The notes beneath the pieces were generated by a model that did no database searches, had not been told where the DNA came from, and saw nothing but the letters and a program-made list of their open reading frames with translations. A DNA stretch of 64,000 bases from positions 2,479,001 through 2,543,000 of the forward strand of contig NZ_CP029151.1 of the NCBI RefSeq assembly GCF_003095655.1, read 5' to 3'. Positions 1 to 64,000 of the stretch are shown here, piece after piece (positions within the stretch are counted from its first letter, which is position 1; each line of letters opens with the position of its first letter). This DNA is from Dokdonia sp. Dokd-P16. Lineage in GTDB: Bacteria > Bacteroidota > Bacteroidia > Flavobacteriales > Flavobacteriaceae. A program made the position numbers and the translations under genes.

Positions 1-160
1 TACTATTGTACCACTACGATTATTTACAAACGAGAAAGGATTTGCAAAGCTTGAAATTGCACTTGCAAAAGGAAAGAAAACGTACGACAAACGAGAAACT
101 ATAAAAGATCGCGATAACAAGAAAAACTTAGATCGCATCAAGAAGTCTTTTAATAATTAA
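1..160 (+). CDS. smpB: SsrA-binding protein SmpB, C-terminal fragment (cut by window edge)
   Basis: Reading frame 2 is open from the left edge to a TAA at 158-160 and encodes about 52 residues. It contains [20 protein letters not shown] and then [14 protein letters not shown], which is the conserved end of SmpB: the last strands of the OB-like barrel followed by the basic tail. SmpB binds tmRNA and delivers it to stalled ribosomes for trans-translation. The basic tail ([13 protein letters not shown]) is the part that becomes helical in the mRNA channel in known SmpB. The start lies outside the window. Identification is firm from the KGKK-YDKRE-IK-RD signature. Confidence 0.9.
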
Positions 161-221
161 AACTCATTTTCCCAGTTTAACATTTTGTTAGGCAACTATT
201 TATAAATTTATAACGTCTTTT

Positions 222-240
222 ATAGAGTACTATACTCTAT
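222..240. repeat. Inverted repeat over a start codon
   Basis: Perfect 8-bp arms ATAGAGTA and TACTCTAT are separated by three bases. The right arm overlaps the ATG at 239 of the next gene, so a hairpin in the mRNA would cover the start. It may be a weak operator or a translational element; chance is possible because the arms are AT-rich. Confidence 0.4.
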
Positions 241-973
241 GCGTTTAAGATTACTACTACTTTTATCATTTATCACCTTCCAAGTTGTTGCACAGTTCCC
301 TATGTCTATGCAAGGACAGGTTACTCTTGAAGATAAAGTTCTAGAGTCTGCTCACGTGACTAATCTCAACTCACAGGGAAGTACCACTACAGATAATAAC
401 GGAATATTCTGGCTACAAGTAGATGTGGGTGATGTATTACTTGTATCCCATGTTTCGGCCAAAGAGAAATTTGTTATCATACACAAGCAGCTTGCAAATG
501 AACCTTTGTTATCTATTTCATTAGAAGAACAAAGAAATGAGCTAGATGAAGTGATCATAAAGGAACAGCCAGATATCACAGTACAGAGCGTAGGAATTGT
601 ACAAGGAGAACAAAAAATCCCAACCACAAATGAGCGCAGGTTACGTACAGCAGGAGACTTTAAACCTATTCATTTGCTTAGTTTATTAGGAGGTAGCTTA
701 CAAGTAGACCCTATAATTAATGCCATCACTGGGCGAACTAAAAGGCTCAAACGTTATGTGGAGATCGATAAGAAAATTGCTGTTTATGAGAGTCTATATG
801 AATATCACGCCTATTTTATAAAAGATCGGTTTGAGATAGATGAAACAGAGGTTAAGCGATTTTTTAATGAGCTAGTAGATCACCCAGAGATTACAGCATT
901 ACTTAAGAAAGATAATGAAGACCAGATTCGTATATGGCTTTGTGCTCAGTATCTTATCTTTAGTAATTCATAA
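239..973 (+). CDS. Secreted CarboxypepD_reg-like domain protein
   Basis: 244 residues. Residues 1-18 form a signal peptide (hydrophobic LLLLLSFITFQVV, cleavage near VAQ). Residues about 24-100 show the CarboxypepD_reg-like beta-sandwich pattern: GQVTLEDKVLESAHVTN, then STTTDNNGIFWL and the LDEVII strand typical of Bacteroidota outer-membrane proteins. The remaining 140 residues are charged, without a domain I recognise. The gene stops 22 bases before a larger protein with the same N-terminal domain, so the two probably form an operon and may act together at the outer membrane or in the periplasm. The role is unknown. Confidence 0.75.
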   Translation: MRLRLLLLLSFITFQVVAQFPMSMQGQVTLEDKVLESAHVTNLNSQGSTTTDNNGIFWLQVDVGDVLLVSHVSAKEKFVIIHKQLANEPLLSISLEEQRNELDEVIIKEQPDITVQSVGIVQGEQKIPTTNERRLRTAGDFKPIHLLSLLGGSLQVDPIINAITGRTKRLKRYVEIDKKIAVYESLYEYHAYFIKDRFEIDETEVKRFFNELVDHPEITALLKKDNEDQIRIWLCAQYLIFSNS

Positions 974-995
974 CATTACTTTCTAAGACAATCAC

Positions 996-3473
996 ATGCG
1001 GACAAATTTTTTCTTGGTTATCATCATACTTTTTTCCTTTGCAACCACTGCTCAGATTACGGGTACTGTAGCAAGTAGAGAAGGTGAGGCACTTCCTTTT
1101 GTAAATGTGTTTATAGAAAATACTAATCGCGGTACTACCACAAATGGTGATGGGCAATATGCTCTAGAATTACTGGCGAAAGATCAAGGAGAAACATTAA
1201 ATGTCACCTTTCAGTTTCTTGGGTTTGCTACTGTGGTAAAGGAAGTGAAGGTAAATTCTGGAGAAATGACAGTTTCTATTGTGATGGAAGAATCTTCTAC
1301 ATCCCTAGATGAAGTAATCGTGCAAGCTGGAGTAAATCCAGCAGATCGCATTATACAAGGAGCAATAGCCTCAAGAAAAAAGAATCTACAGAATATAGGT
1401 GAATATACAGCATCCTTTTACTCCAGAGGACTGTGGAAGGTAAAAGATGCTCCAGATAAAATTTTAGGGCAAGAAGTAGGAGACTTGGGAGGAGGCTTAG
1501 ATTCTACACGCACAGGAATTTTTTATTTAAGTGAGACCATTTCAAATATTAAATACCAGCGCCCAGATAATTTTAGTGAGGTGATTGTAGCTAGCAAAGT
1601 AAGTGGTGATGATAATGGTTTTAGCTTTAATACTGCGAGCGATGCAAATTTCTCTTTCTATGAAAATACCTTAAATCTCAACACGCAGATAATTTCTCCT
1701 ATCGCCAGCAATGCATTTTCTTATTACAAGTATGCGCTTGAAGGAACATTTTTTGAAAATGATCAACTCATCAATAAAATAACTGTAACGCCACGCCGAG
1801 ATAATGATCGTGTTTTTGCGGGAACTATTTACATTGTAGAAGACTCTTGGCAACTTTATGGAGTCGATTTACAAACAGATGGAAGCGCAATACAAGTACC
1901 ATTTATAGAAAATTTGAACTTTAAGCAGAATTTCAAATATGAGGAATCTCTTAGTCAGTGGGTGAAAATCTCACAAGTCATTGACTTTAGCTTTGGTTTT
2001 TTAGGACTTAAAGGTGATGGTAGATTTACAGCAGCTTATTCTGATTATGATTTTGCTCCTCAGTTTACGAAAGACTCTTTTTCGGCAGAGATTTTGTCTT
2101 TTGCAGACCAAGCAAATAAAAAAGATAGTGTGTTCTGGGAGCGCAGTCGTCCCGTGCCTTTAACGTCACTTGAAATAAATGATTATGTAAAGAAAGATAG
2201 TATACAGGTTATAAGAAAATCAAAGAAGTACTTAGATTCTATAGATGACCGAGGCAATCGATTTAAGATTACTTCGCCCATCTTTGGATATTCTTATACA
2301 GATACCTATAATAAATGGAGGTTAGGGATTACACCACCTATTCAGAATATTCAGTTTAATACCATCCAAGGTTGGAATGGAACTATGCAGGCAACTTATT
2401 CTAGTTGGAGTGATGAAGATTATAGTAAATCTCTTTCCGCTTTCGCGAAAGCGAACTATGGATTCTCAGAAAATCGCTTGCGTTACACTTTAGGAGTTAC
2501 TAGACGTTTTAATCGAACTAATAGAGCTACTATAAGTGCCACTGGAGGAGTTGACATTTTACAAGTAAATAATGCAAATCCAATATCGCCTATTTTAAAT
2601 ACAGCATACTCACTACTTAGGGAACAAAATTTTGCTAAGTACTATGAAAAGGAATTTGCACAACTCTACTATGGACAAGAAATAGTGAATGGCTTGCAAG
2701 CAAATGCAATCATTGCTTACGAGCACCGTAATCCTGTTTTTAACACTACCGATCAAACATTCTTCCCGAAAGATGATCGTGAGTATACAAGTAACAATCC
2801 GCTTAATCCTTTTGATACTGAAAATGGTGCTTTTGAAGAGCACTCCATCGGTAAGTTGCTTCTAAGTGCAACGGCAAATTTCGGTCAGAAATACTACAGC
2901 TATCCTAACGGAAAATTTAATGTCACCTCAGAAAAGTATCCATCGCTTACGTTGGTATATGAAAAGGGTTTCGGAGCTTCCGTTTCAGATTATAATTTTG
3001 ATCAATTTCGTCTTATAGTTGAACAAGAATTTAATATAAGTAATAAAGGAAGAATGTCTTATGACTTACGCGCGGGAACTTTTTTAGGTACTGCAAAAAG
3101 TGTGAGCTTCATAGATAGACAACATTTTAACGGGAACCGTTCTATAATTTTTGAGCCATTACGTCTCAATCGCTTTAATGTATTGCCTTATTATGAACGT
3201 AGTACGAACCAAGGATATATAGAAGGACATGTTGAGCATAATTTTAGAGGATGGATACTAGGGAAGATCCCACTAGTAAATAAATTAAACTTTAATCTTA
3301 TTGCAGGTGCACACGTACTTAGCACAAATGAAAGTCCATTCTACAGAGAGTTCACCGTAGGAATAGGAAATGTAGGTTGGGGTAAATTTAGACTATTGCG
3401 TTTTGACTATGTGTATGGTCAAGGAGCGCTTGGAGGTAATGATGGTGCTTTTTTAATAGGATTGAGCTTGTAA
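996..3473 (+). CDS. DUF5686 / carboxypeptidase-like regulatory domain outer-membrane protein
   Basis: 825 residues with a signal peptide (MRTNFFLVIIILFSFATTAQ). Residues about 20-110 are a CarboxypepD_reg-like domain (ITGTVASREGEALPFVNVFIENTNRG, then TTTNGDGQYALE and a LDEVIVQAG strand). The rest matches the DUF5686 family, a large beta-rich region ending in a hydrophobic strand (GAFLIGLSL) that suggests an outer-membrane barrel. The family is common in Flavobacteriia and its function is unknown. Codons for residues 482-486 (AFAKA) are made by a copy of the dispersed 14-bp palindrome at 2439-2452. Transcription is probably shared with the upstream gene. Confidence 0.8.
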   Translation: MRTNFFLVIIILFSFATTAQITGTVASREGEALPFVNVFIENTNRGTTTNGDGQYALELLAKDQGETLNVTFQFLGFATVVKEVKVNSGEMTVSIVMEESSTSLDEVIVQAGVNPADRIIQGAIASRKKNLQNIGEYTASFYSRGLWKVKDAPDKILGQEVGDLGGGLDSTRTGIFYLSETISNIKYQRPDNFSEVIVASKVSGDDNGFSFNTASDANFSFYENTLNLNTQIISPIASNAFSYYKYALEGTFFENDQLINKITVTPRRDNDRVFAGTIYIVEDSWQLYGVDLQTDGSAIQVPFIENLNFKQNFKYEESLSQWVKISQVIDFSFGFLGLKGDGRFTAAYSDYDFAPQFTKDSFSAEILSFADQANKKDSVFWERSRPVPLTSLEINDYVKKDSIQVIRKSKKYLDSIDDRGNRFKITSPIFGYSYTDTYNKWRLGITPPIQNIQFNTIQGWNGTMQATYSSWSDEDYSKSLSAFAKANYGFSENRLRYTLGVTRRFNRTNRATISATGGVDILQVNNANPISPILNTAYSLLREQNFAKYYEKEFAQLYYGQEIVNGLQANAIIAYEHRNPVFNTTDQTFFPKDDREYTSNNPLNPFDTENGAFEEHSIGKLLLSATANFGQKYYSYPNGKFNVTSEKYPSLTLVYEKGFGASVSDYNFDQFRLIVEQEFNISNKGRMSYDLRAGTFLGTAKSVSFIDRQHFNGNRSIIFEPLRLNRFNVLPYYERSTNQGYIEGHVEHNFRGWILGKIPLVNKLNFNLIAGAHVLSTNESPFYREFTVGIGNVGWGKFRLLRFDYVYGQGALGGNDGAFLIGLSL
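2438..2453. repeat. Dispersed palindrome, copy 1 (inside a CDS)
   Basis: CGCTTTCGCGAAAGCG lies inside the DUF5686-type gene and is read as A-F-A-K-A in the plus frame. Confidence 0.9.
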
Positions 3474-3477
3474 ATAT

Positions 3478-5034
3478 TTATTCAGGAAACACAACACTTT
3501 CATACGCTCCAAAGTCTGAATTGCTCGTACGGCTTGTGCCTATAATATCTATTGGGAATTGGCTTGAAGCACTTTGAAGTCCAAGATCGTTGCTTGCGGT
3601 GTTTTCTCCTACTTGAAGCATGTTTTCTGTAGGCTCAAAGAAATCTGGATCTTCACCTCTTATAATGTCTTGATAGAAACTTACGTTTGTAAAATCAAAT
3701 AACGGATTTTCATTAAAATCTCCAAAGTCATCATCAAAGCGAATCTGAGTGTTTGTAAACTTAAAATTAAACGGAGCACTATCATCTTTATTAAAACCTA
3801 ACTCCTCATCCTGATTACCGTAGATGATACAATTTGTAAAATTAGCTTGGGCAAGTTCGCCTACTAAAAGAGTGTCCCCACTAAGAAGTGTATTGTCTAT
3901 AAATACTGCGGGCGTATTTCTGAAACTTTGTGTCCAGTAATTTGCAAAGGTGCTATGTGTGAAGTTGTAGCTGCCACCCAGTTGTATAAGCATAGCAAAC
4001 TGACCACAGTTATTAATCACAGTATTAGAAGCTTCCACTGCCGAAAATCTATTGAGTAACCCCACAGCAGATGCATTGTAAATCTGAGTGTTGCTAAGTG
4101 ACAAACCTGCAGTAGCTGAGTTGTTTGCATTAGATTCATTAAGAATTCCTACCGTGGCATTTTTAATAGTCGCATGATTGATGCTGTTATTAATACTTCC
4201 ATCCGTAAGTAATATAGTTCCCCACTGTCCTGGAACATTAGAAAAAACGGGTTCCAGTCTATCGCTTTCAAATATTACTTCATTTTCAAGAAGTACGCTA
4301 TCTGTGCTTAATAATCCGTTTACTTGTAGCGATGCATTATCTGCAATGAGTAAGCCGCTATCTGCATGGAAGTGAATGCGTGCGCCAGCTTCTATGTTGA
4401 GCGTTTTAGCGTCAATTCCGCTAGGATCTCCTACAGCCATATATCCATAAATGACATAAGGCTTATCATTTGTAAAAGTAAGCTCATCATCCATGAGATA
4501 GCGTCCTTCTAGCGAAGTTTCTACATCATTTACGGTAAGTGTTTCTACTATTCCAGTAGCTCCATCACGTTCTGGAAAAAGAAATATAGCATCTTTAACC
4601 AAGGTTACAAGATCTACTTGTTGCGTTGTTCCTGTGCTATTAAACTCTATAATATCTGTATATAAAAACTCATTAGAACCATCGCCTACACTATTTATAT
4701 CAAGAGTAGTTTCTACAAAAACAAAGATGCTGTCATTTGCAAGAATCTCTACGTTTTCAAAAGTTCTACCAGGCACTCCATCAACGTTAAGTCTATAATT
4801 TGAAGATTCACCTAGTCCTAAGCGTACACTTGGGATAGCAATATCCTCGTCACTGCGGTTATATACTTTTAGATTATACGTGCTCGACCCTATGTTTGTA
4901 AAAACAGTATCTAGAAAAATAGTATCTCTAGAGAATTCAAGATTCCCAGTGCTTGCTGTCGTTTCAAAATCATTACGACAAGAGCTAAAGCTTATAATTC
5001 CAGCAAGGACGATGAGTAGATATATACTGCGCAT
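3478..5034 (-). CDS. Lipoprotein with beta-helix-like repeats
   Basis: 518 residues. The N-terminus MRSIYLLIVLAGIISFSSC is a lipoprotein signal with the acylated cysteine at residue 19. Residues 30-130 resemble an Ig-like strand-rich region (FLDTVFTNIGSSTYNLKVYNRSDEDI). Residues about 200-420 contain short repeating strands rich in N, S and T (ASLQVNGLL, HATIKNATVGI, NTVINNCGQF), the pattern of a right-handed parallel beta-helix. No catalytic motif was recognised, so it may be a surface-exposed structural or binding protein. It converges on the upstream plus-strand gene with only 4 bases between stops. Confidence 0.7.
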   Translation of the reverse strand: MRSIYLLIVLAGIISFSSCRNDFETTASTGNLEFSRDTIFLDTVFTNIGSSTYNLKVYNRSDEDIAIPSVRLGLGESSNYRLNVDGVPGRTFENVEILANDSIFVFVETTLDINSVGDGSNEFLYTDIIEFNSTGTTQQVDLVTLVKDAIFLFPERDGATGIVETLTVNDVETSLEGRYLMDDELTFTNDKPYVIYGYMAVGDPSGIDAKTLNIEAGARIHFHADSGLLIADNASLQVNGLLSTDSVLLENEVIFESDRLEPVFSNVPGQWGTILLTDGSINNSINHATIKNATVGILNESNANNSATAGLSLSNTQIYNASAVGLLNRFSAVEASNTVINNCGQFAMLIQLGGSYNFTHSTFANYWTQSFRNTPAVFIDNTLLSGDTLLVGELAQANFTNCIIYGNQDEELGFNKDDSAPFNFKFTNTQIRFDDDFGDFNENPLFDFTNVSFYQDIIRGEDPDFFEPTENMLQVGENTASNDLGLQSASSQFPIDIIGTSRTSNSDFGAYESVVFPE

Positions 5035-5079
5035 GTAAATGTAGTTTGTAACAAATATAACGCATTAAGTGTAGTGTTT

Positions 5080-5826
5080 TTAATGTCCTTTTTCTTTCTT
5101 GAGACGCTTCTTTTCTAGTCTCTCTTCTTTCTTAAATTGTTTGTAGTCGTGTATGGAAACCTCACCTAAAAGCATGTTTTGATCCTCATCTTTAAAATTT
5201 ACATTAATTTCAAGTTGTGAGCCCACGAGAATCTTACGTGGTTCGTATCCTAAGAAGCTATAAATAATAGTTTCTCCTGGAAACACTTTGAGACTATAAT
5301 CTCCATCAAAATCAGTTTGGTAAGCTCTTGAAGTTCCATTTACAGTAATATTCACTCCAGGTAGCGGACCAACCATGTCGGTAACAGTGCCTTTTATGGT
5401 TACTAGTTTTTGTGGAGTTTTATGCTTTCGCGAAAGCGAACCAATTCCTAAACTATCATATGCATTAATAGGTAATTCAACGGGTGCTATGTCTCCAGTG
5501 ATAAAGACCTCTTCTGTGGTTTGAGATACTGCATCTCCAGCCGAAAGTGTAGCGATAGGTACTAACAAAGAAGCTGCGTATTGCGCAAAACTACGGCCTT
5601 TATGACGCGATAAAGATAGGGGAGTACCTAGCTGGTCTTTTCTAAAACGACCGCAAATCGAATCTCCACTCACTATATGATCACGTAATTGTATTGTAGT
5701 GTGTGATGTGAAATCTATGACCTCTTTACTGCATACAGCGCAGTGTTTTCCTTGCTGGGTAGGAGTCATTTTATTCCAGTCTTCATGACATGGCTTTGGG
5801 ATTGTAATGGCGATAGGCTTTTTCAT
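5080..5826 (-). CDS. CarboxypepD_reg-like protein with N-terminal Cys motif
   Basis: 248 residues. Residues 1-70 have the motif PCHEDWNKMTPTQQGKHCAVC followed by SKEVIDFTSH and a later GDSICGRF. This cysteine-containing module starts many Flavobacteriaceae proteins, and I infer metal or disulfide binding. A hydrophobic stretch at about 84-100 (AASLLVPIATLSAG) is a probable membrane segment. Residues 140-215 are a CarboxypepD_reg-like domain (ITIKGTVTDMVGPLPGVNITVNG type). The tail is strongly basic and acidic (KKEERLEKKRLKKEKGH). A palindrome copy in the middle is read as SLSRKH. Function unknown. Confidence 0.7.
   Translation of the reverse strand: MKKPIAITIPKPCHEDWNKMTPTQQGKHCAVCSKEVIDFTSHTTIQLRDHIVSGDSICGRFRKDQLGTPLSLSRHKGRSFAQYAASLLVPIATLSAGDAVSQTTEEVFITGDIAPVELPINAYDSLGIGSLSRKHKTPQKLVTIKGTVTDMVGPLPGVNITVNGTSRAYQTDFDGDYSLKVFPGETIIYSFLGYEPRKILVGSQLEINVNFKDEDQNMLLGEVSIHDYKQFKKEERLEKKRLKKEKGH
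5424..5437. repeat. Dispersed palindrome, copy 2 (inside a CDS)
   Basis: GCTTTCGCGAAAGC inside the gene at 5080-5826. This is the only coding copy read in a different frame (S-L-S-R-K-H rather than A-F-A-K-A). Confidence 0.9.
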
Positions 5827-5917
5827 AATGCTTTGATTAACTGATGTAAATCTAGTTAATCAAGCATCTTGCCAGTATCGTAAATGAGTAAACGCGCGGT
5901 TACGGTGAGTAAACCGT

Positions 5918-6979
5918 CTATTTTTCTACAATCTCTATTTCAAATAAGGTGTTCCAGTGTTTTCCAGTAACAAAAAGACGACCCTCATTTGCTTTATAAG
6001 CGATTCCATTGAGAACTTCATTATCAGGGTCAAGCCCTGATTGTACTTCCTTTTTAAGTCCTTTCAGATTTATAAGAGCTTCTAATGCACCAGTTTTTGG
6101 ATCAATAATAGCTATCGACTCTCGCTGATAAGTATTTGCGTAAATTTTTCCATTGATAAATTCAAGTTCATTTAATTGAGACATAACTCCATTGTTGTGC
6201 GTAGGCTCTATATAAGATTGCTCAGAAAGATTAGAAGGGTCTAGCGTCCAGATTTTGCTAGTTCCGTCAGACTTATAAATCACTGAACCATCATTTGTAA
6301 GTCCCCAGCCTTCTTTACTTTGATTGTAAGCAAATGTACCAGTCCTCTCGAAGGTATCTTTATTGTAAATAAAGCCTGTATTTTCCTGCCATGTGAGTTG
6401 GTAGATATTGTCTCCTATAATCGTCATGCCTTCTGCAAAATAAGAGTTGTCTAGCTTTACTTCTTTAAGTACTTCGCCAGTTTTATAGTCAAGTTTGCGC
6501 AGTGTAGATTCGCCATAGCTTCCATTACTTTCGTAAAGTGTATCTCCTACAAATTCTAGTCCTTGTGTGTAAGCATCTGTTTGATGTGGGTATCTATTTA
6601 TGATTTTGTATCCGTAAACTTTAGGAGCTACGGTGTGTAGTATATTTATTTTTTTAGTGGTAGTTGTTGTACCATCTGGAGTGCTTATCGTTGCTGTTAG
6701 AGTTCTTCCTCCTAATTTTGGCGAGGTAAGGGTTGTTGTGTATTTTTCAGTGTCTTTTTTACTTCCTAAACGGGCACCATCTAGATCATAAACGACAGAG
6801 TCTACAGTGATGTTTTTTTTGGCTTTAAGCGAGATTGCAATCTCTCCACCATTTTTTATAGAATTTTTAATAGCACTAGTCTCGATGGTGAAGATGCCAT
6901 CTAGTGATCCTGTATCTCCACAGCTTATGATAAGAAGTGGTAAAAGTAATAGAATGAGGTGCTTAGCGTATGCTGTCAT
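5918..6979 (-). CDS. Glutaminyl-peptide cyclotransferase, lipoprotein
   Basis: 353 residues from the ATG at 6979. That start gives a clean lipoprotein signal (MTAYAKHLILLLLPLLIISC); the in-frame extension to 7069 would run into the SRP RNA gene and its promoter on the other strand. The C-terminal 240 residues match the glutamine cyclotransferase family (five-bladed propeller), with YPHQTDAYTQGLEF, YESNGSYGESTLRK, YFAEGMTI, GWGLTNDG and LNELEFINGKIYANTY. The enzyme cyclises N-terminal glutamine to pyroglutamate. In Bacteroidota many exported proteins begin with Gln after signal cleavage. Residues about 25-120 are an extra Ig-like domain. The reaction is assigned by family only. Confidence 0.85.
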   Translation of the reverse strand: MTAYAKHLILLLLPLLIISCGDTGSLDGIFTIETSAIKNSIKNGGEIAISLKAKKNITVDSVVYDLDGARLGSKKDTEKYTTTLTSPKLGGRTLTATISTPDGTTTTTKKINILHTVAPKVYGYKIINRYPHQTDAYTQGLEFVGDTLYESNGSYGESTLRKLDYKTGEVLKEVKLDNSYFAEGMTIIGDNIYQLTWQENTGFIYNKDTFERTGTFAYNQSKEGWGLTNDGSVIYKSDGTSKIWTLDPSNLSEQSYIEPTHNNGVMSQLNELEFINGKIYANTYQRESIAIIDPKTGALEALINLKGLKKEVQSGLDPDNEVLNGIAYKANEGRLFVTGKHWNTLFEIEIVEK

Positions 6980-7030
6980 GTGATGTTGAATTTTAAGGCA
7001 ATTTAAAACAAAAAATCGGGCAAAAAAACC

Positions 7031-7060
7031 TTGCGACTTCTCAAAGAAGCTATATCTTTG
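7031..7060 (+). promoter_or_regulatory. Housekeeping promoter of the SRP RNA gene
   Basis: TTG at 7031-7033, a 19-base spacer, then TATCTTTG at 7053-7060. This matches the Bacteroidota sigma-A consensus TTG-N19-TAnnTTTG exactly, and the RNA begins about 5 bases after it. Confidence 0.85.
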
Positions 7061-7064
7061 CAGC

Positions 7065-7158
7065 GGCAAGTCCTACACAACCAGCTCCTGTCGAATCCCC
7101 CAGGGTGGGAACGCAGCAAGGGTAGATGGTCGTAGCGGTGTGATGTAGGTAGCTTGCC
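7065..7158 (+). ncRNA. ffs: Small signal recognition particle RNA (4.5S-type)
   Basis: The about 94-nt RNA is bounded by pairing ends GGCAAG and CTTGCC. Its apical part, CCCCCAGGGTGGGAACGCAG followed by CAAGGGTAGATGG, has the GGAA-type loop and the asymmetric internal loop (AGCA side) of bacterial helix 8, where Ffh binds. The 3' part GGTGTGATGTAGGTAGC is the usual partner strand. A T-rich run follows the closing stem. A consensus promoter ends 5 bases upstream. SRP RNA with Ffh and FtsY targets membrane proteins during translation. Confidence 0.9.
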
Positions 7159-7204
7159 ATTTTTTGTGCGCACAAGTCAAGTAATTTGACTCTATATATA
7201 AAGA

Positions 7205-7248
7205 ATCCCAAATTTCATAAGCTATTGAAATTTGGGATTTTGTTTTTT
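7205..7248 (+). terminator. Rho-independent terminator downstream of ffs
   Basis: Arms ATCCCAAATTTCA and TGAAATTTGGGAT pair perfectly over 13 bp with an 8-base loop and are followed by TTTGTTTTTT. It lies 46 bases past the SRP RNA and may be a backup terminator. Confidence 0.8.
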
Positions 7249-7265
7249 ACGCTTTCGCGAAAGCG
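7249..7265. repeat. Dispersed palindrome, copy 3
   Basis: ACGCTTTCGCGAAAGCG directly abuts the T-run of the ffs terminator and sits before the ribB terminator. Intergenic between convergent transcripts. Confidence 0.9.
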
Positions 7266-7277
7266 CAATTACACCTC

Positions 7278-7313
7278 AAAAAAAAGCCATCTCATTATGA
7301 GATGGCTTTTTAC
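7278..7313 (-). terminator. Terminator of ribB
   Basis: AAAAAGCCATCTC / GAGATGGCTTTTT hairpin with a long A-run on the plus strand, which reads as a U-tract on the minus strand, 19 bases past the ribB stop. Confidence 0.85.
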
Positions 7314-7331
7314 TTTATAATGTACGAGTGC

Positions 7332-8474
7332 TTAATAGCCTACACGTTCTACAATCTCAAGACCGTAGCCTACGATGCCTATACGTTTAAGACCTTCACT
7401 ATTAGTCATTAGTTTTACTTTTGATATGCGCAGGTCATGTAAGATTTGCGCTCCTATGCCAAAATCTTTTGAGTCCATTACTACGTTAGGAGCTTTCATC
7501 TCTCCTTCTTTCTGTAACGTTTTTAGTTCGCTTAATCTTCCTAGAAGATTTGCACTTGCATTCTCTTGATTTATAAAGACAATGGCTCCTTTACCTGCTT
7601 CATTAACTGCACGAAACATATCATCTAGTTTGGCATCTGGATTGTTTGTAAGCGTGCCTAGTAGATCATTATTAATTTGAGTCGAGTTTACACGTACAAG
7701 TACGGGCTCATCATCTTCCCAGCCACCTTTAGTAAGTGCTATGTGAACGGTGTCATTTGTAGTTTGCTCGTACGCACGAAGTCTAAAATCTCCAAAACGT
7801 GTTTTAATCTCAAAGTCTTCTTTTTTATCAATAAGGCTATCGTGATTCATACGATAAGCCACGAGGTCTTCAATAGAGACTATCTTTAGATCAAATGTTT
7901 TGGCAACTTCTAGAAGCTGTGGCAATCTAGCCATTGTTCCGTCTGCATTCATGATCTCCACAATAACTCCTGCAGGTTTAAAACCAGCGAGTCTTGCGAA
8001 ATCAATCGCAGCTTCTGTGTGTCCAGTGCGACGTAGTACACCTCCTTCTTTCGCTTTAAGCGGGAAGATATGTCCTGGTCTACTTAAATCGTAAGGTTTT
8101 GTATTTGGGTTTATTAATGCTTGTACCGTTTTTGATCTATCTGAGGCAGATATTCCAGTTGTAACTCCATTGCCTTTAAGGTCTACAGAAACGGTAAAAG
8201 CAGTCTCCATAGGATCTGTATTACTCGTTACCATCATGTTGAGATGTAACTCTTCACAACGATCTTCTGTAATAGGCGTGCATATAAGACCGCGACCATG
8301 AGTAGCCATAAAATTGATCATTTCTGGTGTCACTGCTTCTGCAGCAGCTAGAAAATCTCCTTCATTCTCACGATCCTCATCATCTACTACAATGATTACT
8401 TTACCATTTTTAATATCTTCAATGGCTTCTTCAATAGTATGTAGTTGGATGCTTGTAGATGCTGTCTTTTGCAT
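7332..8474 (-). CDS. ribB: 3,4-dihydroxy-2-butanone-4-phosphate synthase with degenerate GTP cyclohydrolase II domain
   Basis: 380 residues from the ATG at 8474. A longer TTG start at 8492 would overlap the -7 element. Residues 1-205 are DHBP synthase: the acidic DDEDREN loop at 31-37, the GEGDFL-like ENEGDF, GRGLIC, RPGHIFPL and HTEAA, all intact. It converts ribulose 5-phosphate to the four-carbon riboflavin precursor. Residues 206-380 have the RibA fold, but the zinc-site region, normally with three cysteines, reads VRVNSTQINNDLLGTLTNNP and contains no cysteine. The second half is therefore unlikely to act as GTP cyclohydrolase II, and a separate ribA is expected elsewhere. This hybrid is known in Flavobacteriia. 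Confidence 0.9.
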   Translation of the reverse strand: MQKTASTSIQLHTIEEAIEDIKNGKVIIVVDDEDRENEGDFLAAAEAVTPEMINFMATHGRGLICTPITEDRCEELHLNMMVTSNTDPMETAFTVSVDLKGNGVTTGISASDRSKTVQALINPNTKPYDLSRPGHIFPLKAKEGGVLRRTGHTEAAIDFARLAGFKPAGVIVEIMNADGTMARLPQLLEVAKTFDLKIVSIEDLVAYRMNHDSLIDKKEDFEIKTRFGDFRLRAYEQTTNDTVHIALTKGGWEDDEPVLVRVNSTQINNDLLGTLTNNPDAKLDDMFRAVNEAGKGAIVFINQENASANLLGRLSELKTLQKEGEMKAPNVVMDSKDFGIGAQILHDLRISKVKLMTNSEGLKRIGIVGYGLEIVERVGY

Positions 8475-8489
8475 AGGTAATATTTTGTA

Positions 8490-8497
8490 CAAAGATA
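8490..8497 (-). promoter_or_regulatory. Probable -7 element of ribB
   Basis: TATCTTTG on the minus strand, 15 bases upstream of the chosen ATG. No TTG is seen at the matching -33 position, so only half of the consensus is present. Confidence 0.45.
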
Positions 8498-8540
8498 CGG
8501 GAACACCTTTGTTTTGTGTGTAAGTTTTAAGCGCAAAAAG

Positions 8541-10196
8541 TTATTTGCTGTCTTGATAATATCCTTGAACTCTTAGGTTTTCTATGGTGATGCCTAGTTG
8601 GTCAAGTCTATCAATAGCGGCTAAACGCATATCGTTAGAATACCCAAGATCTTTGTAATTTTTTACTACGTCCTTAAGTTGGTTAGAAGAAAAGGAGTCT
8701 AATAATTGAATCTCATCTTCCGTGAGAACGTATGATTTATCTACCGTAGGAGTGATGATAACTTCTTTTTTCTTTTTAGCAAATAATCTTTTAATAGGCT
8801 TAGGAACAATATCTACATCAAAGATTCCTTGGTCTGTAGTTGCTCTATAAGTAAGGTAAACACCTAGTGGCAGTAAAATGAATGTACTGAGCCAACTAGC
8901 GAAAAATGGACTTATAGAATTATTTTCTGAACTGTTTTTTGCAAAGATTCCTATAAAGTGAAAAGTCAAAAAGAGGACTACTCCAATTACTATGGGAAGC
9001 CCTAATCCTCCTTTACGAATGATAGCACCTAGAGGAGCGCCTACAAAGAATAGCAAAATGCAGCTAAACCCTAACACGTACTTTTCGTGCAGAGAGATTT
9101 CAAATTTACTGAGACGCTTTACATCTACTTTAAGTTTGTTCTTTCGATTCTCAAGATCTGCGACAGTGTTGTTTAAATTTGACTTTGCAATTTCTAGTAT
9201 ACGTACACGATCTTTTACTTCATAATTATCTAGGAGCGTGTCTTTAACCACCTTATCCTGAGCAGTAACTCCAGAATATAGAGAATCTAGTGATGTTAAG
9301 TTTGCTTTGTGTATATACTTGTCGCTAAAGGTAGTTCTGTCTTCTACGTATCTTTTAGATAACTCTGTGATGCTAGAGTCTAGTAAGACGATATTCATCA
9401 TCTGGTAGCTGTTATTGATATCCTTATCGTCTAGGTCTACAGCATCTAGTTCACTCAAGTCAATATTAAGTGTGTATGTCTTAAAATAACTTTTTGCAAA
9501 AGGTTCTTTCTTACGCTCCTTATAATCTTTCTTTTGAACTTCAGAATAGTAATTACCGTCCGTAAGTTTTAAGGAAAGCGTAGGGGAGTCTATAGAACTT
9601 ATGAGTTCACCTTCAGAAGCGATAATAACGGTATAGTTGCCTAGTCTTCCTTTTTCGGCTTGATGAATTACTATGTCTCTGAGGTATTGATCTCTATCGC
9701 CATATTTCTCAGCCACACGCATATTAAAATCTTCTGTAATCTCATTAAACTGTCCGCTACGTATAAGCATGGCAGGTTTAAGTTTACCTATATTTCTACG
9801 TAAATTTCTGAACTCAATTTGAGAAGCAGGAATTACATGATTTGCAAATAAGAAAGAGCCTATCGCAAGAAGAATCACAAAGTAAATCACACTTTTCATC
9901 GCCCGTTGTAGTGAGATTCCGGTAGACTTCATCGCCGCAAATTCATAGTTTTCGGCAAAGTTTCCGAAGGTCATGATACTAGTAAGGAGAACCGATAGTG
10001 GAAGTACTAGTGTTACCAGACTAGGCATCGCAAAAAGTAGAAACTTGAGAATAACATCAAAGTCAAGTGCTCGTCCCGCAAGTTCTTGTATATATAGCCA
10101 AACACTTTGTAAAACAAAAATGAACATCAAAATAGTGAAGATGCTCAGGAATGTTCTTACGAACGTAAAAAGAATATATCGGTCTAGTATTTTCAT
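8541..10196 (-). CDS. LptF/LptG family permease
   Basis: 551 residues, starting at the ATG at 10196 (MKILDRYILFTFVRTFL); the eight-residue upstream extension starts with TTG. YjgP/YjgQ family: three membrane helices in the first 110 residues, a large periplasmic beta-jellyroll (about 120-370) and three further helices (about 385-475). A cytoplasmic tail of about 80 residues is charged. LptF and LptG form the membrane core of the LptB2FG exporter, which extracts lipopolysaccharide and passes it to LptC/A. Which of the two this is cannot be told from the sequence alone. It follows lolA in the same direction, so outer-membrane assembly genes are grouped here. Confidence 0.85.
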   Translation of the reverse strand: MKILDRYILFTFVRTFLSIFTILMFIFVLQSVWLYIQELAGRALDFDVILKFLLFAMPSLVTLVLPLSVLLTSIMTFGNFAENYEFAAMKSTGISLQRAMKSVIYFVILLAIGSFLFANHVIPASQIEFRNLRRNIGKLKPAMLIRSGQFNEITEDFNMRVAEKYGDRDQYLRDIVIHQAEKGRLGNYTVIIASEGELISSIDSPTLSLKLTDGNYYSEVQKKDYKERKKEPFAKSYFKTYTLNIDLSELDAVDLDDKDINNSYQMMNIVLLDSSITELSKRYVEDRTTFSDKYIHKANLTSLDSLYSGVTAQDKVVKDTLLDNYEVKDRVRILEIAKSNLNNTVADLENRKNKLKVDVKRLSKFEISLHEKYVLGFSCILLFFVGAPLGAIIRKGGLGLPIVIGVVLFLTFHFIGIFAKNSSENNSISPFFASWLSTFILLPLGVYLTYRATTDQGIFDVDIVPKPIKRLFAKKKKEVIITPTVDKSYVLTEDEIQLLDSFSSNQLKDVVKNYKDLGYSNDMRLAAIDRLDQLGITIENLRVQGYYQDSK

Positions 10197-10208
10197 GTAA
10201 AAAGCTGA

Positions 10209-10239
10209 GGGCGCAAACAAAAATAAGAAGTCTGCGCCC
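10209..10239. repeat. GC-rich inverted repeat between lolA and the lpt gene
   Basis: GGGCGCA at 10209-10215 pairs with TGCGCCC at 10233-10239 around an A-rich 17-base loop. No U-tract follows, so it is a poor terminator candidate. It could be an mRNA-processing or stability hairpin in the lolA-lpt transcript. Confidence 0.45.
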
Positions 10240-10259
10240 TTGCTACTAGTATTATACTA

Positions 10260-10979
10260 TTATAATTTATTGATGTAATAATCTGCGTACTTCGTCTTAT
10301 CAAAAACAAATACATTTTTAGCCAAAGGTTGATTAGGCTTAAATGAATTTACAGTAATAGTCACTTTAGTACCATTCTTTTGTGTGATAATAAGCTTGTG
10401 TATATGCTTAGTCTGTGCGTCTACACCTAATAACGTATATTTTACGTCACTATTAGAGTCCATAGGAGTAAGCTTTACAAACTGTATTTCTCTTCCGTTT
10501 ACTTTTTGCACGATGTCCATCTTCTGTGTGTAACCTTCATTAAAGAAGGATAACATTTTTGAAGGTGTAATTGCGTTTTCATCTTGATCACTCATTGCAC
10601 TAATGGTGATTTCCTCATCTTCAGGAACAATAGTATAAACGTTCTTTCCATCAAATAATTGCGTAGTCCCCATAAGAGAAAGCTTGTAGTTGTTACCAGC
10701 CATGACTACGTTTCCTTTGGTCTCTTGATTTACACCTTCGGCTTCATTGCTTAAGGCATATTTAAAATCAATAGCAATGTTGTCATAGCTTTTTACCTTG
10801 GTGTCTACCTCTTTAAGTAGGGTTTGTGCTGTTTGCGCTTTCGCGAAAGCGGTCATAAGTAACAACAATACCACAGGCATTGCACGTTTTGCAAATTTGC
10901 GATAACCTTTTACTGCGACAGGAACTAACACTTTCTTAAAAAGGATAGGAGCCAGCCAAAAAATAAGTTTCTTTTTCAT
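10260..10979 (-). CDS. lolA: Outer-membrane lipoprotein carrier protein LolA family
   Basis: 239 residues. The mature part (QTAQTLLKEVDTKVKSYDNIAIDFKY, then GNVVMAGNNYKLSL and QLFDGKNVYTI) matches the LolA fold, an open beta-barrel that shuttles lipoproteins across the periplasm. The export signal is MPVVLLLLMTAFAKA, with cleavage after AKA. It is preceded by 33 unusual basic-hydrophobic residues (KKKLIFWLAPILFKK and following), so translation could also begin at the internal ATG at 10880. The first ATG is kept because it follows the ftsK stop by only 6 bases. The AFAKA of the cleavage site is encoded by a copy of the dispersed palindrome. It is co-transcribed with ftsK. Confidence 0.85.
   Translation of the reverse strand: MKKKLIFWLAPILFKKVLVPVAVKGYRKFAKRAMPVVLLLLMTAFAKAQTAQTLLKEVDTKVKSYDNIAIDFKYALSNEAEGVNQETKGNVVMAGNNYKLSLMGTTQLFDGKNVYTIVPEDEEITISAMSDQDENAITPSKMLSFFNEGYTQKMDIVQKVNGREIQFVKLTPMDSNSDVKYTLLGVDAQTKHIHKLIITQKNGTKVTITVNSFKPNQPLAKNVFVFDKTKYADYYINKL
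10836..10851. repeat. Dispersed palindrome, copy 4 (inside lolA)
   Basis: CGCTTTCGCGAAAGCG encodes A-F-A-K-A on the minus strand and supplies the A-x-A signal peptidase site of LolA. Confidence 0.9.
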
Positions 10980-10985
10980 TTTGAT

Positions 10986-13439
10986 TTATTCGTTATTTAG
11001 GAGTTGATCCAGTCCAGCCATATCTTGAACTAGTACTTGACGTGCTTTACTTCCTTCAAAAGGACCTACCACACCTGCAGCTTCTAGTTGATCTATGATT
11101 CTTCCAGCTCTATTATATCCTAGTTTTAATTTACGTTGTAATAGAGAAGCGCTTCCTTGTTGTGCAATTACTAAAACCTCTGCAGCATCTCGGAAAAGTG
11201 CATCCCTATCTGAAGCATCTATATCAAGACTTGTGCCACTCTCTTCACCTACATATTCTGGCAATAAGTGAGCGTCTGGATATGCTTTTTGATTACCTAT
11301 ATAATCTACAATACGTTCTACTTCTGGAGTGTCTACAAAGGCACACTGTATACGCACCACGTCATTACCTTGTGTGTACAACATGTCACCACGACCTATA
11401 AGCTGGTCTGCTCCAGAGGTGTCAAGGATGGTACGGCTATCTATTTTTGAAGTTACTCTAAAGGCAATACGAGCTGGGAAGTTTGCTTTAATAATACCTG
11501 TAATAACGTTTACAGATGGACGTTGTGTTGCAATGATTAAGTGAATGCCTATGGCACGGGCAAGTTGTGCAAGCCTTGCAATAGGAGTCTCAACTTCCTT
11601 TCCAGAAGTCATAATAAGATCTGCAAACTCGTCTACTACTAGTACAATATATGGTAAGAACTTGTGACCATTTTCAGGATTGAGTTTGCGTGCTTTAAAC
11701 TTGACGTTGTACTCCTTAATGTTACGACACATCGCATCCTTAAGCAAGTCATAACGATTATCCATCTCTATACACATAGAGTTAAGCGTGTTAATTACCT
11801 TAGAATTATCTGTGATAATTGCCTCGTCTGTGTCAGGAAGTTTTGCTAGATAGTGTCGTTCTATTTTATTGAACAGAGTAAGCTCCACTTTCTTAGGATC
11901 TACCAGTACAAATTTAACTTCGGCAGGGTGTTTTTTGTACAGTAGCGAAGTTAGGATTGCGTTGAGACCTACAGATTTACCTTGTCCCGTTGCACCTGCC
12001 ATAAGGAGGTGAGGCATTTTGGCAAGATCTACTACAAAAGTTTCGTTTGATATGGTTTTACCTAGTGTAAGAGGCAACTCCATTTCTGCTTCTTGAAACT
12101 TCTTACTAGCCACCGCAGATCGCATACTCACAATACGCGGATTCTTATTAGGCACCTCGATACCTATAGTTCCACGTCCAGGGATAGGAGCAATAATACG
12201 TATACCCAGTGCACTTAGTGATAGCGCAATATCATCTTCTAGGTTCTTGATTTTTGAAATACGAACCCCAGCTTCTGGCACAATCTCATATAATGTTACC
12301 GTAGGCCCTACGGTAGCTTTTATATTTGAGATTCCTATTTTATAATTGTTAAGCGTCTCAACAATTCGATTTTTATTTTCTTCAAGCTCTGCTTGATTAA
12401 TAGTAATTCCTTGACCGTTTGTATAATCTTTTAATAGATCGATAGGAGGGAACTTAAACTTGCCAAGTTCTAGCGTAGGGTCAAATTCGCCAAAATCTGC
12501 AACGAGCTTTGAGCTTAAATTATCTGTGAGTTCTTCCTCTTCAATTGGTTTTTCTACCTCTACTGCTACTTCTTCCACAGGAACGACAACCTCTTCCTCT
12601 GGAGCTTTCGTTACTTGAAAACTACTAGATGCTGGTTCAGGGTCTTTTTTGGTGAGTGTAGGCTGTAAATCTTGAACGTTTTGTTTAAAAGTAGATGGCT
12701 TAGGAGGTGTTGTGGTTTCCGCTTTCGCGAAAGCGGTCTCATCCTCAACCTTTGTTCCTTTTAAAAATTCTTCGGCCTCGTAAGTAGAGGAGTTGTCTAC
12801 AATAATAGGTTCCTTTCCATCTTCTGAAAACTCACCAGCGAGGTTACTGCGTTGTTTGTTAATGAAAGTAGATATACGCTCTGGTGTAAGTTTTAAACGT
12901 ACAACTAGATAGACAATAGCTAGAAAAGCCATCACAATGATTGCTCCGGTGAGACCTAAATAATCTTGCAAGAAGTCATTGATTTCATAACCTACGGTGC
13001 CTCCAAGGATGTCATTCTTTTTATGGAAAAACCCAAGAAATACAGCTAGCCAAAGCATGAGCAAGATTCCCCAAAACCAATATCTTTTTAATGACGTCTT
13101 TGCGTAATCAAAAAAGTAATGTATTCCAGTAAGTGCTGTGAGAATACAAAGTGCGAGGGCCGGTATACCAAAACCTTTATAGATAAAGAAATGGCTAATA
13201 CGGGCACCCACAAGAGAGAGCCAGTTTGAAGCTTCGTCTTCTCTGGTTCCTGTAGCGATAAGACTTTGATCTACTTTCCAAGTAAATAAGTATGAGATAA
13301 AAGAAAACAGCAAACCGAGACCAAGTAAGAATAAAAAACTTCCTAAAATGATCTGCTGCTGGCGTGTCAACTTAAAGGAAATAGATTTTCTAGGAGTCTT
13401 AGTGTTTGTTTTTTTAGCCGTGGATTTCTTTTTTGCCAT
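10986..13439 (-). CDS. ftsK: DNA translocase FtsK/SpoIIIE
   Basis: 817 residues. Four membrane helices lie within residues 25-190, followed by an acidic and proline-rich linker (190-310). The motor has Walker A GATGQGKS near residue 480 and Walker B YIVLVVDEFADLI near 600, with RPSVNVITG after it. The C-terminal 60 residues are the winged-helix gamma domain (AAEVLVIAQQGSASLLQRKL and RAGRIIDQLEAAGVVG), which reads KOPS-type polar sequences. FtsK pumps chromosome ends at the septum and activates XerCD at dif. The linker contains AFAKA from a palindrome copy. It heads the lolA-lpt gene string. Confidence 0.95.
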   Translation of the reverse strand: MAKKKSTAKKTNTKTPRKSISFKLTRQQQIILGSFLFLLGLGLLFSFISYLFTWKVDQSLIATGTREDEASNWLSLVGARISHFFIYKGFGIPALALCILTALTGIHYFFDYAKTSLKRYWFWGILLMLWLAVFLGFFHKKNDILGGTVGYEINDFLQDYLGLTGAIIVMAFLAIVYLVVRLKLTPERISTFINKQRSNLAGEFSEDGKEPIIVDNSSTYEAEEFLKGTKVEDETAFAKAETTTPPKPSTFKQNVQDLQPTLTKKDPEPASSSFQVTKAPEEEVVVPVEEVAVEVEKPIEEEELTDNLSSKLVADFGEFDPTLELGKFKFPPIDLLKDYTNGQGITINQAELEENKNRIVETLNNYKIGISNIKATVGPTVTLYEIVPEAGVRISKIKNLEDDIALSLSALGIRIIAPIPGRGTIGIEVPNKNPRIVSMRSAVASKKFQEAEMELPLTLGKTISNETFVVDLAKMPHLLMAGATGQGKSVGLNAILTSLLYKKHPAEVKFVLVDPKKVELTLFNKIERHYLAKLPDTDEAIITDNSKVINTLNSMCIEMDNRYDLLKDAMCRNIKEYNVKFKARKLNPENGHKFLPYIVLVVDEFADLIMTSGKEVETPIARLAQLARAIGIHLIIATQRPSVNVITGIIKANFPARIAFRVTSKIDSRTILDTSGADQLIGRGDMLYTQGNDVVRIQCAFVDTPEVERIVDYIGNQKAYPDAHLLPEYVGEESGTSLDIDASDRDALFRDAAEVLVIAQQGSASLLQRKLKLGYNRAGRIIDQLEAAGVVGPFEGSKARQVLVQDMAGLDQLLNNE
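12719..12736. repeat. Dispersed palindrome, copy 5 (inside ftsK linker)
   Basis: CCGCTTTCGCGAAAGCGG is a perfect 18-bp palindrome here, with C/G rather than A/T at the outer position. It is read as T-A-F-A-K-A-E in the disordered linker of FtsK. Confidence 0.9.
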
Positions 13440-13637
13440 GAAGCGTTCAAGGTTGTTTTTTTATGGGAGATAAAAGTACAATATTGAAACGGAAAAATGG
13501 GTAGTTTGGTGCGTTGTAGAGGTGATAATTATGTGGAGGAAAGTAATTGAGACTTATTAAGCACTATTATTGATTCTTAAAAATTAAATTATGCTGTAGA
13601 TTGCAATATTAGTTTGAACATTAAGAGAGCGAAAAAA

Positions 13638-14096
13638 TTAATCCTTCATTTTTTTGATATTTGTTAAAATCTGATTGCCTACTGTAACATCTGGAATATA
13701 AACAATAGTTTTTTTAGATTTTCCAAAATCCATTTCAATAACGTTTTGATATTTAGGAGTGTATTTTACACCTATGAATATAGAATGTTCTGAATCAATA
13801 TTAGAAAGAATTTTTGAGGATAAAGGCTTTAAATACTTCTTTCTTATGAGTGTGGAGTCAAAAATGCCTTTCTCTATTGTGATGCTATCTTTTTCGACAA
13901 TCCATTTGATTGTTCCGAAACTAATCCAGACTATTCCATATATTAATTTCAGAGTAAGAGCAACTAATAACAGAGTAACAAAAAAGTTTATATTTAAAGT
14001 GGTTACTAAGTAGAGTAAAATAAAGCTAAATAGAGTGTCAAACGCAACTATCTCTATAAAAAAGTAATTCTTGTATTTAAAATGAACTTCGTTCAA
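13638..14096 (-). CDS. Hypothetical membrane protein
   Basis: 152 residues. Two membrane helices lie at about 12-35 and 38-60 (FIEIVAFDTLFSFILLYL, FFVTLLLVALTLKLIYGIVW), followed by a 90-residue strand-rich cytoplasmic part (WIVEKDSITIEKGIFDSTLIRK). This layout recalls small bacterial PH-domain membrane proteins, but I see no decisive motif. It ends 6 bases upstream of nothing recognisable on its own strand; its start is 5 bases from the dgkA stop, so it is probably the second gene of a two-gene transcript. Lower G+C than its neighbours suggests weak constraint or later acquisition. Confidence 0.55.
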   Translation of the reverse strand: MNEVHFKYKNYFFIEIVAFDTLFSFILLYLVTTLNINFFVTLLLVALTLKLIYGIVWISFGTIKWIVEKDSITIEKGIFDSTLIRKKYLKPLSSKILSNIDSEHSIFIGVKYTPKYQNVIEMDFGKSKKTIVYIPDVTVGNQILTNIKKMKD

Positions 14097-14101
14097 AATA
14101 A

Positions 14102-14464
14102 TTAAAAAATACGTGGCACATAAATTATCCCAGCGACAATTACAGACGCTAATGCTGCGATACCTACAGCGCCCGCAGCTATATCTTTAATGCGACCTAT
14201 CTTCTCATTAAAGTCTGGATGTATAAAATCTGCAATGCCTTCTATGGCGGTATTGAGGCCTTCGGCGGTCATTACGAGGCCTATGCACAATATTTGGGCA
14301 ATCCACTCTGTGCGTGAGATGTTATAGTATAATCCAGCAATAGTAATTAGTATGGCAACGCCAAACTGTACTTGAATACTGGCCTCAGAGCGTATAAGTT
14401 GTATACCTCCTTGAAGAGAGTATTTCATTCCCTTGAGTCTTCCAGTAATAAATTTAATAGGCAA
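14102..14464 (-). CDS. dgkA: Diacylglycerol / undecaprenol kinase family protein
   Basis: 120 residues, the usual length. An amphipathic N-terminus (FITGRLKGMKYSLQGGIQLIRSE) is followed by three membrane helices and the signature MTAEGLNTAIEGIADF (about residues 64-79), which carries the catalytic Glu and metal-binding Asn of the prokaryotic DgkA family. It phosphorylates lipid alcohols; in Gram-positive members the substrate is undecaprenol. Which lipid is used here is not shown. The gene precedes the unknown membrane protein by 5 bases. Confidence 0.85.
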   Translation of the reverse strand: MPIKFITGRLKGMKYSLQGGIQLIRSEASIQVQFGVAILITIAGLYYNISRTEWIAQILCIGLVMTAEGLNTAIEGIADFIHPDFNEKIGRIKDIAAGAVGIAALASVIVAGIIYVPRIF

Positions 14465-14483
14465 TGGAGTGGAGGTGTATAGT

Positions 14484-14528
14484 TAAAAAAAATGCTGAGT
14501 ATATCAGTCTGTGATACACTCAGCATTA
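14484..14528 (-). terminator. Terminator of tpx
   Basis: AATGCTGAGTgTATCA pairs with TGATATACTCAGCATT and is followed by a run of T on the minus strand, 13 bases past the tpx stop. Confidence 0.85.
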
Positions 14529-14540
14529 AAGGTATGTATA

Positions 14541-15041
14541 TTATTTAAGAGCGCTCATTGCACCTTCATAGTTAGGTTCTTGACCTACTTCTGGTACTTG
14601 CTCTGTATAGATTACTTTTCCAGCTTCATCGAGTACGACTACAGCTCTTGAGTGAAGACCTTCAAAGGCTCCACCTTCTATAGTTACCCCATAGTTTTTT
14701 CCGAAATCACCAGATTTAAAATCAGAAAGTGTGTGTACATTTTCTAGACCTTCGGCTGCACAAAAACGAGCTTGTGCAAATGGTAGGTCACGAGAAATAC
14801 AAAGTACCTCTGTGTTTTCTGCACTTGAAATCTTCTCATTAAAGGTGCGTACAGATTGAGCACAAACACCAGTATCCACCGATGGAAATATATTTAATAC
14901 AACACGTTTTCCTTTAAAGTCTGCAAGACTTGCAGTAGACATGTCATTTTTTGAAAGTGAAAAATCTGGAGCTGTTGTTCCTACTTTTGGAAGTTCTCCT
15001 ATCGTTGTTGCAGCGTTTCCGCCTAAAGTGATATTTGCCAT
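14541..15041 (-). CDS. tpx: Thiol peroxidase, atypical 2-Cys peroxiredoxin
   Basis: 166 residues, full family length. GTTAPDFSLSKNDMS at the start and the peroxidatic site FPSVDTGVCAQSVRTFNE (Cys near residue 60) are typical of Tpx. The resolving cysteine is in FAQARFCAAEG (near residue 94). It reduces alkyl hydroperoxides and H2O2 in the cytoplasm or periplasm using thioredoxin. No signal peptide is seen here. It has its own terminator and stands near the peroxiredoxin-thioredoxin operon. Confidence 0.92.
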   Translation of the reverse strand: MANITLGGNAATTIGELPKVGTTAPDFSLSKNDMSTASLADFKGKRVVLNIFPSVDTGVCAQSVRTFNEKISSAENTEVLCISRDLPFAQARFCAAEGLENVHTLSDFKSGDFGKNYGVTIEGGAFEGLHSRAVVVLDEAGKVIYTEQVPEVGQEPNYEGAMSALK

Positions 15042-15132
15042 ATTATTTTTTTTGGTTACGTAAAAGTACAGAAATGCGAGAGCAATTTTATTAAAAGTAT
15101 GGTAAAGAAATTTTTAAGGAAATAGACTGTAT

Positions 15133-15687
15133 CTATAAGGATGCTTCAGGTATTTCCCCTTTTACGGGACCTACGATCTCATTAGTAATCCATCCTCCAT
15201 AAAAACCTCCAGGTTGTGGGCGTACCTTTTCATCATCTATATAACAATCTAGAATCGCTGGGTAAAACGAGATACTATTACTTATGTCTATAAATTCTTC
15301 ATAAGGATCTGGATAACTCCATGCAGCATTTTTAAATGTAGTAGATGGTAGTGTAATGTCCCAGTAAGCCGCAGCTCCTTTCCACTCACAGTGCGAACTG
15401 CCAACGGCCTCCTCAAGCAATTCCATATCTATATCCTCTTGCGGAATATAATATGTGGGCGGGCTAGCAGTTTCAGTAATTCTAAATGCTCTTGTAGTAG
15501 CAGCGATAATAGTGTCTTTATGCCTTACAATAATCTGCCTTTGATCTATCGTAATTTTTGGTGGTCTTGGGTAATCCCACACAGATTCTTGCCCCTCACT
15601 AGGAGTGATAGCAAAAGGTGGTCTTTTTTGACCTCTATATTCCCAAGAGTCGCGGTGTTCTTGTATCCAGCTAGGTACTTTTTTCAT
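15133..15687 (-). CDS. DUF427 domain protein
   Basis: 184 residues from the ATG at 15687 (MKKVPSWIQEHRDSWEYRG); a 20-residue upstream extension in frame runs into the next transcript's terminator and is not used. The core, about residues 60-150, is the DUF427 beta-barrel: DTIIAATTRAFRITETASPPTYYIPQEDI, then EWKGAAAYWDI and AAWSYPDPYEEF. Members are small conserved proteins of unknown activity. No neighbour gives a clear clue, although redox genes lie on both sides. Confidence 0.8.
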   Translation of the reverse strand: MKKVPSWIQEHRDSWEYRGQKRPPFAITPSEGQESVWDYPRPPKITIDQRQIIVRHKDTIIAATTRAFRITETASPPTYYIPQEDIDMELLEEAVGSSHCEWKGAAAYWDITLPSTTFKNAAWSYPDPYEEFIDISNSISFYPAILDCYIDDEKVRPQPGGFYGGWITNEIVGPVKGEIPEASL

Positions 15688-15719
15688 TTTTATTCTAAAG
15701 ATAACTTTTAAAGAACGTA

Positions 15720-15757
15720 TAAAAAAAATGCGATGTCTGTAAGACATCGCATTTTAA
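15720..15757 (-). terminator. Terminator of the peroxiredoxin operon
   Basis: AAAATGCGATGTC and GACATCGCATTTT pair around TTACA and are followed by a T-run on the minus strand, 20 bases past the last gene of the operon. Confidence 0.85.
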
Positions 15758-15777
15758 AATTTATGTACTCAGTAGAC

Positions 15778-16035
15778 TTAATTGTCTATAGATCCCATCA
15801 CTCGTTGCATGAAGCCATTAAGTGCTTCTTTCTTTGCAGTACCACTTTGTATGTCTTTGTGCACCTCAAGCGCACCATACATATTTGAGATTAGTTCGCC
15901 TATAACGTCTAGCTCTTCATCTTTAAGAGAAGGAACTTCTGTAAGGTTTTCTAAAGTCTCCACAGTCTCAATAAGAAAATCTTGATCATTTTCTTCTATA
16001 AAACTAACGAGGTGTTTAATTACTGGTAACTTCAT
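15778..16035 (-). CDS. Small DUF6952-like protein of the thioredoxin operon
   Basis: 85 residues, acidic and helical (MKLPVIKHLVSFIEENDQD, then ETLENLTEVPSLKDEELDVI). No cysteine or enzyme motif. Its start overlaps the end of the thioredoxin gene by 20 bases, which implies coupled translation. Small proteins of this kind follow thioredoxin in many Flavobacteriia. A role with the peroxiredoxin system is inferred from position only. Confidence 0.7.
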   Translation of the reverse strand: MKLPVIKHLVSFIEENDQDFLIETVETLENLTEVPSLKDEELDVIGELISNMYGALEVHKDIQSGTAKKEALNGFMQRVMGSIDN

Positions 16036-16330
16036 TTACGAGATCTTTAAGTACGTCAAACTTGTTAGTTTGCACTTGATTTTTAAATGCTCCTTTTGTA
16101 AACGTTGCAAATGTAGGAAGGTTATCTACCGTAGCCATTTTACGTGACTCTGGATTCTTCTCTGCATCTACGATTACAAATTTTACATTTTCATTTTCTG
16201 AAGCTAGTTTCTTGAACTTAGGCTTCATAATACGACAGTTACCACACCATGTTGCACTGTACTGTACAATAACAGTATCATTATCTGCAACAATCTGGTT
16301 AAGGTTATCTTGATCTAATTCTTGAATCAT
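16016..16330 (-). CDS. Thioredoxin-family protein
   Basis: 104 residues with the active site WCGNC (near residues 28-32; ATWCGNCRIMKPKF) and the cis-proline region NLPTFATF. The dipeptide between the cysteines is GN rather than the usual GP, which normally makes the protein less reducing. No signal peptide, so cytoplasmic. It starts 14 bases after the peroxiredoxin gene and probably regenerates that enzyme. Confidence 0.88.
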   Translation of the reverse strand: MIQELDQDNLNQIVADNDTVIVQYSATWCGNCRIMKPKFKKLASENENVKFVIVDAEKNPESRKMATVDNLPTFATFTKGAFKNQVQTNKFDVLKDLVNEVTSN

Positions 16331-16344
16331 AGCTTCTTTATTAT

Positions 16345-16989
16345 TTAGTTTGCGTGTGCAGCAAGGTAGCTAGCAACACCATCACGGTTTGCGCTCATTG
16401 CATCTTTTCCATCTTCCCAGTTTGCAGGACAAACTTCTCCTTTTTCTTGTACGTGTGTGTAAGCATCTACAAGTCTTAAAAACTCTGCTACATTACGACC
16501 AAGAGGCATGTGGTTTACACCTTCGTGAAAAACAGTTCCTTCCTCATCAATAAGGTAAGTCGCTCTGTAAGTAACATTGTCACCATCTACCATAACAGTT
16601 CCAGTCTCTTCATCAAAACGCTCGTTTGTCACGTCAAGAATCCCAAGTTGGTTTGCAAGATTACGGTTAGTATCTGCAAGAATAGGGTATGTTACACCTT
16701 CTATACCTCCATTATCTTTTGCAGTGTTTAACCACGCAAAGTGTACTTCTGGAGTATCACATGAAGCTCCTATCACTAGCGTATTACGATCTGCAAATGC
16801 TTGTTTTGCTGTCTCGAAAGCATGAAGCTCAGTAGGACAAACAAATGTAAAATCTTTCGGGTACCAGAAAAGAATGATTTTCTTTCCTTCTTCCTTAGCT
16901 TTTTCTAAGATGTTTAATTTAAAAGTATCTCCCATTTCATCCATCGCGTCAACAGCAAGGTTTGGGAATTTTTTACCAACTAAAGTCAT
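16345..16989 (-). CDS. Peroxiredoxin, AhpC/Prx1 type
   Basis: 214 residues. The peroxidatic motif is FTFVCPTELHAFE (Cys near residue 51), followed by LVIGASCDTPEVHFAW, and a resolving-cysteine region GEVCPANW near residue 192. This is a typical 2-Cys peroxiredoxin layout. It heads a three-gene operon with a thioredoxin and a small acidic protein. On the minus strand TACTTTTG lies about 30 bases upstream of the start and fits a -7 element, without a clear -33 TTG. Confidence 0.92.
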   Translation of the reverse strand: MTLVGKKFPNLAVDAMDEMGDTFKLNILEKAKEEGKKIILFWYPKDFTFVCPTELHAFETAKQAFADRNTLVIGASCDTPEVHFAWLNTAKDNGGIEGVTYPILADTNRNLANQLGILDVTNERFDEETGTVMVDGDNVTYRATYLIDEEGTVFHEGVNHMPLGRNVAEFLRLVDAYTHVQEKGEVCPANWEDGKDAMSANRDGVASYLAAHAN

Positions 16990-17123
16990 TGTTCTAGGTT
17001 TATTTATTCGGGTGCAAAAGTACCTAGAAAAGTGACGTCATTATATATTGTAAAATGGGATAATTTTATAGCAGTATTGATTTTACTTATGCTTGTGCTT
17101 TAGGCATTGTAAATGTTATAGTT

Positions 17124-17141
17124 ACGCTTTCGCGAAAGCGT
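17124..17141. repeat. Dispersed palindrome, copy 6
   Basis: Full 18-mer ACGCTTTCGCGAAAGCGT, starting 7 bases past the stop of the gene at 17149-17604. It is the last perfect copy before a 10.7-kb stretch without any. Confidence 0.9.
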
Positions 17142-17148
17142 AAAAAAC

Positions 17149-17604
17149 CTATTTTGAAAAGAGGTTATCACTTGTTCCAAATTTCCTGTATCTATCTGCC
17201 GAATGTACAGCAAAACCATTACTTCTTACTAAACGATATGCTGTTCCCCAAGAGTCCGTTTTCCAAGTTTTAAGTAGCGGTCTACCATTAATTAAATTGT
17301 CAATGGATAGGATTTGCAGGTTTTTAGATTTGTATGAATGGATACGGGTTAGTATTTGAGCCATTTCATGTTTAGTATCCTGAACATTTAAAACTTGATC
17401 TTTATAACTGAAGTAGATTATAGAAATCGTTGCGGGAAGAAATATTGAAATAAAGATTACTATAAATGTAGGTTGACCAAAGAACTTTTTAAATGGCTTA
17501 CGTTTATCTTCTTCTATTTCTTCATTTTCTATAGATTTCTTATGCTTATAGTCTGCAGAAATAAGGCCATAGTCCACTAGTAATATTAAAAGAAATTCAA
17601 TCAT
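17149..17604 (-). CDS. Hypothetical membrane protein with T2SSG-like end
   Basis: 151 residues. A first hydrophobic segment at 1-18, a basic and acidic linker, and a membrane helix at about 48-68 (FIVIFISIFLPATISIIYF). The C-terminal third reads LKTWKTDSWGTAYRLVRSNG followed by SADRYRKFGTSDNL. This resembles the end of type II secretion pseudopilins (D-x-W-G-x-x-Y and a G-T-x-D-x calcium loop), though the typical N-terminal pilin helix is missing. Its ATG overlaps the stop of nhaC by one base, so both are co-translated. Function unknown. Confidence 0.6.
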   Translation of the reverse strand: MIEFLLILLVDYGLISADYKHKKSIENEEIEEDKRKPFKKFFGQPTFIVIFISIFLPATISIIYFSYKDQVLNVQDTKHEMAQILTRIHSYKSKNLQILSIDNLINGRPLLKTWKTDSWGTAYRLVRSNGFAVHSADRYRKFGTSDNLFSK

Positions 17605-19070
17605 TAAGCCGCCGAACGAGCATCCTTTATTTGCCTGATTTTAATATTAAACCCGGCAAAGAGAAGTGTCATAAATGGCGAGAGCCAATTAAAAATAGCA
17701 AATGTAATGTACTCTGCTACGCCTACACCTAAAACAGTGCTTTGATATGCACCACAAGTATTCCAAGGAATAAGTACAGAGGTTACAGTTCCCGAATCTT
17801 CTAGCGTACGAGATAAGTTTTCGGGCGCTAGACCTTTGTCTTCATATGCTTTTTTAAACATCTTACCAGGAATGACAAGGGCTAAATATTGATCTGAAGC
17901 AATAGCGTTGAGGCCAAGACAAGAAATCACCGTACTTGCAAAAAGTCCAAAAACAGTGTCTGCAACACTTAGCAATGCTTTAGTAATACGAGCTAATGCT
18001 CCTATACCATCCATAATTCCACCAAAAACCATCGCACTGATGATAAGTAGTATAGTCCATAACATACCTAAAATCCCTCCTGAGCTAAAAAGCTCGTTGA
18101 GTGTTTCATTAGGCGTCTCGATTGCCGTATCTGTCCAGATAGCTGTGAGAATAGCTTCTGTTTTTGAAGTTGATAGTATGTTTAAAATGTCTGGCTGAAA
18201 AATGTAAGCAAACACTGCAGCAAGAACAACTCCTACGCCTAGGGCAATTAATGGTTTTGTCTTCGTTACAATGAGTGCAATCACAACTCCTGGAACAATA
18301 AATAGGAGTGGAGTGATATTAAAGGTATCATCAATCACACTTAGGAGCGCAGTGATATCTGCGGTACCAGTAGTATCTATGCTTAAGCTGATGATGATAA
18401 AAACAATGAGTGTAATTACAATAGTAGGTACCGTTGTAAGTGTCATGTATTTTATGTGCGTAAACAAATCTGTTCCTGCCATTGCTGGAGCAAGGTTTGT
18501 AGTATCACTAAGAGGTGACATTTTATCACCAAAGTATGCTCCAGAAATCACAGCGCCCGCTATCATTCCAGTATCAATTCCCAGTGCTTGACCTATACCT
18601 ATGAGTGCAATACCTACTGTTGCAGAGGTTGTCCATGAGCTTCCTGTGGCTATAGATATAATGGCTGCAATAATTACTGATGCAGGTAAAAATATGGTTG
18701 GATTGAGTACTTGAAGACCATAATATACCATTGCTGGTATGATACCACTCACAAGCCAACTACCAGCTAGCGCTCCTACAAGAAATAAAATCATGATGGG
18801 TACAAAAACACTTTTGAGGTTTTCCCAAACTTCGGCGAGCATTGTGCTCAGAGTGGATTTATTTAAGAAGCCTACAATAGCTGCTACCGCTCCACCCATT
18901 AAAAGGATATATTGATTTGAATATTCGCCAAGCCACTCACCATCCTTAAAGAAAATATTATAGGCTAATAAGCACATAAGAATCACCACTGGAATAAGTG
19001 CTTCCCATAAATTTAATTCGCGATTGTTAACAATATGATGGTTTTTTTGATCTTCCAGTTCTTTATTCAT
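17604..19070 (-). CDS. nhaC: Na+/H+ antiporter, NhaC family
   Basis: 488 residues with about 12 membrane helices. Family features include the ATGSSWTTSATVG stretch (about residues 143-155), SGAYFGDKMSPLSDTTNLAPAM (about 183-204) and the late GTVTSVLIPWNTCGAYQ (about 425-441). It exchanges sodium for protons across the inner membrane, which fits a marine lifestyle. Some family members carry malate-lactate or amino acids, so the substrate is assigned by family only. It precedes the small T2SSG-like protein with one base of overlap. Confidence 0.88.
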   Translation of the reverse strand: MNKELEDQKNHHIVNNRELNLWEALIPVVILMCLLAYNIFFKDGEWLGEYSNQYILLMGGAVAAIVGFLNKSTLSTMLAEVWENLKSVFVPIMILFLVGALAGSWLVSGIIPAMVYYGLQVLNPTIFLPASVIIAAIISIATGSSWTTSATVGIALIGIGQALGIDTGMIAGAVISGAYFGDKMSPLSDTTNLAPAMAGTDLFTHIKYMTLTTVPTIVITLIVFIIISLSIDTTGTADITALLSVIDDTFNITPLLFIVPGVVIALIVTKTKPLIALGVGVVLAAVFAYIFQPDILNILSTSKTEAILTAIWTDTAIETPNETLNELFSSGGILGMLWTILLIISAMVFGGIMDGIGALARITKALLSVADTVFGLFASTVISCLGLNAIASDQYLALVIPGKMFKKAYEDKGLAPENLSRTLEDSGTVTSVLIPWNTCGAYQSTVLGVGVAEYITFAIFNWLSPFMTLLFAGFNIKIRQIKDARSAA

Positions 19071-19248
19071 GAGAGTGTGCGGTTTCTATCCGTAATGTTA
19101 CAATAATAGGAGGTATTCTGCAAGGCGTATGCTCAAAAACCAGCCATGTAAGATCATATAGTATTTTATATAAAAATAACTCAAAGCGCTATCTTCTTGA
19201 TTTTTCATAAATTACATGGTCTTAAGTTGTCTAGAATAGGTCTCTTTC

Positions 19249-19289
19249 AAAAAAAAAGCGAGAATAAAGCGGTTATGCTTCATCCTCGC
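19249..19289 (-). terminator. Terminator of the PLP enzyme gene
   Basis: GCGAG..AAGC and GCTT..CTCGC pair on the minus strand and are followed by nine T. It lies 25 bases past the stop. Confidence 0.75.
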
Positions 19290-19313
19290 ATATCAACAAA
19301 ATTGAAAAAAAAA

Positions 19314-20528
19314 TTAAACTACAACAGTTTGTAAAACTCCTACTTCTTCCATGCAAGACTTCATCATCTCATAAGTGCGCTCAATATCTGCATCAAGACC
19401 TATTGAAAATCTAATGAGTCCATCTGTGAGACCCATTGCTGTTTGCTCGTCTTCCGGGATTTCTGACGAAGTTGAGGTTCCTGGTGCGCTAAAAAGTGTT
19501 TTGTAAAAACCTAAACTCACTGCTAGATATCCAAGATTCTTTTCTTGCATTAATTCCATCAAGGCATTTGCTTTATCTAGAGAGCCTACATCTACAGTAA
19601 GCATTCCTCCGTAACCATACTTTTCGTTCATATGTCTATTAAACACTTCATGACTTGGGTGTGAGGCAAGACCAGGATAAACGGTTCTTAACCCTAGCTT
19701 TTCAAAACGCTCTGCCAGATACATAGCATTGTGACTGTGTTGCATCATACGTATATGAAGTGTACGTAAGTTTTTAAGAACAGAAGCAGCGCGTAGACTA
19801 TCCATTGTGGGACCTAGCAGCATACTTGCACCATCATTTACATTGCGTAGTGCATCTATAAATTCTTGCGTACCGCAAACCACACCACCTACAGTGTCTG
19901 ACGATCCATTTATAAATTTAGTAAGACTGTGTATCACTACATCTGCTCCGTGTTGCACGGGAGAAATAGAAAGTGGAGAGAATGTGTTATCCACCACAAG
20001 TTTCAAGTTATGCCTTTTGGCAATTGCCGAAAGTGCTGCAATATCTGCAATTTCTAAAAGCGGATTACTAACAGACTCACAGTATAAAACTTTTGAATCT
20101 TTTGTAATTGCAGCCTCAACTACCTCAAGGTTTGTGATATCCACAAAGCTCGTTGTAATATTAAGCCTTGGTGCAAAATTCTTTAAAAATGCATACGTCC
20201 CTCCGTAAATAGTACGACTAGAAACTACATGATCACCTGCTTGGCATAATTGTAAAAGCACCGGTGTGATAGCTCCCATGCCACTAGCAGCAACGTTTGC
20301 CGTTTCTGTACCTTCCATAGCAGCAAGTGCCGCACCTAGATATAAGTTTGATGGAGTACTATGTCTTGAGTATAAATAACATCCGTCTGCATTACCTTCA
20401 AAGGTGTCAAACATTGTTTTTGCCGAAAGGAATGTATAGGTAGAGCTATCTGAAATAGAAGGGTTAACTCCTCCAAATTCTCCAAAATATTGTAAATCTT
20501 GAATCTCGTTTGCTGGCTTGAATTTCAT
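19314..20528 (-). CDS. Cys/Met-metabolism PLP-dependent lyase (methionine gamma-lyase / cystathionine gamma-synthase type)
   Basis: 404 residues. It has the trans-sulfuration enzyme motifs YSRHSTPSNLYLGAALAAMEGTE, the PLP ring-stacking YGGTYAF, LVVDNTFSPL and the Schiff-base lysine in HSLTKFINGSSDTVGG (Lys about 204). These enzymes act on sulfur amino acids by gamma- or beta-elimination or replacement. Full-length and intact. The gene is divergent from an Lrp-type regulator, 255 bases away; in other bacteria Lrp proteins control methionine gamma-lyase genes in this arrangement. Exact substrate remains open. Confidence 0.85.
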   Translation of the reverse strand: MKFKPANEIQDLQYFGEFGGVNPSISDSSTYTFLSAKTMFDTFEGNADGCYLYSRHSTPSNLYLGAALAAMEGTETANVAASGMGAITPVLLQLCQAGDHVVSSRTIYGGTYAFLKNFAPRLNITTSFVDITNLEVVEAAITKDSKVLYCESVSNPLLEIADIAALSAIAKRHNLKLVVDNTFSPLSISPVQHGADVVIHSLTKFINGSSDTVGGVVCGTQEFIDALRNVNDGASMLLGPTMDSLRAASVLKNLRTLHIRMMQHSHNAMYLAERFEKLGLRTVYPGLASHPSHEVFNRHMNEKYGYGGMLTVDVGSLDKANALMELMQEKNLGYLAVSLGFYKTLFSAPGTSTSSEIPEDEQTAMGLTDGLIRFSIGLDADIERTYEMMKSCMEEVGVLQTVVV

Positions 20529-20783
20529 AGTATAAGATGGTTAATGCGATAGAAACCTATAAAGGTTTTTATTTCTAGCGTTGTTAGTATAAAAAATCAG
20601 CTTTTATAATAGTATAATCTATAAGTGGGGAGTATGTATGCGTTTGGTAAATGTATGTGAATGTAGATTTATAGTCAACGCTATCCATTAATTATAGATT
20701 TTAAAACTTTATTTTTGATAAAAAATAGAATTTAGCTTTCGCAAAAGCGCAAAATGATAACCCTCACTGATAATTTTTCTACC
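20529..20783. promoter_or_regulatory. Divergent promoter region of PLP enzyme and lrp
   Basis: 255 bases, very AT-rich, between divergent starts. A degenerate palindrome AGCTTTCGCAAAAGCGC lies at 20734-20750 just before the regulator. Sequences such as AAAATCAGCTTTTATAATAG and runs of A/T are the kind of DNA Lrp proteins wrap, but I can name no exact operator. Confidence 0.45.
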
Positions 20784-21242
20784 ATGAAACTTGACGATAT
20801 AGATAAAAAGATATTAGGTTACCTTCAGCATGATGCCAAAATCACAAATAAAGAGCTCTCTGCAAAGTTGAACCTTTCTGTAACTGCCATTTATGAGCGT
20901 GTAAAAAAGATGGAGCGCTCTGGTGTTATCTCACAATATATCACACTCATTAATAAGGAGATAGTAGGACTTGGTTTTCAAGTGTTTTGTCATGTGAAAC
21001 TAGAAAAACATGCGAAGGATGCTATAGATTCTTTTGAGAAAGAGGTGACCGCACTTGATGAGGTGCTAGAGTGTTTTCACGTAAGTGGTGACTATGATTA
21101 TCTATTAAAGGTGCTTGTGAGAGATATGGAGCACTTTCGTAATTTCATGGTAACAAAGCTTACTACACTTAAATATATAGGGAGTACTCAGAGTTCCTTT
21201 ACGATAAGTGAGGTAAAGAATACCACAACAATCTCCGTATAA
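20784..21242 (+). CDS. Lrp/AsnC-family transcriptional regulator
   Basis: 152 residues from the ATG at 20784 (MKLDDIDKKILGYLQHDAKI), which is where family members begin; an ATG at 20754 would add ten residues. Residues 1-60 are the helix-turn-helix (TNKELSAKLNLSVTAIYERVK). Residues 65-150 are the RAM/AsnC ligand domain (VFCHVKLEKHAKDAI, then CFHVSGDYDYLLKVLVRD). Such proteins form octamers that sense amino acids. Divergent to a sulfur-amino-acid lyase, which is its likely target. Its stop shares a base with the ATG of the next gene (TAATG). Confidence 0.9.
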   Translation: MKLDDIDKKILGYLQHDAKITNKELSAKLNLSVTAIYERVKKMERSGVISQYITLINKEIVGLGFQVFCHVKLEKHAKDAIDSFEKEVTALDEVLECFHVSGDYDYLLKVLVRDMEHFRNFMVTKLTTLKYIGSTQSSFTISEVKNTTTISV

Positions 21243-21880
21243 TGAATAGTAAATACTATGTGCTTTCGGAGTTTTTTGTGCTCTTTGTGTTGTTACCATT
21301 AAGTCTCTTGCTGCCTTATGATTTCAAAATAAAAGTAGCTAGTGTGCTCATAGGTTTTACTTATTTACTTGTAGTGCTTTTTAAGAGTGGTTCTGTAAGC
21401 TTCAAAGTAGAGCGGTCTATAAATTGGCTTTCTTTTCTAAAGGAAACTACTATAAAGTTCATAGTTATAGCAGCAATAACAGCCCTCTATGTTCATATGG
21501 TACAGCCTTCAAGTTTGTTCTGCGTGCCATTAAGCAATCCAGGATTGTGGGTGATGATTTTAGTTGTATACACCTTTCTGTCAGTATGGCCACAAGAGGT
21601 GATTTATAGAACTTTTTTCTTTAATCGTTATGACGTTTTCTTTAAAGACAAGCGATTGCTTATCGTGGTAAATGCGATTGTATTTGCAGTGGCGCACTTA
21701 TTTTTGCGCAACACCTTAGTCATTGTACTCACCTTTATAGGCGGATTATTATTTGCTTATACCTTTAAGAAAACAAGATCTACCACCCTGGTATCTATAG
21801 AGCACGCTTTATATGGTAACTGGTTATTTACAGTAGGGATGGGACAGATGCTTGCCTTCCCAGGGATGGAGGCGTGTTAA
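21242..21880 (+). CDS. CPBP-family intramembrane metalloprotease
   Basis: 212 residues with about seven membrane helices. The catalytic motifs of the CAAX protease/bacteriocin-processing (CPBP) family are visible: PQEVIYRTFFFNR (one Glu where many members have EE, near residue 119), VFAVAHLFLR (His) and IEHALYGNW (Glu-His). The second glutamate of the usual EExxxR pair is Val here, so activity is likely but not certain. It overlaps the Lrp gene by one base and is therefore translated with it. Substrate unknown. Confidence 0.75.
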   Translation: MNSKYYVLSEFFVLFVLLPLSLLLPYDFKIKVASVLIGFTYLLVVLFKSGSVSFKVERSINWLSFLKETTIKFIVIAAITALYVHMVQPSSLFCVPLSNPGLWVMILVVYTFLSVWPQEVIYRTFFFNRYDVFFKDKRLLIVVNAIVFAVAHLFLRNTLVIVLTFIGGLLFAYTFKKTRSTTLVSIEHALYGNWLFTVGMGQMLAFPGMEAC

Positions 21881-21941
21881 TCTATAGCAAATGAGCATTT
21901 ATCTTTAATTAAGATTCTAGTAAATAGTGTAATTTTGAACT

Positions 21942-22514
21942 ATGGAAAACAAGTTTCATTCACTAAGGCAACATTTTGAAGAGTTATACTCGTTGACAGA
22001 TGAAGAGTGGAATTTTATTGAGCCACACTTTCATTTTAAAACATTAAAAAAGCATCAATTTTTAATTCAAGCAGGGCAGGCTGTCAATTTTGAATACTGG
22101 ATTATCAATGGCCTTGTGAAAGCCTATCACATAGATGATAAAGGTAAAGAGCACATTCTCCAGTTTGCAATGGAGAAATACTGGGTGAGTGATCACTGTG
22201 CTTTTCAGCATCAAGAACCAGGAACTATAATTGTAGATTGTCTAGAAGATTCTGAATTTTTCTGCTTGTCATTAGAAGATAGGGAGAAGATTTGTCTTGC
22301 AGTGCCAGCTGTTGCTAATTTCTTTAGAGTTAAATCAAACCACGGTTATATAAACCTGCAAAAAAGAGTGTTGTCATTACTTACAATGACTGCAGAAGAT
22401 AGGTATCAATACCTAGTTACTAAACTACCTGCTTTAATACAGCGCGTGCCTAAAAAATTAATAGCTTCCTATTTAGGCGTTTCTAGAGAGACTTTAAGTC
22501 GTTTTAATAGCTAA
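21942..22514 (+). CDS. Crp/Fnr-family transcriptional regulator
   Basis: 190 residues. Residues about 30-115 are the cyclic-nucleotide-binding beta-roll (KHQFLIQAGQAVNFEYWIIN followed by GLVKAYHIDDKGKEHILQFA). The end is the winged helix-turn-helix with RVPKKLIASYLGVSRETLSR. The PxGE phosphate-cassette motif that binds cAMP is not visible, so the ligand is unknown; no iron-sulfur cysteines of the Fnr kind are seen. The first GTGA half-site of the downstream operator array begins two bases after its stop codon. It is the obvious regulator of the next four genes. Confidence 0.88.
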   Translation: MENKFHSLRQHFEELYSLTDEEWNFIEPHFHFKTLKKHQFLIQAGQAVNFEYWIINGLVKAYHIDDKGKEHILQFAMEKYWVSDHCAFQHQEPGTIIVDCLEDSEFFCLSLEDREKICLAVPAVANFFRVKSNHGYINLQKRVLSLLTMTAEDRYQYLVTKLPALIQRVPKKLIASYLGVSRETLSRFNS

Positions 22515-22516
22515 AA

Positions 22517-22609
22517 GTGATCTAAATCACATTTTTATATTGATCTACCTCACATTAAAACTGTGAGGTATGTCCTCGCACACCCCTTTGTTTTCATAGA
22601 ATTTTGTAT
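22517..22609 (+). promoter_or_regulatory. Operator array and promoter of the cupin gene
   Basis: It holds GTGATCTAAATCAC (22517-22530, a GTGA-N6-TCAC dyad of Crp/Fnr type), TACCTCAC (22546-22553) and GTGAGGTA (22563-22570, forming a dyad with the previous half-site), then TCCTCGCACACCCCTT (22573-22588) and a -7-like ATTTTGTAT ending at 22609. Every element recurs at the same distance from the start codon in front of the cyclase gene (24265-24357). Confidence 0.75.
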
Positions 22610-22632
22610 CCAACAATTAAAAACAAATTATT

Positions 22633-23115
22633 ATGAAAACAACAAGAACACTACTCTTAGTATTAGCAATAATTTCATTTGGGTTTACATCTTATGCACA
22701 AAATGGTAAAGGATTTTCTTCTGGTAATTCTTATGGTGTAATTAACATAGATGGATATGTTGATTTACTACCAAAAGAACACCACGGTATCATTAAAGAC
22801 ATCAGATTAATAGACCGCGAGCACGCAGGCGTAAGAATCTTTCGATTATATGACGAAGTGCCTATGCATTACCACGCAAAATCTGATGCCTACCTCTACA
22901 TTTTAAACGGCAAAGCAGAATTTTATGTTGCAGATCAAGGTCCTGTTGTTGCAGGAAAAGGCGACTTACTTTTTTGGGGAAAAGGTACAGCACACGGTAA
23001 CGGAAAAATTTTAGAAGGTCCGTTAGACGTTCTCGTTTTTGACGCAATAGCCAGAGACCCTAGCGATGTTATTTGGGTAGACCCTTCAACCCAAAAGAAA
23101 TTTTTAGGCAACTAA
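22633..23115 (+). CDS. Exported cupin-domain protein
   Basis: 160 residues. Signal peptide MKTTRTLLLVLAIISFGFTSYAQ. One cupin barrel follows: metal-site motif PMHYHAKSDAYLYILNGKAEFYV (His 79 and His 81), GKGDLLFWGKG and a later His 121 in GTAHGN. A metal-binding periplasmic enzyme or sensor is likely, but the substrate cannot be told. First gene of an exported set: cupin, Yellow-like propeller, cyclase, MFS exporter, all in one direction behind a Crp/Fnr regulator. The next gene starts 33 bases after its stop. Confidence 0.8.
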   Translation: MKTTRTLLLVLAIISFGFTSYAQNGKGFSSGNSYGVINIDGYVDLLPKEHHGIIKDIRLIDREHAGVRIFRLYDEVPMHYHAKSDAYLYILNGKAEFYVADQGPVVAGKGDLLFWGKGTAHGNGKILEGPLDVLVFDAIARDPSDVIWVDPSTQKKFLGN

Positions 23116-23148
23116 GCAAATCATATTCAATTTTAAAAAACAATAACG

Positions 23149-24246
23149 ATGAAAACAGTAACAATTATAAAAACAGTCTTGTTTGCATTTGTAATGAACT
23201 TTACACTATTTGCACAAGCACAATTAGAAACTATAGCAACATTTCCAGAATCTAGACCAGGGAATATAACCGTGTCTAACGACGGAAGGATTTTTGTAAC
23301 AATGAGTGCTTTAAGCGCTTCAAAATATATGGTAAAGGAAATTTTGCCAAGTGGAGAAGCTATTCCTTTTGGAGATAAAGAATGGATTGTAAAACCAGAA
23401 AACGGAAGCATAAAAGGTATCAATTCAACTATCGGAATTCAAGCTGATGCTAACGGAATTCTTTGGGTGTTAGATATGGGTAACGTCAAGCAAAATCAGG
23501 CTCCAAAATTGGTTGGTTTTGATTTAGTTACCGGTAAAGTCACAAAGGTGTTTCCAATTCCGAATACGGTATTGTCATCAAAACCTTTTTTACAAGATTT
23601 TGTGATTGATGTAAAAAATAACACTGCTGTAATTGCAGATATGACCGATGCTTTAAATCCACCAATTGCACCAGCTTTTGTCGTGATAAATCTAGAAACG
23701 GGTTATATAAGACGCGTTTTGGAAGGGAATGCTTCATTTTTGCCTGCTGATGAACCAGTGAAAATTCACGGTAGATTGGTTTCCCACAAAAGAAAAGACG
23801 GTACTACCATTCAACCAAGATATCCTTTAAACCCAATTTCTATAGATGACGAAAACAATTACATCTATTATGGAGCAATGGGAAACACCAAAATTTACCG
23901 CATACCGTCTGCTTTATTAGCTGATGAAAGTAAGCAAGACAGCGACCTAAATAAGTACATCGAGTTTTATGCCAACAAACCAAAATCTGACGGATTTAAA
24001 GTAGGTGCAAACGGAAAAGTATATGTAACCGATGTTGAAAATTCAGCTATTGTAGAAAGTACGCCTGCTGGAATGAAAACCATTGCGCAATCTAAAAAAG
24101 ACCTGTCTTGGCCCGATGGTGTTGCAATACACGGTAACTACTTATATATCGTAGCAAATCAACTTCACAACCTTCCTTTATTAAATGAAGGAAAAGATGC
24201 TAGTAAACCGCCTTACTTGGTGTTAAAAATGAAGATTCAAGAGTAG
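23149..24246 (+). CDS. Exported Yellow/major royal jelly protein-like propeller (L-dopachrome tautomerase-related)
   Basis: 365 residues with signal peptide (MKTVTIIKTVLFAFVMNFTLFAQAQ). The body is a six-bladed propeller of the MRJP/Yellow type: ESRPGNITVSNDGRIFVTMS, NSTIGIQADANGILWVLDMG, LQDFVIDVKNNTAVIADM, YYGAMGNTKIYRIPSALL and DGVAIHGNYLYIVANQL. Insect Yellow proteins act around dopachrome; bacterial members have little characterised chemistry. It sits between the cupin and the cyclase. Its stop is followed by a 134-base regulatory region, so the next gene has its own promoter. Confidence 0.8.
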   Translation: MKTVTIIKTVLFAFVMNFTLFAQAQLETIATFPESRPGNITVSNDGRIFVTMSALSASKYMVKEILPSGEAIPFGDKEWIVKPENGSIKGINSTIGIQADANGILWVLDMGNVKQNQAPKLVGFDLVTGKVTKVFPIPNTVLSSKPFLQDFVIDVKNNTAVIADMTDALNPPIAPAFVVINLETGYIRRVLEGNASFLPADEPVKIHGRLVSHKRKDGTTIQPRYPLNPISIDDENNYIYYGAMGNTKIYRIPSALLADESKQDSDLNKYIEFYANKPKSDGFKVGANGKVYVTDVENSAIVESTPAGMKTIAQSKKDLSWPDGVAIHGNYLYIVANQLHNLPLLNEGKDASKPPYLVLKMKIQE

Positions 24247-24264
24247 GTATTTCAAAAAAAATAA

Positions 24265-24357
24265 GTGATGTATGCGCAGTGTTAAATGTGACATACATCA
24301 CTTTAAAATGGTGATGTACATCCTCGCACACCCCTTGCTTTAATCGGAAATTTGTAT
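24265..24357 (+). promoter_or_regulatory. Operator array and promoter of the cyclase gene
   Basis: GTGATGTATG (24265-24274) and CATACATCAC (24292-24301) form a perfect 10-bp dyad. TACATCAC (24294-24301) and GTGATGTA (24311-24318) form a second dyad with a 9-base spacer. Then come TCCTCGCACACCCCTT (24321-24336) and a -7-like AATTTGTAT. It aligns without gaps with 22517-22609 at a fixed offset of 1748 bases. Confidence 0.8.
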
Positions 24358-24380
24358 AAGAAATTTAAAAAAATATTAAA

Positions 24381-25319
24381 ATGAAAACAATAGTAAATAC
24401 ATTAAAAACAATTGCCTTAGCAGCTACACTTTTTACTGCTTTAACTACAAACGCACAACAAGTACCAACGTCACCTTATGGTGCAGACGATGAAATTGGC
24501 GCACTAAACCTTTTGAATGAAGAAACAGTTTTGGATGCCGTAAAATTGGTTAAAAAAGGAAAAGTATACCGCTTAGGAATGGTGGTAAATGCTCAAACTG
24601 CAGCTTTCCGTCACAGATACTTTCACATTGAAACGTTACAACCAGAAACTGCTGCTGCAGGTTCTAACAAATTCACTTACGTAGATGACCAATTAATTGG
24701 TTGGACAGGTGTTGGGTCTCAAATAAACGGATTAGCACATTACGGTAGAGACAATGTACATTATAACGGACATAAAGTTGAAGATTTTTTAACCGTTTCT
24801 GGTGTAAAAAAATTAGGTCTAGAAAAATTACCTCCAATTGTAACTAGAGGTATTGTTTTGGATATGCGTTCATACTACAATCAAGATATTGTAAAAGAAG
24901 GTACTGTTTTTACAGTGGCAGACATTGAAAAAGTAGCCAAAAAACAAGGCATTGAAATTCGTAAAGGTGATGTAGTGCTTTTTTACACAGGATGGACCAA
25001 ATTAATGGGGAAAGATGATAAACGTTATCTAGCTGGCGGACCTGGAATTGGTACGGAAGCCGCAAATTACTTAGGTAAGAAAGGAATTGTAGCAGCTGGT
25101 GCAGACAATTGGTCTTTTGAGGCTGTACCACACGAAAACAGCGAGCTTTCTTTCCCAGTAAATCAAATGATGGCAACCGAATATGGTGTACAAGTATTAG
25201 AAAACATTCTTGTGGACGAGTTGGTTGAGGATAAAGCTTGGGAATTCCTTTTTGTATTAGGCCACCCATTATATGAAGGGTCTACACAAGTACAAATAAA
25301 TCCTGTAGCCATAAAATAA
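24381..25319 (+). CDS. Exported cyclase-family (kynurenine formamidase-like) hydrolase
   Basis: 312 residues. Signal peptide MKTIVNTLKTIALAATLFTALTTNAQ. The cyclase-family fold is shown by PYGADDEIGALNLLNEETVLDAV, GVGSQINGLAHYGRDN (residues 111-125), TRGIVLDMRSYY, IRKGDVVLFYTGWT and a C-terminal VLGHPLYEG. Other members have Asp at the metal-site position where this one has Asn 116 (Q-x-D-x-L-x-H becomes Q-I-N-G-L-A-H), so activity may differ. Family enzymes open amide or lactone rings. It is the second gene with the shared operator array; the MFS transporter follows 24 bases later. Confidence 0.8.
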   Translation: MKTIVNTLKTIALAATLFTALTTNAQQVPTSPYGADDEIGALNLLNEETVLDAVKLVKKGKVYRLGMVVNAQTAAFRHRYFHIETLQPETAAAGSNKFTYVDDQLIGWTGVGSQINGLAHYGRDNVHYNGHKVEDFLTVSGVKKLGLEKLPPIVTRGIVLDMRSYYNQDIVKEGTVFTVADIEKVAKKQGIEIRKGDVVLFYTGWTKLMGKDDKRYLAGGPGIGTEAANYLGKKGIVAAGADNWSFEAVPHENSELSFPVNQMMATEYGVQVLENILVDELVEDKAWEFLFVLGHPLYEGSTQVQINPVAIK

Positions 25320-25343
25320 GGATAGAAGAAATAATTAGAAATT

Positions 25344-26552
25344 ATGAAAACAACAACGATAGATAATCATAGAACGGTGACTAAAAAGAAGAGTCTACCA
25401 GCTGCTCTCTGGGCATTGACCATAAGTGCCTTTGCGATAGGAACAACAGAATTTGTAATTGTAGGGCTGCTGTCTACCGTTGCAAACGATTTAGGCACAT
25501 CATTAACATCAGCAGGATTATTAGTGAGTCTCTATGCTATAGGTGTTGCTATTGGTGCACCCATTTTAACCGCCTTAACAGGTAAGATTCCAAGAAAACA
25601 GTTGTTAATGGGTATTATGGTGCTATTTATAATTGGTAATGGTCTAGCAGCAATTGCACCAAGTTTTGAATTATTGTTGTTGTCTAGAGTCGTAACAGGT
25701 TTTGCACACGGTGTATTTTTCTCTATCGGTTCTACTAATGCTGCAAGTTTAGTACCTAAAGATAAAAGAGCAACTGCCATTTCTATAATGTTTGCTGGTC
25801 TTACTGTGGCTATTGTAACTGGTGTGCCTTTGGGTACTTACATCGGTCAGAATTTTGGATGGAGAGCAACATTTATTGGTGTTGCGTTTTTAGGATTAAT
25901 AGGAGCAATAGCAAGTTTAGTTTTGGTTCCTAAAAACATCAAACAATCGGCTCCATTAAGACTAGTAGACCAATTAAAAGTGATTAAAAATCCGTCTATT
26001 TTATTGGTGCTTGCCATTACCGCATTTGGTTATGGTGGTACGTTTGTCACATTTACTTACTTAACGCCATTGTTAGAAAAAGTGACTGGTTTTTCTTCAG
26101 ATATGACTAGTGTTTTTCTTTTAATTTATGGGATTGCAATAGCTATAGGAAACATTGTAGGCGGTAAAGTTTCAAACAATAAACCAGGCAAAGCATTATT
26201 GGTAATGTTTGCGTTACAAGCCATAGTATTGTTTGTGTTGTACTTCACGGCTTCTAGTCAGATTTTTGCAATAATAACCTTGTTTTTTATGGGAATACTT
26301 GCCTTTTCAAACGTACCTGCATTACAGTTGTATGTAGTAAAAATGTCAGAAAAATATCTACCAGGAACCGAAGACGTAGCATCTGCATTAAACATAGCAG
26401 CTTTTAATGTTGGTATTGCTATTGGGGCTTATGTAGGTGGAATGGTGGTGGAGTCTGATCTAGGTGTCGCAGCGACTCCTTGGGTAGGAGGTGTGCTCGT
26501 AATTATAGGGTTCTTGCTAACCTTAGTTTTATTTAAAAAAGAAAAAATATAG
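25344..26552 (+). CDS. MFS transporter of the DHA1 drug/sugar exporter type
   Basis: 402 residues with 12 membrane helices. The N-terminal FAIGTTEFVIVGLLSTVANDLG is characteristic of the AraJ/YdhP-like exporters. The loop 2-3 motif is GAPILTALTGKIPRKQLLMG, and helix 4-5 contains SRVVTGFAHGVFFSIG and FAGLTVAIVTGVPLGTYIGQ (motif C region). It exports small molecules by proton exchange. As the last gene behind three periplasmic proteins, it may export their substrate or product. Confidence 0.85.
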   Translation: MKTTTIDNHRTVTKKKSLPAALWALTISAFAIGTTEFVIVGLLSTVANDLGTSLTSAGLLVSLYAIGVAIGAPILTALTGKIPRKQLLMGIMVLFIIGNGLAAIAPSFELLLLSRVVTGFAHGVFFSIGSTNAASLVPKDKRATAISIMFAGLTVAIVTGVPLGTYIGQNFGWRATFIGVAFLGLIGAIASLVLVPKNIKQSAPLRLVDQLKVIKNPSILLVLAITAFGYGGTFVTFTYLTPLLEKVTGFSSDMTSVFLLIYGIAIAIGNIVGGKVSNNKPGKALLVMFALQAIVLFVLYFTASSQIFAIITLFFMGILAFSNVPALQLYVVKMSEKYLPGTEDVASALNIAAFNVGIAIGAYVGGMVVESDLGVAATPWVGGVLVIIGFLLTLVLFKKEKI

Positions 26553-26572
26553 AATTCATAAGCTTCTAAATT

Positions 26573-26603
26573 AAAAAAGCCAATCTCTCGATTGGCTTTT
26601 TTT
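26573..26603. terminator. Bidirectional terminator between the MFS gene and prfB
   Basis: AAAAAAGCCAATC and GATTGGCTTTTTTT pair around TCTC. A- and T-runs on both sides let it serve both convergent genes. Confidence 0.9.
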
Positions 26604-26623
26604 GTTATTTAAAATTGGTTTAT

Positions 26624-27731
26624 TTAAAGCTCATCACTGGCTTCTTCTTGTCCCATCATCATGAGATAACCTTTCAGGAAAAGGTCGATATTACCATCTA
26701 GTACGGCATCTGTATTACCAGTCTCTACGCCGCTACGCACATCTTTTATGAGCTTATATGGGTGTAATACATAATTGCGTATTTGCGATCCCCATTCAAT
26801 AGCTTTCTTATCTGCTTCAATGGCATTACGGGCTTCCATTTGCTTGCGTAGTTCAAGTTCATACAGTTGCGAACGTAGCATCTGTAACGCTTTTGCGCGG
26901 TTATCATGTTGAGAACGCGAGTCTGAACACGAAATCTGTATACCAGTAGGGTGGTGGGTAAGTTGGACCTTAGTCTCAACCTTGTTTACATTTTGCCCTC
27001 CAGCACCAGAAGATCTTGCCGTAACAATATCATAGTCTGCTGGGTTAATTTCTATCTCGATACTATCATCTACAAGTGGATACACGTATACAGAGGCAAA
27101 TGAAGTATGACGTTTTGCATTACTGTCAAAAGGGGAGATGCGCACCAGTCTGTGTACACCGTTTTCACCTTTAAGCCAGCCAAAAGCAAAGTCTCCTTCA
27201 ATCTCTAGCGATACGGTTTTTATACCCGCAACATCACCTTCTTGAAAGTTAAGTTCTTTCACCTTCCAGCCTTGTTTTTCTGCATACATTAAGTACATAC
27301 GCATAAGCATTGCTGCCCAGTCGCAACTCTCTGTACCACCAGCACCAGCAGTGATTTGTAAGACACAGCTAAGCTCATCACCTTCTTCAGAAAGCATGTT
27401 TCTAAACTCTATATCTTCTATAAAAGCAGCTGCTTTGTCGTAACGATCTTGCACATTTTCTTCGGGAGCTTCTCCTTCTTTTGCAAATTCGTACAAGACT
27501 TCAAGATCCTCTATAAAAGTTTGAGCATCCTCGTAATCTGTCACCCATTTTTTCTTAGAACGCAACGCCTTCATAAAAGCCTCGGCCTCCTTGGGGTCAT
27601 TCCAAAAATTTGGGTCAAAGGTTTTTTCTTCTTCGTTTTGTATCTCGATGCGCTTGCGGTCTACGTCAAAGATATCTCCTTAAGCCGTCTACGCGCTCTT
27701 GGAGTGATTTTATGTGATCAGTTGTAATCAT
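26624..27731 (-). CDS. prfB: Peptide chain release factor 2 (programmed +1 frameshift)
   Basis: 368 residues in two frames. The first 21 codons run from ATG at 27731 ([20 protein letters not shown] then L) to an in-frame TGA at 27666-27668. After skipping one base, translation continues at GAC 27665-27667 with [19 protein letters not shown] and on to the end. The site has AGGAGA three bases before CTT TGA C, as in other bacterial prfB genes, where RF2 scarcity favours the shift. Domain motifs: RF2 tripeptide SPF near residue 200 and GGQ near 245 ([14 protein letters not shown]). RF2 releases peptides at UGA and UAA. It autoregulates through the shift. Confidence 0.95.
27661..27683 (-). promoter_or_regulatory. 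prfB recoding site
   Basis: On the minus strand: AGGAGA, TAT, CTT, TGA, C. The Shine-Dalgarno-like AGGAGA is kept although most genes in this window have no such motif before their start. Slip is from CUU to UUU with the base T at 27668 skipped. Confidence 0.92.
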
Positions 27732-27808
27732 ATGTTTCCCAGAAAGTGGGTGTATTTAAATTGATAATGTATGTAGTAAAAGACCAAGTGATGTCAATTG
27801 TTGAGGTC

Positions 27809-27826
27809 ACGCTTTCGCGAAAGCGT
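27809..27826. repeat. Dispersed palindrome, copy 7
   Basis: Full 18-mer, starting 5 bases past the trmD stop and 82 bases from the prfB start. Confidence 0.9.
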
Positions 27827-27831
27827 ACTCA

Positions 27832-28509
27832 TTACTCATCTAGTAAATCTGGTCTTCTTTCTTTTGTTCTTTGGTAGGCTTGTTCTTCTCGCCATTCTTC
27901 AATTTTAGGAGTGTTACCACTCGTTAAAATCTCAGGAACTTTCCAGCCTTTATATTCTGCCGGCCGAGTATAAATAGGTGGAGCAAGTAGTCCATCTTGA
28001 AAACTATCTGTAAGCGCCGAAGTCTCATTACCCAGCACGCCAGGAATTAATCGTATGACAGCATCGCAGAGTATAAGAGCGCCTAGCTCTCCACCACTCA
28101 AAACGTAGTCTCCTATGGATATTTCTTTAGTAATAAAATGATCTCTTACACGCTGATCTACTCCTTTATAATGACCGCACAAAATGATAATATTGCCTTT
28201 GAGGGAGATGGTGTTTGCCATTCCTTGATCTAGGGTATCTCCATCTGGAGTCATATAGATCACCTCATCATAGTCACGTTCAGATTTGAGCTTAGAGATA
28301 CATTTATCTATAGGCTCAATTTGCATCACCATTCCTGCGCCTCCACCAAACTGATAGTCGTCTACTTGCTTATAGTTTGTATCTGTGTAATCACGTAGAT
28401 TATGAAACTGCACATCTACTAATCCTTTTGCAATAGAGCGCTGCATGATAGAAGCTTCAAAAGGGCTTTTTAGTAAATCTGGTACAACGGTAATGATATC
28501 TATTCTCAT
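27832..28509 (-). CDS. trmD: tRNA (guanine-N1-)-methyltransferase
   Basis: 225 residues, usual length. SPOUT knot motifs: [61 protein letters not shown] and the C-terminal [20 protein letters not shown]. It methylates G37 of tRNAs at N1 using S-adenosylmethionine in a dimer and prevents frameshifting. No ribosomal protein L19 gene is directly adjacent, although that pairing is common elsewhere. Identity is firm. Confidence 0.96.
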
Positions 28510-28549
28510 AATCTTAATAAGGTTGAGCTATTGTAATAGGGCTATTATG

Positions 28550-28993
28550 CTAGCGAGCCCAAAAGTAATGTAAATCGGGGTCTTTATTAAATCCTAGGCG
28601 CTCATAAAGTTGTTGAGCAGGGTTTGTGATTTCTGTTTGTAAGACAATGCCTTTTTGATGTGACGACGTGCATAGTTCTTTTGCACTGTTTATAAGTAAA
28701 GTACCTATTCCTTTACCACGGTGAGTTGGGGTTATATATAAATCATTAAGTAGTAGCATGCGCTCCATACTTACTGATGAGAATAGTGGGTAAAGCTGAG
28801 TAAACCCTAAGGCCTCCGTTTCTTCACTGTCATGAAAGGCTATAAGAATAGTACTCTCATTATGAGAAAGCCTTTCTGTCAAAAATAGGTTTGCGCCTTC
28901 AAGGTCTGATGCTTGTCTATAAAATTGTCTATATCCATCAAACAGTGGTATTATGATGTTTAAATCTTCTAAAGTTGCTTTGCGTATGTGCAT
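28550..28993 (-). CDS. GNAT-family N-acetyltransferase
   Basis: 147 residues. Acetyl-CoA-binding motif A is LNDLYITPTHRGKGIGTLLINSA (about 83-105), with motif B around GIVLQTEITNPAQQLYERLGF. Transfers acetyl groups to an unknown amine. A terminator of the upstream minus-strand gene lies directly before its start, so it must have its own promoter or read-through. Confidence 0.85.
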   Translation of the reverse strand: MHIRKATLEDLNIIIPLFDGYRQFYRQASDLEGANLFLTERLSHNESTILIAFHDSEETEALGFTQLYPLFSSVSMERMLLLNDLYITPTHRGKGIGTLLINSAKELCTSSHQKGIVLQTEITNPAQQLYERLGFNKDPDLHYFWAR

Positions 28994-29027
28994 AAAAAAA
29001 ATCTGTACTACAAAGTACAGATTTTTT
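28993..29027 (-). terminator. Terminator of the coiled-coil protein gene
   Basis: AAAATCTGTACT and AGTACAGATTTT pair on the minus strand and are followed by seven or more T. It abuts the ATG of the GNAT gene. Confidence 0.85.
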
Positions 29028-29049
29028 GATTTTCTTAAAAATAAGCAGA

Positions 29050-29637
29050 CTATCCTTTTGCAGACTTAAGAGCTTTGTTGCGCTCGTCTTGAAGTTGGCG
29101 TCCTAATTTTTGTTCTTTTTCTAGTGCTTTACGGCGGTACTCATCAAACTCAACTTCTGTTTCATCAAGTTTGTGTTGTGCTTCTTTAGTGAGTACGTTA
29201 CTACTTCTAAACTTGTATATAAAAAACACAAGTCCAAGTAATAAAAGCCCAATAATGCTCCACATCATGGTCTGATAGCTTCCTTTGCTCATCTGGATGC
29301 CAAAGAAGTTTATAGAATCTTTTTCCTCTTCAGTTTCTGTAAGAGTTAATTGTATTTTTTCTAAGTCGGCACTTACTTTTGAGGCAGCTGATTGCTGCTT
29401 ATTCATTTCAGACTTAAGATTTTCAATTTCTGTTTGCAGTACATCGATACGCGCTTTTGCATTTTCTTGCAAGCGTGTCATCTTTACTTTATCTATTACT
29501 TTAAATTGCTGGTAATTATTAGAACCCTCAATAACTTCGGTAAATTGCTCGTCTATTGTTTTGCTAGCATCTTGAGCTTGTGTCACAGAAAATGACAGGA
29601 GGAATATAAAAACTATTGCTCTCGTAAAAAATCTCAT
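29050..29637 (-). CDS. Membrane-anchored coiled-coil protein
   Basis: 195 residues. Signal peptide MRFFTRAIVFIFLLSFSVTQAQ. Residues 40-105 are a periplasmic coiled coil (MTRLQENAKARIDVLQTEIE and following). One membrane helix at about 121-141 (MMWSIIGLLLLGLVFFIYKF) is followed by a cytoplasmic charged helix (DETEVEFDEYRRKALEKEQK). No enzyme motif. Flavobacteriia often carry such a gene near trmD. Function unknown. Confidence 0.7.
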   Translation of the reverse strand: MRFFTRAIVFIFLLSFSVTQAQDASKTIDEQFTEVIEGSNNYQQFKVIDKVKMTRLQENAKARIDVLQTEIENLKSEMNKQQSAASKVSADLEKIQLTLTETEEEKDSINFFGIQMSKGSYQTMMWSIIGLLLLGLVFFIYKFRSSNVLTKEAQHKLDETEVEFDEYRRKALEKEQKLGRQLQDERNKALKSAKG

Positions 29638-29763
29638 ATAGGTGGTTGTTTAAATATAATTGCGGATTATAAAAATCCTACGGTTTACAAAAGTACGTGT
29701 AAAGTATTAATGCTGGACGTCATGATATTCAAAAATATCATTATTTCTTTCGTTCGGCAGCAA

Positions 29764-30996
29764 TTATATTGATTCTTTCCCGTCATTTTCTGATTGTCGT
29801 TCTTTGCGTCTTTGTTCTCTTCTTTTTATACGCTGTTCTTTCTTGTAAGCTCTTCTTTCTTTTCCACTCATTGCTTCTAGCTCCTCCTCAGTAATTTTAT
29901 CTGCTTCTGCCTCTGCGTCAGAAAAATTAATCTCCTTATCTACATTCGTTTTAAAAGCATTAATCCATCCATTTTCAAAAATGCTGAATATCGTAGGAAA
30001 CACTCCAGCTTCTACATTATTAAGATCACCTTCTAGTGGAACCTTAAGCGCAAGGGTATTTGTTTCTTGGTTTTTGAGAATAAACTTAAAAACTCCTACA
30101 AATCCTTCCCATATCACTCCTAAGATACCGTCTTCCTTGCTTATCAGCTTACTATCTTCTATAAGTGGTTTTACATAGCCTTTAAGATAACCATCTGCTA
30201 TTGCAATCTCTCCAAAGACTTCTACGGTACCACTTTTAAAGTCAATCCCTCCGTAGTGTCTTGTAAGATCATTAATGGCAGTGATATTTGCATTTTCTAG
30301 CGCAAAATCAATATCCATATCAGGAATCTCTTTGATAAGGTTGATTTTACCATCTAGGTCAAATAAGCCCTGACCAATAGTTACACCAGTAGCTTTTATA
30401 GGTGATGGTAAATTGCGTTTTGCTTCTTTTACATTACGCAGGTTATCTGCAGTGAGTTCAACTTGATCCATGTATAAATCAATTTGGGGCTCTGTAGAGA
30501 TTTGTGCAAATCCTAGTTTTCCATCATGCACTTCAAAGTGGTTTATTTCTAAGGGTACAAGGTCTGTAAGTACAGCAGTCCAGTCATCTACATCTGCCTC
30601 TTGTCCTTCTGTTGGAGTGTTTTGATCTTCAAAAATGTAGGTTACCTGCGGACTATACATCTTTATTTCGGCAACAATTTTTCCATCAAAAATAGATTTC
30701 CACTCTACAGAAATATCTGTTTGCGGAAAATTGAGAAATGGCACCTGCGTCTGTGCGTCAACCTTGTTTAAGTAAAGTCCTTCTATTACATAAGCACCTC
30801 TGTAAAGTGCGATGTCTATATCTTCCACCTGTCCATAATAGCCAGGGATGTTTGCAAGAGTTTTATTTACATACTTCTTTACAATATAAGGAAGAAGTAA
30901 TCTTGCAATTATGAGTACTAAAATAATAGAAACCGGAATCCAGTATCTTTTTTTCTTTACTGCTTTGCGCTTAGTCTTTTGCTCATTATTATTCAT
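29764..30996 (-). CDS. DUF748-domain (AsmA-like) protein
   Basis: 410 residues from the ATG at 30996 (MNNNEQKTKRKAVKKKRYW); the 16-residue extension to 31044 is not favoured. A basic N-terminus is followed by one membrane helix (WIPVSIILVLIIARLLLPYI). The rest is a periplasmic strand-rich DUF748 region (VEDIDIALYRGAYVIEGLYL, INHFEVHDGKLGFAQI), related to AsmA-type proteins that may move lipids between membranes. The tail (about 375-410) is highly charged. It lies downstream of gap but is separated by a terminator. Confidence 0.8.
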   Translation of the reverse strand: MNNNEQKTKRKAVKKKRYWIPVSIILVLIIARLLLPYIVKKYVNKTLANIPGYYGQVEDIDIALYRGAYVIEGLYLNKVDAQTQVPFLNFPQTDISVEWKSIFDGKIVAEIKMYSPQVTYIFEDQNTPTEGQEADVDDWTAVLTDLVPLEINHFEVHDGKLGFAQISTEPQIDLYMDQVELTADNLRNVKEAKRNLPSPIKATGVTIGQGLFDLDGKINLIKEIPDMDIDFALENANITAINDLTRHYGGIDFKSGTVEVFGEIAIADGYLKGYVKPLIEDSKLISKEDGILGVIWEGFVGVFKFILKNQETNTLALKVPLEGDLNNVEAGVFPTIFSIFENGWINAFKTNVDKEINFSDAEAEADKITEEELEAMSGKERRAYKKEQRIKRREQRRKERQSENDGKESI

Positions 30997-31050
30997 AGCG
31001 CAAATGTCTGTAAATGTTAAAATTACTTGCGTTAACAATCTCACAAATAT

Positions 31051-31077
31051 AAAAAGCCACCTGGTGAGGTGGCTTTT
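31051..31077 (-). terminator. Terminator of gap
   Basis: AAAAAGCCACCT and AGGTGGCTTTTT pair around a short loop, with T-run on the minus strand, about 85 bases past the gap stop. Confidence 0.85.
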
Positions 31078-31125
31078 TGTGTATGGTTAAGATTGCTGTG
31101 AAGTAACCTATCTTGTGTTTACATC

Positions 31126-31143
31126 ACGCTTTCGCGAAAGCGT
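31126..31143. repeat. Dispersed palindrome, copy 8
   Basis: Full 18-mer between the gap stop (31163) and the gap terminator, so it is part of the transcript's 3' untranslated region. Confidence 0.9.
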
Positions 31144-31162
31144 AACAACTACAAGTATGATT

Positions 31163-32605
31163 CTAGTAATATGTAAATCTGCGCACCTTTGCAATGTACT
31201 TAGCAAGGCGTATAACTTGATGGCTATATCCATACTCGTTATCATACCAAACGTAAAGTATAACGTTTTTACCATCCTTACGTACTATCGTAGCATTACT
31301 GTCATAAATACTAGGAGCAGATGATCCTATGATGTCGCTAGATACGAGTTCGTTATCAATAGAATACTTGATTTGCTCTACAAGAGCTCCTTCAAGCGCA
31401 TATTTTTTAAGAAGCGTGTTGATTCCCTTTATGCTTGTTTTCTTATTCAGTTCTAGATTAAGTATCGCAAGTGAACCGTTAGGTACAGGAACGCGTATCG
31501 CATTTGAAGTAAGTTTCCCTTCAAAATGAGGTAGCGCTTTACTCACTGCAGCTCCAGCACCAGTCTCTGTGATTACCATGTTAAGTGCAGCAGCACGACC
31601 TCTACGGTACTTGCTGTGCATGTTATCAACTAGGTTCTGATCATTTGTATATGCATGTATCGTTTCTAGGTGTCCTGTTTCTACACCTAATGTATCATCA
31701 ATCGCTTTAAGGATAGGAGTGATGGCATTAGTAGTACAAGAAGCAGCAGAGAAAATATTGATTTCATCTGGGTTGTTCTCTAAGTGGTTTACACCGTGTA
31801 CAATGTTAGGAATCCCTTTTCCAGGAGCAGTAAGAAGTACTTTAGCAGCTCCTTTGCTTACTAAATGTCTACTTAACTGTTCTTTATCACGGAAGGCTCC
31901 AGTATTATCAATAACCAACGCATCGCTTATTCCGTATGCAGTATAATCGATATCTTCTGGTGCGTTTGCACTTATGAAGTTTACGGTAGTACCATTAATG
32001 ATAAGTGCTTTATTTTCTGCATCTATAGTTACAGTTCCTGTAAAGTCACCGTGTACAGAATCACTTTTAAGAAGGCTAGCTCTTTTTTCAAGAACTGTCT
32101 GGTCGACAACACCGCGTGTTACTACTGCTCTAAGGCGTAGCTGACTACCTTTACCGGTGCGCGTCATTAACTCTCTTGCAACAAGACGACCTATGCGTCC
32201 AAAACCATAAAGAACAACATCTTTAGGTTCGATAGGAGTTACATTTTCGGCAGGCTTTAAGCGTTGCGCTACAAAACTAGTTGCATTTGCATTATCCTCT
32301 AGGTGATACTCATAAGTAAGTTTACCAATATCAAGCTTAGACGGAGGAAGGTTAAGTTGCTTGATTGCTTCAGCAATTTCTACACTATCAAAAATTGAGA
32401 TAGGCTTCCCTACAAAGGCACCTGCATACTCGTGTAAATCTAGAATCTGGCTCACGTTGCGATCCATTACTTGATTTCTAAATACTACAAGTTCTATGGC
32501 GCTGTCGTACCATAAATCACTAGCAATTTTAATAAATTCTACAGTTGCTCTACGGCGATCTGCTTGAAAGGATAGTTCTTTTTCGTACGTTTCTGATTGA
32601 CTCAT
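31163..32605 (-). CDS. gap: Glyceraldehyde-3-phosphate dehydrogenase, long form
   Basis: 480 residues, about 140 longer than the standard enzyme. The extra part is an N-terminal helical extension of about 125 residues (ELSFQADRRRATVEFIKIAS and following). The NAD domain starts at VVLYGFGRIGRLVARELM near residue 128. The catalytic cysteine is in SAASCTTNAI, near 291, followed by the histidine in ETIHAYTNDQNLVD and the substrate-binding TGAGAAVSKALPHFEGKL. It catalyses the oxidative phosphorylation of glyceraldehyde 3-phosphate, or the reverse in gluconeogenesis. Long forms are known in Bacteroidota. It has a consensus promoter. Confidence 0.92.
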   Translation of the reverse strand: MSQSETYEKELSFQADRRRATVEFIKIASDLWYDSAIELVVFRNQVMDRNVSQILDLHEYAGAFVGKPISIFDSVEIAEAIKQLNLPPSKLDIGKLTYEYHLEDNANATSFVAQRLKPAENVTPIEPKDVVLYGFGRIGRLVARELMTRTGKGSQLRLRAVVTRGVVDQTVLEKRASLLKSDSVHGDFTGTVTIDAENKALIINGTTVNFISANAPEDIDYTAYGISDALVIDNTGAFRDKEQLSRHLVSKGAAKVLLTAPGKGIPNIVHGVNHLENNPDEINIFSAASCTTNAITPILKAIDDTLGVETGHLETIHAYTNDQNLVDNMHSKYRRGRAAALNMVITETGAGAAVSKALPHFEGKLTSNAIRVPVPNGSLAILNLELNKKTSIKGINTLLKKYALEGALVEQIKYSIDNELVSSDIIGSSAPSIYDSNATIVRKDGKNVILYVWYDNEYGYSHQVIRLAKYIAKVRRFTYY

Positions 32606-32668
32606 TACGATGTAGTTAAAAGGTTTGTTTTGGTTTTACGAAAATGTAAATACACTTAAATTTTGCGG

Positions 32669-32698
32669 CAAAAGTATATATTTTAAGTGGGTACGCAA
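32669..32698 (-). promoter_or_regulatory. Promoter of gap
   Basis: On the minus strand TTG (32698-32696), 19-base spacer, then TACTTTTG (32676-32669). Perfect TTG-N19-TAnnTTTG, 64 bases before the start codon. Confidence 0.8.
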
Positions 32699-32723
32699 AC
32701 GATTTCGTTGTCGAATTTGATGT

Positions 32724-32757
32724 AAAAAAATAACCCCTCCGGTATGGAAGGGTTATT
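32724..32757 (-). terminator. Terminator of the degP-like gene
   Basis: AATAACCC and GGGTTATT arms followed by TTTTTTTA on the minus strand, 20 bases past the stop. Confidence 0.8.
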
Positions 32758-32777
32758 CACTTTTATGTGTCTAATTA

Positions 32778-34196
32778 TTAATCGAAGATAAAGCGGTTGC
32801 GTTCTCCTTTTTGATCTACAAAAACGATACTTACAGGTTCATTTACACTTTTGTTTTTAAAGATGTTCTTTACATCTTCTATAGAATTTACCATCACGTC
32901 ATCTATTTCTGAGATTACAAGTCCCTCAATTCTATAACGTTTCATTGCTTCTGTAAGCGTCTGGCTTATTACTACACCATTTTTAGCTTTGTATTTTGCA
33001 AGGTCTTTTGGCGATGCATTTTTTACTTGTATGCCTAATCGCTCAATGTCAAAAGTGATTGACTTTATTAGTTTGACAGGCAATGTCATTTTAGTATCGT
33101 CTCTTAATATTTCAACTTGAACAACATCATCAGGTCGCTTTGAGTTAATGTATCCAGTTAAGTCAGAAAATTTTGTAATATTAATATTGTCTAATTTCTT
33201 AATAATATCTCCAGTCTTTAATCCTGCTTGTTCTGCGCCACTTTCAAACTCTACACCAGCAACATAAAAGCCTTCGGCAGTTTTTAGGTTTTCGGCTTTT
33301 GCAATTTCGGCTGTAAGTGTACCGCCACTAACTCCCAAGATTCCTTTTTGGACAGAGCCAAACTGCATAATGTCTTCCATGATCTTTCGAGCATTATTTG
33401 AAGGTACGGCAAATGCGTATCCTACGTAGGACCCAGTTTGTGAGGTGATGGCAGTATTAATACCAATGAGCTCACCAAAAATATTCACCAAAGCTCCACC
33501 GCTATTTCCAGGGTTGATAGCTGCATCTGTTTGTATAAAGGACTGGTAGTTTGCATCGCGCTCGTCTATATCACGAGCTTTTGCAGATACAATCCCAGCG
33601 GTTACTGTAGAGGTTAAGTTAAAAGGATTACCTACGGCAAGTACCCATTCTCCTACTTTGGTACCATCACTATCGCCAAATGGGATATAAGGAAGTTCTT
33701 CACCAGCATCTATTTTTAATATTGCAATGTCTGCCTTTGCATCTTTACCTACCACTTCTGCCATGAAGGTTTTATTGTTGTTTAAAGTGACTTCAACTTC
33801 TGTAGCGCCATCTATCACGTGATTATTTGTGATTATAAAGCCATCGCCAGAGATGATAACTCCACTTCCTGCACCTACAATACCTTTGTTTGCCTGGCCG
33901 CCACCTCTCAGATATTCCATCATGTTGCGAGGTTGTCTATATTCTTGTACGTTTTTAACGTGTACCACTCCATTTACCGTTCTTTCGGCAGCTTCTGTAA
34001 AATCTACACCACTTGCAGCAGCAGTGAGTGCTTCATAATTGACCGGTTTATAAGTAGGTGTATTATCTATTTGAGTAGGGTAAGAAGCTACTTGTGTAGG
34101 CTGCTCAATAAAGAGTTTATATGATCCTAGCGTGATTGCGCCTGCTAGTACGGCGATTAAAAGTGTTCCTGCGATTTTTTTCATAGTCCGTTGCAT
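32778..34196 (-). CDS. DegP/HtrA-family periplasmic serine protease
   Basis: 472 residues (or 468 from the ATG at 34184). An N-terminal signal or anchor helix (KKIAGTLLIAVLAGAITLGSY) precedes the trypsin-like domain with triad His 126 (ITNNHVIDGA), Asp 156 (KADIAILKI) and Ser 232 (INPGNSGGALVN). Two PDZ domains follow: about 285-375 (GILGVSGG) and 395-470 (LGIQVKNASPKDLAK). It degrades or refolds misfolded envelope proteins. The triad is intact. Confidence 0.93.
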   Translation of the reverse strand: MQRTMKKIAGTLLIAVLAGAITLGSYKLFIEQPTQVASYPTQIDNTPTYKPVNYEALTAAASGVDFTEAAERTVNGVVHVKNVQEYRQPRNMMEYLRGGGQANKGIVGAGSGVIISGDGFIITNNHVIDGATEVEVTLNNNKTFMAEVVGKDAKADIAILKIDAGEELPYIPFGDSDGTKVGEWVLAVGNPFNLTSTVTAGIVSAKARDIDERDANYQSFIQTDAAINPGNSGGALVNIFGELIGINTAITSQTGSYVGYAFAVPSNNARKIMEDIMQFGSVQKGILGVSGGTLTAEIAKAENLKTAEGFYVAGVEFESGAEQAGLKTGDIIKKLDNINITKFSDLTGYINSKRPDDVVQVEILRDDTKMTLPVKLIKSITFDIERLGIQVKNASPKDLAKYKAKNGVVISQTLTEAMKRYRIEGLVISEIDDVMVNSIEDVKNIFKNKSVNEPVSIVFVDQKGERNRFIFD

Positions 34197-34286
34197 TTAT
34201 TCAATAATCGTTAAAATTAAAAATTTAGTATCTCCACGGTTTCTATTTAACTGCCATTTAACACGAGAAACGAAATCGAGATTTGC

Positions 34287-34294
34287 TATTTTTG
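34287..34294 (+). promoter_or_regulatory. Probable -7 element of dapF
   Basis: TATTTTTG lies 19 bases before the dapF ATG. No TTG at the expected -33 distance, so only the -7 half of the consensus is seen. Confidence 0.45.
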
Positions 34295-34313
34295 TCGTAA
34301 TAAAGCATTAAAA

Positions 34314-35087
34314 ATGACAATCCCATTTTCAAAATATCAAGGTACTGGCAATGATTTTGTAATCATAGATAACCGTACTCAATACTTTCCCAAAGATGAT
34401 ACCAAACTCATCTCAAAGCTCTGTGACAGAAAGTTTGGCATAGGAGCAGACGGTTTGATGCTGTTAGAAAATCACCCTTCGGCAGATTTTAGAATGGTGT
34501 ACTATAATGCAGATGGTAATGAAAGTAGCATGTGCGGTAATGGTGGACGCTGCTTGGTAGCTTTCGCGAAAGCGTTATCTATTATAGAAAATAAGGCAAC
34601 CTTTGAAGCGATAGATGGTTTACACGAGGCAAGCATAGAAGACGATATCGTGCAGCTGAAAATGCAAGATGTATCTGAAATTAAGAAAGAGCCTAAATAT
34701 ACTTTTCTAGATACAGGGTCACCACATCACATTGCAATGGTAGACGATGTAGAAAAAGTAAACGTAAAAGCCGAAGGTGCAGCATTGCGTTACGGTAGTT
34801 TATATGGTGAAGCGGGTAGTAACATCAATTTTGTACAGCAATTAGATAATGCTCATTTTGCAGTGCGCACCTACGAGCGTGGAGTAGAGGATGAGACGTT
34901 GAGTTGTGGTACCGGAGTTACAGCTGTTGCTCTCGCAGCACACACAAATGGGTTAACAACTAGCAATAAAGTAGCGCTAGATGTACAAGGTGGGAAACTG
35001 TCTGTACAGTTTGATAAAACGAATGATGGATATTCAAATATCTATTTAATAGGTCCTGCAACATTTGTTTTTAAAGGAGAATGGTAA
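34314..35087 (+). CDS. dapF: Diaminopimelate epimerase
   Basis: 257 residues. The two catalytic cysteines are in MCGNGGRC (Cys 74) and ETLSCGTGVTAVAL (Cys 198), with the substrate motifs GTGNDFVIIDN and GSPHHI. It converts L,L- to meso-diaminopimelate for lysine and peptidoglycan. AFAKA at residues 83-87, next to the first active-site loop, comes from a palindrome copy. It heads an operon with a GNAT and mltG; its stop overlaps the next ATG (TAATG). Confidence 0.95.
   Translation: MTIPFSKYQGTGNDFVIIDNRTQYFPKDDTKLISKLCDRKFGIGADGLMLLENHPSADFRMVYYNADGNESSMCGNGGRCLVAFAKALSIIENKATFEAIDGLHEASIEDDIVQLKMQDVSEIKKEPKYTFLDTGSPHHIAMVDDVEKVNVKAEGAALRYGSLYGEAGSNINFVQQLDNAHFAVRTYERGVEDETLSCGTGVTAVALAAHTNGLTTSNKVALDVQGGKLSVQFDKTNDGYSNIYLIGPATFVFKGEW
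34560..34573. repeat. Dispersed palindrome, copy 9 (inside dapF)
   Basis: GCTTTCGCGAAAGC, read as A-F-A-K-A at residues 83-87 of DapF, nine residues past the catalytic Cys 74. Confidence 0.9.
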
Positions 35088-35629
35088 TGAAGACATTGCA
35101 AGGCACCCATTGCTATTTAAGAGCACTTGAACCAGAAGATATTGATCACGTGTATCGTGTAGAAAATGATGAAGGTTTATGGAGTGTGGGAGAGACGCTG
35201 GTTCCGTTTTCTAAATATGTGCTCAAAGAATACTTAGCAAACAGCCACCGTGATATCTTTGACGTACGTCAGCTACGTTTAGTCATATGTGATAGTACTT
35301 CACATAGTTCTGTAGGTCTTATTGATGTATTTGACTTTGATCCTCATAATTTGCGAGCAGGTATAGGTATTGTGATTGCAGGAGAAGAACACAAAAGAAA
35401 AGGCTATGCCACAGAGAGTATTAACCTTCTCAAAAATTACTGCAATACACATCTGAATTTACACCAACTATATGCTAATATAGAAGAGGATAATAAGGCG
35501 AGTATTGCACTTTTTGAAAAAGCAGGTTTTGAGTTAATAGGTATTAAAAAACAGTGGAGACGTAAACGTAGTCTCACTACAGGAAAAGAATCATATATAA
35601 ACGAATTACTATACCAACACATATTCTAG
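35087..35629 (+). CDS. GNAT acetyltransferase, RimJ/RimL type
   Basis: 180 residues from the ATG at 35087, which gives the TAATG overlap with dapF; an ATG two codons earlier is also possible. Features: LQGTHCYLRALEPEDIDHVY at the start and the acetyl-CoA motif IVIAGEEHKRKGYATESINL followed by NCYxNxxN-like LYANIEEDNKASIALFEKAGF. Acetylates an unknown amine, possibly a protein N-terminus. Middle gene of the dapF-mltG operon, ending directly at the mltG start. Confidence 0.85.
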   Translation: MKTLQGTHCYLRALEPEDIDHVYRVENDEGLWSVGETLVPFSKYVLKEYLANSHRDIFDVRQLRLVICDSTSHSSVGLIDVFDFDPHNLRAGIGIVIAGEEHKRKGYATESINLLKNYCNTHLNLHQLYANIEEDNKASIALFEKAGFELIGIKKQWRRKRSLTTGKESYINELLYQHIF

Positions 35630-36673
35630 ATGTACATTAAAAAGATTTTACTACTTATAGTTGCCATAGGCATTGTTATAGGAGGCGTATTTGCTTACAC
35701 AGTATACACTTCTATTTTTTCTGACAACACTGCCTTTAACAATGATCGCGCGCACTTATACATCGCAACAGGATCTGCTTTTAATGATGTGGTTGCAGAT
35801 CTCTCACCACTCTTAAAAGACGAAGATTCTTTTATTACTGTAGCCGAAAAGAAAGGATATAATGATAATGTAAGACCTGGTCATTACATTATAAAAAAGG
35901 GGATGAGTAATAATGAGATTATCAATACCATCCGTATTAAAAATACACCTGTAAAAGTGGCTTTTAATAACCAAGAGCGTTTACAAGATATGGCGGGTAG
36001 AGTAGCAACCCAAATAGAAGCAGACAGTACATCGCTTATAACAGCGATGCTAGATACAAACTTCTTGAGAGAGCATGACTTTAATAATGATACTGCACTT
36101 ACCATGTATATCCCTAATAGCTACGAGTTTTTCTGGAACACGAGTGCAGAAGATTTTAGAGCAAGAATGCTAAGTGAGTATAAAAAATTCTGGAATGCCA
36201 CGAGATTAGCCAAAGCAGCAGCGCTTAATCTAACTCCGCAAGAAGTATACTCAATAGCAGCCATTGTGCAAAAGGAAACTGCCAAAACTGACGAAAGACC
36301 TAGAGTAGCTGGTGTGTATTTAAACAGACTTAGAGATGGCATAAAACTAGATGCAGATCCTACTGTTATTTATGCCGTAAAGAGAGAAAAGAATGACTGG
36401 GACATGGTAATAAAACGTGTGCTGTATAAAGATCTAGAAGTAGACTCTCCGTATAATACTTATAGAAATAGAGGTATTCCTCCAGGACCTATATTCATGC
36501 CAGATGTAACGGCTATCCAGGCCGTGCTCAATCCAGAAAAGCATAACTACTACTACTTTGTAGCAGATGTAGAAAACTTTGGATATCACAAGTTTGCTAA
36601 GACATTGTCACAACACAACGCAAATAGCGCGGCATACAGACGCTGGATTAATAATAAGGGCATCAATCGTTAA
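35630..36673 (+). CDS. mltG: Endolytic murein transglycosylase
   Basis: 347 residues. One N-terminal membrane helix (ILLLIVAIGIVIGGVFAYTVY), a LysM-like region around residues 45-110 (RPGHYIIKKGMSNNEIINTI), and the YceG catalytic domain with IAAIVQKETAKTDERPRVAG (catalytic Glu near residue 214), VYLNRLRDGIKLDADPTVIY and YNTYRNRGIPPGPI. MltG cuts new glycan strands inside the chain to end their synthesis. It follows the GNAT gene with no gap between stop and start. Confidence 0.94.
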   Translation: MYIKKILLLIVAIGIVIGGVFAYTVYTSIFSDNTAFNNDRAHLYIATGSAFNDVVADLSPLLKDEDSFITVAEKKGYNDNVRPGHYIIKKGMSNNEIINTIRIKNTPVKVAFNNQERLQDMAGRVATQIEADSTSLITAMLDTNFLREHDFNNDTALTMYIPNSYEFFWNTSAEDFRARMLSEYKKFWNATRLAKAAALNLTPQEVYSIAAIVQKETAKTDERPRVAGVYLNRLRDGIKLDADPTVIYAVKREKNDWDMVIKRVLYKDLEVDSPYNTYRNRGIPPGPIFMPDVTAIQAVLNPEKHNYYYFVADVENFGYHKFAKTLSQHNANSAAYRRWINNKGINR

Positions 36674-36920
36674 GTCCTTGTTAACTTTCATGTTAAGAGG
36701 TATTAAATGATGCTCTTAACACACTAAACCTCCTTACATTGAAGTTGTTACCGTGATTCTCATAGAGACGCGGTTAACAGAAAATTCCTATTATTAGGAA
36801 TATGTTCTTTTAATTACAATAGAATAATGGCAAGCCGCGCTTGCAAGCTCTTATGAGAATTACTAAAGATTAGATCACACTAAGTGGTCGGTAATTGTAA
36901 ACTTTAATTCGATTCATTAT
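36674..36920. other. Intergenic stretch before the first lysozyme-like gene
   Basis: 247 bases. No gene, clear terminator or full promoter consensus seen. CTTATGAGAATTAC and GATTCTCATAGAG are partly complementary, but no stable structure is obvious. Confidence 0.4.
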
Positions 36921-37571
36921 ATGAAGAGACGTTATTTACTATTAGTAGTATTGCTACCTGTGTTATTTATAATATCTACAGGTTTCATTGTAAAAGATGA
37001 TAAGGGCAATGCGATAGCCGCAATGTGGTTCAAAAACCAGGCAGATACTTTTGTAACTCCTACGCTTGAATCATTTGTACCCGATTTTCCAGGAGGATTT
37101 AATAGTCCTGTTCTAGGAACATCGTATATAGGCTTTAAAGAAGCTTTAGCTTTTAGTGAGTCCAGTGGTAATTATTTTGCAGTAAACAGACTTGGTTATA
37201 AAGGCAGATACCAGTTTGGTCAATCTACTCTTAAGTGGGTAGGTGTAGACAGTGCAAGAGATTTTATGAGCTCTCCAGCCATGCAAGAAAGTGCCTTTGA
37301 TGCGCTTGTTGCAAGGAATAAATATGTTTTACGTGAGTATATCAACGCCTTTGATGGTAAAACAATAGGAGGTCATAAAGTTACCGAAAGTGGTCTCATA
37401 GCTGCGGCACATTTATGCGGAGCTGGAAACGTTAAGAAATTTCTTGACTCTGGTGGTGAAGATGTATTTGCAGATGCAAATAATGTACCTCTCACATCTT
37501 ATCTAAGTCGCTTTGGCAACTTTGATACATCAATTATCCCCGCAAATGCGTCGGCAAAAGCTACTTTATAA
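36921..37571 (+). CDS. Lysozyme-like / transglycosylase-fold protein, paralog 1
   Basis: 216 residues. An N-terminal signal or anchor helix (LLLVVLLPVLFIISTGFIV). The conserved block begins GFKEALAFSESSGNYFAVN, RLGYKGRYQFGQSTL and ends TESGLIAAAHLCGAGNVKKF and LDSGGEDVFADANN. Glu in the S-E-S-S-G motif is placed like the catalytic Glu of lysozyme-like transglycosylases (LAFxESxGNY and G-xYQFG). It is likely to act on the cell wall. A paralog follows 369 bases downstream, and mltG lies upstream, so a cell-wall group is plausible. Confidence 0.7.
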   Translation: MKRRYLLLVVLLPVLFIISTGFIVKDDKGNAIAAMWFKNQADTFVTPTLESFVPDFPGGFNSPVLGTSYIGFKEALAFSESSGNYFAVNRLGYKGRYQFGQSTLKWVGVDSARDFMSSPAMQESAFDALVARNKYVLREYINAFDGKTIGGHKVTESGLIAAAHLCGAGNVKKFLDSGGEDVFADANNVPLTSYLSRFGNFDTSIIPANASAKATL

Positions 37572-37576
37572 TTACT

Positions 37577-37610
37577 AAAAACCCAGACACTAATAGGTCT
37601 GGGTTTTTTA
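37577..37610 (+). terminator. Terminator of lysozyme-like paralog 1
   Basis: AAAACCCAGAC and GTCTGGGTTTT pair around ACTAATAG and end in TTTTTT. Confidence 0.9.
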
Positions 37611-37870
37611 TTGCGCATTATTTAAGGGTCTATATAGTTGAATGCCTTATGTTAAAGTAGTGTTATGTCTTGCTATTGAGGGAGTTTTCTGGTCTACTTT
37701 TGCACTGTTATTGTATCGTCTAGTAGTGTAAATTGACGTTTTGGAGTGAGATTGATTGTAGAAAAGAGAGCGTTTTTAAGTCTGTTAGGTGTTGTAAGAG
37801 GTGTAAATAGCCTCGTAAATACAAGTAAATGAGCACGGAACAGTGCTTTTGAGTGATTTGCCGATGAGGC

Positions 37871-37901
37871 TTGCTGGTTACTCAAGATAGTTGTATTTTT
37901 G
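37871..37901 (+). promoter_or_regulatory. Promoter of lysozyme-like paralog 2
   Basis: TTG at 37871-37873, 20-base spacer, TATTTTTG at 37894-37901. It excludes the ATG at 37899 as a start and supports the one at 37941. The 260 bases before it hold no recognisable gene. Confidence 0.7.
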
Positions 37902-37940
37902 CGCGCCGAAATAGAGAGCACTTTAAGAAAGGTTTTAATT

Positions 37941-38630
37941 ATGACCTTTTGGCGATCGAAAAGCAACCCTATGCTAAGAAACTTGACTAAAGTTACTGTA
38001 TTACCTTTTATGTTAGGTATTCTGATGATTTCCCCAACATCTGACGAAACATATGATTTTACTCACTATACTACAGATGGAACATCTCTAGATTACAGTG
38101 TTGCCCTTCCTAATGAAACTGAAGAAGTTCCATTTGTTTTTAACCCCACCCCACTTACCGGAAAAAATTATACAGGTTTTAAAGAAGCACTCGCTTTTAA
38201 AGAATCGAGAGGTGATTACTTAACGATAAACAGTTTTGGTTACCTTGGGAAATACCAGTTTGGAGCATCCACGCTTGACCTTTTAGGTATTACAGATGGA
38301 TCTGAGTTTTTAGAAGATCCACTACTTCAAGAACAGGCTTTTTTATTAAATGCTTCCCGTAATAAATGGGTTCTAAGACGTGATATTAAGCGTTTTGAAG
38401 GACGATGGATTGCAGGAGTACGAGTGACGGAGTCCGGTATACTTGCCGCAGCTCACCTTGCTGGACCTGGCAGTGTGAAGAAATTTTTAAGATCTGGTGG
38501 AGAAACAGGTTTTGCAGATGCCTTTGGTACCAACATACGTAGCTATATGAAGCGATTTTCTGGTTATGATGTATCTAATGTGAAAGCAGTAAAATACCCT
38601 TCTATTGACAAATTAACGGCTAATCTATAA
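37941..38630 (+). CDS. Lysozyme-like / transglycosylase-fold protein, paralog 2
   Basis: 229 residues from the ATG at 37941 (an ATG at 37971 is also possible). Its core repeats paralog 1: GFKEALAFKESRGDYLTINS, GYLGKYQFGASTLDLLGI, RVTESGILAAAHLAGPGSVK and KFLRSGGETGFADAFG. The candidate catalytic Glu is kept (K-E-S-R-G). The N-terminus has a hydrophobic stretch (VTVLPFMLGILMIS), probably a signal or anchor. It has its own promoter and terminator, so it can be expressed separately from paralog 1. Confidence 0.7.
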   Translation: MTFWRSKSNPMLRNLTKVTVLPFMLGILMISPTSDETYDFTHYTTDGTSLDYSVALPNETEEVPFVFNPTPLTGKNYTGFKEALAFKESRGDYLTINSFGYLGKYQFGASTLDLLGITDGSEFLEDPLLQEQAFLLNASRNKWVLRRDIKRFEGRWIAGVRVTESGILAAAHLAGPGSVKKFLRSGGETGFADAFGTNIRSYMKRFSGYDVSNVKAVKYPSIDKLTANL

Positions 38631-38660
38631 AGGATATAGCTTAGCTTAAGAATATATAAG

Positions 38661-38697
38661 ACATCCAGTATCGTATAGATGCTGGATGTTTTTTTAT
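38661..38697 (+). terminator. Terminator of lysozyme-like paralog 2
   Basis: ACATCCAG and CTGGATGT arms followed by seven T. A palindrome copy starts within two bases of its end. Confidence 0.8.
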
Positions 38698-38715
38698 ACG
38701 CTTTCGCGAAAGCGT
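38698..38715. repeat. Dispersed palindrome, copy 10
   Basis: Full 18-mer directly after a terminator T-run, 165 bases upstream of htpG. Being past the terminator, it is probably not in that transcript. Confidence 0.9.
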
Positions 38716-38805
38716 TATTACTCACACTTAAAACTCTGTCATTGTAGGTGTATAACGAGATAGATACAAGAAGGGACTATCTTTAAAAGGTTGTAAAATG
38801 TCAGT

Positions 38806-38834
38806 TTGTCACTTATGTCGTTGTGGTACTTTTT
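38806..38834 (+). promoter_or_regulatory. Probable promoter of htpG
   Basis: TTG at 38806-38808, 18-base spacer, TACTTTTT at 38827-38834. Spacing is one short and the last base of the -7 differs from the consensus. No other heat-shock element is recognised. Confidence 0.5.
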
Positions 38835-38880
38835 TCGCTTTAAGCGAGAAAGAATTATTACAAATTAAAACACATATAAC

Positions 38881-40767
38881 ATGTCAACAGGAAAAATTAA
38901 TGTATCGGTAGAGAATATCTTTCCGCTTATTAAAAAGTTCTTATATAGTGATCACGAGATCTTTCTTCGTGAGCTCGTTTCAAATGCAACAGATGCAACA
39001 CTTAAACTAAAGCACTTAACTTCAATAGGAGAGGCTAGTGTAGATTATGGAAATCCTAAAATTGAGATTAAGATTGATAAAGAAGGAAAGAAACTTCACA
39101 TTATCGATCAAGGTCTTGGTATGACACAAGATGAGGTTGAAAAGTACATCAACCAACTTGCATTTTCTGGAGCAGAGGAGTTTTTAAATAAGTATGAAGA
39201 AGGTGCAAAGGATACTGGAATTATAGGTCACTTTGGTCTAGGTTTCTACTCTGCTTTTATGGTAGCATCTACCGTAGAGATTATCACAAAGTCTTATAAA
39301 GATGAGCCAGCAGCGCACTGGACGTGTGACGGTAGTCCTAACTTCACACTTGAAGCGGCAGATAAAACAGACAGAGGAACAGAAATCATACTGCACATTG
39401 CAGATGATAGCTTAGAGTTTCTTGAAGAAAATCGTATCTCTGGATTACTAGCTAAGTATAACAAGTTTATGCCAGTGCCAATTAAGTTTGGTATGAAAAC
39501 AGAAACACTTCCTAAGCCAGAAGATGCAAAAGAAGAAGATCCAGCACCTACACAAGAGGTAGATAATATCATCAACAACCCAGAACCAGCATGGACTAAG
39601 CAACCTGCAGATCTAAAGGATGAAGATTATAAGAACTTCTATCAAGAATTATATCCATCACAATTTGATGAGCCATTATTCAACATTCATTTAAATGTAG
39701 ATTATCCTTTTAACCTAACAGGTATTTTATACTTCCCTAAGTTAGGACAGGATATGAACATGCAGAAGGATCGCATACAGTTATATCAAAACCAAGTTTT
39801 TGTAACAGATAATGTAGAAGGTATTGTTCCAGATTTCTTAACAATGTTGCGCGGAGTAATAGACTCTCCAGATATTCCACTTAACGTATCACGTAGCTAT
39901 TTACAAGCAGATGGTGCCGTAAAGAAAATCTCTGGTTATATCTCACGTAAAGTAGCAGATAAGCTTAAGTCATTATTTAATAGCGATAGAGCAGATTTTG
40001 AGAAGAAATGGAATGACATTAAACTCGTAATCGAGTACGGAATGTTATCTGAAGATAAATTCTTTGAAAAAGCAGATAAGTTTGCTTTATACCCTACAGT
40101 AGATGATTCTTACTTTACATGGGAAGAGCTTGAAGCAAAAATAAAAGACAACCAGACCGATAAGGATGGTAAAATGGTGGTGCTTTATGCAAGTGATAAA
40201 GATGCACAACACTCATACATAGAAAGTGCAAAAGCAAAAGGATATGAAGTACTATTACTGGATACTCCTATTGTACCGCACTTAATCCAAAAACTGGAGA
40301 CAAGTAAAGAGAATGTGAGCTTCGTACGTGTAGATGGAGATCATATCAATAACCTAATCAAGAAAGAAGAAGAAGAGATTTCTAAACTTTCTGATGAGGA
40401 GATGGAAACTGTAAAAACTACCATTACTGAGGCGATAGGAACTACTTCTTATACGGTTCAAGTAGAAGCAATGGATAGTAATGATGCGCCATTTATCATT
40501 ACACAACCTGAGTTTATGCGTCGTATGAAAGAGATGCAGCAAACTGGCGGTGGCGGTATGAACATGTTTGGTAATATGCCAGAGATGTACAACCTCGTAG
40601 TAAATGGTAATCATGCACTTGTGTCAGAAATTCTTAATGCAGACTCAGAAGACACTAAGAAGCGTTTAATCACGCAATCATTTGATCTAGCAAAGCTTTC
40701 TCAAAACCTACTTAAAGGTGAGGAGCTTACTAGCTTTATCAAACGTTCTTACGAGATGATTAAATAA
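38881..40767 (+). CDS. htpG: Chaperone protein HtpG (Hsp90)
   Basis: 628 residues. The ATPase domain has FLRELVSNATDATLKL, IDQGLGMTQDEVEKYINQLA, GHFGLGFYSAFMVA and GTEIILHI. The middle domain has PLFNIHLNVDYPFNLTGILYFP and DSPDIPLNVSRSYLQ. The C-terminal domain contains a flexible acidic stretch (EDPAPTQEVDNI lies in the N-M linker, about 215-235). Full-length. It refolds proteins under stress, acting as a dimer with DnaK. Own promoter and terminator. Confidence 0.97.
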   Translation: MSTGKINVSVENIFPLIKKFLYSDHEIFLRELVSNATDATLKLKHLTSIGEASVDYGNPKIEIKIDKEGKKLHIIDQGLGMTQDEVEKYINQLAFSGAEEFLNKYEEGAKDTGIIGHFGLGFYSAFMVASTVEIITKSYKDEPAAHWTCDGSPNFTLEAADKTDRGTEIILHIADDSLEFLEENRISGLLAKYNKFMPVPIKFGMKTETLPKPEDAKEEDPAPTQEVDNIINNPEPAWTKQPADLKDEDYKNFYQELYPSQFDEPLFNIHLNVDYPFNLTGILYFPKLGQDMNMQKDRIQLYQNQVFVTDNVEGIVPDFLTMLRGVIDSPDIPLNVSRSYLQADGAVKKISGYISRKVADKLKSLFNSDRADFEKKWNDIKLVIEYGMLSEDKFFEKADKFALYPTVDDSYFTWEELEAKIKDNQTDKDGKMVVLYASDKDAQHSYIESAKAKGYEVLLLDTPIVPHLIQKLETSKENVSFVRVDGDHINNLIKKEEEEISKLSDEEMETVKTTITEAIGTTSYTVQVEAMDSNDAPFIITQPEFMRRMKEMQQTGGGGMNMFGNMPEMYNLVVNGNHALVSEILNADSEDTKKRLITQSFDLAKLSQNLLKGEELTSFIKRSYEMIK

Positions 40768-40810
40768 TTTTACTCGATATTATTTATATCTAGTAAGAAG
40801 TAAATTATAT

Positions 40811-40846
40811 AAAAGCCACTTTTCATTTATGGAAAGTGGCTTTTTG
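40811..40846 (+). terminator. Terminator of htpG
   Basis: AAAAGCCACTTT and AAAGTGGCTTTTT pair, with a T-run; 43 bases past the htpG stop. Confidence 0.9.
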
Positions 40847-40955
40847 ATTTTATAAAAACGTAACTTTTTAAGTAGCTTACCGTCTTATGAGATAGTAGGG
40901 TAATAACTTCGCTCGCTACTGTGCAAGAAACTACATTTAATAAACAATAAAGATT

Positions 40956-41513
40956 ATGTCACTCACTCCATCTAATATGCTCGAGCTGGGCACAAAAGCC
41001 CCAGAATTTCAACTTATAGATACCGTTACTAACCAGCTGTGTAGTTATCATGATATTAAAGGAGAACGCGGTACTGTGGTGATGTTTATATGTAATCACT
41101 GTCCTTTTGTTATTCATGTGATAGATGAGATTGTGCGTATCGCAAATGATTATCGCGTGCTTGGTTTTGGATTTGTTGCCATAAGCAGTAATGATATCGT
41201 TAAGTATCCTCAAGATGGGCCAGAGATGATGTGGCAGAATGCTCGTAAAAACAGCTTCACATTTCCTTATCTACTTGATGAAACGCAAGAGGTAGCAAAA
41301 AACTATAAGGCGGCATGTACTCCAGATCTCTATGTTTTTGGACCTAATGACAAGCTCGTGTATCGTGGTCAGCTTGATAATAGTCGTCCGGGTAATGGAA
41401 TTCCTGTAAATGGACGTGACCTTAGAGAGGCGCTAGATAACATTTTCAATAGTAAGCCACAATCTACCCTCCAAAAGCCAAGTATGGGTTGTAATATCAA
41501 GTGGAAATCATAA
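40956..41513 (+). CDS. Thioredoxin-fold redoxin (AhpC/TSA type)
   Basis: 185 residues without signal peptide. Starts LELGTKAPEFQLIDTVTNQL; active-site region VVMFICNHCPFVIHVIDEIV, with Cys-Asn-His-Cys in place of the typical CxxC. Then CTPDLYVFGPNDKLVYRGQLD, typical of this flavobacterial thioredoxin-family subgroup. It is likely to be a cytoplasmic disulfide reductase or peroxidase. It stands alone between htpG and cdaA. Confidence 0.8.
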   Translation: MSLTPSNMLELGTKAPEFQLIDTVTNQLCSYHDIKGERGTVVMFICNHCPFVIHVIDEIVRIANDYRVLGFGFVAISSNDIVKYPQDGPEMMWQNARKNSFTFPYLLDETQEVAKNYKAACTPDLYVFGPNDKLVYRGQLDNSRPGNGIPVNGRDLREALDNIFNSKPQSTLQKPSMGCNIKWKS

Positions 41514-41532
41514 ATAGTGTAGTAGGATTAGT

Positions 41533-41550
41533 ACGCTTTCGCGAAAGCGT
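41533..41550. repeat. Dispersed palindrome, copy 11
   Basis: Full 18-mer 19 bases past the stop of the redoxin gene. No other terminator is seen there. Confidence 0.9.
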
Positions 41551-41728
41551 GACTCAATAAATTTATCTTTTAAAATTCTTAAATATCAGTAAGCGTTAGG
41601 ATCACAGTATACAGGTAAGCCGAAAGTAAAGACCGCAGAATCAAAGTAGTGCCACTTAAAATTAAGTTTTTAGGTGCTAGATTTTTTGCTCTCCCTTTTT
41701 CTGCTATTTTTACGTAAATCCTAGACTA

Positions 41729-42502
41729 TTGGAAATTTTAGAAAATCTGCGCATCTTAGACGGTATCGATATCTTTCTCGTTGCTACCTTGATGTTTTAC
41801 TTATACAGGCTCGTTAAGGGTACAGTAGCTATAAATATATTTATAGGTATTGTGGTAATTTACCTTATCTGGCAACTCACAGTACTTCTCAAAATGGAAA
41901 TGCTTAGTACTATACTAGGGCAGTTTATAGGCGTAGGTATGTTTGCGCTCATTGTAGTGTTCCAGCAAGAGATTAGAAAGTTTTTATTACTCATAGGAAG
42001 CACAAACCTCACGAAGGGCGGACTATTTAAGAATTTTAATTTTTCAAAAAAAGAAGGTGTTCTCAATCTAGATATTCATGCAATTCTAGGAGCTTGTGAG
42101 AATATGAGTAATACAAAGACAGGTGCACTTATCATTATAAGGAGAGCAACAAGTCTTGAGTTTGTAAAAGATACGGGAGACCGTATGGAGATTGAGGTAA
42201 ACAGACCTATTATAGAAAGTGTTTTCTATAAGAACTCTACGTTACACGATGGTGCAATGATTATTGAGGATAATAAAATAACAGCAACTCGTGTAATTTT
42301 ACCTGTAACTCAAGAACGCAATATTCCTTTACGCTTTGGACTTAGACACCGAGCAGCTGTAGGTATTACAGAAAAAACAGATGCACTTGCACTAGTGGTA
42401 AGTGAAGAAAGTGGTGCTATAAATTATATAAAGGATGGTGAGTTTGTACTCTTTGATACTATAGATGAGCTGCGTGTTTTATTAGAAGAAGAATTGATGT
42501 AA
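41729..42502 (+). CDS. cdaA: Diadenylate cyclase CdaA-type
   Basis: 257 residues from a TTG start at 41729 (LEILENLRILDGIDIFLVAT); no ATG fits the conserved N-terminus. Three membrane helices lie in residues 10-85. The DAC domain (about 100-250) has the catalytic motifs STLHDGAMIIEDN (DGA near 173) and FGLRHRAAVGITEKTDALAL (RHR near 206). It joins two ATP to c-di-AMP, which controls osmolyte uptake and wall stress. In Firmicutes, cdaA is next to cdaR and glmM; here two DUF3667 genes follow instead, 4 bases away. Confidence 0.92.
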   Translation: MEILENLRILDGIDIFLVATLMFYLYRLVKGTVAINIFIGIVVIYLIWQLTVLLKMEMLSTILGQFIGVGMFALIVVFQQEIRKFLLLIGSTNLTKGGLFKNFNFSKKEGVLNLDIHAILGACENMSNTKTGALIIIRRATSLEFVKDTGDRMEIEVNRPIIESVFYKNSTLHDGAMIIEDNKITATRVILPVTQERNIPLRFGLRHRAAVGITEKTDALALVVSEESGAINYIKDGEFVLFDTIDELRVLLEEELM

Positions 42503-42506
42503 CGCT

Positions 42507-43502
42507 ATGTCTAAAAAACCATCAGATAATAGTAAAATAGATAAAAAGAGTAGTACGCCTGCTAAAAAAAGGAAAGATGCTCTCATAGTTTCTGATCACT
42601 GTAAAAACTGCGGAACCCCATTACAACTAGACCAGCGATTCTGTTCTCATTGTGGAGCAAAGCGTATGTATAACAGACTCAATACACGTAATCTTCTAGA
42701 GGACTTCACAGAGCGTTTTCTCAATATTGAGAATGTATTTTTAAAAACCTTTATCGTATTATTTACTGCACCAGAAGATGTAATTCATGGCTATGTAGAA
42801 GGTCTTAGAAAAAGGTACATGTCTGCTTTTGGGTATTTTGCTGTAGCACTTACCATCACGAGTATTTATACCTTTTTCTTTAGAAATTGGTTTATTGATT
42901 CTGAGAGTTTCTCTGAGTTTTCAAATGGATTTGCTAGCGGATTCAAATCCCCTGATACTACAATATTGAGTGATTACATGGACTTTGTGTTTGATTATCA
43001 AAGTCTCTTCAGTTTTCTGTGCATTCCGCTGTATGCTGTAATCTCAAAACTGGTTTTTTGGAACTATAAGCAATACAACTTTATAGAACATATAGTCATC
43101 TATTTATACACCTATTCTCAGGTTCAGATTTTGATGTCTGTACTTGGTATGCTCTTCATCTGGTCAAATATGGCGCAAATAATTTTAGGAGTGGTGACTA
43201 GTGTGTTTCCTATAATTTATACGATTTATGTACTCTATAGGATATTTGACTTAACAATAGAAAAGGCTATACTTAAAACTATACTATTTCTAGCTATACT
43301 ATTACCGTTATCATGCCTTTTTATGAGTGCCGTGGGCGGGATTATGTATGCCACTGGTATGCTTGATGAGTTTGTAGCAGATGTAAAACAGCAATCTGAA
43401 ATAGCCAGAGCAGCTAGAGAAGCCGCTGCAAAAGCAAAGGACTCCATACGTGCAGATAGTATCAAAGCAGCTGTGCAAATCGTAAAAGATACTCTTAACT
43501 AA
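42507..43502 (+). CDS. DUF3667 zinc-ribbon membrane protein, copy 1
   Basis: 331 residues. Zinc ribbon near residues 31-52 (CKNCGTPLQLDQRFCSHCG), an amphipathic region (LLEDFTERFLNIENVFLKTF), then several membrane helices around residues 105-290. This is the DUF3667 layout. A charged tail rich in Ala and Lys follows (ARAAREAAAKAKDSIRADS). Function unknown. Starts 4 bases after cdaA, so it is probably co-transcribed, which suggests a link to c-di-AMP signalling or to the envelope. Confidence 0.75.
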   Translation: MSKKPSDNSKIDKKSSTPAKKRKDALIVSDHCKNCGTPLQLDQRFCSHCGAKRMYNRLNTRNLLEDFTERFLNIENVFLKTFIVLFTAPEDVIHGYVEGLRKRYMSAFGYFAVALTITSIYTFFFRNWFIDSESFSEFSNGFASGFKSPDTTILSDYMDFVFDYQSLFSFLCIPLYAVISKLVFWNYKQYNFIEHIVIYLYTYSQVQILMSVLGMLFIWSNMAQIILGVVTSVFPIIYTIYVLYRIFDLTIEKAILKTILFLAILLPLSCLFMSAVGGIMYATGMLDEFVADVKQQSEIARAAREAAAKAKDSIRADSIKAAVQIVKDTLN

Positions 43503-43526
43503 TCTTTTGAATATTAAAACCAACCT

Positions 43527-44540
43527 ATGTCTAAGTTATCTCGCGCTGAGAAAAAAGCTCTAAAAAAGAAACAGAACCAATTAGAAGTAAAGGACACCTG
43601 TATAAATTGTGAACAATTTATAGCGCTAGATCAAAGGTTTTGCTCACACTGTGGTGGTAAGCGTATTTACAATAAACTCACGTGGCGTAACTTACTAGAA
43701 GATTTCTTTGACAGGTTTTTCAATCTTGAAAATTCCTTTGTAAAAACATTTGTGGCGCTGTTTCGCCAGCCAGAAGACGTAATAGGTGGTTACATAAATG
43801 GAATGCGCAAGAAGTACCTTCCTGCTTTTAGTTACTTTGCGATTGCGATCACATTTACTAGTTTTTATTATTACTTACTTAAGGGTTGGTTTTGGGATAA
43901 CTATATGACTGCACAAAAGCTTGTTAATGATGAGTCTATATCCCAGACACAGCTAGAGCTACAAGAAAGTATTTCCACTCTTCTTATGGAGAATCAATCA
44001 CTATATATGTTTTTGATAATTCCTTTTTTTGCATTAATGTCTAAAATTGTCTTTTGGAATTATAAAAAATATAATCTAGTAGAGCACTTTGTAATCTATT
44101 TATATGTCTACAGTCACTTCTCTATGATAAGTGTTGTAATGCAAATTGCATTTATCTGGAGTCCTACTGTACTTAATATTCTAAGTGTAGTAGTATTTTT
44201 ATTAATGCTATTTTATACTGTTTACGTACTTAAAAGACTGTTTAAACTCACCATGACGAGTGTACTTGTAAAGACGCTCTTTTTCTTTTTAATATTTACA
44301 GTTTTTTCTTGTGTGTTGAGCTTGCCATTAGTTGCCCTAAGTTTTAAGTCTGCAATTAATGTGAATCAAAACGGTCAAAAAGAAATAGACGACAGCAATT
44401 TTATAGGTAAAATTTTGAAATTCAGCCAAGAACAGGCAGAGCAAAAAATAAAACAAGACTCCATAAAACAAGACAGCCTTAAACGTCTAGAGTATGAGCT
44501 GGAGATCACTCCAGATATGATTAAAAATAGACCTCAGTAG
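43527..44540 (+). CDS. DUF3667 zinc-ribbon membrane protein, copy 2
   Basis: 337 residues, a paralog of the gene before it: zinc ribbon CINCEQFIALDQRFCSHCGG at about 25-45, then WRNLLEDFFDRFFNLENSFV and the same sequence of membrane helices (NYKKYNLVEHFVIYLYVYSH matches NYKQYNFIEHIVIYLYTYSQ). Starts 24 bases after copy 1 and so looks like a tandem duplication. Charged tail (EQAEQKIKQDSIKQDSLKRL). Function unknown. Confidence 0.75.
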   Translation: MSKLSRAEKKALKKKQNQLEVKDTCINCEQFIALDQRFCSHCGGKRIYNKLTWRNLLEDFFDRFFNLENSFVKTFVALFRQPEDVIGGYINGMRKKYLPAFSYFAIAITFTSFYYYLLKGWFWDNYMTAQKLVNDESISQTQLELQESISTLLMENQSLYMFLIIPFFALMSKIVFWNYKKYNLVEHFVIYLYVYSHFSMISVVMQIAFIWSPTVLNILSVVVFLLMLFYTVYVLKRLFKLTMTSVLVKTLFFFLIFTVFSCVLSLPLVALSFKSAINVNQNGQKEIDDSNFIGKILKFSQEQAEQKIKQDSIKQDSLKRLEYELEITPDMIKNRPQ

Positions 44541-44544
44541 GAGT

Positions 44545-44562
44545 ACGCTTTCGCGAAAGCGT
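44545..44562. repeat. Dispersed palindrome, copy 12
   Basis: Full 18-mer starting 4 bases after the stop of DUF3667 copy 2. Confidence 0.9.
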
Positions 44563-44655
44563 AGTAAAAATACTTTTTCTCATAAATCTCTCTTAAACGA
44601 GCAATGATTGTTAGTATATATAAGGTACTTTGATAGACGCAGCATAAGATTATAT

Positions 44656-45774
44656 ATGAAACTACTTAAAAGAGAACTTACCAACAACGAAATCCTATTC
44701 TACGTAAGGCGTGCCTTGTGGATTCTCTTTGCGTGGATGCTGGTTGCAAATATTATTTTCCTTTATGACTACGCAACACTCGTATCTGCAGATGCGCTTA
44801 CGTCAGATTTTGATTTTGAAGTTTCCTTCAAGGCAAATCTACTAGTGTCAATAATGGCAGGTTTAATAGGAGGGATTTTTACCGTAAATATTATGGAGCT
44901 GTGGCTGCGTAAATATGCCTTCTGGAGAGCGCTTATTTACATAACATTACTCTATGTGATTATTGCGTTTATTGTAGGTACCGTAGGAGCATATTACTAT
45001 TATGCAGATTACCTAGGCTTACAACTTACAAGTGATTTGCTTTATGACCGCGTGATTTCCTTTTATACCGAGCACATATTTATTAAGAATTTTGTGGTGT
45101 GGTTGTTTATTGTCATTCTAACGCTCATCATCCTTATGATTAATGATAAGTATGGTCCAGGCGTTTTTCCAGATTACTTGATGGGGCGTTATTTTCATCC
45201 TAAAACTGAGACGCGTATTTTCATGTTTGCAGATATTAGAGACGCCACCAGAATTGCCGAAAAGCTGGGCGAACAAGAGTACTTCAATTTCTTAAAAGAC
45301 TTTTTTAATGATATCGCACCAGCTATTATGCAAACTAAGGGTGAAGTGTATCAATACGTAGGCGATGAGGTTGTCATCACCTGGAAGATGAAAAATGGTG
45401 TAAAAAATGCAAATGCCTTGCGCTGCTATTATCGTATGAAAAATACCATCTACAAGAAATCTGTAAAGTATTACAAGCGTTACAATGCTTTGCCAGATTT
45501 TAAAGTTGGCTTTCATTATGGCCAGGTGACTGTGGGGGAGCTGGGTAAAATAAAGAGAGATATCGCCTTTTCTGGAGATGTACTTAATACTACAGCTCGT
45601 ATCCAGAGCATGTGTAATGAGAAGGGTGTAGATATCCTTGCATCTAAGGCTTTTGCAAACATACTTCCTAAGTTGCCAGGCACTACACGAGTATTATCTA
45701 TGGGTGATGAGCTTCTTAAGGGTAAAAAGGAGGAAGTTTCGCTAGTGACTTTTGAGCAGGGTAATGTGATTTAA
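44656..45774 (+). CDS. Membrane-bound class III adenylate/guanylate cyclase
   Basis: 372 residues from the ATG at 44656 (MKLLKRELTNNEILFYVRRA). Four membrane helices in residues 20-175 (FAWMLVANIIFLYDY, LVSIMAGLIGGIFTVNI and two more). The catalytic domain is about 180-365: metal-binding Asp in IFMFADIRDATRIAEKL (near 191) and the second in YQYVGDEVVITW (near 235), then KVGFHYGQVTVGELG and DIAFSGDVLNTTARIQSMC. Both metal aspartates are kept, so it should be active; substrate (ATP or GTP) cannot be read with certainty. Close to cdaA, giving two cyclic-nucleotide enzymes within 4 kb. Confidence 0.88.
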   Translation: MKLLKRELTNNEILFYVRRALWILFAWMLVANIIFLYDYATLVSADALTSDFDFEVSFKANLLVSIMAGLIGGIFTVNIMELWLRKYAFWRALIYITLLYVIIAFIVGTVGAYYYYADYLGLQLTSDLLYDRVISFYTEHIFIKNFVVWLFIVILTLIILMINDKYGPGVFPDYLMGRYFHPKTETRIFMFADIRDATRIAEKLGEQEYFNFLKDFFNDIAPAIMQTKGEVYQYVGDEVVITWKMKNGVKNANALRCYYRMKNTIYKKSVKYYKRYNALPDFKVGFHYGQVTVGELGKIKRDIAFSGDVLNTTARIQSMCNEKGVDILASKAFANILPKLPGTTRVLSMGDELLKGKKEEVSLVTFEQGNVI

Positions 45775-45788
45775 TTATTACAGATTTT

Positions 45789-45806
45789 AGACGCTTTCGC
45801 GAAAAT
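45789..45806. repeat. Degenerate dispersed palindrome
   Basis: ACGCTTTCGCGAAAATGT near 45791: the left arm is intact and the right arm is mutated. Lies between the convergent cyclase and ABC exporter genes. Confidence 0.6.
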
Positions 45807-45831
45807 GTGCCCAGCGTATCAATAGTAACGT

Positions 45832-47598
45832 CTAGCTAGCTTCTGCTTGCATAAATTGTACTTCATACAGGTTACGATAATGTCCATCTACCTTAGCAAG
45901 AAGTTCTTTATGTGTTCCTTGCTCGATGATTTTACCTTTTTCCATCACAATAATCTGATCTGCTTTTTTAATAGTAGCAAGACGGTGAGCAATCACAATA
46001 GAGGTTCTTCCTTTAGTAATTTTATTAATCGCTTTTTGGATTAACTGCTCGCTGTGTGAGTCTACAGATGAAGTAGCTTCATCAAGAACAAGAATTGAAG
46101 GATTACTCACATATGCTCTTAAAAAAGCAATAAGCTGGCGCTGGCCGCTAGAAAGCATAGAGCCACGCTCTTTTACATTGTAGTGATAACCATTAGGAAG
46201 GCTAGAAATAAATTTATGAACGCCAATAGTCTTAGCACTTTCTATCACCGTTTCTTCAGAAATGTCAGGATTGTTAAGCGTGATATTGTTCAAGATAGTG
46301 TCGGCAAATAAGAATACGTCTTGTAATACGACAGCAATCTCATTTCTAAGATTGTTTAGTTTTATGTCTTTAATGTCTGTTCCGTCTAGTAATATCTTAC
46401 CGCTATCTATCTCATAAAACCTACTAAGCAAGTTAATGATAGTAGATTTTCCAGCTCCCGTAGATCCTACAATAGCAATGGTTTGTCCTGGTGCTGCGGT
46501 GAGTGATATTCCTTTGAGTACCTCTTCATTCTCTACATAAGAAAATCTTACGTCTTTAAAGTCTATTTTACCTTGTACGTTGTTAAGTTCTAAGGTTCCT
46601 ATGTCTTGTATAGAAGACTGTGTGTCTAAAATACCAAAAACACGATTTGCAGCAACCATTCCCATTTGTAAGGTGTTGAATTTATCTGCTATCTGTCTAA
46701 GTGGTGTAAAAAGCATCTGGATATAGCTTATAAATGCTGTTATTAATCCTATGGTGATAACATCACTTTGTGCAGCCTTAAGACCACCGTACCACACAAT
46801 AAGACCTATGGTGACAGAAGTACATATCTCTGCAATAGGGAAGAAGATGGAGTTATACCATACCGTCTTGTTCCACGCATCCATATGTTTTTTATTAATC
46901 GCTTGGAATTTTTTATGCTCTATAGCTTCACGGTTAAAAATCTGTACGATTTTCATCCCAGTCACGCGCTCTTGTACAAAAGTGTTGAGGTTTGCTACTT
47001 GCGTGCGTACTTCCTCAAAGGCTACTTTCATCGCTTTTTGAAATACACGTGTTGCATATAAAATCACCGGGAAAACAGCAAGAACAATGAGCGTAAGTCT
47101 CCAGCTCTCATAAAACATGAATGCAAGCACAACACTCATCTTCAATAAATCTGCAATAATCATAAAGAGACCTTGAGAGAAAATACTTGAGATGGTCTCA
47201 ATATCACCTACGGCCCTAGTTACTAATCTCCCCACTGCCGACTTGTCAAAATATTGCATCTTGAACGTAAGCATGTGGTCAAAGAGTTTTACTCTTATAT
47301 CCTTAATTACTTGTTGGCCTATCCAGTTAGAAAAATAAATAAATAGTAATTGAAAGAGAACTTCGCCAAAGAGTACAGCGGCCATGAGCCTCATATAAAA
47401 GAATAAGTCATCACTAGACCGTTGTGATATCCCTAAATCTATGGCGTTTTTAAGGAAATATGGGCGTAGTGCAGCACAAAGTGAGAGTACTACGGCAGCT
47501 ATAGCAGCTATATATAATCTACTGCGATACGGTGTCGTAAAAGCGAGTAGACGTTTAAATAATTGCGTATCAAAAGCTTTTCCTTTAGTCTCTGCCAT
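45832..47598 (-). CDS. ABC exporter, fused permease and ATPase (MsbA-like)
   Basis: 588 residues. Six membrane helices in residues 15-330, then the ATPase: Walker A GSTGAGKSTI near 379, signature LSSGQRQLIAFLRAY near 484, Walker B ILVLDEATSSVD near 505 and the H-loop IVIAHRL. A half-transporter that works as a homodimer or with a partner; MsbA-type members flip lipid A, others export drugs or peptides. The substrate is not shown. It overlaps truA by 14 bases. Confidence 0.9.
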   Translation of the reverse strand: MAETKGKAFDTQLFKRLLAFTTPYRSRLYIAAIAAVVLSLCAALRPYFLKNAIDLGISQRSSDDLFFYMRLMAAVLFGEVLFQLLFIYFSNWIGQQVIKDIRVKLFDHMLTFKMQYFDKSAVGRLVTRAVGDIETISSIFSQGLFMIIADLLKMSVVLAFMFYESWRLTLIVLAVFPVILYATRVFQKAMKVAFEEVRTQVANLNTFVQERVTGMKIVQIFNREAIEHKKFQAINKKHMDAWNKTVWYNSIFFPIAEICTSVTIGLIVWYGGLKAAQSDVITIGLITAFISYIQMLFTPLRQIADKFNTLQMGMVAANRVFGILDTQSSIQDIGTLELNNVQGKIDFKDVRFSYVENEEVLKGISLTAAPGQTIAIVGSTGAGKSTIINLLSRFYEIDSGKILLDGTDIKDIKLNNLRNEIAVVLQDVFLFADTILNNITLNNPDISEETVIESAKTIGVHKFISSLPNGYHYNVKERGSMLSSGQRQLIAFLRAYVSNPSILVLDEATSSVDSHSEQLIQKAINKITKGRTSIVIAHRLATIKKADQIIVMEKGKIIEQGTHKELLAKVDGHYRNLYEVQFMQAEAS

Positions 47599-48358
47599 GA
47601 TCTTTATAAATTGTTTCTGGGTATAAAATCTCTGTCAAGTATAAACCGCGTCCGGGAACTGATTTTCCAGCCTGTGATCTACTCTTGCCAGTTATTACTT
47701 CGTGCATCCATGCGATGTCTCTCTTTCCTTCGCCTATTTCTAGTAAAGTACCTACAATGGCTCGTACCATATTACGTAAAAATCTATTTGCCGTAATGTG
47801 AAAATGATACTCATCTTCTGTCTCTATCCACGTTGCACGTGTAATATCACAAAGATAGGTGTTCACGTCAGTATTTGATTTAGAAAAACACTCAAAATCA
47901 TTATAGTCAAGCAGTATCGCTGCCGCTTTATTCATGGCTTCAATATGCACTTCATTCCGTACTGTTGGGGCGTGATCTGATGTAAAAGGGTTTTTTTCTT
48001 TCCCTATGCGATACACATAAGATCTACTAGTGGCGTGAAAACGTGTATGTGCTTTGTCTGCCACTTGAAAAATGCGTTTAAAGGCTATATCTTTTGGTAA
48101 AAGACGATTGAATTTATGGATAAGTTTTTCTATGCTTTCTTGAGTAGTAAACTGCTCGCCATCCCAATCAAAATGCGCATACATCTGTGTTGCATGTACA
48201 CCAGCGTCAGTGCGTCCAGCACCCATGATTTGGACTGGTTTTCTCAAAATCATAGATAGTGCTTTCTCTATCGTTTCTTGCACGGTAACGGCATTAGGTT
48301 GACGCTGCCAGCCGTGGTAGTGTTTTCCAAAGTAAGAAAGCTCGATAAAATAACGCAC
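47585..48358 (-). CDS. truA: tRNA pseudouridine(38-40) synthase
   Basis: 257 residues from the GTG at 48358 (VRYFIELSYFGKHYHGWQRQ), the normal TruA beginning; the longer frame to 48403 would translate a copy of the dispersed palindrome (RFRES) and is not credible. Catalytic Asp in GAGRTDAGVHATQMYAHFD; also NRLLPKDIAFKRIF, RSYVYRIG and FLRNMVRAIVGTLLEIG. It converts uridines 38, 39 and 40 to pseudouridine in tRNA. It overlaps the ABC exporter gene by 14 bases. Confidence 0.94.
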   Translation of the reverse strand: MRYFIELSYFGKHYHGWQRQPNAVTVQETIEKALSMILRKPVQIMGAGRTDAGVHATQMYAHFDWDGEQFTTQESIEKLIHKFNRLLPKDIAFKRIFQVADKAHTRFHATSRSYVYRIGKEKNPFTSDHAPTVRNEVHIEAMNKAAAILLDYNDFECFSKSNTDVNTYLCDITRATWIETEDEYHFHITANRFLRNMVRAIVGTLLEIGEGKRDIAWMHEVITGKSRSQAGKSVPGRGLYLTEILYPETIYKDHGRD

Positions 48359-48383
48359 TGTGTTGTATTTTTGTGGCAAATAT

Positions 48384-48400
48384 ACGCTTTCGCGAAAGCG
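48384..48400. repeat. Dispersed palindrome, copy 13 (between divergent starts)
   Basis: ACGCTTTCGCGAAAGCG sits in the 49-base space between the truA start (48358) and the phosphodiesterase ATG (48408), so it lies within both promoter regions. Confidence 0.9.
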
Positions 48401-48407
48401 CACTCAA

Positions 48408-48899
48408 ATGAAAAAGATACTCCTACTAAGCGATACACATAGTTACATAGATGATCATATCTTGGGTCACGTAGATTGGGCAGATGAGGTCTGGCATGCA
48501 GGTGACATAGGTGACTTAAAAGTAACAGATGCTATAGTAAAACGGAAACCGCTACGAGCTGTTTTTGGAAATATAGATGATACAGAAGCACGACAAGAAT
48601 TCCCTCTCAATAACAGATTTGTATGTGAAGGAGTAGATGTTCTTATCACTCACATAGGTGGATATCCTGGGAGATATTCTCCAGCTATTAGAGATGAGAT
48701 TTATAGTAACCCGCCTAAGCTTTTTATTTGCGGGCATAGCCACATATTAAAGGTTATGCCAGATAAAAGAAGAGGCCTCCTACATATGAATCCCGGAGCG
48801 ATAGGTAAGCACGGTTTTCATAAAGTGCGCACTATGCTCAGATTTACGGTTCATTCAGGCAAGATTGAGAATCTTGAGGTGATTGAGGTGGCGCGGTAG
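48408..48899 (+). CDS. Metallophosphoesterase, YfcE/MJ0936 family
   Basis: 163 residues from the ATG at 48408 (MKKILLLSDTHSYIDDHILG). Metal motifs of the family: SDTHS, DWADEVWHAGDIGD, FGNID, DVLITHIGGYPG and FICGHSHILKVM, all intact. Members are phosphodiesterases acting on small substrates. Divergent from truA, with a palindrome copy between the two starts. Confidence 0.88.
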   Translation: MKKILLLSDTHSYIDDHILGHVDWADEVWHAGDIGDLKVTDAIVKRKPLRAVFGNIDDTEARQEFPLNNRFVCEGVDVLITHIGGYPGRYSPAIRDEIYSNPPKLFICGHSHILKVMPDKRRGLLHMNPGAIGKHGFHKVRTMLRFTVHSGKIENLEVIEVAR

Positions 48900-49006
48900 T
48901 TGTCGCTCTTAGTTATTGATAATCAGTTTGTAAGGCTTATAAGTTAAGCTTTGCATTACTTGAAGCTGACAATGTGGAGGTTTATAACATTTTCGCGCAA
49001 GCATAT

Positions 49007-49036
49007 TTGCCTTCCCACTAGTAAATAGTATCTTTG
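49007..49036 (+). promoter_or_regulatory. Promoter of the cyclophilin-FKBP gene
   Basis: TTG at 49007-49009, 19-base spacer, TATCTTTG at 49029-49036; exact consensus. A degenerate palindrome TTTTCGCGCAAGC lies just upstream (48989-49001). Confidence 0.82.
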
Positions 49037-49058
49037 CAGCTCATTAAAAATAAGGATA

Positions 49059-49991
49059 ATGAAAGACGGAATTTACGCAAAGATACATACGCCAAAAGGC
49101 GAAATTATTTTAAAATTAGAGCACGAGAAGACGCCAGGAACGGTAGGAAATTTTGTAGCGCTAGCAGAAGGAAACCTTGAGAACTCTCAAAGGCCTCAAG
49201 GAACTCCATATTACGATGGTTTGAAATTTCACCGTGTAATTCCTGATTTCATGATTCAAGGTGGTTGCCCACTAGGAACAGGAACTGGTGATGGAGGATA
49301 TAAATTTGATGATGAGATTCACCCAGACTTAAAGCACGATGCTCCAGGAAAACTTTCTATGGCAAATGCAGGTCCTGGAACAAACGGAACTCAGTTTTTT
49401 ATTACACACATCCCTACAGACTGGTTAGACGGTAAGCACACTGTTTTTGGAAACGTTGTAGAAGGACAAGAAGTTGTAAATGCAGTGGCGCAAGGTGATG
49501 AGATGACAAAAATCGAAATCATTAGAGTAGGAGCAGAGGCAGAAGCTTGGAACGCAGTTGAAGCTTTTAGAACTTTTGAAGGTTCAAGAACAAAACGTGT
49601 TGAAGAAGAAAAAGCTGCACAAGCTGCAGAAATCGAAGCGCTAGCAACTGGTTTTGAAACTACAGCTAGTGGACTACGCTACCAGATTATACAAAAAGGA
49701 ACTGGTGCAAAAGCAGAAAAAGGTAAAACAGTTTCTGTACACTATAAAGGAGCACTTCCTGATGGGACTGTGTTTGATAGCTCGTTTAAAAGAAACCAAC
49801 CTATTGACTTTCAATTAGGAGTAGGGCAAGTAATTCCAGGATGGGATGAAGGTATTTCTTTATTAAACGTAGGAGATAAAGCACGCTTAGTAATTCCTTC
49901 AGATTTAGGATACGGAAGCGCTGGTGCAGGTGGAGTAATTCCTCCAAATGCAACGCTTGTGTTTGACGTAGAGCTTGTTGCTGTAAAGTAA
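49059..49991 (+). CDS. Fused cyclophilin-FKBP peptidyl-prolyl isomerase
   Basis: 310 residues. Residues 1-165 are a cyclophilin: FHRVIPDFMIQGGCPLGTGTG, KLSMANAGPGTNGTQFFITH and WLDGKHTVFGNVVEG (the Arg, Phe and Gln of the active site are visible). A charged linker follows (165-205), then residues 205-310 are FKBP: GKTVSVHYKGALPDGTVFDS, GVGQVIPGWDEGISLLNVGD and SAGAGGVIPPNATLVFDVEL. Such dual immunophilins have been reported in Flavobacterium and some protists. No signal peptide. It catalyses cis-trans proline isomerisation in folding. Confidence 0.92.
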   Translation: MKDGIYAKIHTPKGEIILKLEHEKTPGTVGNFVALAEGNLENSQRPQGTPYYDGLKFHRVIPDFMIQGGCPLGTGTGDGGYKFDDEIHPDLKHDAPGKLSMANAGPGTNGTQFFITHIPTDWLDGKHTVFGNVVEGQEVVNAVAQGDEMTKIEIIRVGAEAEAWNAVEAFRTFEGSRTKRVEEEKAAQAAEIEALATGFETTASGLRYQIIQKGTGAKAEKGKTVSVHYKGALPDGTVFDSSFKRNQPIDFQLGVGQVIPGWDEGISLLNVGDKARLVIPSDLGYGSAGAGGVIPPNATLVFDVELVAVK

Positions 49992-50010
49992 TTAGTTTTT
50001 GATATATATT

Positions 50011-50045
50011 TAAAAAAGGTCTGACTTGCGTCAGATCTTTTTTTA
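50011..50045 (+). terminator. Terminator of the cyclophilin-FKBP gene
   Basis: AAAAAGGTCTGAC and GTCAGATCTTTTTT pair around TTGC with a T-run. Confidence 0.88.
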
Positions 50046-50098
50046 TGGAATTGAGTCAATAATGCTTTGTATCGCAAAGCTTTGCTATTTTTGATGAT

Positions 50099-50626
50099 AT
50101 GGAAACACTACAATATCCTATAGGAAAATTTCAAGCACCTGCGCAAATTACTCAAGAGCATCTCACAGCGTGGATTGATACTTTAGACCAATTACCAGCT
50201 AGACTACGAGCACTTACAAAGGATTTAAGTGACCAGCAGCTAGATACTCCTTACCGACCAGAAGGATGGACGGTAAGACAAGTGGTGCATCACCTAGCAG
50301 ATAGCCATCACAATAGTTATATACGTTTTAAATGGGCACTTACAGAAGATAATCCTGTGATTAAGGCGTATGATGAGAAGGCATGGACATTGCTGCCAGA
50401 TCTAGAAGCATCACCTATAGAATGGTCTTTGCGACATCTTGAGGTGATCCATCATAAACTGGTGCAATTACTCAAAGTAATGACAGAAGCACAGTACAAT
50501 AGAACTTTCACTCATCCAGATGGAAATAAAGTAGTAACCCTAGAAGAAAACCTAGGACACTACGCATGGCATAGTAACCATCACTATGCGCATATTGAAA
50601 ACTTAGTGAACAGGAGCAATTGGTAG
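50099..50626 (+). CDS. DinB-fold protein, YfiT/BstA type
   Basis: 175 residues. The three-histidine metal site is suggested by TVRQVVHHLADSHHNSYIRF (near 60-80) and HYAWHSNHHYAHIENLVNR at the end. EGWTVRQVVHHLADSH is the usual YfiT signature. In Bacillus-like bacteria such proteins transfer bacillithiol; the same activity here is an inference. Monocistronic, with its own terminator. Confidence 0.85.
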   Translation: METLQYPIGKFQAPAQITQEHLTAWIDTLDQLPARLRALTKDLSDQQLDTPYRPEGWTVRQVVHHLADSHHNSYIRFKWALTEDNPVIKAYDEKAWTLLPDLEASPIEWSLRHLEVIHHKLVQLLKVMTEAQYNRTFTHPDGNKVVTLEENLGHYAWHSNHHYAHIENLVNRSNW

Positions 50627-50642
50627 TGATATGTTTAACGCA

Positions 50643-50682
50643 TAAAAAAAGTCCCACATAGTTCACTATATGGGACTTTTAT
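50643..50682. terminator. Bidirectional terminator between the YfiT-type gene and fabH
   Basis: AAAAGTCCCATATAGT-like arms (AAAAAAAGTCCCACATAG and CTATATGGGACTTTT) with A/T-runs on both sides; convergent genes share it. Confidence 0.85.
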
Positions 50683-50709
50683 TTGACAGCAATGTCTAGT
50701 TACAAGTAA

Positions 50710-51717
50710 TTACCACTTTATAATGGAGCTAGCCCAAGTGAATCCACTTCCGAAAGCTGCAAGGACAACTGTGTCACCTTCTTTTATTTTTCCATTTTCC
50801 CAAGCTTCGGTAAGGGCAATTGGGATAGAAGCTGCGGTTGTGTTACCGTATTTCTGGATATTGTTGTACACTTTATCATCGCTCAACTTAAACTTTTTCT
50901 GCACAAACTGCGAGATACGTAAGTTAGCTTGATGAGGGATAAGCATGTCAATATCTGACACCTCTAGGTTATTCTTTTGTAAACCTTCCATAATTACTTC
51001 AGAGAAGCGTACTACGGCATTTTTAAATACAAACTGGCCGTTCATATAAGGATAGTAAGGTATATCCTCTTGCGGATTAGCCTCTATAAGCTCAGGAACC
51101 CATTGCTCTGTACTTGGCCCTTTAAGGGAAAGCTCTAGTGCATGCTCGCCTTCACTATGTAAGTGAGAAGAGAGAACACCTTTGCTATTGTCCTCTTCAC
51201 GAGAAAGTACCGCGGCACCTGCACCGTCACCAAATATGACAGACACACTACGGCCACGAGTAGTAAAGTCAAGACCTCCACTATGATTTTCTGAACCTAT
51301 GACAAGTACATTTTTATACATGCCAGATTTAATAAATTGATCTGCTGTTGCAAGGGCATATATAAAACCAGAACACTGGTTACGCACATCTAGTGCAGGA
51401 ACCGTCTCCATACCCATCAAGTGTTGTACTTGAACACCACATCCAGGGAAGTAATAGTCTGGACTAAGCGTTGCAAAAACAATCATGTCGATATCCTTGT
51501 TTGTCAAGCCTGCACGTTCTATTGCGATTTCGGCAGCTTTTACACCCATTTTGGCAGTAGAGTTGCCATCACCCTTTTTTATATGTCTTCTTTCTTTTAT
51601 ACCTGTACGTTCTTGGATCCATTCATCATTAGTATCCATCAGTTTTGATAGATCATCATTTGTTACGACGTTTTCGGGAACGTATTTACCAAGACCGGTA
51701 ATTTTAGAATTATACAT
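50710..51717 (-). CDS. fabH: 3-oxoacyl-ACP synthase III
   Basis: 335 residues. Catalytic Cys-His-Asn: DVRNQCSGFIYALATADQFI (Cys near 114), LIPHQANLRI (His near 262) and YGNTTAASIPIAL (Asn near 292). GSGFTWASSI at the end is typical. It condenses acyl-CoA with malonyl-ACP to start fatty acids. Flavobacteria often have several copies, so this could also be a specialised starter enzyme. A palindrome copy lies 42 bases upstream. Confidence 0.9.
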   Translation of the reverse strand: MYNSKITGLGKYVPENVVTNDDLSKLMDTNDEWIQERTGIKERRHIKKGDGNSTAKMGVKAAEIAIERAGLTNKDIDMIVFATLSPDYYFPGCGVQVQHLMGMETVPALDVRNQCSGFIYALATADQFIKSGMYKNVLVIGSENHSGGLDFTTRGRSVSVIFGDGAGAAVLSREEDNSKGVLSSHLHSEGEHALELSLKGPSTEQWVPELIEANPQEDIPYYPYMNGQFVFKNAVVRFSEVIMEGLQKNNLEVSDIDMLIPHQANLRISQFVQKKFKLSDDKVYNNIQKYGNTTAASIPIALTEAWENGKIKEGDTVVLAAFGSGFTWASSIIKW

Positions 51718-51758
51718 AGTGTGTGATGTGTGTTTGAAAGAGGGTTTTGTGAGTAGAT

Positions 51759-51776
51759 ACGCTTTCGCGAAAGCGT
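51759..51776. repeat. Dispersed palindrome, copy 14
   Basis: Full 18-mer upstream of fabH, in its presumed promoter or leader region. Confidence 0.9.
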
Positions 51777-51879
51777 ACTAATCAATTTCTCGGGTGTAAA
51801 GATACTTTTTTACACGGCGGAGATAAAGCGTAAATGTGTCAATTGCTATGCACGCATAGTTTAATGACATGAGGACATA

Positions 51880-51913
51880 AAAAAGAGCGCCCGACTAAAA
51901 GCGCTCTTTTAAA
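51880..51913 (-). terminator. Terminator of the AarF-type kinase gene
   Basis: AAAAGAGCGC and GCGCTCTTTT pair around a 10-base loop; T-run on the minus strand, about 55 bases past the kinase stop. Confidence 0.8.
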
Positions 51914-51965
51914 AAACAACCTAACCAATAAAGTACCACAAAGATTGCGGTACACTTATTACCAT

Positions 51966-53291
51966 TTATGCTACAGAGTCTGTAGCGATATAATTTTTAA
52001 AATTATTGACCTTAATTTGTGCCTTTAAGTCATGCATCAAATTATAAAGTCCAAAAAATGTTCTGTTTATATACAAGAAGTGCTTACTTCCTCTATTTCC
52101 ATTCATTTTGCGTATTTCTGTATCCTTACTGTACTTCTCACTCAGCACTGCTATTTGATCAAAAAAGGTACTGTCTCTAAAATCAAAATCTTCTTGTTGC
52201 ATGGGTTGTGTAAACAAACTCAACATCTCGTGGAAGAGTGCAGAAAAGAATGTTACAGTATCTGCATCATCATCTTTTCTCAGTATTTCTAGCTGATATA
52301 GTTTCTCTTCAAAAACAGCAGGATTATTAATATTTGCAGGCTCTGCTAGTTCGAAATAAGGAATGTAAAAGTCCTCTGGAACATGTTTAATACATCCAAA
52401 ATCTATTGCGATAAGATTATTATCATTATCTACCATAAAATTCCCAGGATGCGGATCTGCATGTATACGTTTGAGCACATGCATTTGATACATGTAAAAA
52501 TCCCATAATGCTTGTCCTAATTTATTGGCAGCTTCTTGACTAGTATTATGTGCTACAAATTCGCTTAAGTGCTCGCCATCCATCCAGTCCATAGTAAGGA
52601 TGCGCTCGCTTGATAACTCTTCGTAATACTTAGGAAAAGTAAGATTAGGTATTGCTGCACAGTCTTCAGTCATGGCAATACTTTGAGCAAGCTCAAGGTT
52701 ATAATCTGTTTCCTCAAGAAGCTTGTCTTCTATCTCTTTAAAGAACTTTTCTTTTCCTTCACCTTGAAGGTTAAACATCTTTTTTGCAATGGGTTTTACT
52801 AATGCCAGATCACTACTGATACTGTCTGCGACTCCTGGATATTGGATTTTCACAGCAAGTTTTTTCCCATTTAATGTCGCTTGGTGAACTTGGCCTATAC
52901 TGGCCGCGTTCACACTTTGAGCCGCAAACGTATCAAATAGATCTTCTGGATATTTACCTAAATATTTTTTAAATGTCTTACGCACTAAGGGTGCAGAAAG
53001 TGGGGGAACTGAAAATTGTGATAAAGAAAATTTCTCTACATATGCTTTAGGCATAATATTTTTCTCCATGCTAAGCATTTGTGCTACCTTAAGTGCACTA
53101 CCTTTTAAACTCTTTAAGCCGTCATAAATATCCTCAGCATTATCTTCATTGAGTTGATCCTTTGTTAAGGAAGGATTAACCACTTTCTTGCCATAATACT
53201 TGGCATAATTTGCGCCTACTTTTACGCCAGTGGTAACGAGCTTAGAGGCTCTCTGGAGTTTATTAGTAGGTATGTGGTCTATTGTTTTCAT
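51966..53291 (-). CDS. AarF/ABC1/UbiB-family atypical kinase
   Basis: 441 residues. The family's KxGQ-type segment reads LKGSALKVAQMLSMEK (about 64-79). Further motifs: AASIGQVHQATLNGKKLAVKIQYPGV (AxAS loop and lysine), HADPHPGNFMVDNDNNLIAIDFGCIKHV (catalytic loop and DFG). Such proteins have ATPase activity and support quinone synthesis or lipid metabolism. Together with the TetR gene 55 bases upstream it forms a probable two-gene transcript. Confidence 0.88.
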   Translation of the reverse strand: MKTIDHIPTNKLQRASKLVTTGVKVGANYAKYYGKKVVNPSLTKDQLNEDNAEDIYDGLKSLKGSALKVAQMLSMEKNIMPKAYVEKFSLSQFSVPPLSAPLVRKTFKKYLGKYPEDLFDTFAAQSVNAASIGQVHQATLNGKKLAVKIQYPGVADSISSDLALVKPIAKKMFNLQGEGKEKFFKEIEDKLLEETDYNLELAQSIAMTEDCAAIPNLTFPKYYEELSSERILTMDWMDGEHLSEFVAHNTSQEAANKLGQALWDFYMYQMHVLKRIHADPHPGNFMVDNDNNLIAIDFGCIKHVPEDFYIPYFELAEPANINNPAVFEEKLYQLEILRKDDDADTVTFFSALFHEMLSLFTQPMQQEDFDFRDSTFFDQIAVLSEKYSKDTEIRKMNGNRGSKHFLYINRTFFGLYNLMHDLKAQIKVNNFKNYIATDSVA

Positions 53292-53346
53292 ATATGGAAC
53301 CCCAAGAGGGATGTGTATTAAAATTTATTATTTAAGAACTTAGTCT

Positions 53347-54039
53347 TTATGATTTTGAGCCAAAGTTTTCTTTGAACAAGAACTTGCCAAAATCAATAAT
53401 ACTTTCTAAAGGTGTAGTCTCAAAAATGTCGAAAATTGCATTGACAGATTTTTCAATAGCTACATCTGTCTTCTCAAATCCTGGAGAGTTATCACTCATC
53501 CAATATTTTAATAAGAATAAGAATTGTACCCATGCTCCTTCGCTAAATAAACGAACAGGATTTTTTGTAATCTTATAGTTCTTATCGTCATTGCCAGCTT
53601 CAATAAGGTTTGATGCATATGAAGTGAGATGTCCTCTCAACTCCTTGAGCTGACTCATATTCTTAAGCATGTTTTTGTGCTTGTCTAGAGAAAATAACAC
53701 ATAACTTCTATTTGCTGTGAGCAACTCAAACATCGTAAAGAAGTAAGAAAGCATCTTTTCCTTATTTGGATAGCTGTCATAATCACTGTCCATATGTAGC
53801 ACAGCTACGGTATTGGTGTGAAAAGCATTCCAAATGCCAGCTTTAAGGTTATCAAAAGATCCAAAGAATTGATAGAATTCTGATTCGTCAATTTTTAGGT
53901 CTTTGCAAAATTTATATATAGTCTTTGGCTCCTCTCCATGTTCTAATACATAATCCATATATGCAGAGATAATCATGGTAGAAGTAACTGCTTTCTTTTT
54001 GGCAGTTGTTTTTTTAGTCGGTGTCTTTGTAGTTGCCAT
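53347..54039 (-). CDS. TetR-type transcriptional regulator
   Basis: 230 residues. A lysine- and threonine-rich start (TTKTPTKKTTAKKKAVTSTM), then the helix-turn-helix around 20-70 (GEEPKTIYKFCKDLKIDESEFYQFFG) and a helical ligand domain. It stands before an AarF-type kinase and probably regulates that gene or itself. No operator can be named. Confidence 0.75.
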   Translation of the reverse strand: MATTKTPTKKTTAKKKAVTSTMIISAYMDYVLEHGEEPKTIYKFCKDLKIDESEFYQFFGSFDNLKAGIWNAFHTNTVAVLHMDSDYDSYPNKEKMLSYFFTMFELLTANRSYVLFSLDKHKNMLKNMSQLKELRGHLTSYASNLIEAGNDDKNYKITKNPVRLFSEGAWVQFLFLLKYWMSDNSPGFEKTDVAIEKSVNAIFDIFETTPLESIIDFGKFLFKENFGSKS

Positions 54040-54354
54040 AATACTTGTTGTTTGATGTAAAGATACATTATGTTTATCGTTGTTGCGATTTGATTAAACA
54101 AAAGTTAAGTTAAAATTATTTCAAATTATATGAAACTCTATGACTGTAACAGAGATGCATATTTGACGCTATAGATATATAGGAGAATGTTAGAAGTACG
54201 CTTTCGCGAAAGCGTAACAACATTATACACGCATCTGTCTCAAAATATCAAGCTGCATATGCCTAGCTGTGACACCTTGTCATACTTTCTCTAGTGGCAT
54301 ACTCCTTGTCTATTTGTGTTTGTTGAAAATTAATAACACTTAAATACATATATA
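54040..54354. other. Divergent intergenic region, TetR gene and dnaK
   Basis: 315 bases. Contains palindrome copy 15. TATCTTTA on the minus strand just before the TetR gene fits a -7 element. A dnaK promoter is expected in the last 60 bases, but no full consensus is seen. No CIRCE-like inverted repeat was found. Confidence 0.5.
54198..54215. repeat. Dispersed palindrome, copy 15
   Basis: Full 18-mer midway between two divergent genes, so it cannot be a terminator for either. Confidence 0.9.
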
Positions 54355-56259
54355 ATGAGTAAAATAATAGGAATTGACTTGGGTACTACCAACTCGTGCG
54401 TTGCTGTAATGGAAGGTAACGAACCAACGGTAATCCCTAATGCAGAAGGTAAGAGAACTACACCATCTGTAATCGCTTTTGTAGAAGGCGGTGAGATTAA
54501 GGTGGGAGACCCTGCAAAAAGACAGGCTGTAACAAACCCTACAAAGACGGTTGCTTCTATCAAGCGTTTTATGGGAAACAAGTACAGCGATAGTACTAAA
54601 GAAGCAGATCGTAGTGCTTACAATGTTGTAAAAGGTGATAATGACACTCCACGTGTTGATATTGATGGACGTTTATACACGCCACAAGAGCTTAGTGCAA
54701 TGGTTCTTCAAAAAATGAAGAAAACTGCCGAAGATTACTTAGGACAAGATGTAACTCGTGCGGTAATTACTGTACCTGCTTATTTTAATGATAGTCAGCG
54801 TCAAGCTACTAAAGAAGCTGGAGAAATCGCAGGTCTTAAAGTAGAGCGTATCATAAACGAGCCTACTGCAGCAGCACTAGCTTACGGACTTGATAAGAAA
54901 GATACAGATCAAAAAATCGTTGTATTTGACTTTGGAGGAGGAACGCATGATGTTTCTATCCTTGAGTTAGGTGACGGAGTTTTTGAAGTATTATCTACAG
55001 ATGGTGATACGCACTTAGGTGGGGATGACGTAGATCAAAAAATTATCGATTGGCTTGCAGATGAGTTTAAGGCTGAGGAAGACATGGACCTTCGTAAAGA
55101 TCCTATGGCACTACAGAGACTTAAAGAAGCAGCTGAGAAAGCAAAAATTGAGCTTTCATCATCTACATCTACAGAGGTAAACTTACCTTATGTTACTGCA
55201 ACAGCATCTGGACCTAAGCACTTAGTACGTACATTAAGCCGTGCAAAGTTTGAGGCACTTATTGATGATTTAGTAAAAAGAACTATCGAGCCTTGTCAAA
55301 CAGCACTTAAGGCTGCTGGATTAAGCACAGGTGATATAGATGAAATTATATTAGTAGGAGGATCTACTCGTATTCCTGCAGTACAGGCAGCGGTAGAAAA
55401 ATTCTTTGGTAAAGCACCATCAAAAGGAGTAAATCCTGATGAGGTTGTAGCTGTAGGAGCTGCTATCCAAGGAGGTGTACTTACTGGAGACGTAAAAGAT
55501 GTTTTACTTCTTGATGTAACTCCACTTTCATTAGGTATTGAAACAATGGGTAATGTATTTACAAAGCTTATTGAGTCTAACACTACAATCCCTACTAAAA
55601 AGTCACAAGTATTCTCTACAGCGGCAGATAACCAACCAAGTGTTGATATCCACGTACTACAAGGAGAAAGACCAATGGCTGCAGATAACAATACAATAGG
55701 ACGCTTCCAACTTACAGATATTCCACCAGCACAGCGTGGAGTACCTCAAATTGAAGTTGTTTTTGATATTGATGCAAACGGAATCATTAAAGTTTCTGCA
55801 ATAGATAAGGCTACTGGAAAATCTCAAGATATTCGTATCGAGGCATCTTCTGGACTTTCTGAAGAAGAAATTGCAAAAATGAAAGCAGAGGCAGAAGCAA
55901 ATGCTGAATCTGATGCAAAAGCAAAAGAAACTGCAGACAAAATCAATGAAGCAGATGGTATGATTTTCCAAACGGAAAAGCAACTAACTGAATTTGGCGA
56001 TAAATTATCTGATGATAAGAAGAAGCCTATCGAGGATGCACTTGCAGAATTGAAAGCAGCTTATGAAACGAAGTCTGTAGATGCTATTACTCCGGCGCTT
56101 GATAAAATCAACGAAGCTTGGAAAGTAGCCTCTGAAGAAATGTACAAAGCACAAGCAGAAGGAGCTGGACAACCAGGACCTGATGTACAAGCTGGAGGAG
56201 ATGCAGGAGCAGATACCGCTAGTGATGTGGAAGACGTAGACTTCGAAGAAGTTAAGTAG
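54355..56259 (+). CDS. dnaK: Chaperone protein DnaK (Hsp70)
   Basis: 634 residues. ATPase: [57 protein letters not shown] and [20 protein letters not shown]. Substrate domain from about 390: [20 protein letters not shown] and [18 protein letters not shown]. The lid is helical; the end is [11 protein letters not shown], the Bacteroidota version of the EEVD-like tail. Full-length. It binds exposed hydrophobic peptides with DnaJ and GrpE. No dnaJ or grpE in this window. Confidence 0.97.
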
Positions 56260-56306
56260 CCTGTGCTGAGCGAAGTCGAAGTATAGATTTTGAGGAAGTG
56301 AAGTAA
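56260..56306 (+). other. Vestigial copy of the dnaK tail after its stop
   Basis: After TAG, CTGAGCGAAGTCGAAGTA is followed by ATAGATTTTGAGGAAGTGAA and GTAA, which in another frame reads IDFEEVK-stop. This repeats the real ending (VDFEEVK-stop) with synonymous changes. It looks like a relic of a displaced or duplicated C-terminus. CTGAGCGAAGTCGAAG is also a sequence I recognise as a common dispersed motif in bacteria. Confidence 0.65.
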
Positions 56307-56324
56307 TCATTTTCGCGAAAGCGG
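56307..56324. repeat. Degenerate dispersed palindrome
   Basis: TCATTTTCGCGAAAGCGG: right arm intact, left arm mutated. Lies after dnaK. Confidence 0.6.
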
Positions 56325-56377
56325 AATTATTTGCGACGTATGATTTAATATCCCATACATCTTCAAATCAATAATAG

Positions 56378-56413
56378 AAAAGTCTCACAACGTATGTTGT
56401 GAGACTTTTTTTA
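56378..56413 (+). terminator. Terminator of dnaK
   Basis: AAAAGTCTCACAAC and GTTGTGAGACTTTT pair around GTAT and end in seven T. Confidence 0.92.
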
Positions 56414-56723
56414 TGTCTTTTGTCTAACTGTATTTATACTATAGTTTGGAGCTTATCTAATTCTTATGTTCTTACAATTAAATTTGAAGTGATATTTTAG
56501 GTGTTTTCCATAGGGTAATGTCCATATTTACAGCGAATTACTGTCAAATTATTCTATATTTATGATGTGAGGCGAAGATGGGTATTTTGTAATTAACTGA
56601 CAATCAGTAGTACCGAAGTAGTATAACGAGAGTAATGTGTATTTCGTCGATATTAATTAACATAAAATTAGGTTTGTATAAGCGGTCTGATTTATCTTCG
56701 TTGCACCTTAATCCAACTTAACT
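56414..56723. promoter_or_regulatory. Long upstream region of the adhesin operon
   Basis: 310 bases without a gene. The last 40 bases hold TTTGTATAAGCGG and TATCTTCG, near the expected promoter position, but the spacing (about 16) is short. No other structure found. Confidence 0.4.
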
Positions 56724-59700
56724 ATGGGGAAATTATACCTTTTTCTTACTTTATTGTTATGCTCTACGGTAACGGCTTTTAGTCAGTGTGCCGAGGTAGA
56801 GACATTTACTGTGTGCGACATGACTGTTGTAGATGGTAACGGTGATTCAATTCCAGATGGAATCATAAATCTCTATGAAGAGTTTTCTGCAATTACCGGA
56901 ACAACAATCACTCCTGCAGATGGGATGTGGTTTGATCCTAACTTTAATTTTGCGCTTGATGTTGTAACAGGAGACTTGTTTTTATGGGATCTTGATAGCT
57001 CATCTGAAGATATTGCAGATTATCAATTTGAGTTTCTTAATGGAGCTACAGGATGTCCAGATGATGTGCAGTTTTTATTTAATGTAGTTTTAGGACCTTA
57101 CTCAGGAACAGCAGCAAGTACTACTGGAGGTGGAGTGAATCTTCAGGTGTGTCAAACGCGTGATCGCACATGTCCTCAACCTACTTTAATTGATCTTTAT
57201 GAAACTCTTTTGTCTAACCCATCGCCACATTTAAATGGTACTTGGGAATATTTAGGTTCTAGTTCTAATTTTATAGCTATTTCTCAAAATAGATTTCTCG
57301 TGGTAGATATTCCTTATCAAGAAGGACCTCCCCTCGTTGATGAAGAGACTTTTGATTTTCGCTATACAGTAGAAGGTATTTCACCTTGCGTATCCGAACA
57401 ATCAACAGATGTGAAAGTTTCAGTTGTACGAGAACCTTTTTCTGGTTACGCAAATCAAATAACAATTTGTGAATCTGAAATATTAGCAGGTAACTACGAC
57501 ATGGATATTAATCTTAGAGATGATAATTTTCTAGTTGATGAAGATATAGAAGGATTATGGTCATCTAATAATGATAGTACTGGTCAAATCTCTGGACCTG
57601 CAGATAGTGTTATAAATATAAGGGAGATCTATGATGAGCTTTATGCTACTAATCAGCGTTTTGGATGTGAATCTTTTGAGTTTACTTACTCTGTAGAAAG
57701 TCGTTCTTCAGTGTGTCAAAGTAAGTCTTCAACAGTAACCTTTGTGATAATGGAATATATTAGACCTTTTGAGCAAGAGGTTGTACCGGAATTCTGTGTG
57801 GATGACGAGTCTAATACTACATTAGATCTCTATGATTTGATCAATTTTTCAAATGAAAACGGAGTAGAATACGACTATCCTAACAATATTTGTACGGGGT
57901 GGGAATTGGTTTCTGGACCATCAGATTTAGGTTTAAGCGAAAATCTAGGTGAGCTTTGTAGTTTGACTGATTTTAATAGCGATGCATTTTATACTAGTCG
58001 TGGAACTATTTTTTTAAGTTCACTTATTTCTAATGCTTCAGCAGGAACTTATGTTTTTCGATTTACTGTAAAAGATTCCTATAACTGTGTTGTATTTCAC
58101 CCTGAATTAATATACTCAGAATCAGGTGATGATTGTGTCCCATCTGTTAATGCGGAGCACCCATGTAGCGATCAATCTACACTTGTCACTATAATAGTTA
58201 ACCCAGCAAACTACGCAGGAGAAGACACTGCAGATCTTGAGATTTGTGAAACAGAGAGTCCTTTAGTACTAACGGACTTATTAGAAGTAAATGCTGATGA
58301 AGCTCCTATTTATGTAGGTCCAAACGGAGTATGGACTAATACTGCAAATGGAGACGTAGTTGATAATAACTTTGAAATACCTACTATTACAGACTCTCAA
58401 TTATTCAACTTTGAATATAATACGGTAACAGAAAACGGATGTGAAGACAGTGCTACACTAAGCTTTACTGTTTATGAGCAATACGATCCAGGAGAAAGTG
58501 GACCGCTCGCAGTTTGTAGTGATGCAGCTGAGGTTGATCTTTTTACTCTCTTAGGGGGAACTCCAGATACTAACGGTACTTGGTCTGGCCCTGATGGTTT
58601 TACAACCACAGATAACGTTGCTCTATTTACACCTGAAACAAGTGTTGAGGGTGCATATATTTATACCGTACCAGCAAATGGAACGTGTCTAGAAGCATCT
58701 GCAACGGTAGATGTGACTTTAGGAGATGCAATATATGCAGGGGAAGATACTACGGGTGTTGAGTTATGTAATACAATGACAACTGTAGATTTAATTACAC
58801 TTCTAGAAGATAACGGCACAGACACTATAGATACTAATGGTGATTGGACTGATAGCTCTGGAGCAGTTATAGTAAATCCATTTATAATACCATCAATTAC
58901 AGATTCTCAAACTTTTGAGTTTATTTATACTACTGGAGGTGGTGGTTGTGAAGATACAGCGACTTTATCTTTTACAGTTTTTGAGCAAGGTGATGCTGGT
59001 ATAGATGCAGCTTATGAAACTTGTGAAGATGGAAACACTATAAATCTCTTTACATTATTAGGAGGTACACCAGACATAAATGGAATTTGGTCTGGCCCTA
59101 ATGGATATACCACTACGGATAATGAAGCTAACTTTGACCCATCTGTAAATGCAGAAGGCTCTTATGTTTACACTATAGCCGCAAATGGTGCTTGTGAAGC
59201 GGTAACTGCTACGGTGACGGTTTCATTCTTTGCAACAAATTATGCTGGAGAAGATACTACGGGAGTGGAGCTTTGTGATGATAGTTTTACAAATCCTATT
59301 GATCTAATTTCACTATTAGAAACTAACGGGACAGATGTAGTTTACGTTGGAACACAAGGAGTTTGGACAGATACTGTCACTGGCGATGTAGTTAGTAATC
59401 CATTTACTGTCCCTGCTGTAGATGGGCAGCAAGTATTTAACTATACATATACAACAACTACAGATGATGGTTGTGGAGATGCAGCAACATTATCGTTTAC
59501 TGTTTTTGAAAGTAGTAATGCAGGAACTGGAGGTCCTTTTCAGGCTTGTGAGGATGGGGCTGTTGTAGATTTATTTACAATTTTAGGAGGAAGTCCTGAT
59601 AGTAATGGTAGTTGGTCTGGTCCAGAAGGATATGCTACAGCAGATAATGATGGTTCTATTGACCCAATGACTGCAGTGAGCGGTGACTACGTGTATACCA

Positions 59701-60545
59701 TTGCAGCAAACGGAGCATGTGATGAGGTGAGTGCAACATTATCAGTAACTATTGTGCCTATCTCAAATGCAGGAAATGATATAGATACTTTTGTTTGTGC
59801 AGGAGATTACACAACTTCTCTATTTGGATTATTATCTAACGATGCTCAGCTTACTGGAGAATTTATAAACATCGATACATCAGAAACGGTAGTAGATGGA
59901 TTAATTGATGTGGGAGCCTTAGGTGAAGGCACTTTCTCATATCTATACATAGTTTTTACAGATGCATGTGGTCAGGATGATGCAACTATTACATTTACTA
60001 TAACACCGGTTATGGCACCTACAGTAGTATTAAATGAGCCTTTTATCTGTATTAATGATGGAGTTACCTTAGGGAATCTTGTTGTTAGTGTAGAAGACTT
60101 TGTTTGGTACGCTTCCGCGGAAGGTGGAGATCCTTTACCATTATCTACTTTATTAGTAGATGCGACGACTTACTATGTGAGTGCGGTAGATGACAACGGA
60201 TGTGAATCACCTAGAGTACCATATCTAGCAGATGTTTTACCACTAAGCGACGGAAGATGTCAGATTCAAATCTCTGATGGAGTGTCAGACAATGATGATG
60301 GTCAGAATGACTTCTTAGAATTAGGAACTTTACCAAATATCTTCCCGAATTTTGATATTCAAATTTTCAATAGATACGGAACTATCGTTTACAGAGGAAA
60401 TAGAAATACGCCACTTTTTGATGGAAGTTCTAATACAGGATCTGGATTAGGTGATCAACTACCTACAGGTGTATATTTTTACATCTTCTATCCTAATGAT
60501 TCAAACTCAGAACCGATAGACGGATCATTTTACTTAAGTAGATAA
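56724..60545 (+). CDS. Large exported repeat adhesin with T9SS type B C-terminal domain
   Basis: 1273 residues. Signal peptide MGKLYLFLTLLLCSTVTAFSQ. Residues 25-490 are non-repetitive PKD/Ig-like strands. Residues about 495-1010 hold three copies of a roughly 170-residue unit made of two modules: one starting YAGEDTTGVELC, and one with CEDGNTINLFTLLGGTPDIN and GIWSGPNGYTTTDN. The C-terminal 90 residues (FPNFDIQIFNRYGTIVYRGN and LPTGVYFYIFYP) are the gliding-motility-associated type B sorting domain of type IX secretion. It probably acts at the surface in adhesion or gliding. The PorP/SprF and OmpA-like genes that follow are its usual partners. Confidence 0.9.
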   Translation: MGKLYLFLTLLLCSTVTAFSQCAEVETFTVCDMTVVDGNGDSIPDGIINLYEEFSAITGTTITPADGMWFDPNFNFALDVVTGDLFLWDLDSSSEDIADYQFEFLNGATGCPDDVQFLFNVVLGPYSGTAASTTGGGVNLQVCQTRDRTCPQPTLIDLYETLLSNPSPHLNGTWEYLGSSSNFIAISQNRFLVVDIPYQEGPPLVDEETFDFRYTVEGISPCVSEQSTDVKVSVVREPFSGYANQITICESEILAGNYDMDINLRDDNFLVDEDIEGLWSSNNDSTGQISGPADSVINIREIYDELYATNQRFGCESFEFTYSVESRSSVCQSKSSTVTFVIMEYIRPFEQEVVPEFCVDDESNTTLDLYDLINFSNENGVEYDYPNNICTGWELVSGPSDLGLSENLGELCSLTDFNSDAFYTSRGTIFLSSLISNASAGTYVFRFTVKDSYNCVVFHPELIYSESGDDCVPSVNAEHPCSDQSTLVTIIVNPANYAGEDTADLEICETESPLVLTDLLEVNADEAPIYVGPNGVWTNTANGDVVDNNFEIPTITDSQLFNFEYNTVTENGCEDSATLSFTVYEQYDPGESGPLAVCSDAAEVDLFTLLGGTPDTNGTWSGPDGFTTTDNVALFTPETSVEGAYIYTVPANGTCLEASATVDVTLGDAIYAGEDTTGVELCNTMTTVDLITLLEDNGTDTIDTNGDWTDSSGAVIVNPFIIPSITDSQTFEFIYTTGGGGCEDTATLSFTVFEQGDAGIDAAYETCEDGNTINLFTLLGGTPDINGIWSGPNGYTTTDNEANFDPSVNAEGSYVYTIAANGACEAVTATVTVSFFATNYAGEDTTGVELCDDSFTNPIDLISLLETNGTDVVYVGTQGVWTDTVTGDVVSNPFTVPAVDGQQVFNYTYTTTTDDGCGDAATLSFTVFESSNAGTGGPFQACEDGAVVDLFTILGGSPDSNGSWSGPEGYATADNDGSIDPMTAVSGDYVYTIAANGACDEVSATLSVTIVPISNAGNDIDTFVCAGDYTTSLFGLLSNDAQLTGEFINIDTSETVVDGLIDVGALGEGTFSYLYIVFTDACGQDDATITFTITPVMAPTVVLNEPFICINDGVTLGNLVVSVEDFVWYASAEGGDPLPLSTLLVDATTYYVSAVDDNGCESPRVPYLADVLPLSDGRCQIQISDGVSDNDDGQNDFLELGTLPNIFPNFDIQIFNRYGTIVYRGNRNTPLFDGSSNTGSGLGDQLPTGVYFYIFYPNDSNSEPIDGSFYLSR
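58212..59760 (+). repeat. Tandem coding repeats in the adhesin, three units
   Basis: Units start at about 58212, 58734 and 59241 (period about 510-525 bases). Units 2 and 3 share nearly the same opening YAGEDTTGVEL; unit 1 has YAGEDTADLEI. Divergence is moderate, so the repeats are not freshly made. Confidence 0.85.
60109..60125. repeat. Palindrome variant in the adhesin gene
   Basis: ACGCTTCCGCGGAAGGT is a related palindromic core (CTTCCGCGGAAG), read as Y-A-S-A-E-G. Two changes on both arms keep the symmetry. Could be chance. Confidence 0.4.
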
Positions 60546-60560
60546 AAAAACAACCTCAAG

Positions 60561-61481
60561 ATGAAATTTAAAATATTCATACTAGCGGCATTTTGTAGTT
60601 TATCTACGTTTGCTCAACAAGAACCACAGTACACGCAGTACATGTACAATCAAGGTGTGGTAAATCCAGCCTATATGATTAATGAACCAGGACTTATAAG
60701 AGTAGGTAGTTTGTACCGCTCTCAATGGGTAGGTCTAGATGGTGCGCCAAAAACTGCAAATGTTTTTGCAAATATTCCTCTTAACGAGCGAATAGAAATA
60801 GGCGTAAACTATGTAAATGATCAAATAGGAGACGTACTCACTACAAATAATTTTAATGTAAATTTTGCTTACAGAATTAATGTAGCAGAAAATACAAACC
60901 TATCTTTTGGATTAAAGTTAGGCGTAGATAATCAGAGTCTTGATTTTACAGATCAAAATGTAGGAGGAGATTTAGCTTTTCAAAATGGGGAAACTACCTC
61001 ACTAGATGTTGGTGTAGGAGCTTTTCTTTTTAAAGATAATTACTACATTGGGTTAAGTTCGCCAAGCGTGATACCGTACAAAATTGAAAATAATTTTGGC
61101 AATGGTGATTCCTCAATTCTATATAAGAAAGATCCTACTGCATATTTAATGGCTGGTTACGTGTATGATGTGAGTGATGTGCTTAAAATAAAACCTTCTG
61201 CTGTTGCAAAATGGATAAGCGGAGCACCATTAACCTATGACCTTTCATTAAACGCCCTGTACGACGAGAAATTTGAACTCGGGGTTTCATACAGACATCA
61301 AGATGCTATCGCAGCACTAGCAGGATTTAATATTACAAATGATTTAAAAATAGGATACAGTTATGACTTTAATGTGAGCGATCTTAATCGCTTTAATAAT
61401 GGAAGTCACGAGGTAGTTCTATTGTACACATTTGATTTGCTAGGCTTACAAAAACGTTACATCTCACCAAGATTTTACTAA
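60561..61481 (+). CDS. PorP/SprF-family type IX secretion membrane protein
   Basis: 306 residues. Signal peptide MKFKIFILAAFCSLSTFAQQ. QEPQYTQYMYNQGVVNPAYM and the later YRSQWVGLDGAPKTANVFAN are hallmarks; strands alternate through to YISPRFY, typical of a 14-strand barrel. PorP/SprF proteins are needed to expose particular T9SS adhesins, the ones encoded next to them. Starts 15 bases after the adhesin stop. Confidence 0.92.
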   Translation: MKFKIFILAAFCSLSTFAQQEPQYTQYMYNQGVVNPAYMINEPGLIRVGSLYRSQWVGLDGAPKTANVFANIPLNERIEIGVNYVNDQIGDVLTTNNFNVNFAYRINVAENTNLSFGLKLGVDNQSLDFTDQNVGGDLAFQNGETTSLDVGVGAFLFKDNYYIGLSSPSVIPYKIENNFGNGDSSILYKKDPTAYLMAGYVYDVSDVLKIKPSAVAKWISGAPLTYDLSLNALYDEKFELGVSYRHQDAIAALAGFNITNDLKIGYSYDFNVSDLNRFNNGSHEVVLLYTFDLLGLQKRYISPRFY

Positions 61482-61482
61482 G

Positions 61483-63507
61483 ATGAAAAATATATACACA
61501 TTACTTATTATACTTTGTGTAAGTGCAAGTGCATTTGGACAAGTACAAAAGGGAGATCGTTTTTTTAATAAAGGAGACTACGCTGGTGCCGCAAAGTATT
61601 ATGAAGTAGCTTTAAGAAAAAATAACTCTAAAGAAATACTAGGAAAGGTTATTGACGCTTACTACCTAGATCAAGATTATAGAAATGCATCTATATACCT
61701 TAATCAACTAGTGGCACAGCGATTTAATGATGCGGATAGAACGTATGATAATGAGTTTAACTTTAAAATGTTTCATGTTCTTAATGCTACCGTGAGTTCA
61801 GATAAGGTGGTAGATTACCTTGATCTTTATTATAAAAATAGAGGTGAAGACTTTGATAAAGTAGCGGCTCTTGATCTTATAAAGGAATTAAGAAAGAGAA
61901 ACCCAAAATTTGATGCTACCAAAAGTAATATAAGCTCAGAAGCAGATGATTTTGGACCTGTAAGAGTAGGAGATAGTGTTTTCTTTACATCAGATAGATT
62001 AAATGACGATGTGCTTAGAACCTTATTTGCAAAGCGATTTAAGACAACACAAAGACCATTTTTAGACATTTATGGAGTAAGAGTGAATGATAAGAATGAA
62101 CTCGCTGGTGAAGCGGTTAGACTTGAGCAAGGAGTAAACTCGCCGTTGCATGATGGTAATCTATGTTTTAATACAGCTGGAGATGAGATGTACCTATCTC
62201 GTAGTGCTTATGAAAACGGAGATAGTGGGAAGATTTTTGATGAGGAAGGGACTAATAGAGTTCATCTTTATAAAAGTGTTCGCATAGATGGAATATGGAG
62301 AGAAGCAGAGCGTCTGTCATTTGTAAATGAAAATTACTCTTACATGCATCCTACACTTACTAGAGATGGAAAGCGCTTGTACTTTGCCTCAGATATGGAA
62401 GGAGGCCTTGGTGGTTTTGATATCTACTATGTAACCGTACAGCTAGACGGTACGTATAGTACACCAGTAAATTTAGGGCCTACTATCAATACTATTCATA
62501 GAGAGCAATTTCCATTTGTTTCAAACACAGGAGATTTATATTTTGCTACAGATGGACGTTTGGGTTTAGGTTTGCTTGATATTTTTGTAGCACCACTTAC
62601 CGTAAAAGGATTTACAGAGCCTATTAACTTAGGAGCACCTATAAATTCTAGATACGACGATTTTAGTTTAAGCTACTATTCTGATAATAACGGATTGTAT
62701 GCCACTAATCGTAACGGAACTGATGATGATATCTATAGTTTTGTACAAACTGGAGAAATCATAACTCGCGAGTTTAAAACTCAGTTTGAGGTACGTGACG
62801 CAGATACTGATGAGCTTATCTCAGATGCAGCAATACAGATCCTAGGATATCAAGGTAAAGAAGTTTATGCAGACCGTAAGGAGGATGCTGCACCTTTCCA
62901 AGTGCCACTTACTGTAGATGATTATACGTTTATAGCTTCTGGAGATAATCATGAAGAAGGACGTATGGATATTCAAATAAGAGGCTTACAGACGGCACCT
63001 TATGTAATCAAAGTAAAGAGAATATTTACAGATAGTGAGCTTGCTCTTATGAAAGAGAAAAATCTTTCTAAAGAGCTTAAAGAGAAAGATCCAAGTCGTT
63101 TTGAGTTGCTTACAGATGTGAATGCACCACAGGTTGTGGAGAAAGAGGGTAAGCTATATATGGATGTAGCTCCTATTTATTTTGATTTTGATTTATATGT
63201 GGTACGTGAAGATTCACGAGTTGTACTTGATAGACTGGCTGCTAAGCTTACCAAATACAAGCGCATTAAAATAAAAATTAGCTCTCACACAGATAGTCGT
63301 GGTCCAGCAGCTTACAATATGCCGCTATCAGAAAAAAGAGCAAAAAGCACCTTTGACTATCTAGTTAGTAAAGGAATCGATGCTTCAAGAATACAATATC
63401 AAGGATATGGCGATACACAGCCTGTGATTAACTGTCCTGTAGGTAAATGTACAGAAGATGATCATCAGCTTAACAGGCGTAGTGAATTTGAAATCACTGG
63501 CTATTAA
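61483..63507 (+). CDS. OmpA-family protein with TPR and PD40 repeats (PorE-like)
   Basis: 674 residues. Signal peptide (MKNIYTLLIILCVSASAFGQ). TPR-like start (FNKGDYAGAAKYYEVALRKN), then a PD40/WD-like propeller with DGKRLYFASDMEGGLGGFDI, YFATDGRLGLGLLDIF and similar strands (about 150-420), then a CarboxypepD_reg-like stretch (about 435-510). The OmpA domain is at about 560-674: SHTDSRGPAAYNMPLSEKRA and GYGDTQPVINCP. The OmpA part binds peptidoglycan, and the rest probably anchors the adhesin's export partner. Starts one base after the PorP gene stop. Confidence 0.88.
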   Translation: MKNIYTLLIILCVSASAFGQVQKGDRFFNKGDYAGAAKYYEVALRKNNSKEILGKVIDAYYLDQDYRNASIYLNQLVAQRFNDADRTYDNEFNFKMFHVLNATVSSDKVVDYLDLYYKNRGEDFDKVAALDLIKELRKRNPKFDATKSNISSEADDFGPVRVGDSVFFTSDRLNDDVLRTLFAKRFKTTQRPFLDIYGVRVNDKNELAGEAVRLEQGVNSPLHDGNLCFNTAGDEMYLSRSAYENGDSGKIFDEEGTNRVHLYKSVRIDGIWREAERLSFVNENYSYMHPTLTRDGKRLYFASDMEGGLGGFDIYYVTVQLDGTYSTPVNLGPTINTIHREQFPFVSNTGDLYFATDGRLGLGLLDIFVAPLTVKGFTEPINLGAPINSRYDDFSLSYYSDNNGLYATNRNGTDDDIYSFVQTGEIITREFKTQFEVRDADTDELISDAAIQILGYQGKEVYADRKEDAAPFQVPLTVDDYTFIASGDNHEEGRMDIQIRGLQTAPYVIKVKRIFTDSELALMKEKNLSKELKEKDPSRFELLTDVNAPQVVEKEGKLYMDVAPIYFDFDLYVVREDSRVVLDRLAAKLTKYKRIKIKISSHTDSRGPAAYNMPLSEKRAKSTFDYLVSKGIDASRIQYQGYGDTQPVINCPVGKCTEDDHQLNRRSEFEITGY

Positions 63508-63528
63508 TAAGCATTTCGTAAATTAACA

Positions 63529-63566
63529 AAATCGGCAATTCAATGAGTTGCCGATTTTTTTTTATT
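63529..63566. terminator. Bidirectional terminator after the adhesin operon
   Basis: AAATCGGCAA and TTGCCGATTT pair around a 9-base loop, with a long T-run on the plus strand. Confidence 0.88.
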
Positions 63567-63568
63567 TT

Positions 63569-63586
63569 ACGCTTTCGCGAAAGCGT
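63569..63586. repeat. Dispersed palindrome, copy 16
   Basis: Full 18-mer 3 bases after a terminator, between convergent genes. Confidence 0.9.
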
Positions 63587-63602
63587 AACCTACACCATTA
63601 AT

Positions 63603-64000
63603 TTACTCATCCAGAGCAGTTAATATCTTTGGGAAGAATGATGTGTGGACCTCATGAATACCAGAAAAGACAACGACTTCAAGGCGATTTCCAAAAAGAG
63701 CAGAACCCTTAAGTTGTTGTTCTGTGACACGAGCTTCTGTAACATACTCATCCTTATCTCCATAAAGATAAATAACAGGAGTAGCGGTGGAAAGATGCTC
63801 AAAATCCGTCGGATTTAACTCGGCTGGTATGGCACCAGAATGTAGCAAAAGATAAGAGCAATCTATTTTTCTAGAAGCAATCCATCTGGTGACTATGGAT
63901 ACTCCTTGAGAATACCCCATCAAGATCACGTTTACGGCACTTTTATCTATAGATGCTAGTTCTGCACTCCATACTTCATCAAGGTAGTTAAAAACATTGT
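63603..64000 (-). CDS. Alpha/beta hydrolase, carboxylesterase/phospholipase type (cut by window edge)
   Basis: The frame is open to the right edge; about 132 residues of the C-terminal part are seen. Nucleophile elbow GYSQG in VNVILMGYSQGVSIV, the Asp in VIYLYGDKDEYVTEA and the His in FSGIHEVH make the catalytic triad. The upstream part VFNYLDEVWSAELASIDKSA continues in frame. Family members hydrolyse esters of short substrates. The start lies beyond the window. Confidence 0.85.
   Translation of the reverse strand, partial: NVFNYLDEVWSAELASIDKSAVNVILMGYSQGVSIVTRWIASRKIDCSYLLLHSGAIPAELNPTDFEHLSTATPVIYLYGDKDEYVTEARVTEQQLKGSALFGNRLEVVVFSGIHEVHTSFFPKILTALDE

Follow-up and report, generated by a model that had tools for sequence, protein, structure and literature searches.

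A perfect 14-bp palindrome, GCTTTCGCGAAAGC, recurs throughout a 64-kb stretch of the chromosome of Dokdonia sp. Dokd-P16 (the window), which raises the question of what role so many identical sites could serve. A preliminary description had reported the palindrome as dispersed at high density, and the genome-wide count backs this claim: there are 808 copies in the 3.62-Mb chromosome, about one per 4.5 kb, and 0 copies of the reversed-word control. Allowing up to one mismatch raised the count to 914 (control, 1). Only 106 single-mismatch copies thus accompany the 808 exact ones, indicating that the site is mostly either perfect or absent.

All 16 exact copies listed for the window were present at the coordinates given, and 100 dinucleotide shuffles of it yielded 0. 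The nine copies said to share the full 18-mer ACGCTTTCGCGAAAGCGT were also found, and no longer unit common to the copies was seen beyond composition-biased arms. The window additionally holds one copy with one mismatch and two with two mismatches (Table 1); a further two-mismatch word of another kind lies at 16808. The one-mismatch copy, GCTTTCGCAAAAGC, is probably a decayed site, because the copy at this place is exact in the genomes G399 and G400. A text search of the literature did not find the 14-mer, and a search for CGCGAAAGCG gave no title on this subject among the matches listed. The available part of the RepRanger text (PMC12306157) contains neither Dokdonia nor GCTTTCG.

Table 1. 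Copies of the palindrome in the window and their surroundings.
Feature	Position	Strand	Context
Palindrome	2439..2452	.	Inside ORF 996-3473 (DUF5686), read as AFAKA
Palindrome	5424..5437	.	Inside ORF 5080-5826
Palindrome	7251..7264	.	Intergenic
Palindrome	10837..10850	.	ORF 10260-10979 (LolA family), AFAKA; G397 differs by one base
Palindrome	12721..12734	.	ORF 10986-13439 (FtsK), AFAKA between membrane and motor domains
Palindrome	17126..17139	.	Intergenic, 18-mer
Palindrome	27811..27824	.	Intergenic, 18-mer
Palindrome	31128..31141	.	Intergenic, 18-mer
Palindrome	34560..34573	.	ORF 34314-35087 (DapF), AFAKA by substitution, block of constant length
Palindrome	38700..38713	.	Intergenic, 18-mer
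Palindrome	41535..41548	.	Intergenic, 18-mer
Palindrome	44547..44560	.	Intergenic, 18-mer; G399 differs by one base
Palindrome	48386..48399	.	Divergent gene pair; overlaps both called ORF starts (starts uncertain)
Palindrome	51761..51774	.	Intergenic, 18-mer
Palindrome	54200..54213	.	Divergent gap upstream of dnaK, 18-mer
Palindrome	63571..63584	.	Convergent gap, 18-mer
One-mismatch copy	20735..20748	.	Exact in both G399 and G400
Two-mismatch copy	45793..45806	.	One outer end changed
Two-mismatch copy	56309..56322	.	One outer end changed

Core and arms of the palindrome

Arms and placement were examined in 140 sites from 624 kb of the 3623-kb chromosome. On each strand, a C-poor arm of about 16 nt lies 5' of the core. 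The 5' arms are T/G-rich, with GTGG and TGTG enriched, and the 3' side of the core is A/C-rich and has no T-run. The sign of the arm bias was equal in all four gap types. The same 14-mer occurs across genera of 34-46% GC and the outer bases differ: TAC..GTA is common in Dokdonia and TTCC..GGAA in g11 (g11, like g191, is a collection label of a genus).

The preliminary description had also reported outer bases changing together on both arms. This pairing did not hold over the 140 sites, where the arms varied independently: from position -1 to -15, agreement between arms was at or below the independent-arm level at 9 of 15 positions, and the excess never rose above 0.08 (position -1, 0.78 vs 0.70 for independent arms). 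None of 36 two-mismatch variants was palindromic, a result that is weak alone, since chance predicts only about 0.9.

Placement and spacing

ORFs make up 88% of the sampled DNA and held 77 of the 140 sites, with AFAKA as the frame in 46 of them; the other 63 sites were intergenic, an enrichment. There were 12 sites in the 12.4 kb of divergent gaps and 6 in the 9.4 kb of convergent gaps. Gene calling followed a simple longest-ORF rule, so that false ORFs may account for some of the "coding" sites read as FRES or LSRK.

Sites were spaced more evenly than chance by the gap test. Only 3 of 112 gaps between copies were shorter than 1 kb (25% expected) and 15 were shorter than 2 kb (42% expected); none of the 2000 simulations behind these expectations, run with the intergenic/coding split of the real sites, was as low as observed. 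The spacing CV over the first 500 kb of the host, however, was 1.07. For uptake sequences, the portions of Bakkali 2007 available (PMC1939737) give ORF shares of 65% in Haemophilus and 35% in Neisseria with a non-coding excess, cite Karlin for even spacing, and consider regular spacing more to be expected for compaction sites than for uptake sequences. Given this last expectation, the spacing fits a chromosome site as well as the uptake mark considered below.

Such a site would bind an undescribed intracellular dimer (a nucleoid organiser, a condensin loader or a topoisomerase site), each copy serving a few kilobases. We regard this as doubtful, but as the main rival of an uptake mark. The two-fold symmetric core, the symmetric C-poor arms and the lack of covariation between arms are as expected for a dimer on duplex DNA, and the near-frozen core and the stable copy number described below also fit. 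Noc, SlmA and parS sites are likewise palindromes, of 12-16 bp, but they occur in tens of copies with an ori/ter bias, a bias that MatP sites show as well. The Dokdonia palindrome has hundreds of copies, and no ori/ter bias was seen in the 624-kb sample, with a guess at ori and ter based on sampled GC skew. An extra ParB-type protein does not track the palindrome: a ParB/Noc-like protein was found in 14 of 16 motif-rich and 34 of 40 motif-poor genomes. Sites on phage contigs (below) are also not expected of a nucleoid mark.

Conservation among genomes

Hundreds of copies were present in 6 of 397 genomes of the family, from three genera. Twelve Dokdonia genomes, at least 99% complete and 2.9-5.5 Mb in size, held 668-1058 copies with up to one mismatch; copy number among them depends little on genome size. 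Several motif-poor genomes carry clusters of the palindrome, and at least one cluster adjoins genes resembling metal efflux.

The core is near-frozen and sites stay in place at about 79% identity: comparison with a relative of 21% divergence showed differences at 2 of 196 positions. Orthologous window sites were kept at 15/16 places in G399, 16/16 in G400 and 12/13 in G397, where 13 of the 16 aligned. Of 14 other genomes examined, 12 likewise have a copy in the 400 bp preceding dnaK. In DapF, the palindrome was made by substitution: all 22 aligned rows of this one gene (the window and 21 of 80 loci) run through the site ungapped. The FtsK tree was built from 29 of 30 rows, leaving out G032, which has an interrupted frame.

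These data bear on a mobile REP-like element or an RNA hairpin acting as terminator or 3' stabiliser, which we consider highly improbable. The 20-mer can fold into an 8-bp hairpin, and the palindrome resembles REP elements in its symmetry, its hundreds of copies and its intergenic excess. However, about half of the sites lie in ORFs rather than being extragenic, the DapF site arose without a change in length and so has no signature of unit insertion, the arms do not covary, and orthologous sites do not move. Intrinsic terminators combine a T-run with gene 3' ends, and this combination was not found: the 3' side is A/C-rich and 12 sites occupy divergent gaps. Hairpin, terminator and REP were set aside on the substitution origin, the independent arms and the sites in divergent gaps. 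Among the roles listed in the preliminary description, the mRNA 3' element is disfavoured by the divergent-gap sites together with the equal sign of arm bias in all gap types, and the 624-kb sample shows no sign of a segregation mark with ori/ter bias; two of the roles survive, the uptake mark and the protein-binding site spread over the chromosome. Its interpretation thus holds in part.

Sites on phage contigs

Low-GC IMG/VR contigs carried the extended motif with a C-poor arm (C 9% over 36 sites), whereas 7 sites in other IMG/VR contigs had no such arm (C 33%). This count covers sites flanked by at least 20 nt on each side and takes every repeated context a single time; L123 (48% GC) was assigned manually to the chance group, whose member L144 is 92% identical to it. 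Of the 22 low-GC contigs, 5 were examined for phage genes, using the proteins of 6 stretches, and such genes could be named in 4. When contigs were compared, dropping matches above 97% identity or below 400 bp, 34 of 56 sites, which are not independent of one another, were kept. We infer that the phages with the palindrome infect motif-rich hosts.

Known uptake signals served for comparison: 17 are present in Haemophilus phage HP1 (mean 0.2 for shuffled words) and 6 in Pasteurella phage F108 (mean 0.1). At about 70% identity, 3 of 11 aligned signals were common to both phages, and those of HP1 were evenly spaced (CV 0.51, P 0.004). Phages of competent hosts thus carry uptake signals too, and phage presence was dropped as an argument against an uptake mark.

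Chi-like and HIP1-like alternatives

Presence in phage contigs also fits a Chi-like recombination or repair signal, with the T/G-rich 5' strand favoured by RecA, which would work in both directions because of the palindrome. Known Chi sites have a similar density and a G/T-rich sequence, matching the one copy per 4.5 kb and the enriched words of the 5' arms. They are, however, oriented, non-palindromic and 5-8 nt long, far shorter than a 14-bp palindromic core with two arms, and a minimum spacing is not among their familiar features. We consider this explanation improbable.

Like HIP1 of cyanobacteria (GCGATCGC), the palindrome is highly iterated and both genic and intergenic. A HIP1-like palindrome that arises and persists through methylation-dependent mismatch repair would agree with the high copy number, with an excess of single-mismatch copies over chance and with an internal TCGCGA that could be methylated. 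In 8 of 16 single-mismatch copies of the sample, the deviation lay in the outer two pairs, an end bias like that described for HIP1 in the accessible part of PMC4390886. The 14-bp core with arms is nevertheless another sequence and much longer than HIP1, which has 0 copies in the window. The C5-methyltransferase family (PF00145) was not matched in the host genome, and thus no orphan m5C methyltransferase was found there; 5 of 12 motif-rich and 6 of 13 motif-poor genomes have a member. The HIP1-like origin appears quite improbable, and of the suggested methylation roles an m5C mark is unlikely.

A putative self-DNA uptake mark

The reading we favour, with about even confidence, is that of a self-DNA uptake mark recognised by competence machinery that lacks a pilus. 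The palindrome would label self-DNA for natural transformation. Its putative reader, a DNA-binding protein at the surface or in the periplasm, would belong to pilus-independent competence machinery of the Riemerella kind and contact the 14-bp core with two-fold symmetry, along with about 16-19 bp of C-poor DNA flanking it on either side. Binding would lead to preferential uptake of marked (own) DNA; once imported, such DNA may recombine and so repair lost sites, spread new ones and keep about one mark per few kilobases. We infer that a competence protein reads the palindrome, that DNA uptake depends on it and that recombination maintains it.

The palindrome resembles the DUS and USS of Neisseria and Pasteurellaceae in its near-invariant core with weaker flanks (808 exact copies vs 106, and C-poor arms), its density within the range of about one per 1-5 kb, its even spread over genes and gaps, and its presence in phages, as in HP1 and F108. 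It differs in being a perfect palindrome with a 14-bp core and two symmetric arms in a Bacteroidota host. Known readers of uptake sequences are pilins. The pilus ATPase family T2SSE, searched as the gene family for type IV pilus machinery, exceeded its cut-off in 4 of the 12 motif-rich genomes; it did not in the other 8 carriers, the host among them, and the host gave just a weak match, as did other genomes. The palindrome thus fails two classical features of uptake sequences: a non-palindromic, oriented motif (the passages available of PMC1939737 state that they are not palindromes) and a host pilus ATPase over cut-off.

ComEC was found in all 25 genomes tested, 13 of them motif-poor, and does not track the palindrome. 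From the comEC neighbourhoods of 14 genomes, three were used for the arm count and that of the host was read for genes; by eye, no Riemerella-specific competence gene was recognised in it. According to the available parts of two studies (PMC8459023, PMC7965970), Riemerella, placed by the authors in the Flavobacteriaceae, is transformable with no pilus homologues found, R. columbina prefers its own DNA, and which DNA sequence, if any, is recognised is left open. The Riemerella-specific competence genes named in PMC8459023 encode DUF5689/choice-of-anchor J, carboxypeptidase-regulatory-like outer-membrane, helix-hairpin-helix and DUF1343 proteins. Flavobacterium johnsoniae showed no transformation under Riemerella conditions (PMC7965970, in part). 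On transformation of Dokdonia, no literature was present among the matches listed.

A literature search did not find a self-DNA uptake mark in Bacteroidota. The palindrome could be the first described there, a proposal we hold with slightly less than even confidence: a palindromic watermark for a pilus-free outer-membrane DNA importer, numerous in three genera and phage-carried much as in HP1.

The palindrome is a tracer whether it is an uptake mark or a chromosome site. A chromosome site would point to a protein that organises DNA, not described so far, for which the genome offers some 800 perfect sites. An uptake mark would offer a ready assay and a bait for the reader protein, and would represent a convergent genome-wide watermark with another symmetry.

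Distribution of the palindrome among genomes

All 16 copies of the core palindrome GCTTTCGCGAAAGC that the preliminary description had placed in the window were confirmed, and its abundance held genome-wide: the host chromosome carried 808 copies, compared to 0 for the backwards word used as control. The 20-mer, which adds three outer bases to each side of the core, was present in 18 of 18 Dokdonia genomes at 4 to 254 copies each, and these genomes held 430-1058 cores with at most one mismatch. Two of them, G401 and G405, contained 430 and 486 such cores, yet the 20-mer occurred just 4 and 15 times in them; outer bases thus drift from species to species.

At least one exact core was found in 80 of 397 family genomes; only 6, in three genera (Dokdonia, g11 and g191), had more than 19. 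Motif-rich genomes, those with hundreds of copies, did not form one clade when 29 genomes were placed in a tree by FtsK. Three changes were required, at least two of them forced by well-supported branches. G144 and G329, whose genus adjoins g191 in this tree (G144 placed there with support 87/84), had 9 and 6 exact copies. Their near-copies with up to two mismatches numbered 86 and 74 compared to 20 and 10 for the control, and may be remnants of a system since lost. Copies were clustered in several motif-poor genomes, and a pair 933 bp apart recurred in four otherwise motif-poor genera (stretches L082-L085), which points to transfer out of a motif-rich donor.

Individual copies of the palindrome and their surroundings
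Sequence	Position	Feature	Remark
Window	20735	Core with one mismatch	Exact in the relatives G399 and G400
L092 (G206)	near 8930	Core within a longer perfect inverted repeat	15 extra bp per side
L084	16498-17715	Two palindromes 933 bp apart inside a TolC-type efflux-like gene	Read by eye; surrounding genes resemble metal efflux (by eye)

Motif structure and conservation

Motif shape and location were assessed on the window together with 28 further 20-kb stretches of the host, 624 kb in total with 140 sites. Three favored bases follow outward from the core: C at 0.81-0.85, A at 0.48-0.78 and T at 0.67-0.82. Beyond them, 5' of the core on either strand, lies an arm from about -4 to -19 in which C fell to 0-15% per position compared to 14-20% farther out, while T and G were raised; the bias faded near -20. 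Coding sites showed it as well as intergenic ones, as did each of the four gap types. The same arm was C-poor relative to DNA farther out in other Dokdonia (8% vs 18%, 57 sites), g11 (4% vs 17%, 34 sites), g191 (15% vs 26%, 13 sites) and motif-poor genera (8% vs 19%, 28 sites).

The paired change of outer bases on both arms described earlier was not borne out: the arms showed no covariation above chance, since their agreement did not exceed expectation at 9 of 15 positions and was at most 0.08 higher at the others. A selected hairpin is disfavored by this absence. Together with the symmetric C-poor arms, it is consistent with a symmetric protein bound to about 52 bp of duplex DNA. Each strand of the motif contains GCGAAAGC, known as a DNA mini-hairpin of unusual stability.

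Conservation was measured at the 16 window sites plus the decayed copy at 20735, against relatives at 7.5%, 10.6% and 20.9% difference. Cores differed at 2/238, 1/238 and 2/196 positions, and DNA 25-60 bp away at 7%, 15% and 29%. The arms differed at 9%, 15% and 30%, the same pace as their surroundings, so it is only in composition that the arms are conserved. Sites were retained in 15/16, 16/16 and 12/13 cases, compared to 48%, 30% and 8% of random 14-mers. If single-mismatch copies are decaying or under repair, their ratio to exact copies (106:808) implies, by our estimate, that they are restored or removed some 90 times as fast as a base mutates.

Location and spacing

The 140 sites comprised 77 in ORFs, which make up 88% of the DNA, and 63 intergenic: 42 in 32.2 kb of same-strand gaps, 12 in 12.4 kb of divergent gaps, 6 in 9.4 kb of convergent gaps and 3 at stretch ends. 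The favored reading frame, AFAKA, accounted for 46 of the 77. In DapF (the window aligned with 21 of 80 loci listed), the site fell in a block of constant length; among 8 Dokdonia loci, 7 read AFAKA and 6 had the exact core, and the remaining 13 read AFAKS, AFANQ and similar instead. Among the DapF matches listed, the top one came from a Dokdonia assembly (97% identity), in keeping with Dokdonia as the host genus. A site lay within 400 bp upstream of dnaK in 12 of 14 other genomes, including three of g11, at varying distance; none did in G401 or G190. No clear origin-terminus trend in density was seen in the sampled 624 kb.

Closely spaced neighbors are rare: of 112 spacings, 2, 3 and 15 were below 0.5, 1 and 2 kb, compared to 15%, 25% and 42% simulated, and none of 2000 simulations was as low. 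Among the first stretches listed, low coefficients of variation were obtained for the window (0.60, P 0.03), G397 (0.64) and G190 (0.69). The coefficient was not low in the first 500 kb of the host (1.07), which contains long site-free stretches; short gaps were still rare there (6% under 1 kb vs 19%). The main rival reading, a dimer site for chromosome organization, is accommodated by this spacing as well as an uptake mark is, since Bakkali 2007 expects compaction sites to be more evenly spaced (PMC1939737). We regard this rival as rather unlikely; an uptake mark is a better match than the other readings to structure, spread, phage carriage and conservation.

Carriage by phages

Scanning IMG/VR for the 16-mer CGCTTTCGCGAAAGCG returned 41 stretches on 30 contigs, 22 of the contigs being low-GC. 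Ten proteins from five low-GC contigs were compared with PHROGs: six matched named functions (tape measure, major head, two portal or head, terminase, primase), three matched families of unknown function and one had no match. Pfam identified an integrase in one further contig of those five. The arm was C-poor in low-GC contigs (C 9%, 36 distinct sites); sites in other contigs lacked a C-poor arm (33%, 7 sites). Many aligned sites were kept between related phages, some at 64-69% identity, in a comparison where 22 of 56 were not identical, alignments were partly anchored by the site and pairs overlap. The related Winogradskyella phage Peternella_1 lacked the palindrome.

The 9-mer uptake signal is also carried by phages. 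Haemophilus phage HP1 contained 17 evenly spaced copies, a density of 0.53 per kb, where shuffled words averaged 0.2 copies in total. Pasteurella phage F108 contained 6, and 3 of 11 aligned signals were common to both at about 70% identity. By this yardstick, neither phage carriage nor spacing argues against an uptake mark.

Competence machinery and a possible role in uptake

All 25 genomes tested had ComEC, motif-rich and motif-poor alike. A match to the pilus ATPase family above the cut-off was present in 4 of the 12 motif-rich genomes and in 1 of the 13 motif-poor ones, but not in the host. Full-length T2SSE-type ATPases (464-479 aa) occurred in G402, G404, G412 and G242, a subset of the genomes in the motif-rich genera.

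A missing pilus ATPase would count as evidence against an uptake mark, but two reports (PMC8459023, PMC7965970) describe Riemerella as transformable without detected pilus homologues, with a transformation set that includes unknown outer-membrane and periplasmic proteins. They also report that R. columbina prefers its own DNA; the authors counted words of at most 10 bp, and those displayed were A-rich. Conversely, Flavobacterium johnsoniae was not transformable under Riemerella conditions (PMC7965970).

Classical uptake sequences (DUS/USS) differ from the palindrome in two features, a non-palindromic motif and pilus machinery in the host. We therefore do not call the palindrome a DUS; the chance that it acts as an uptake sequence would, through a putative reader, is about even.
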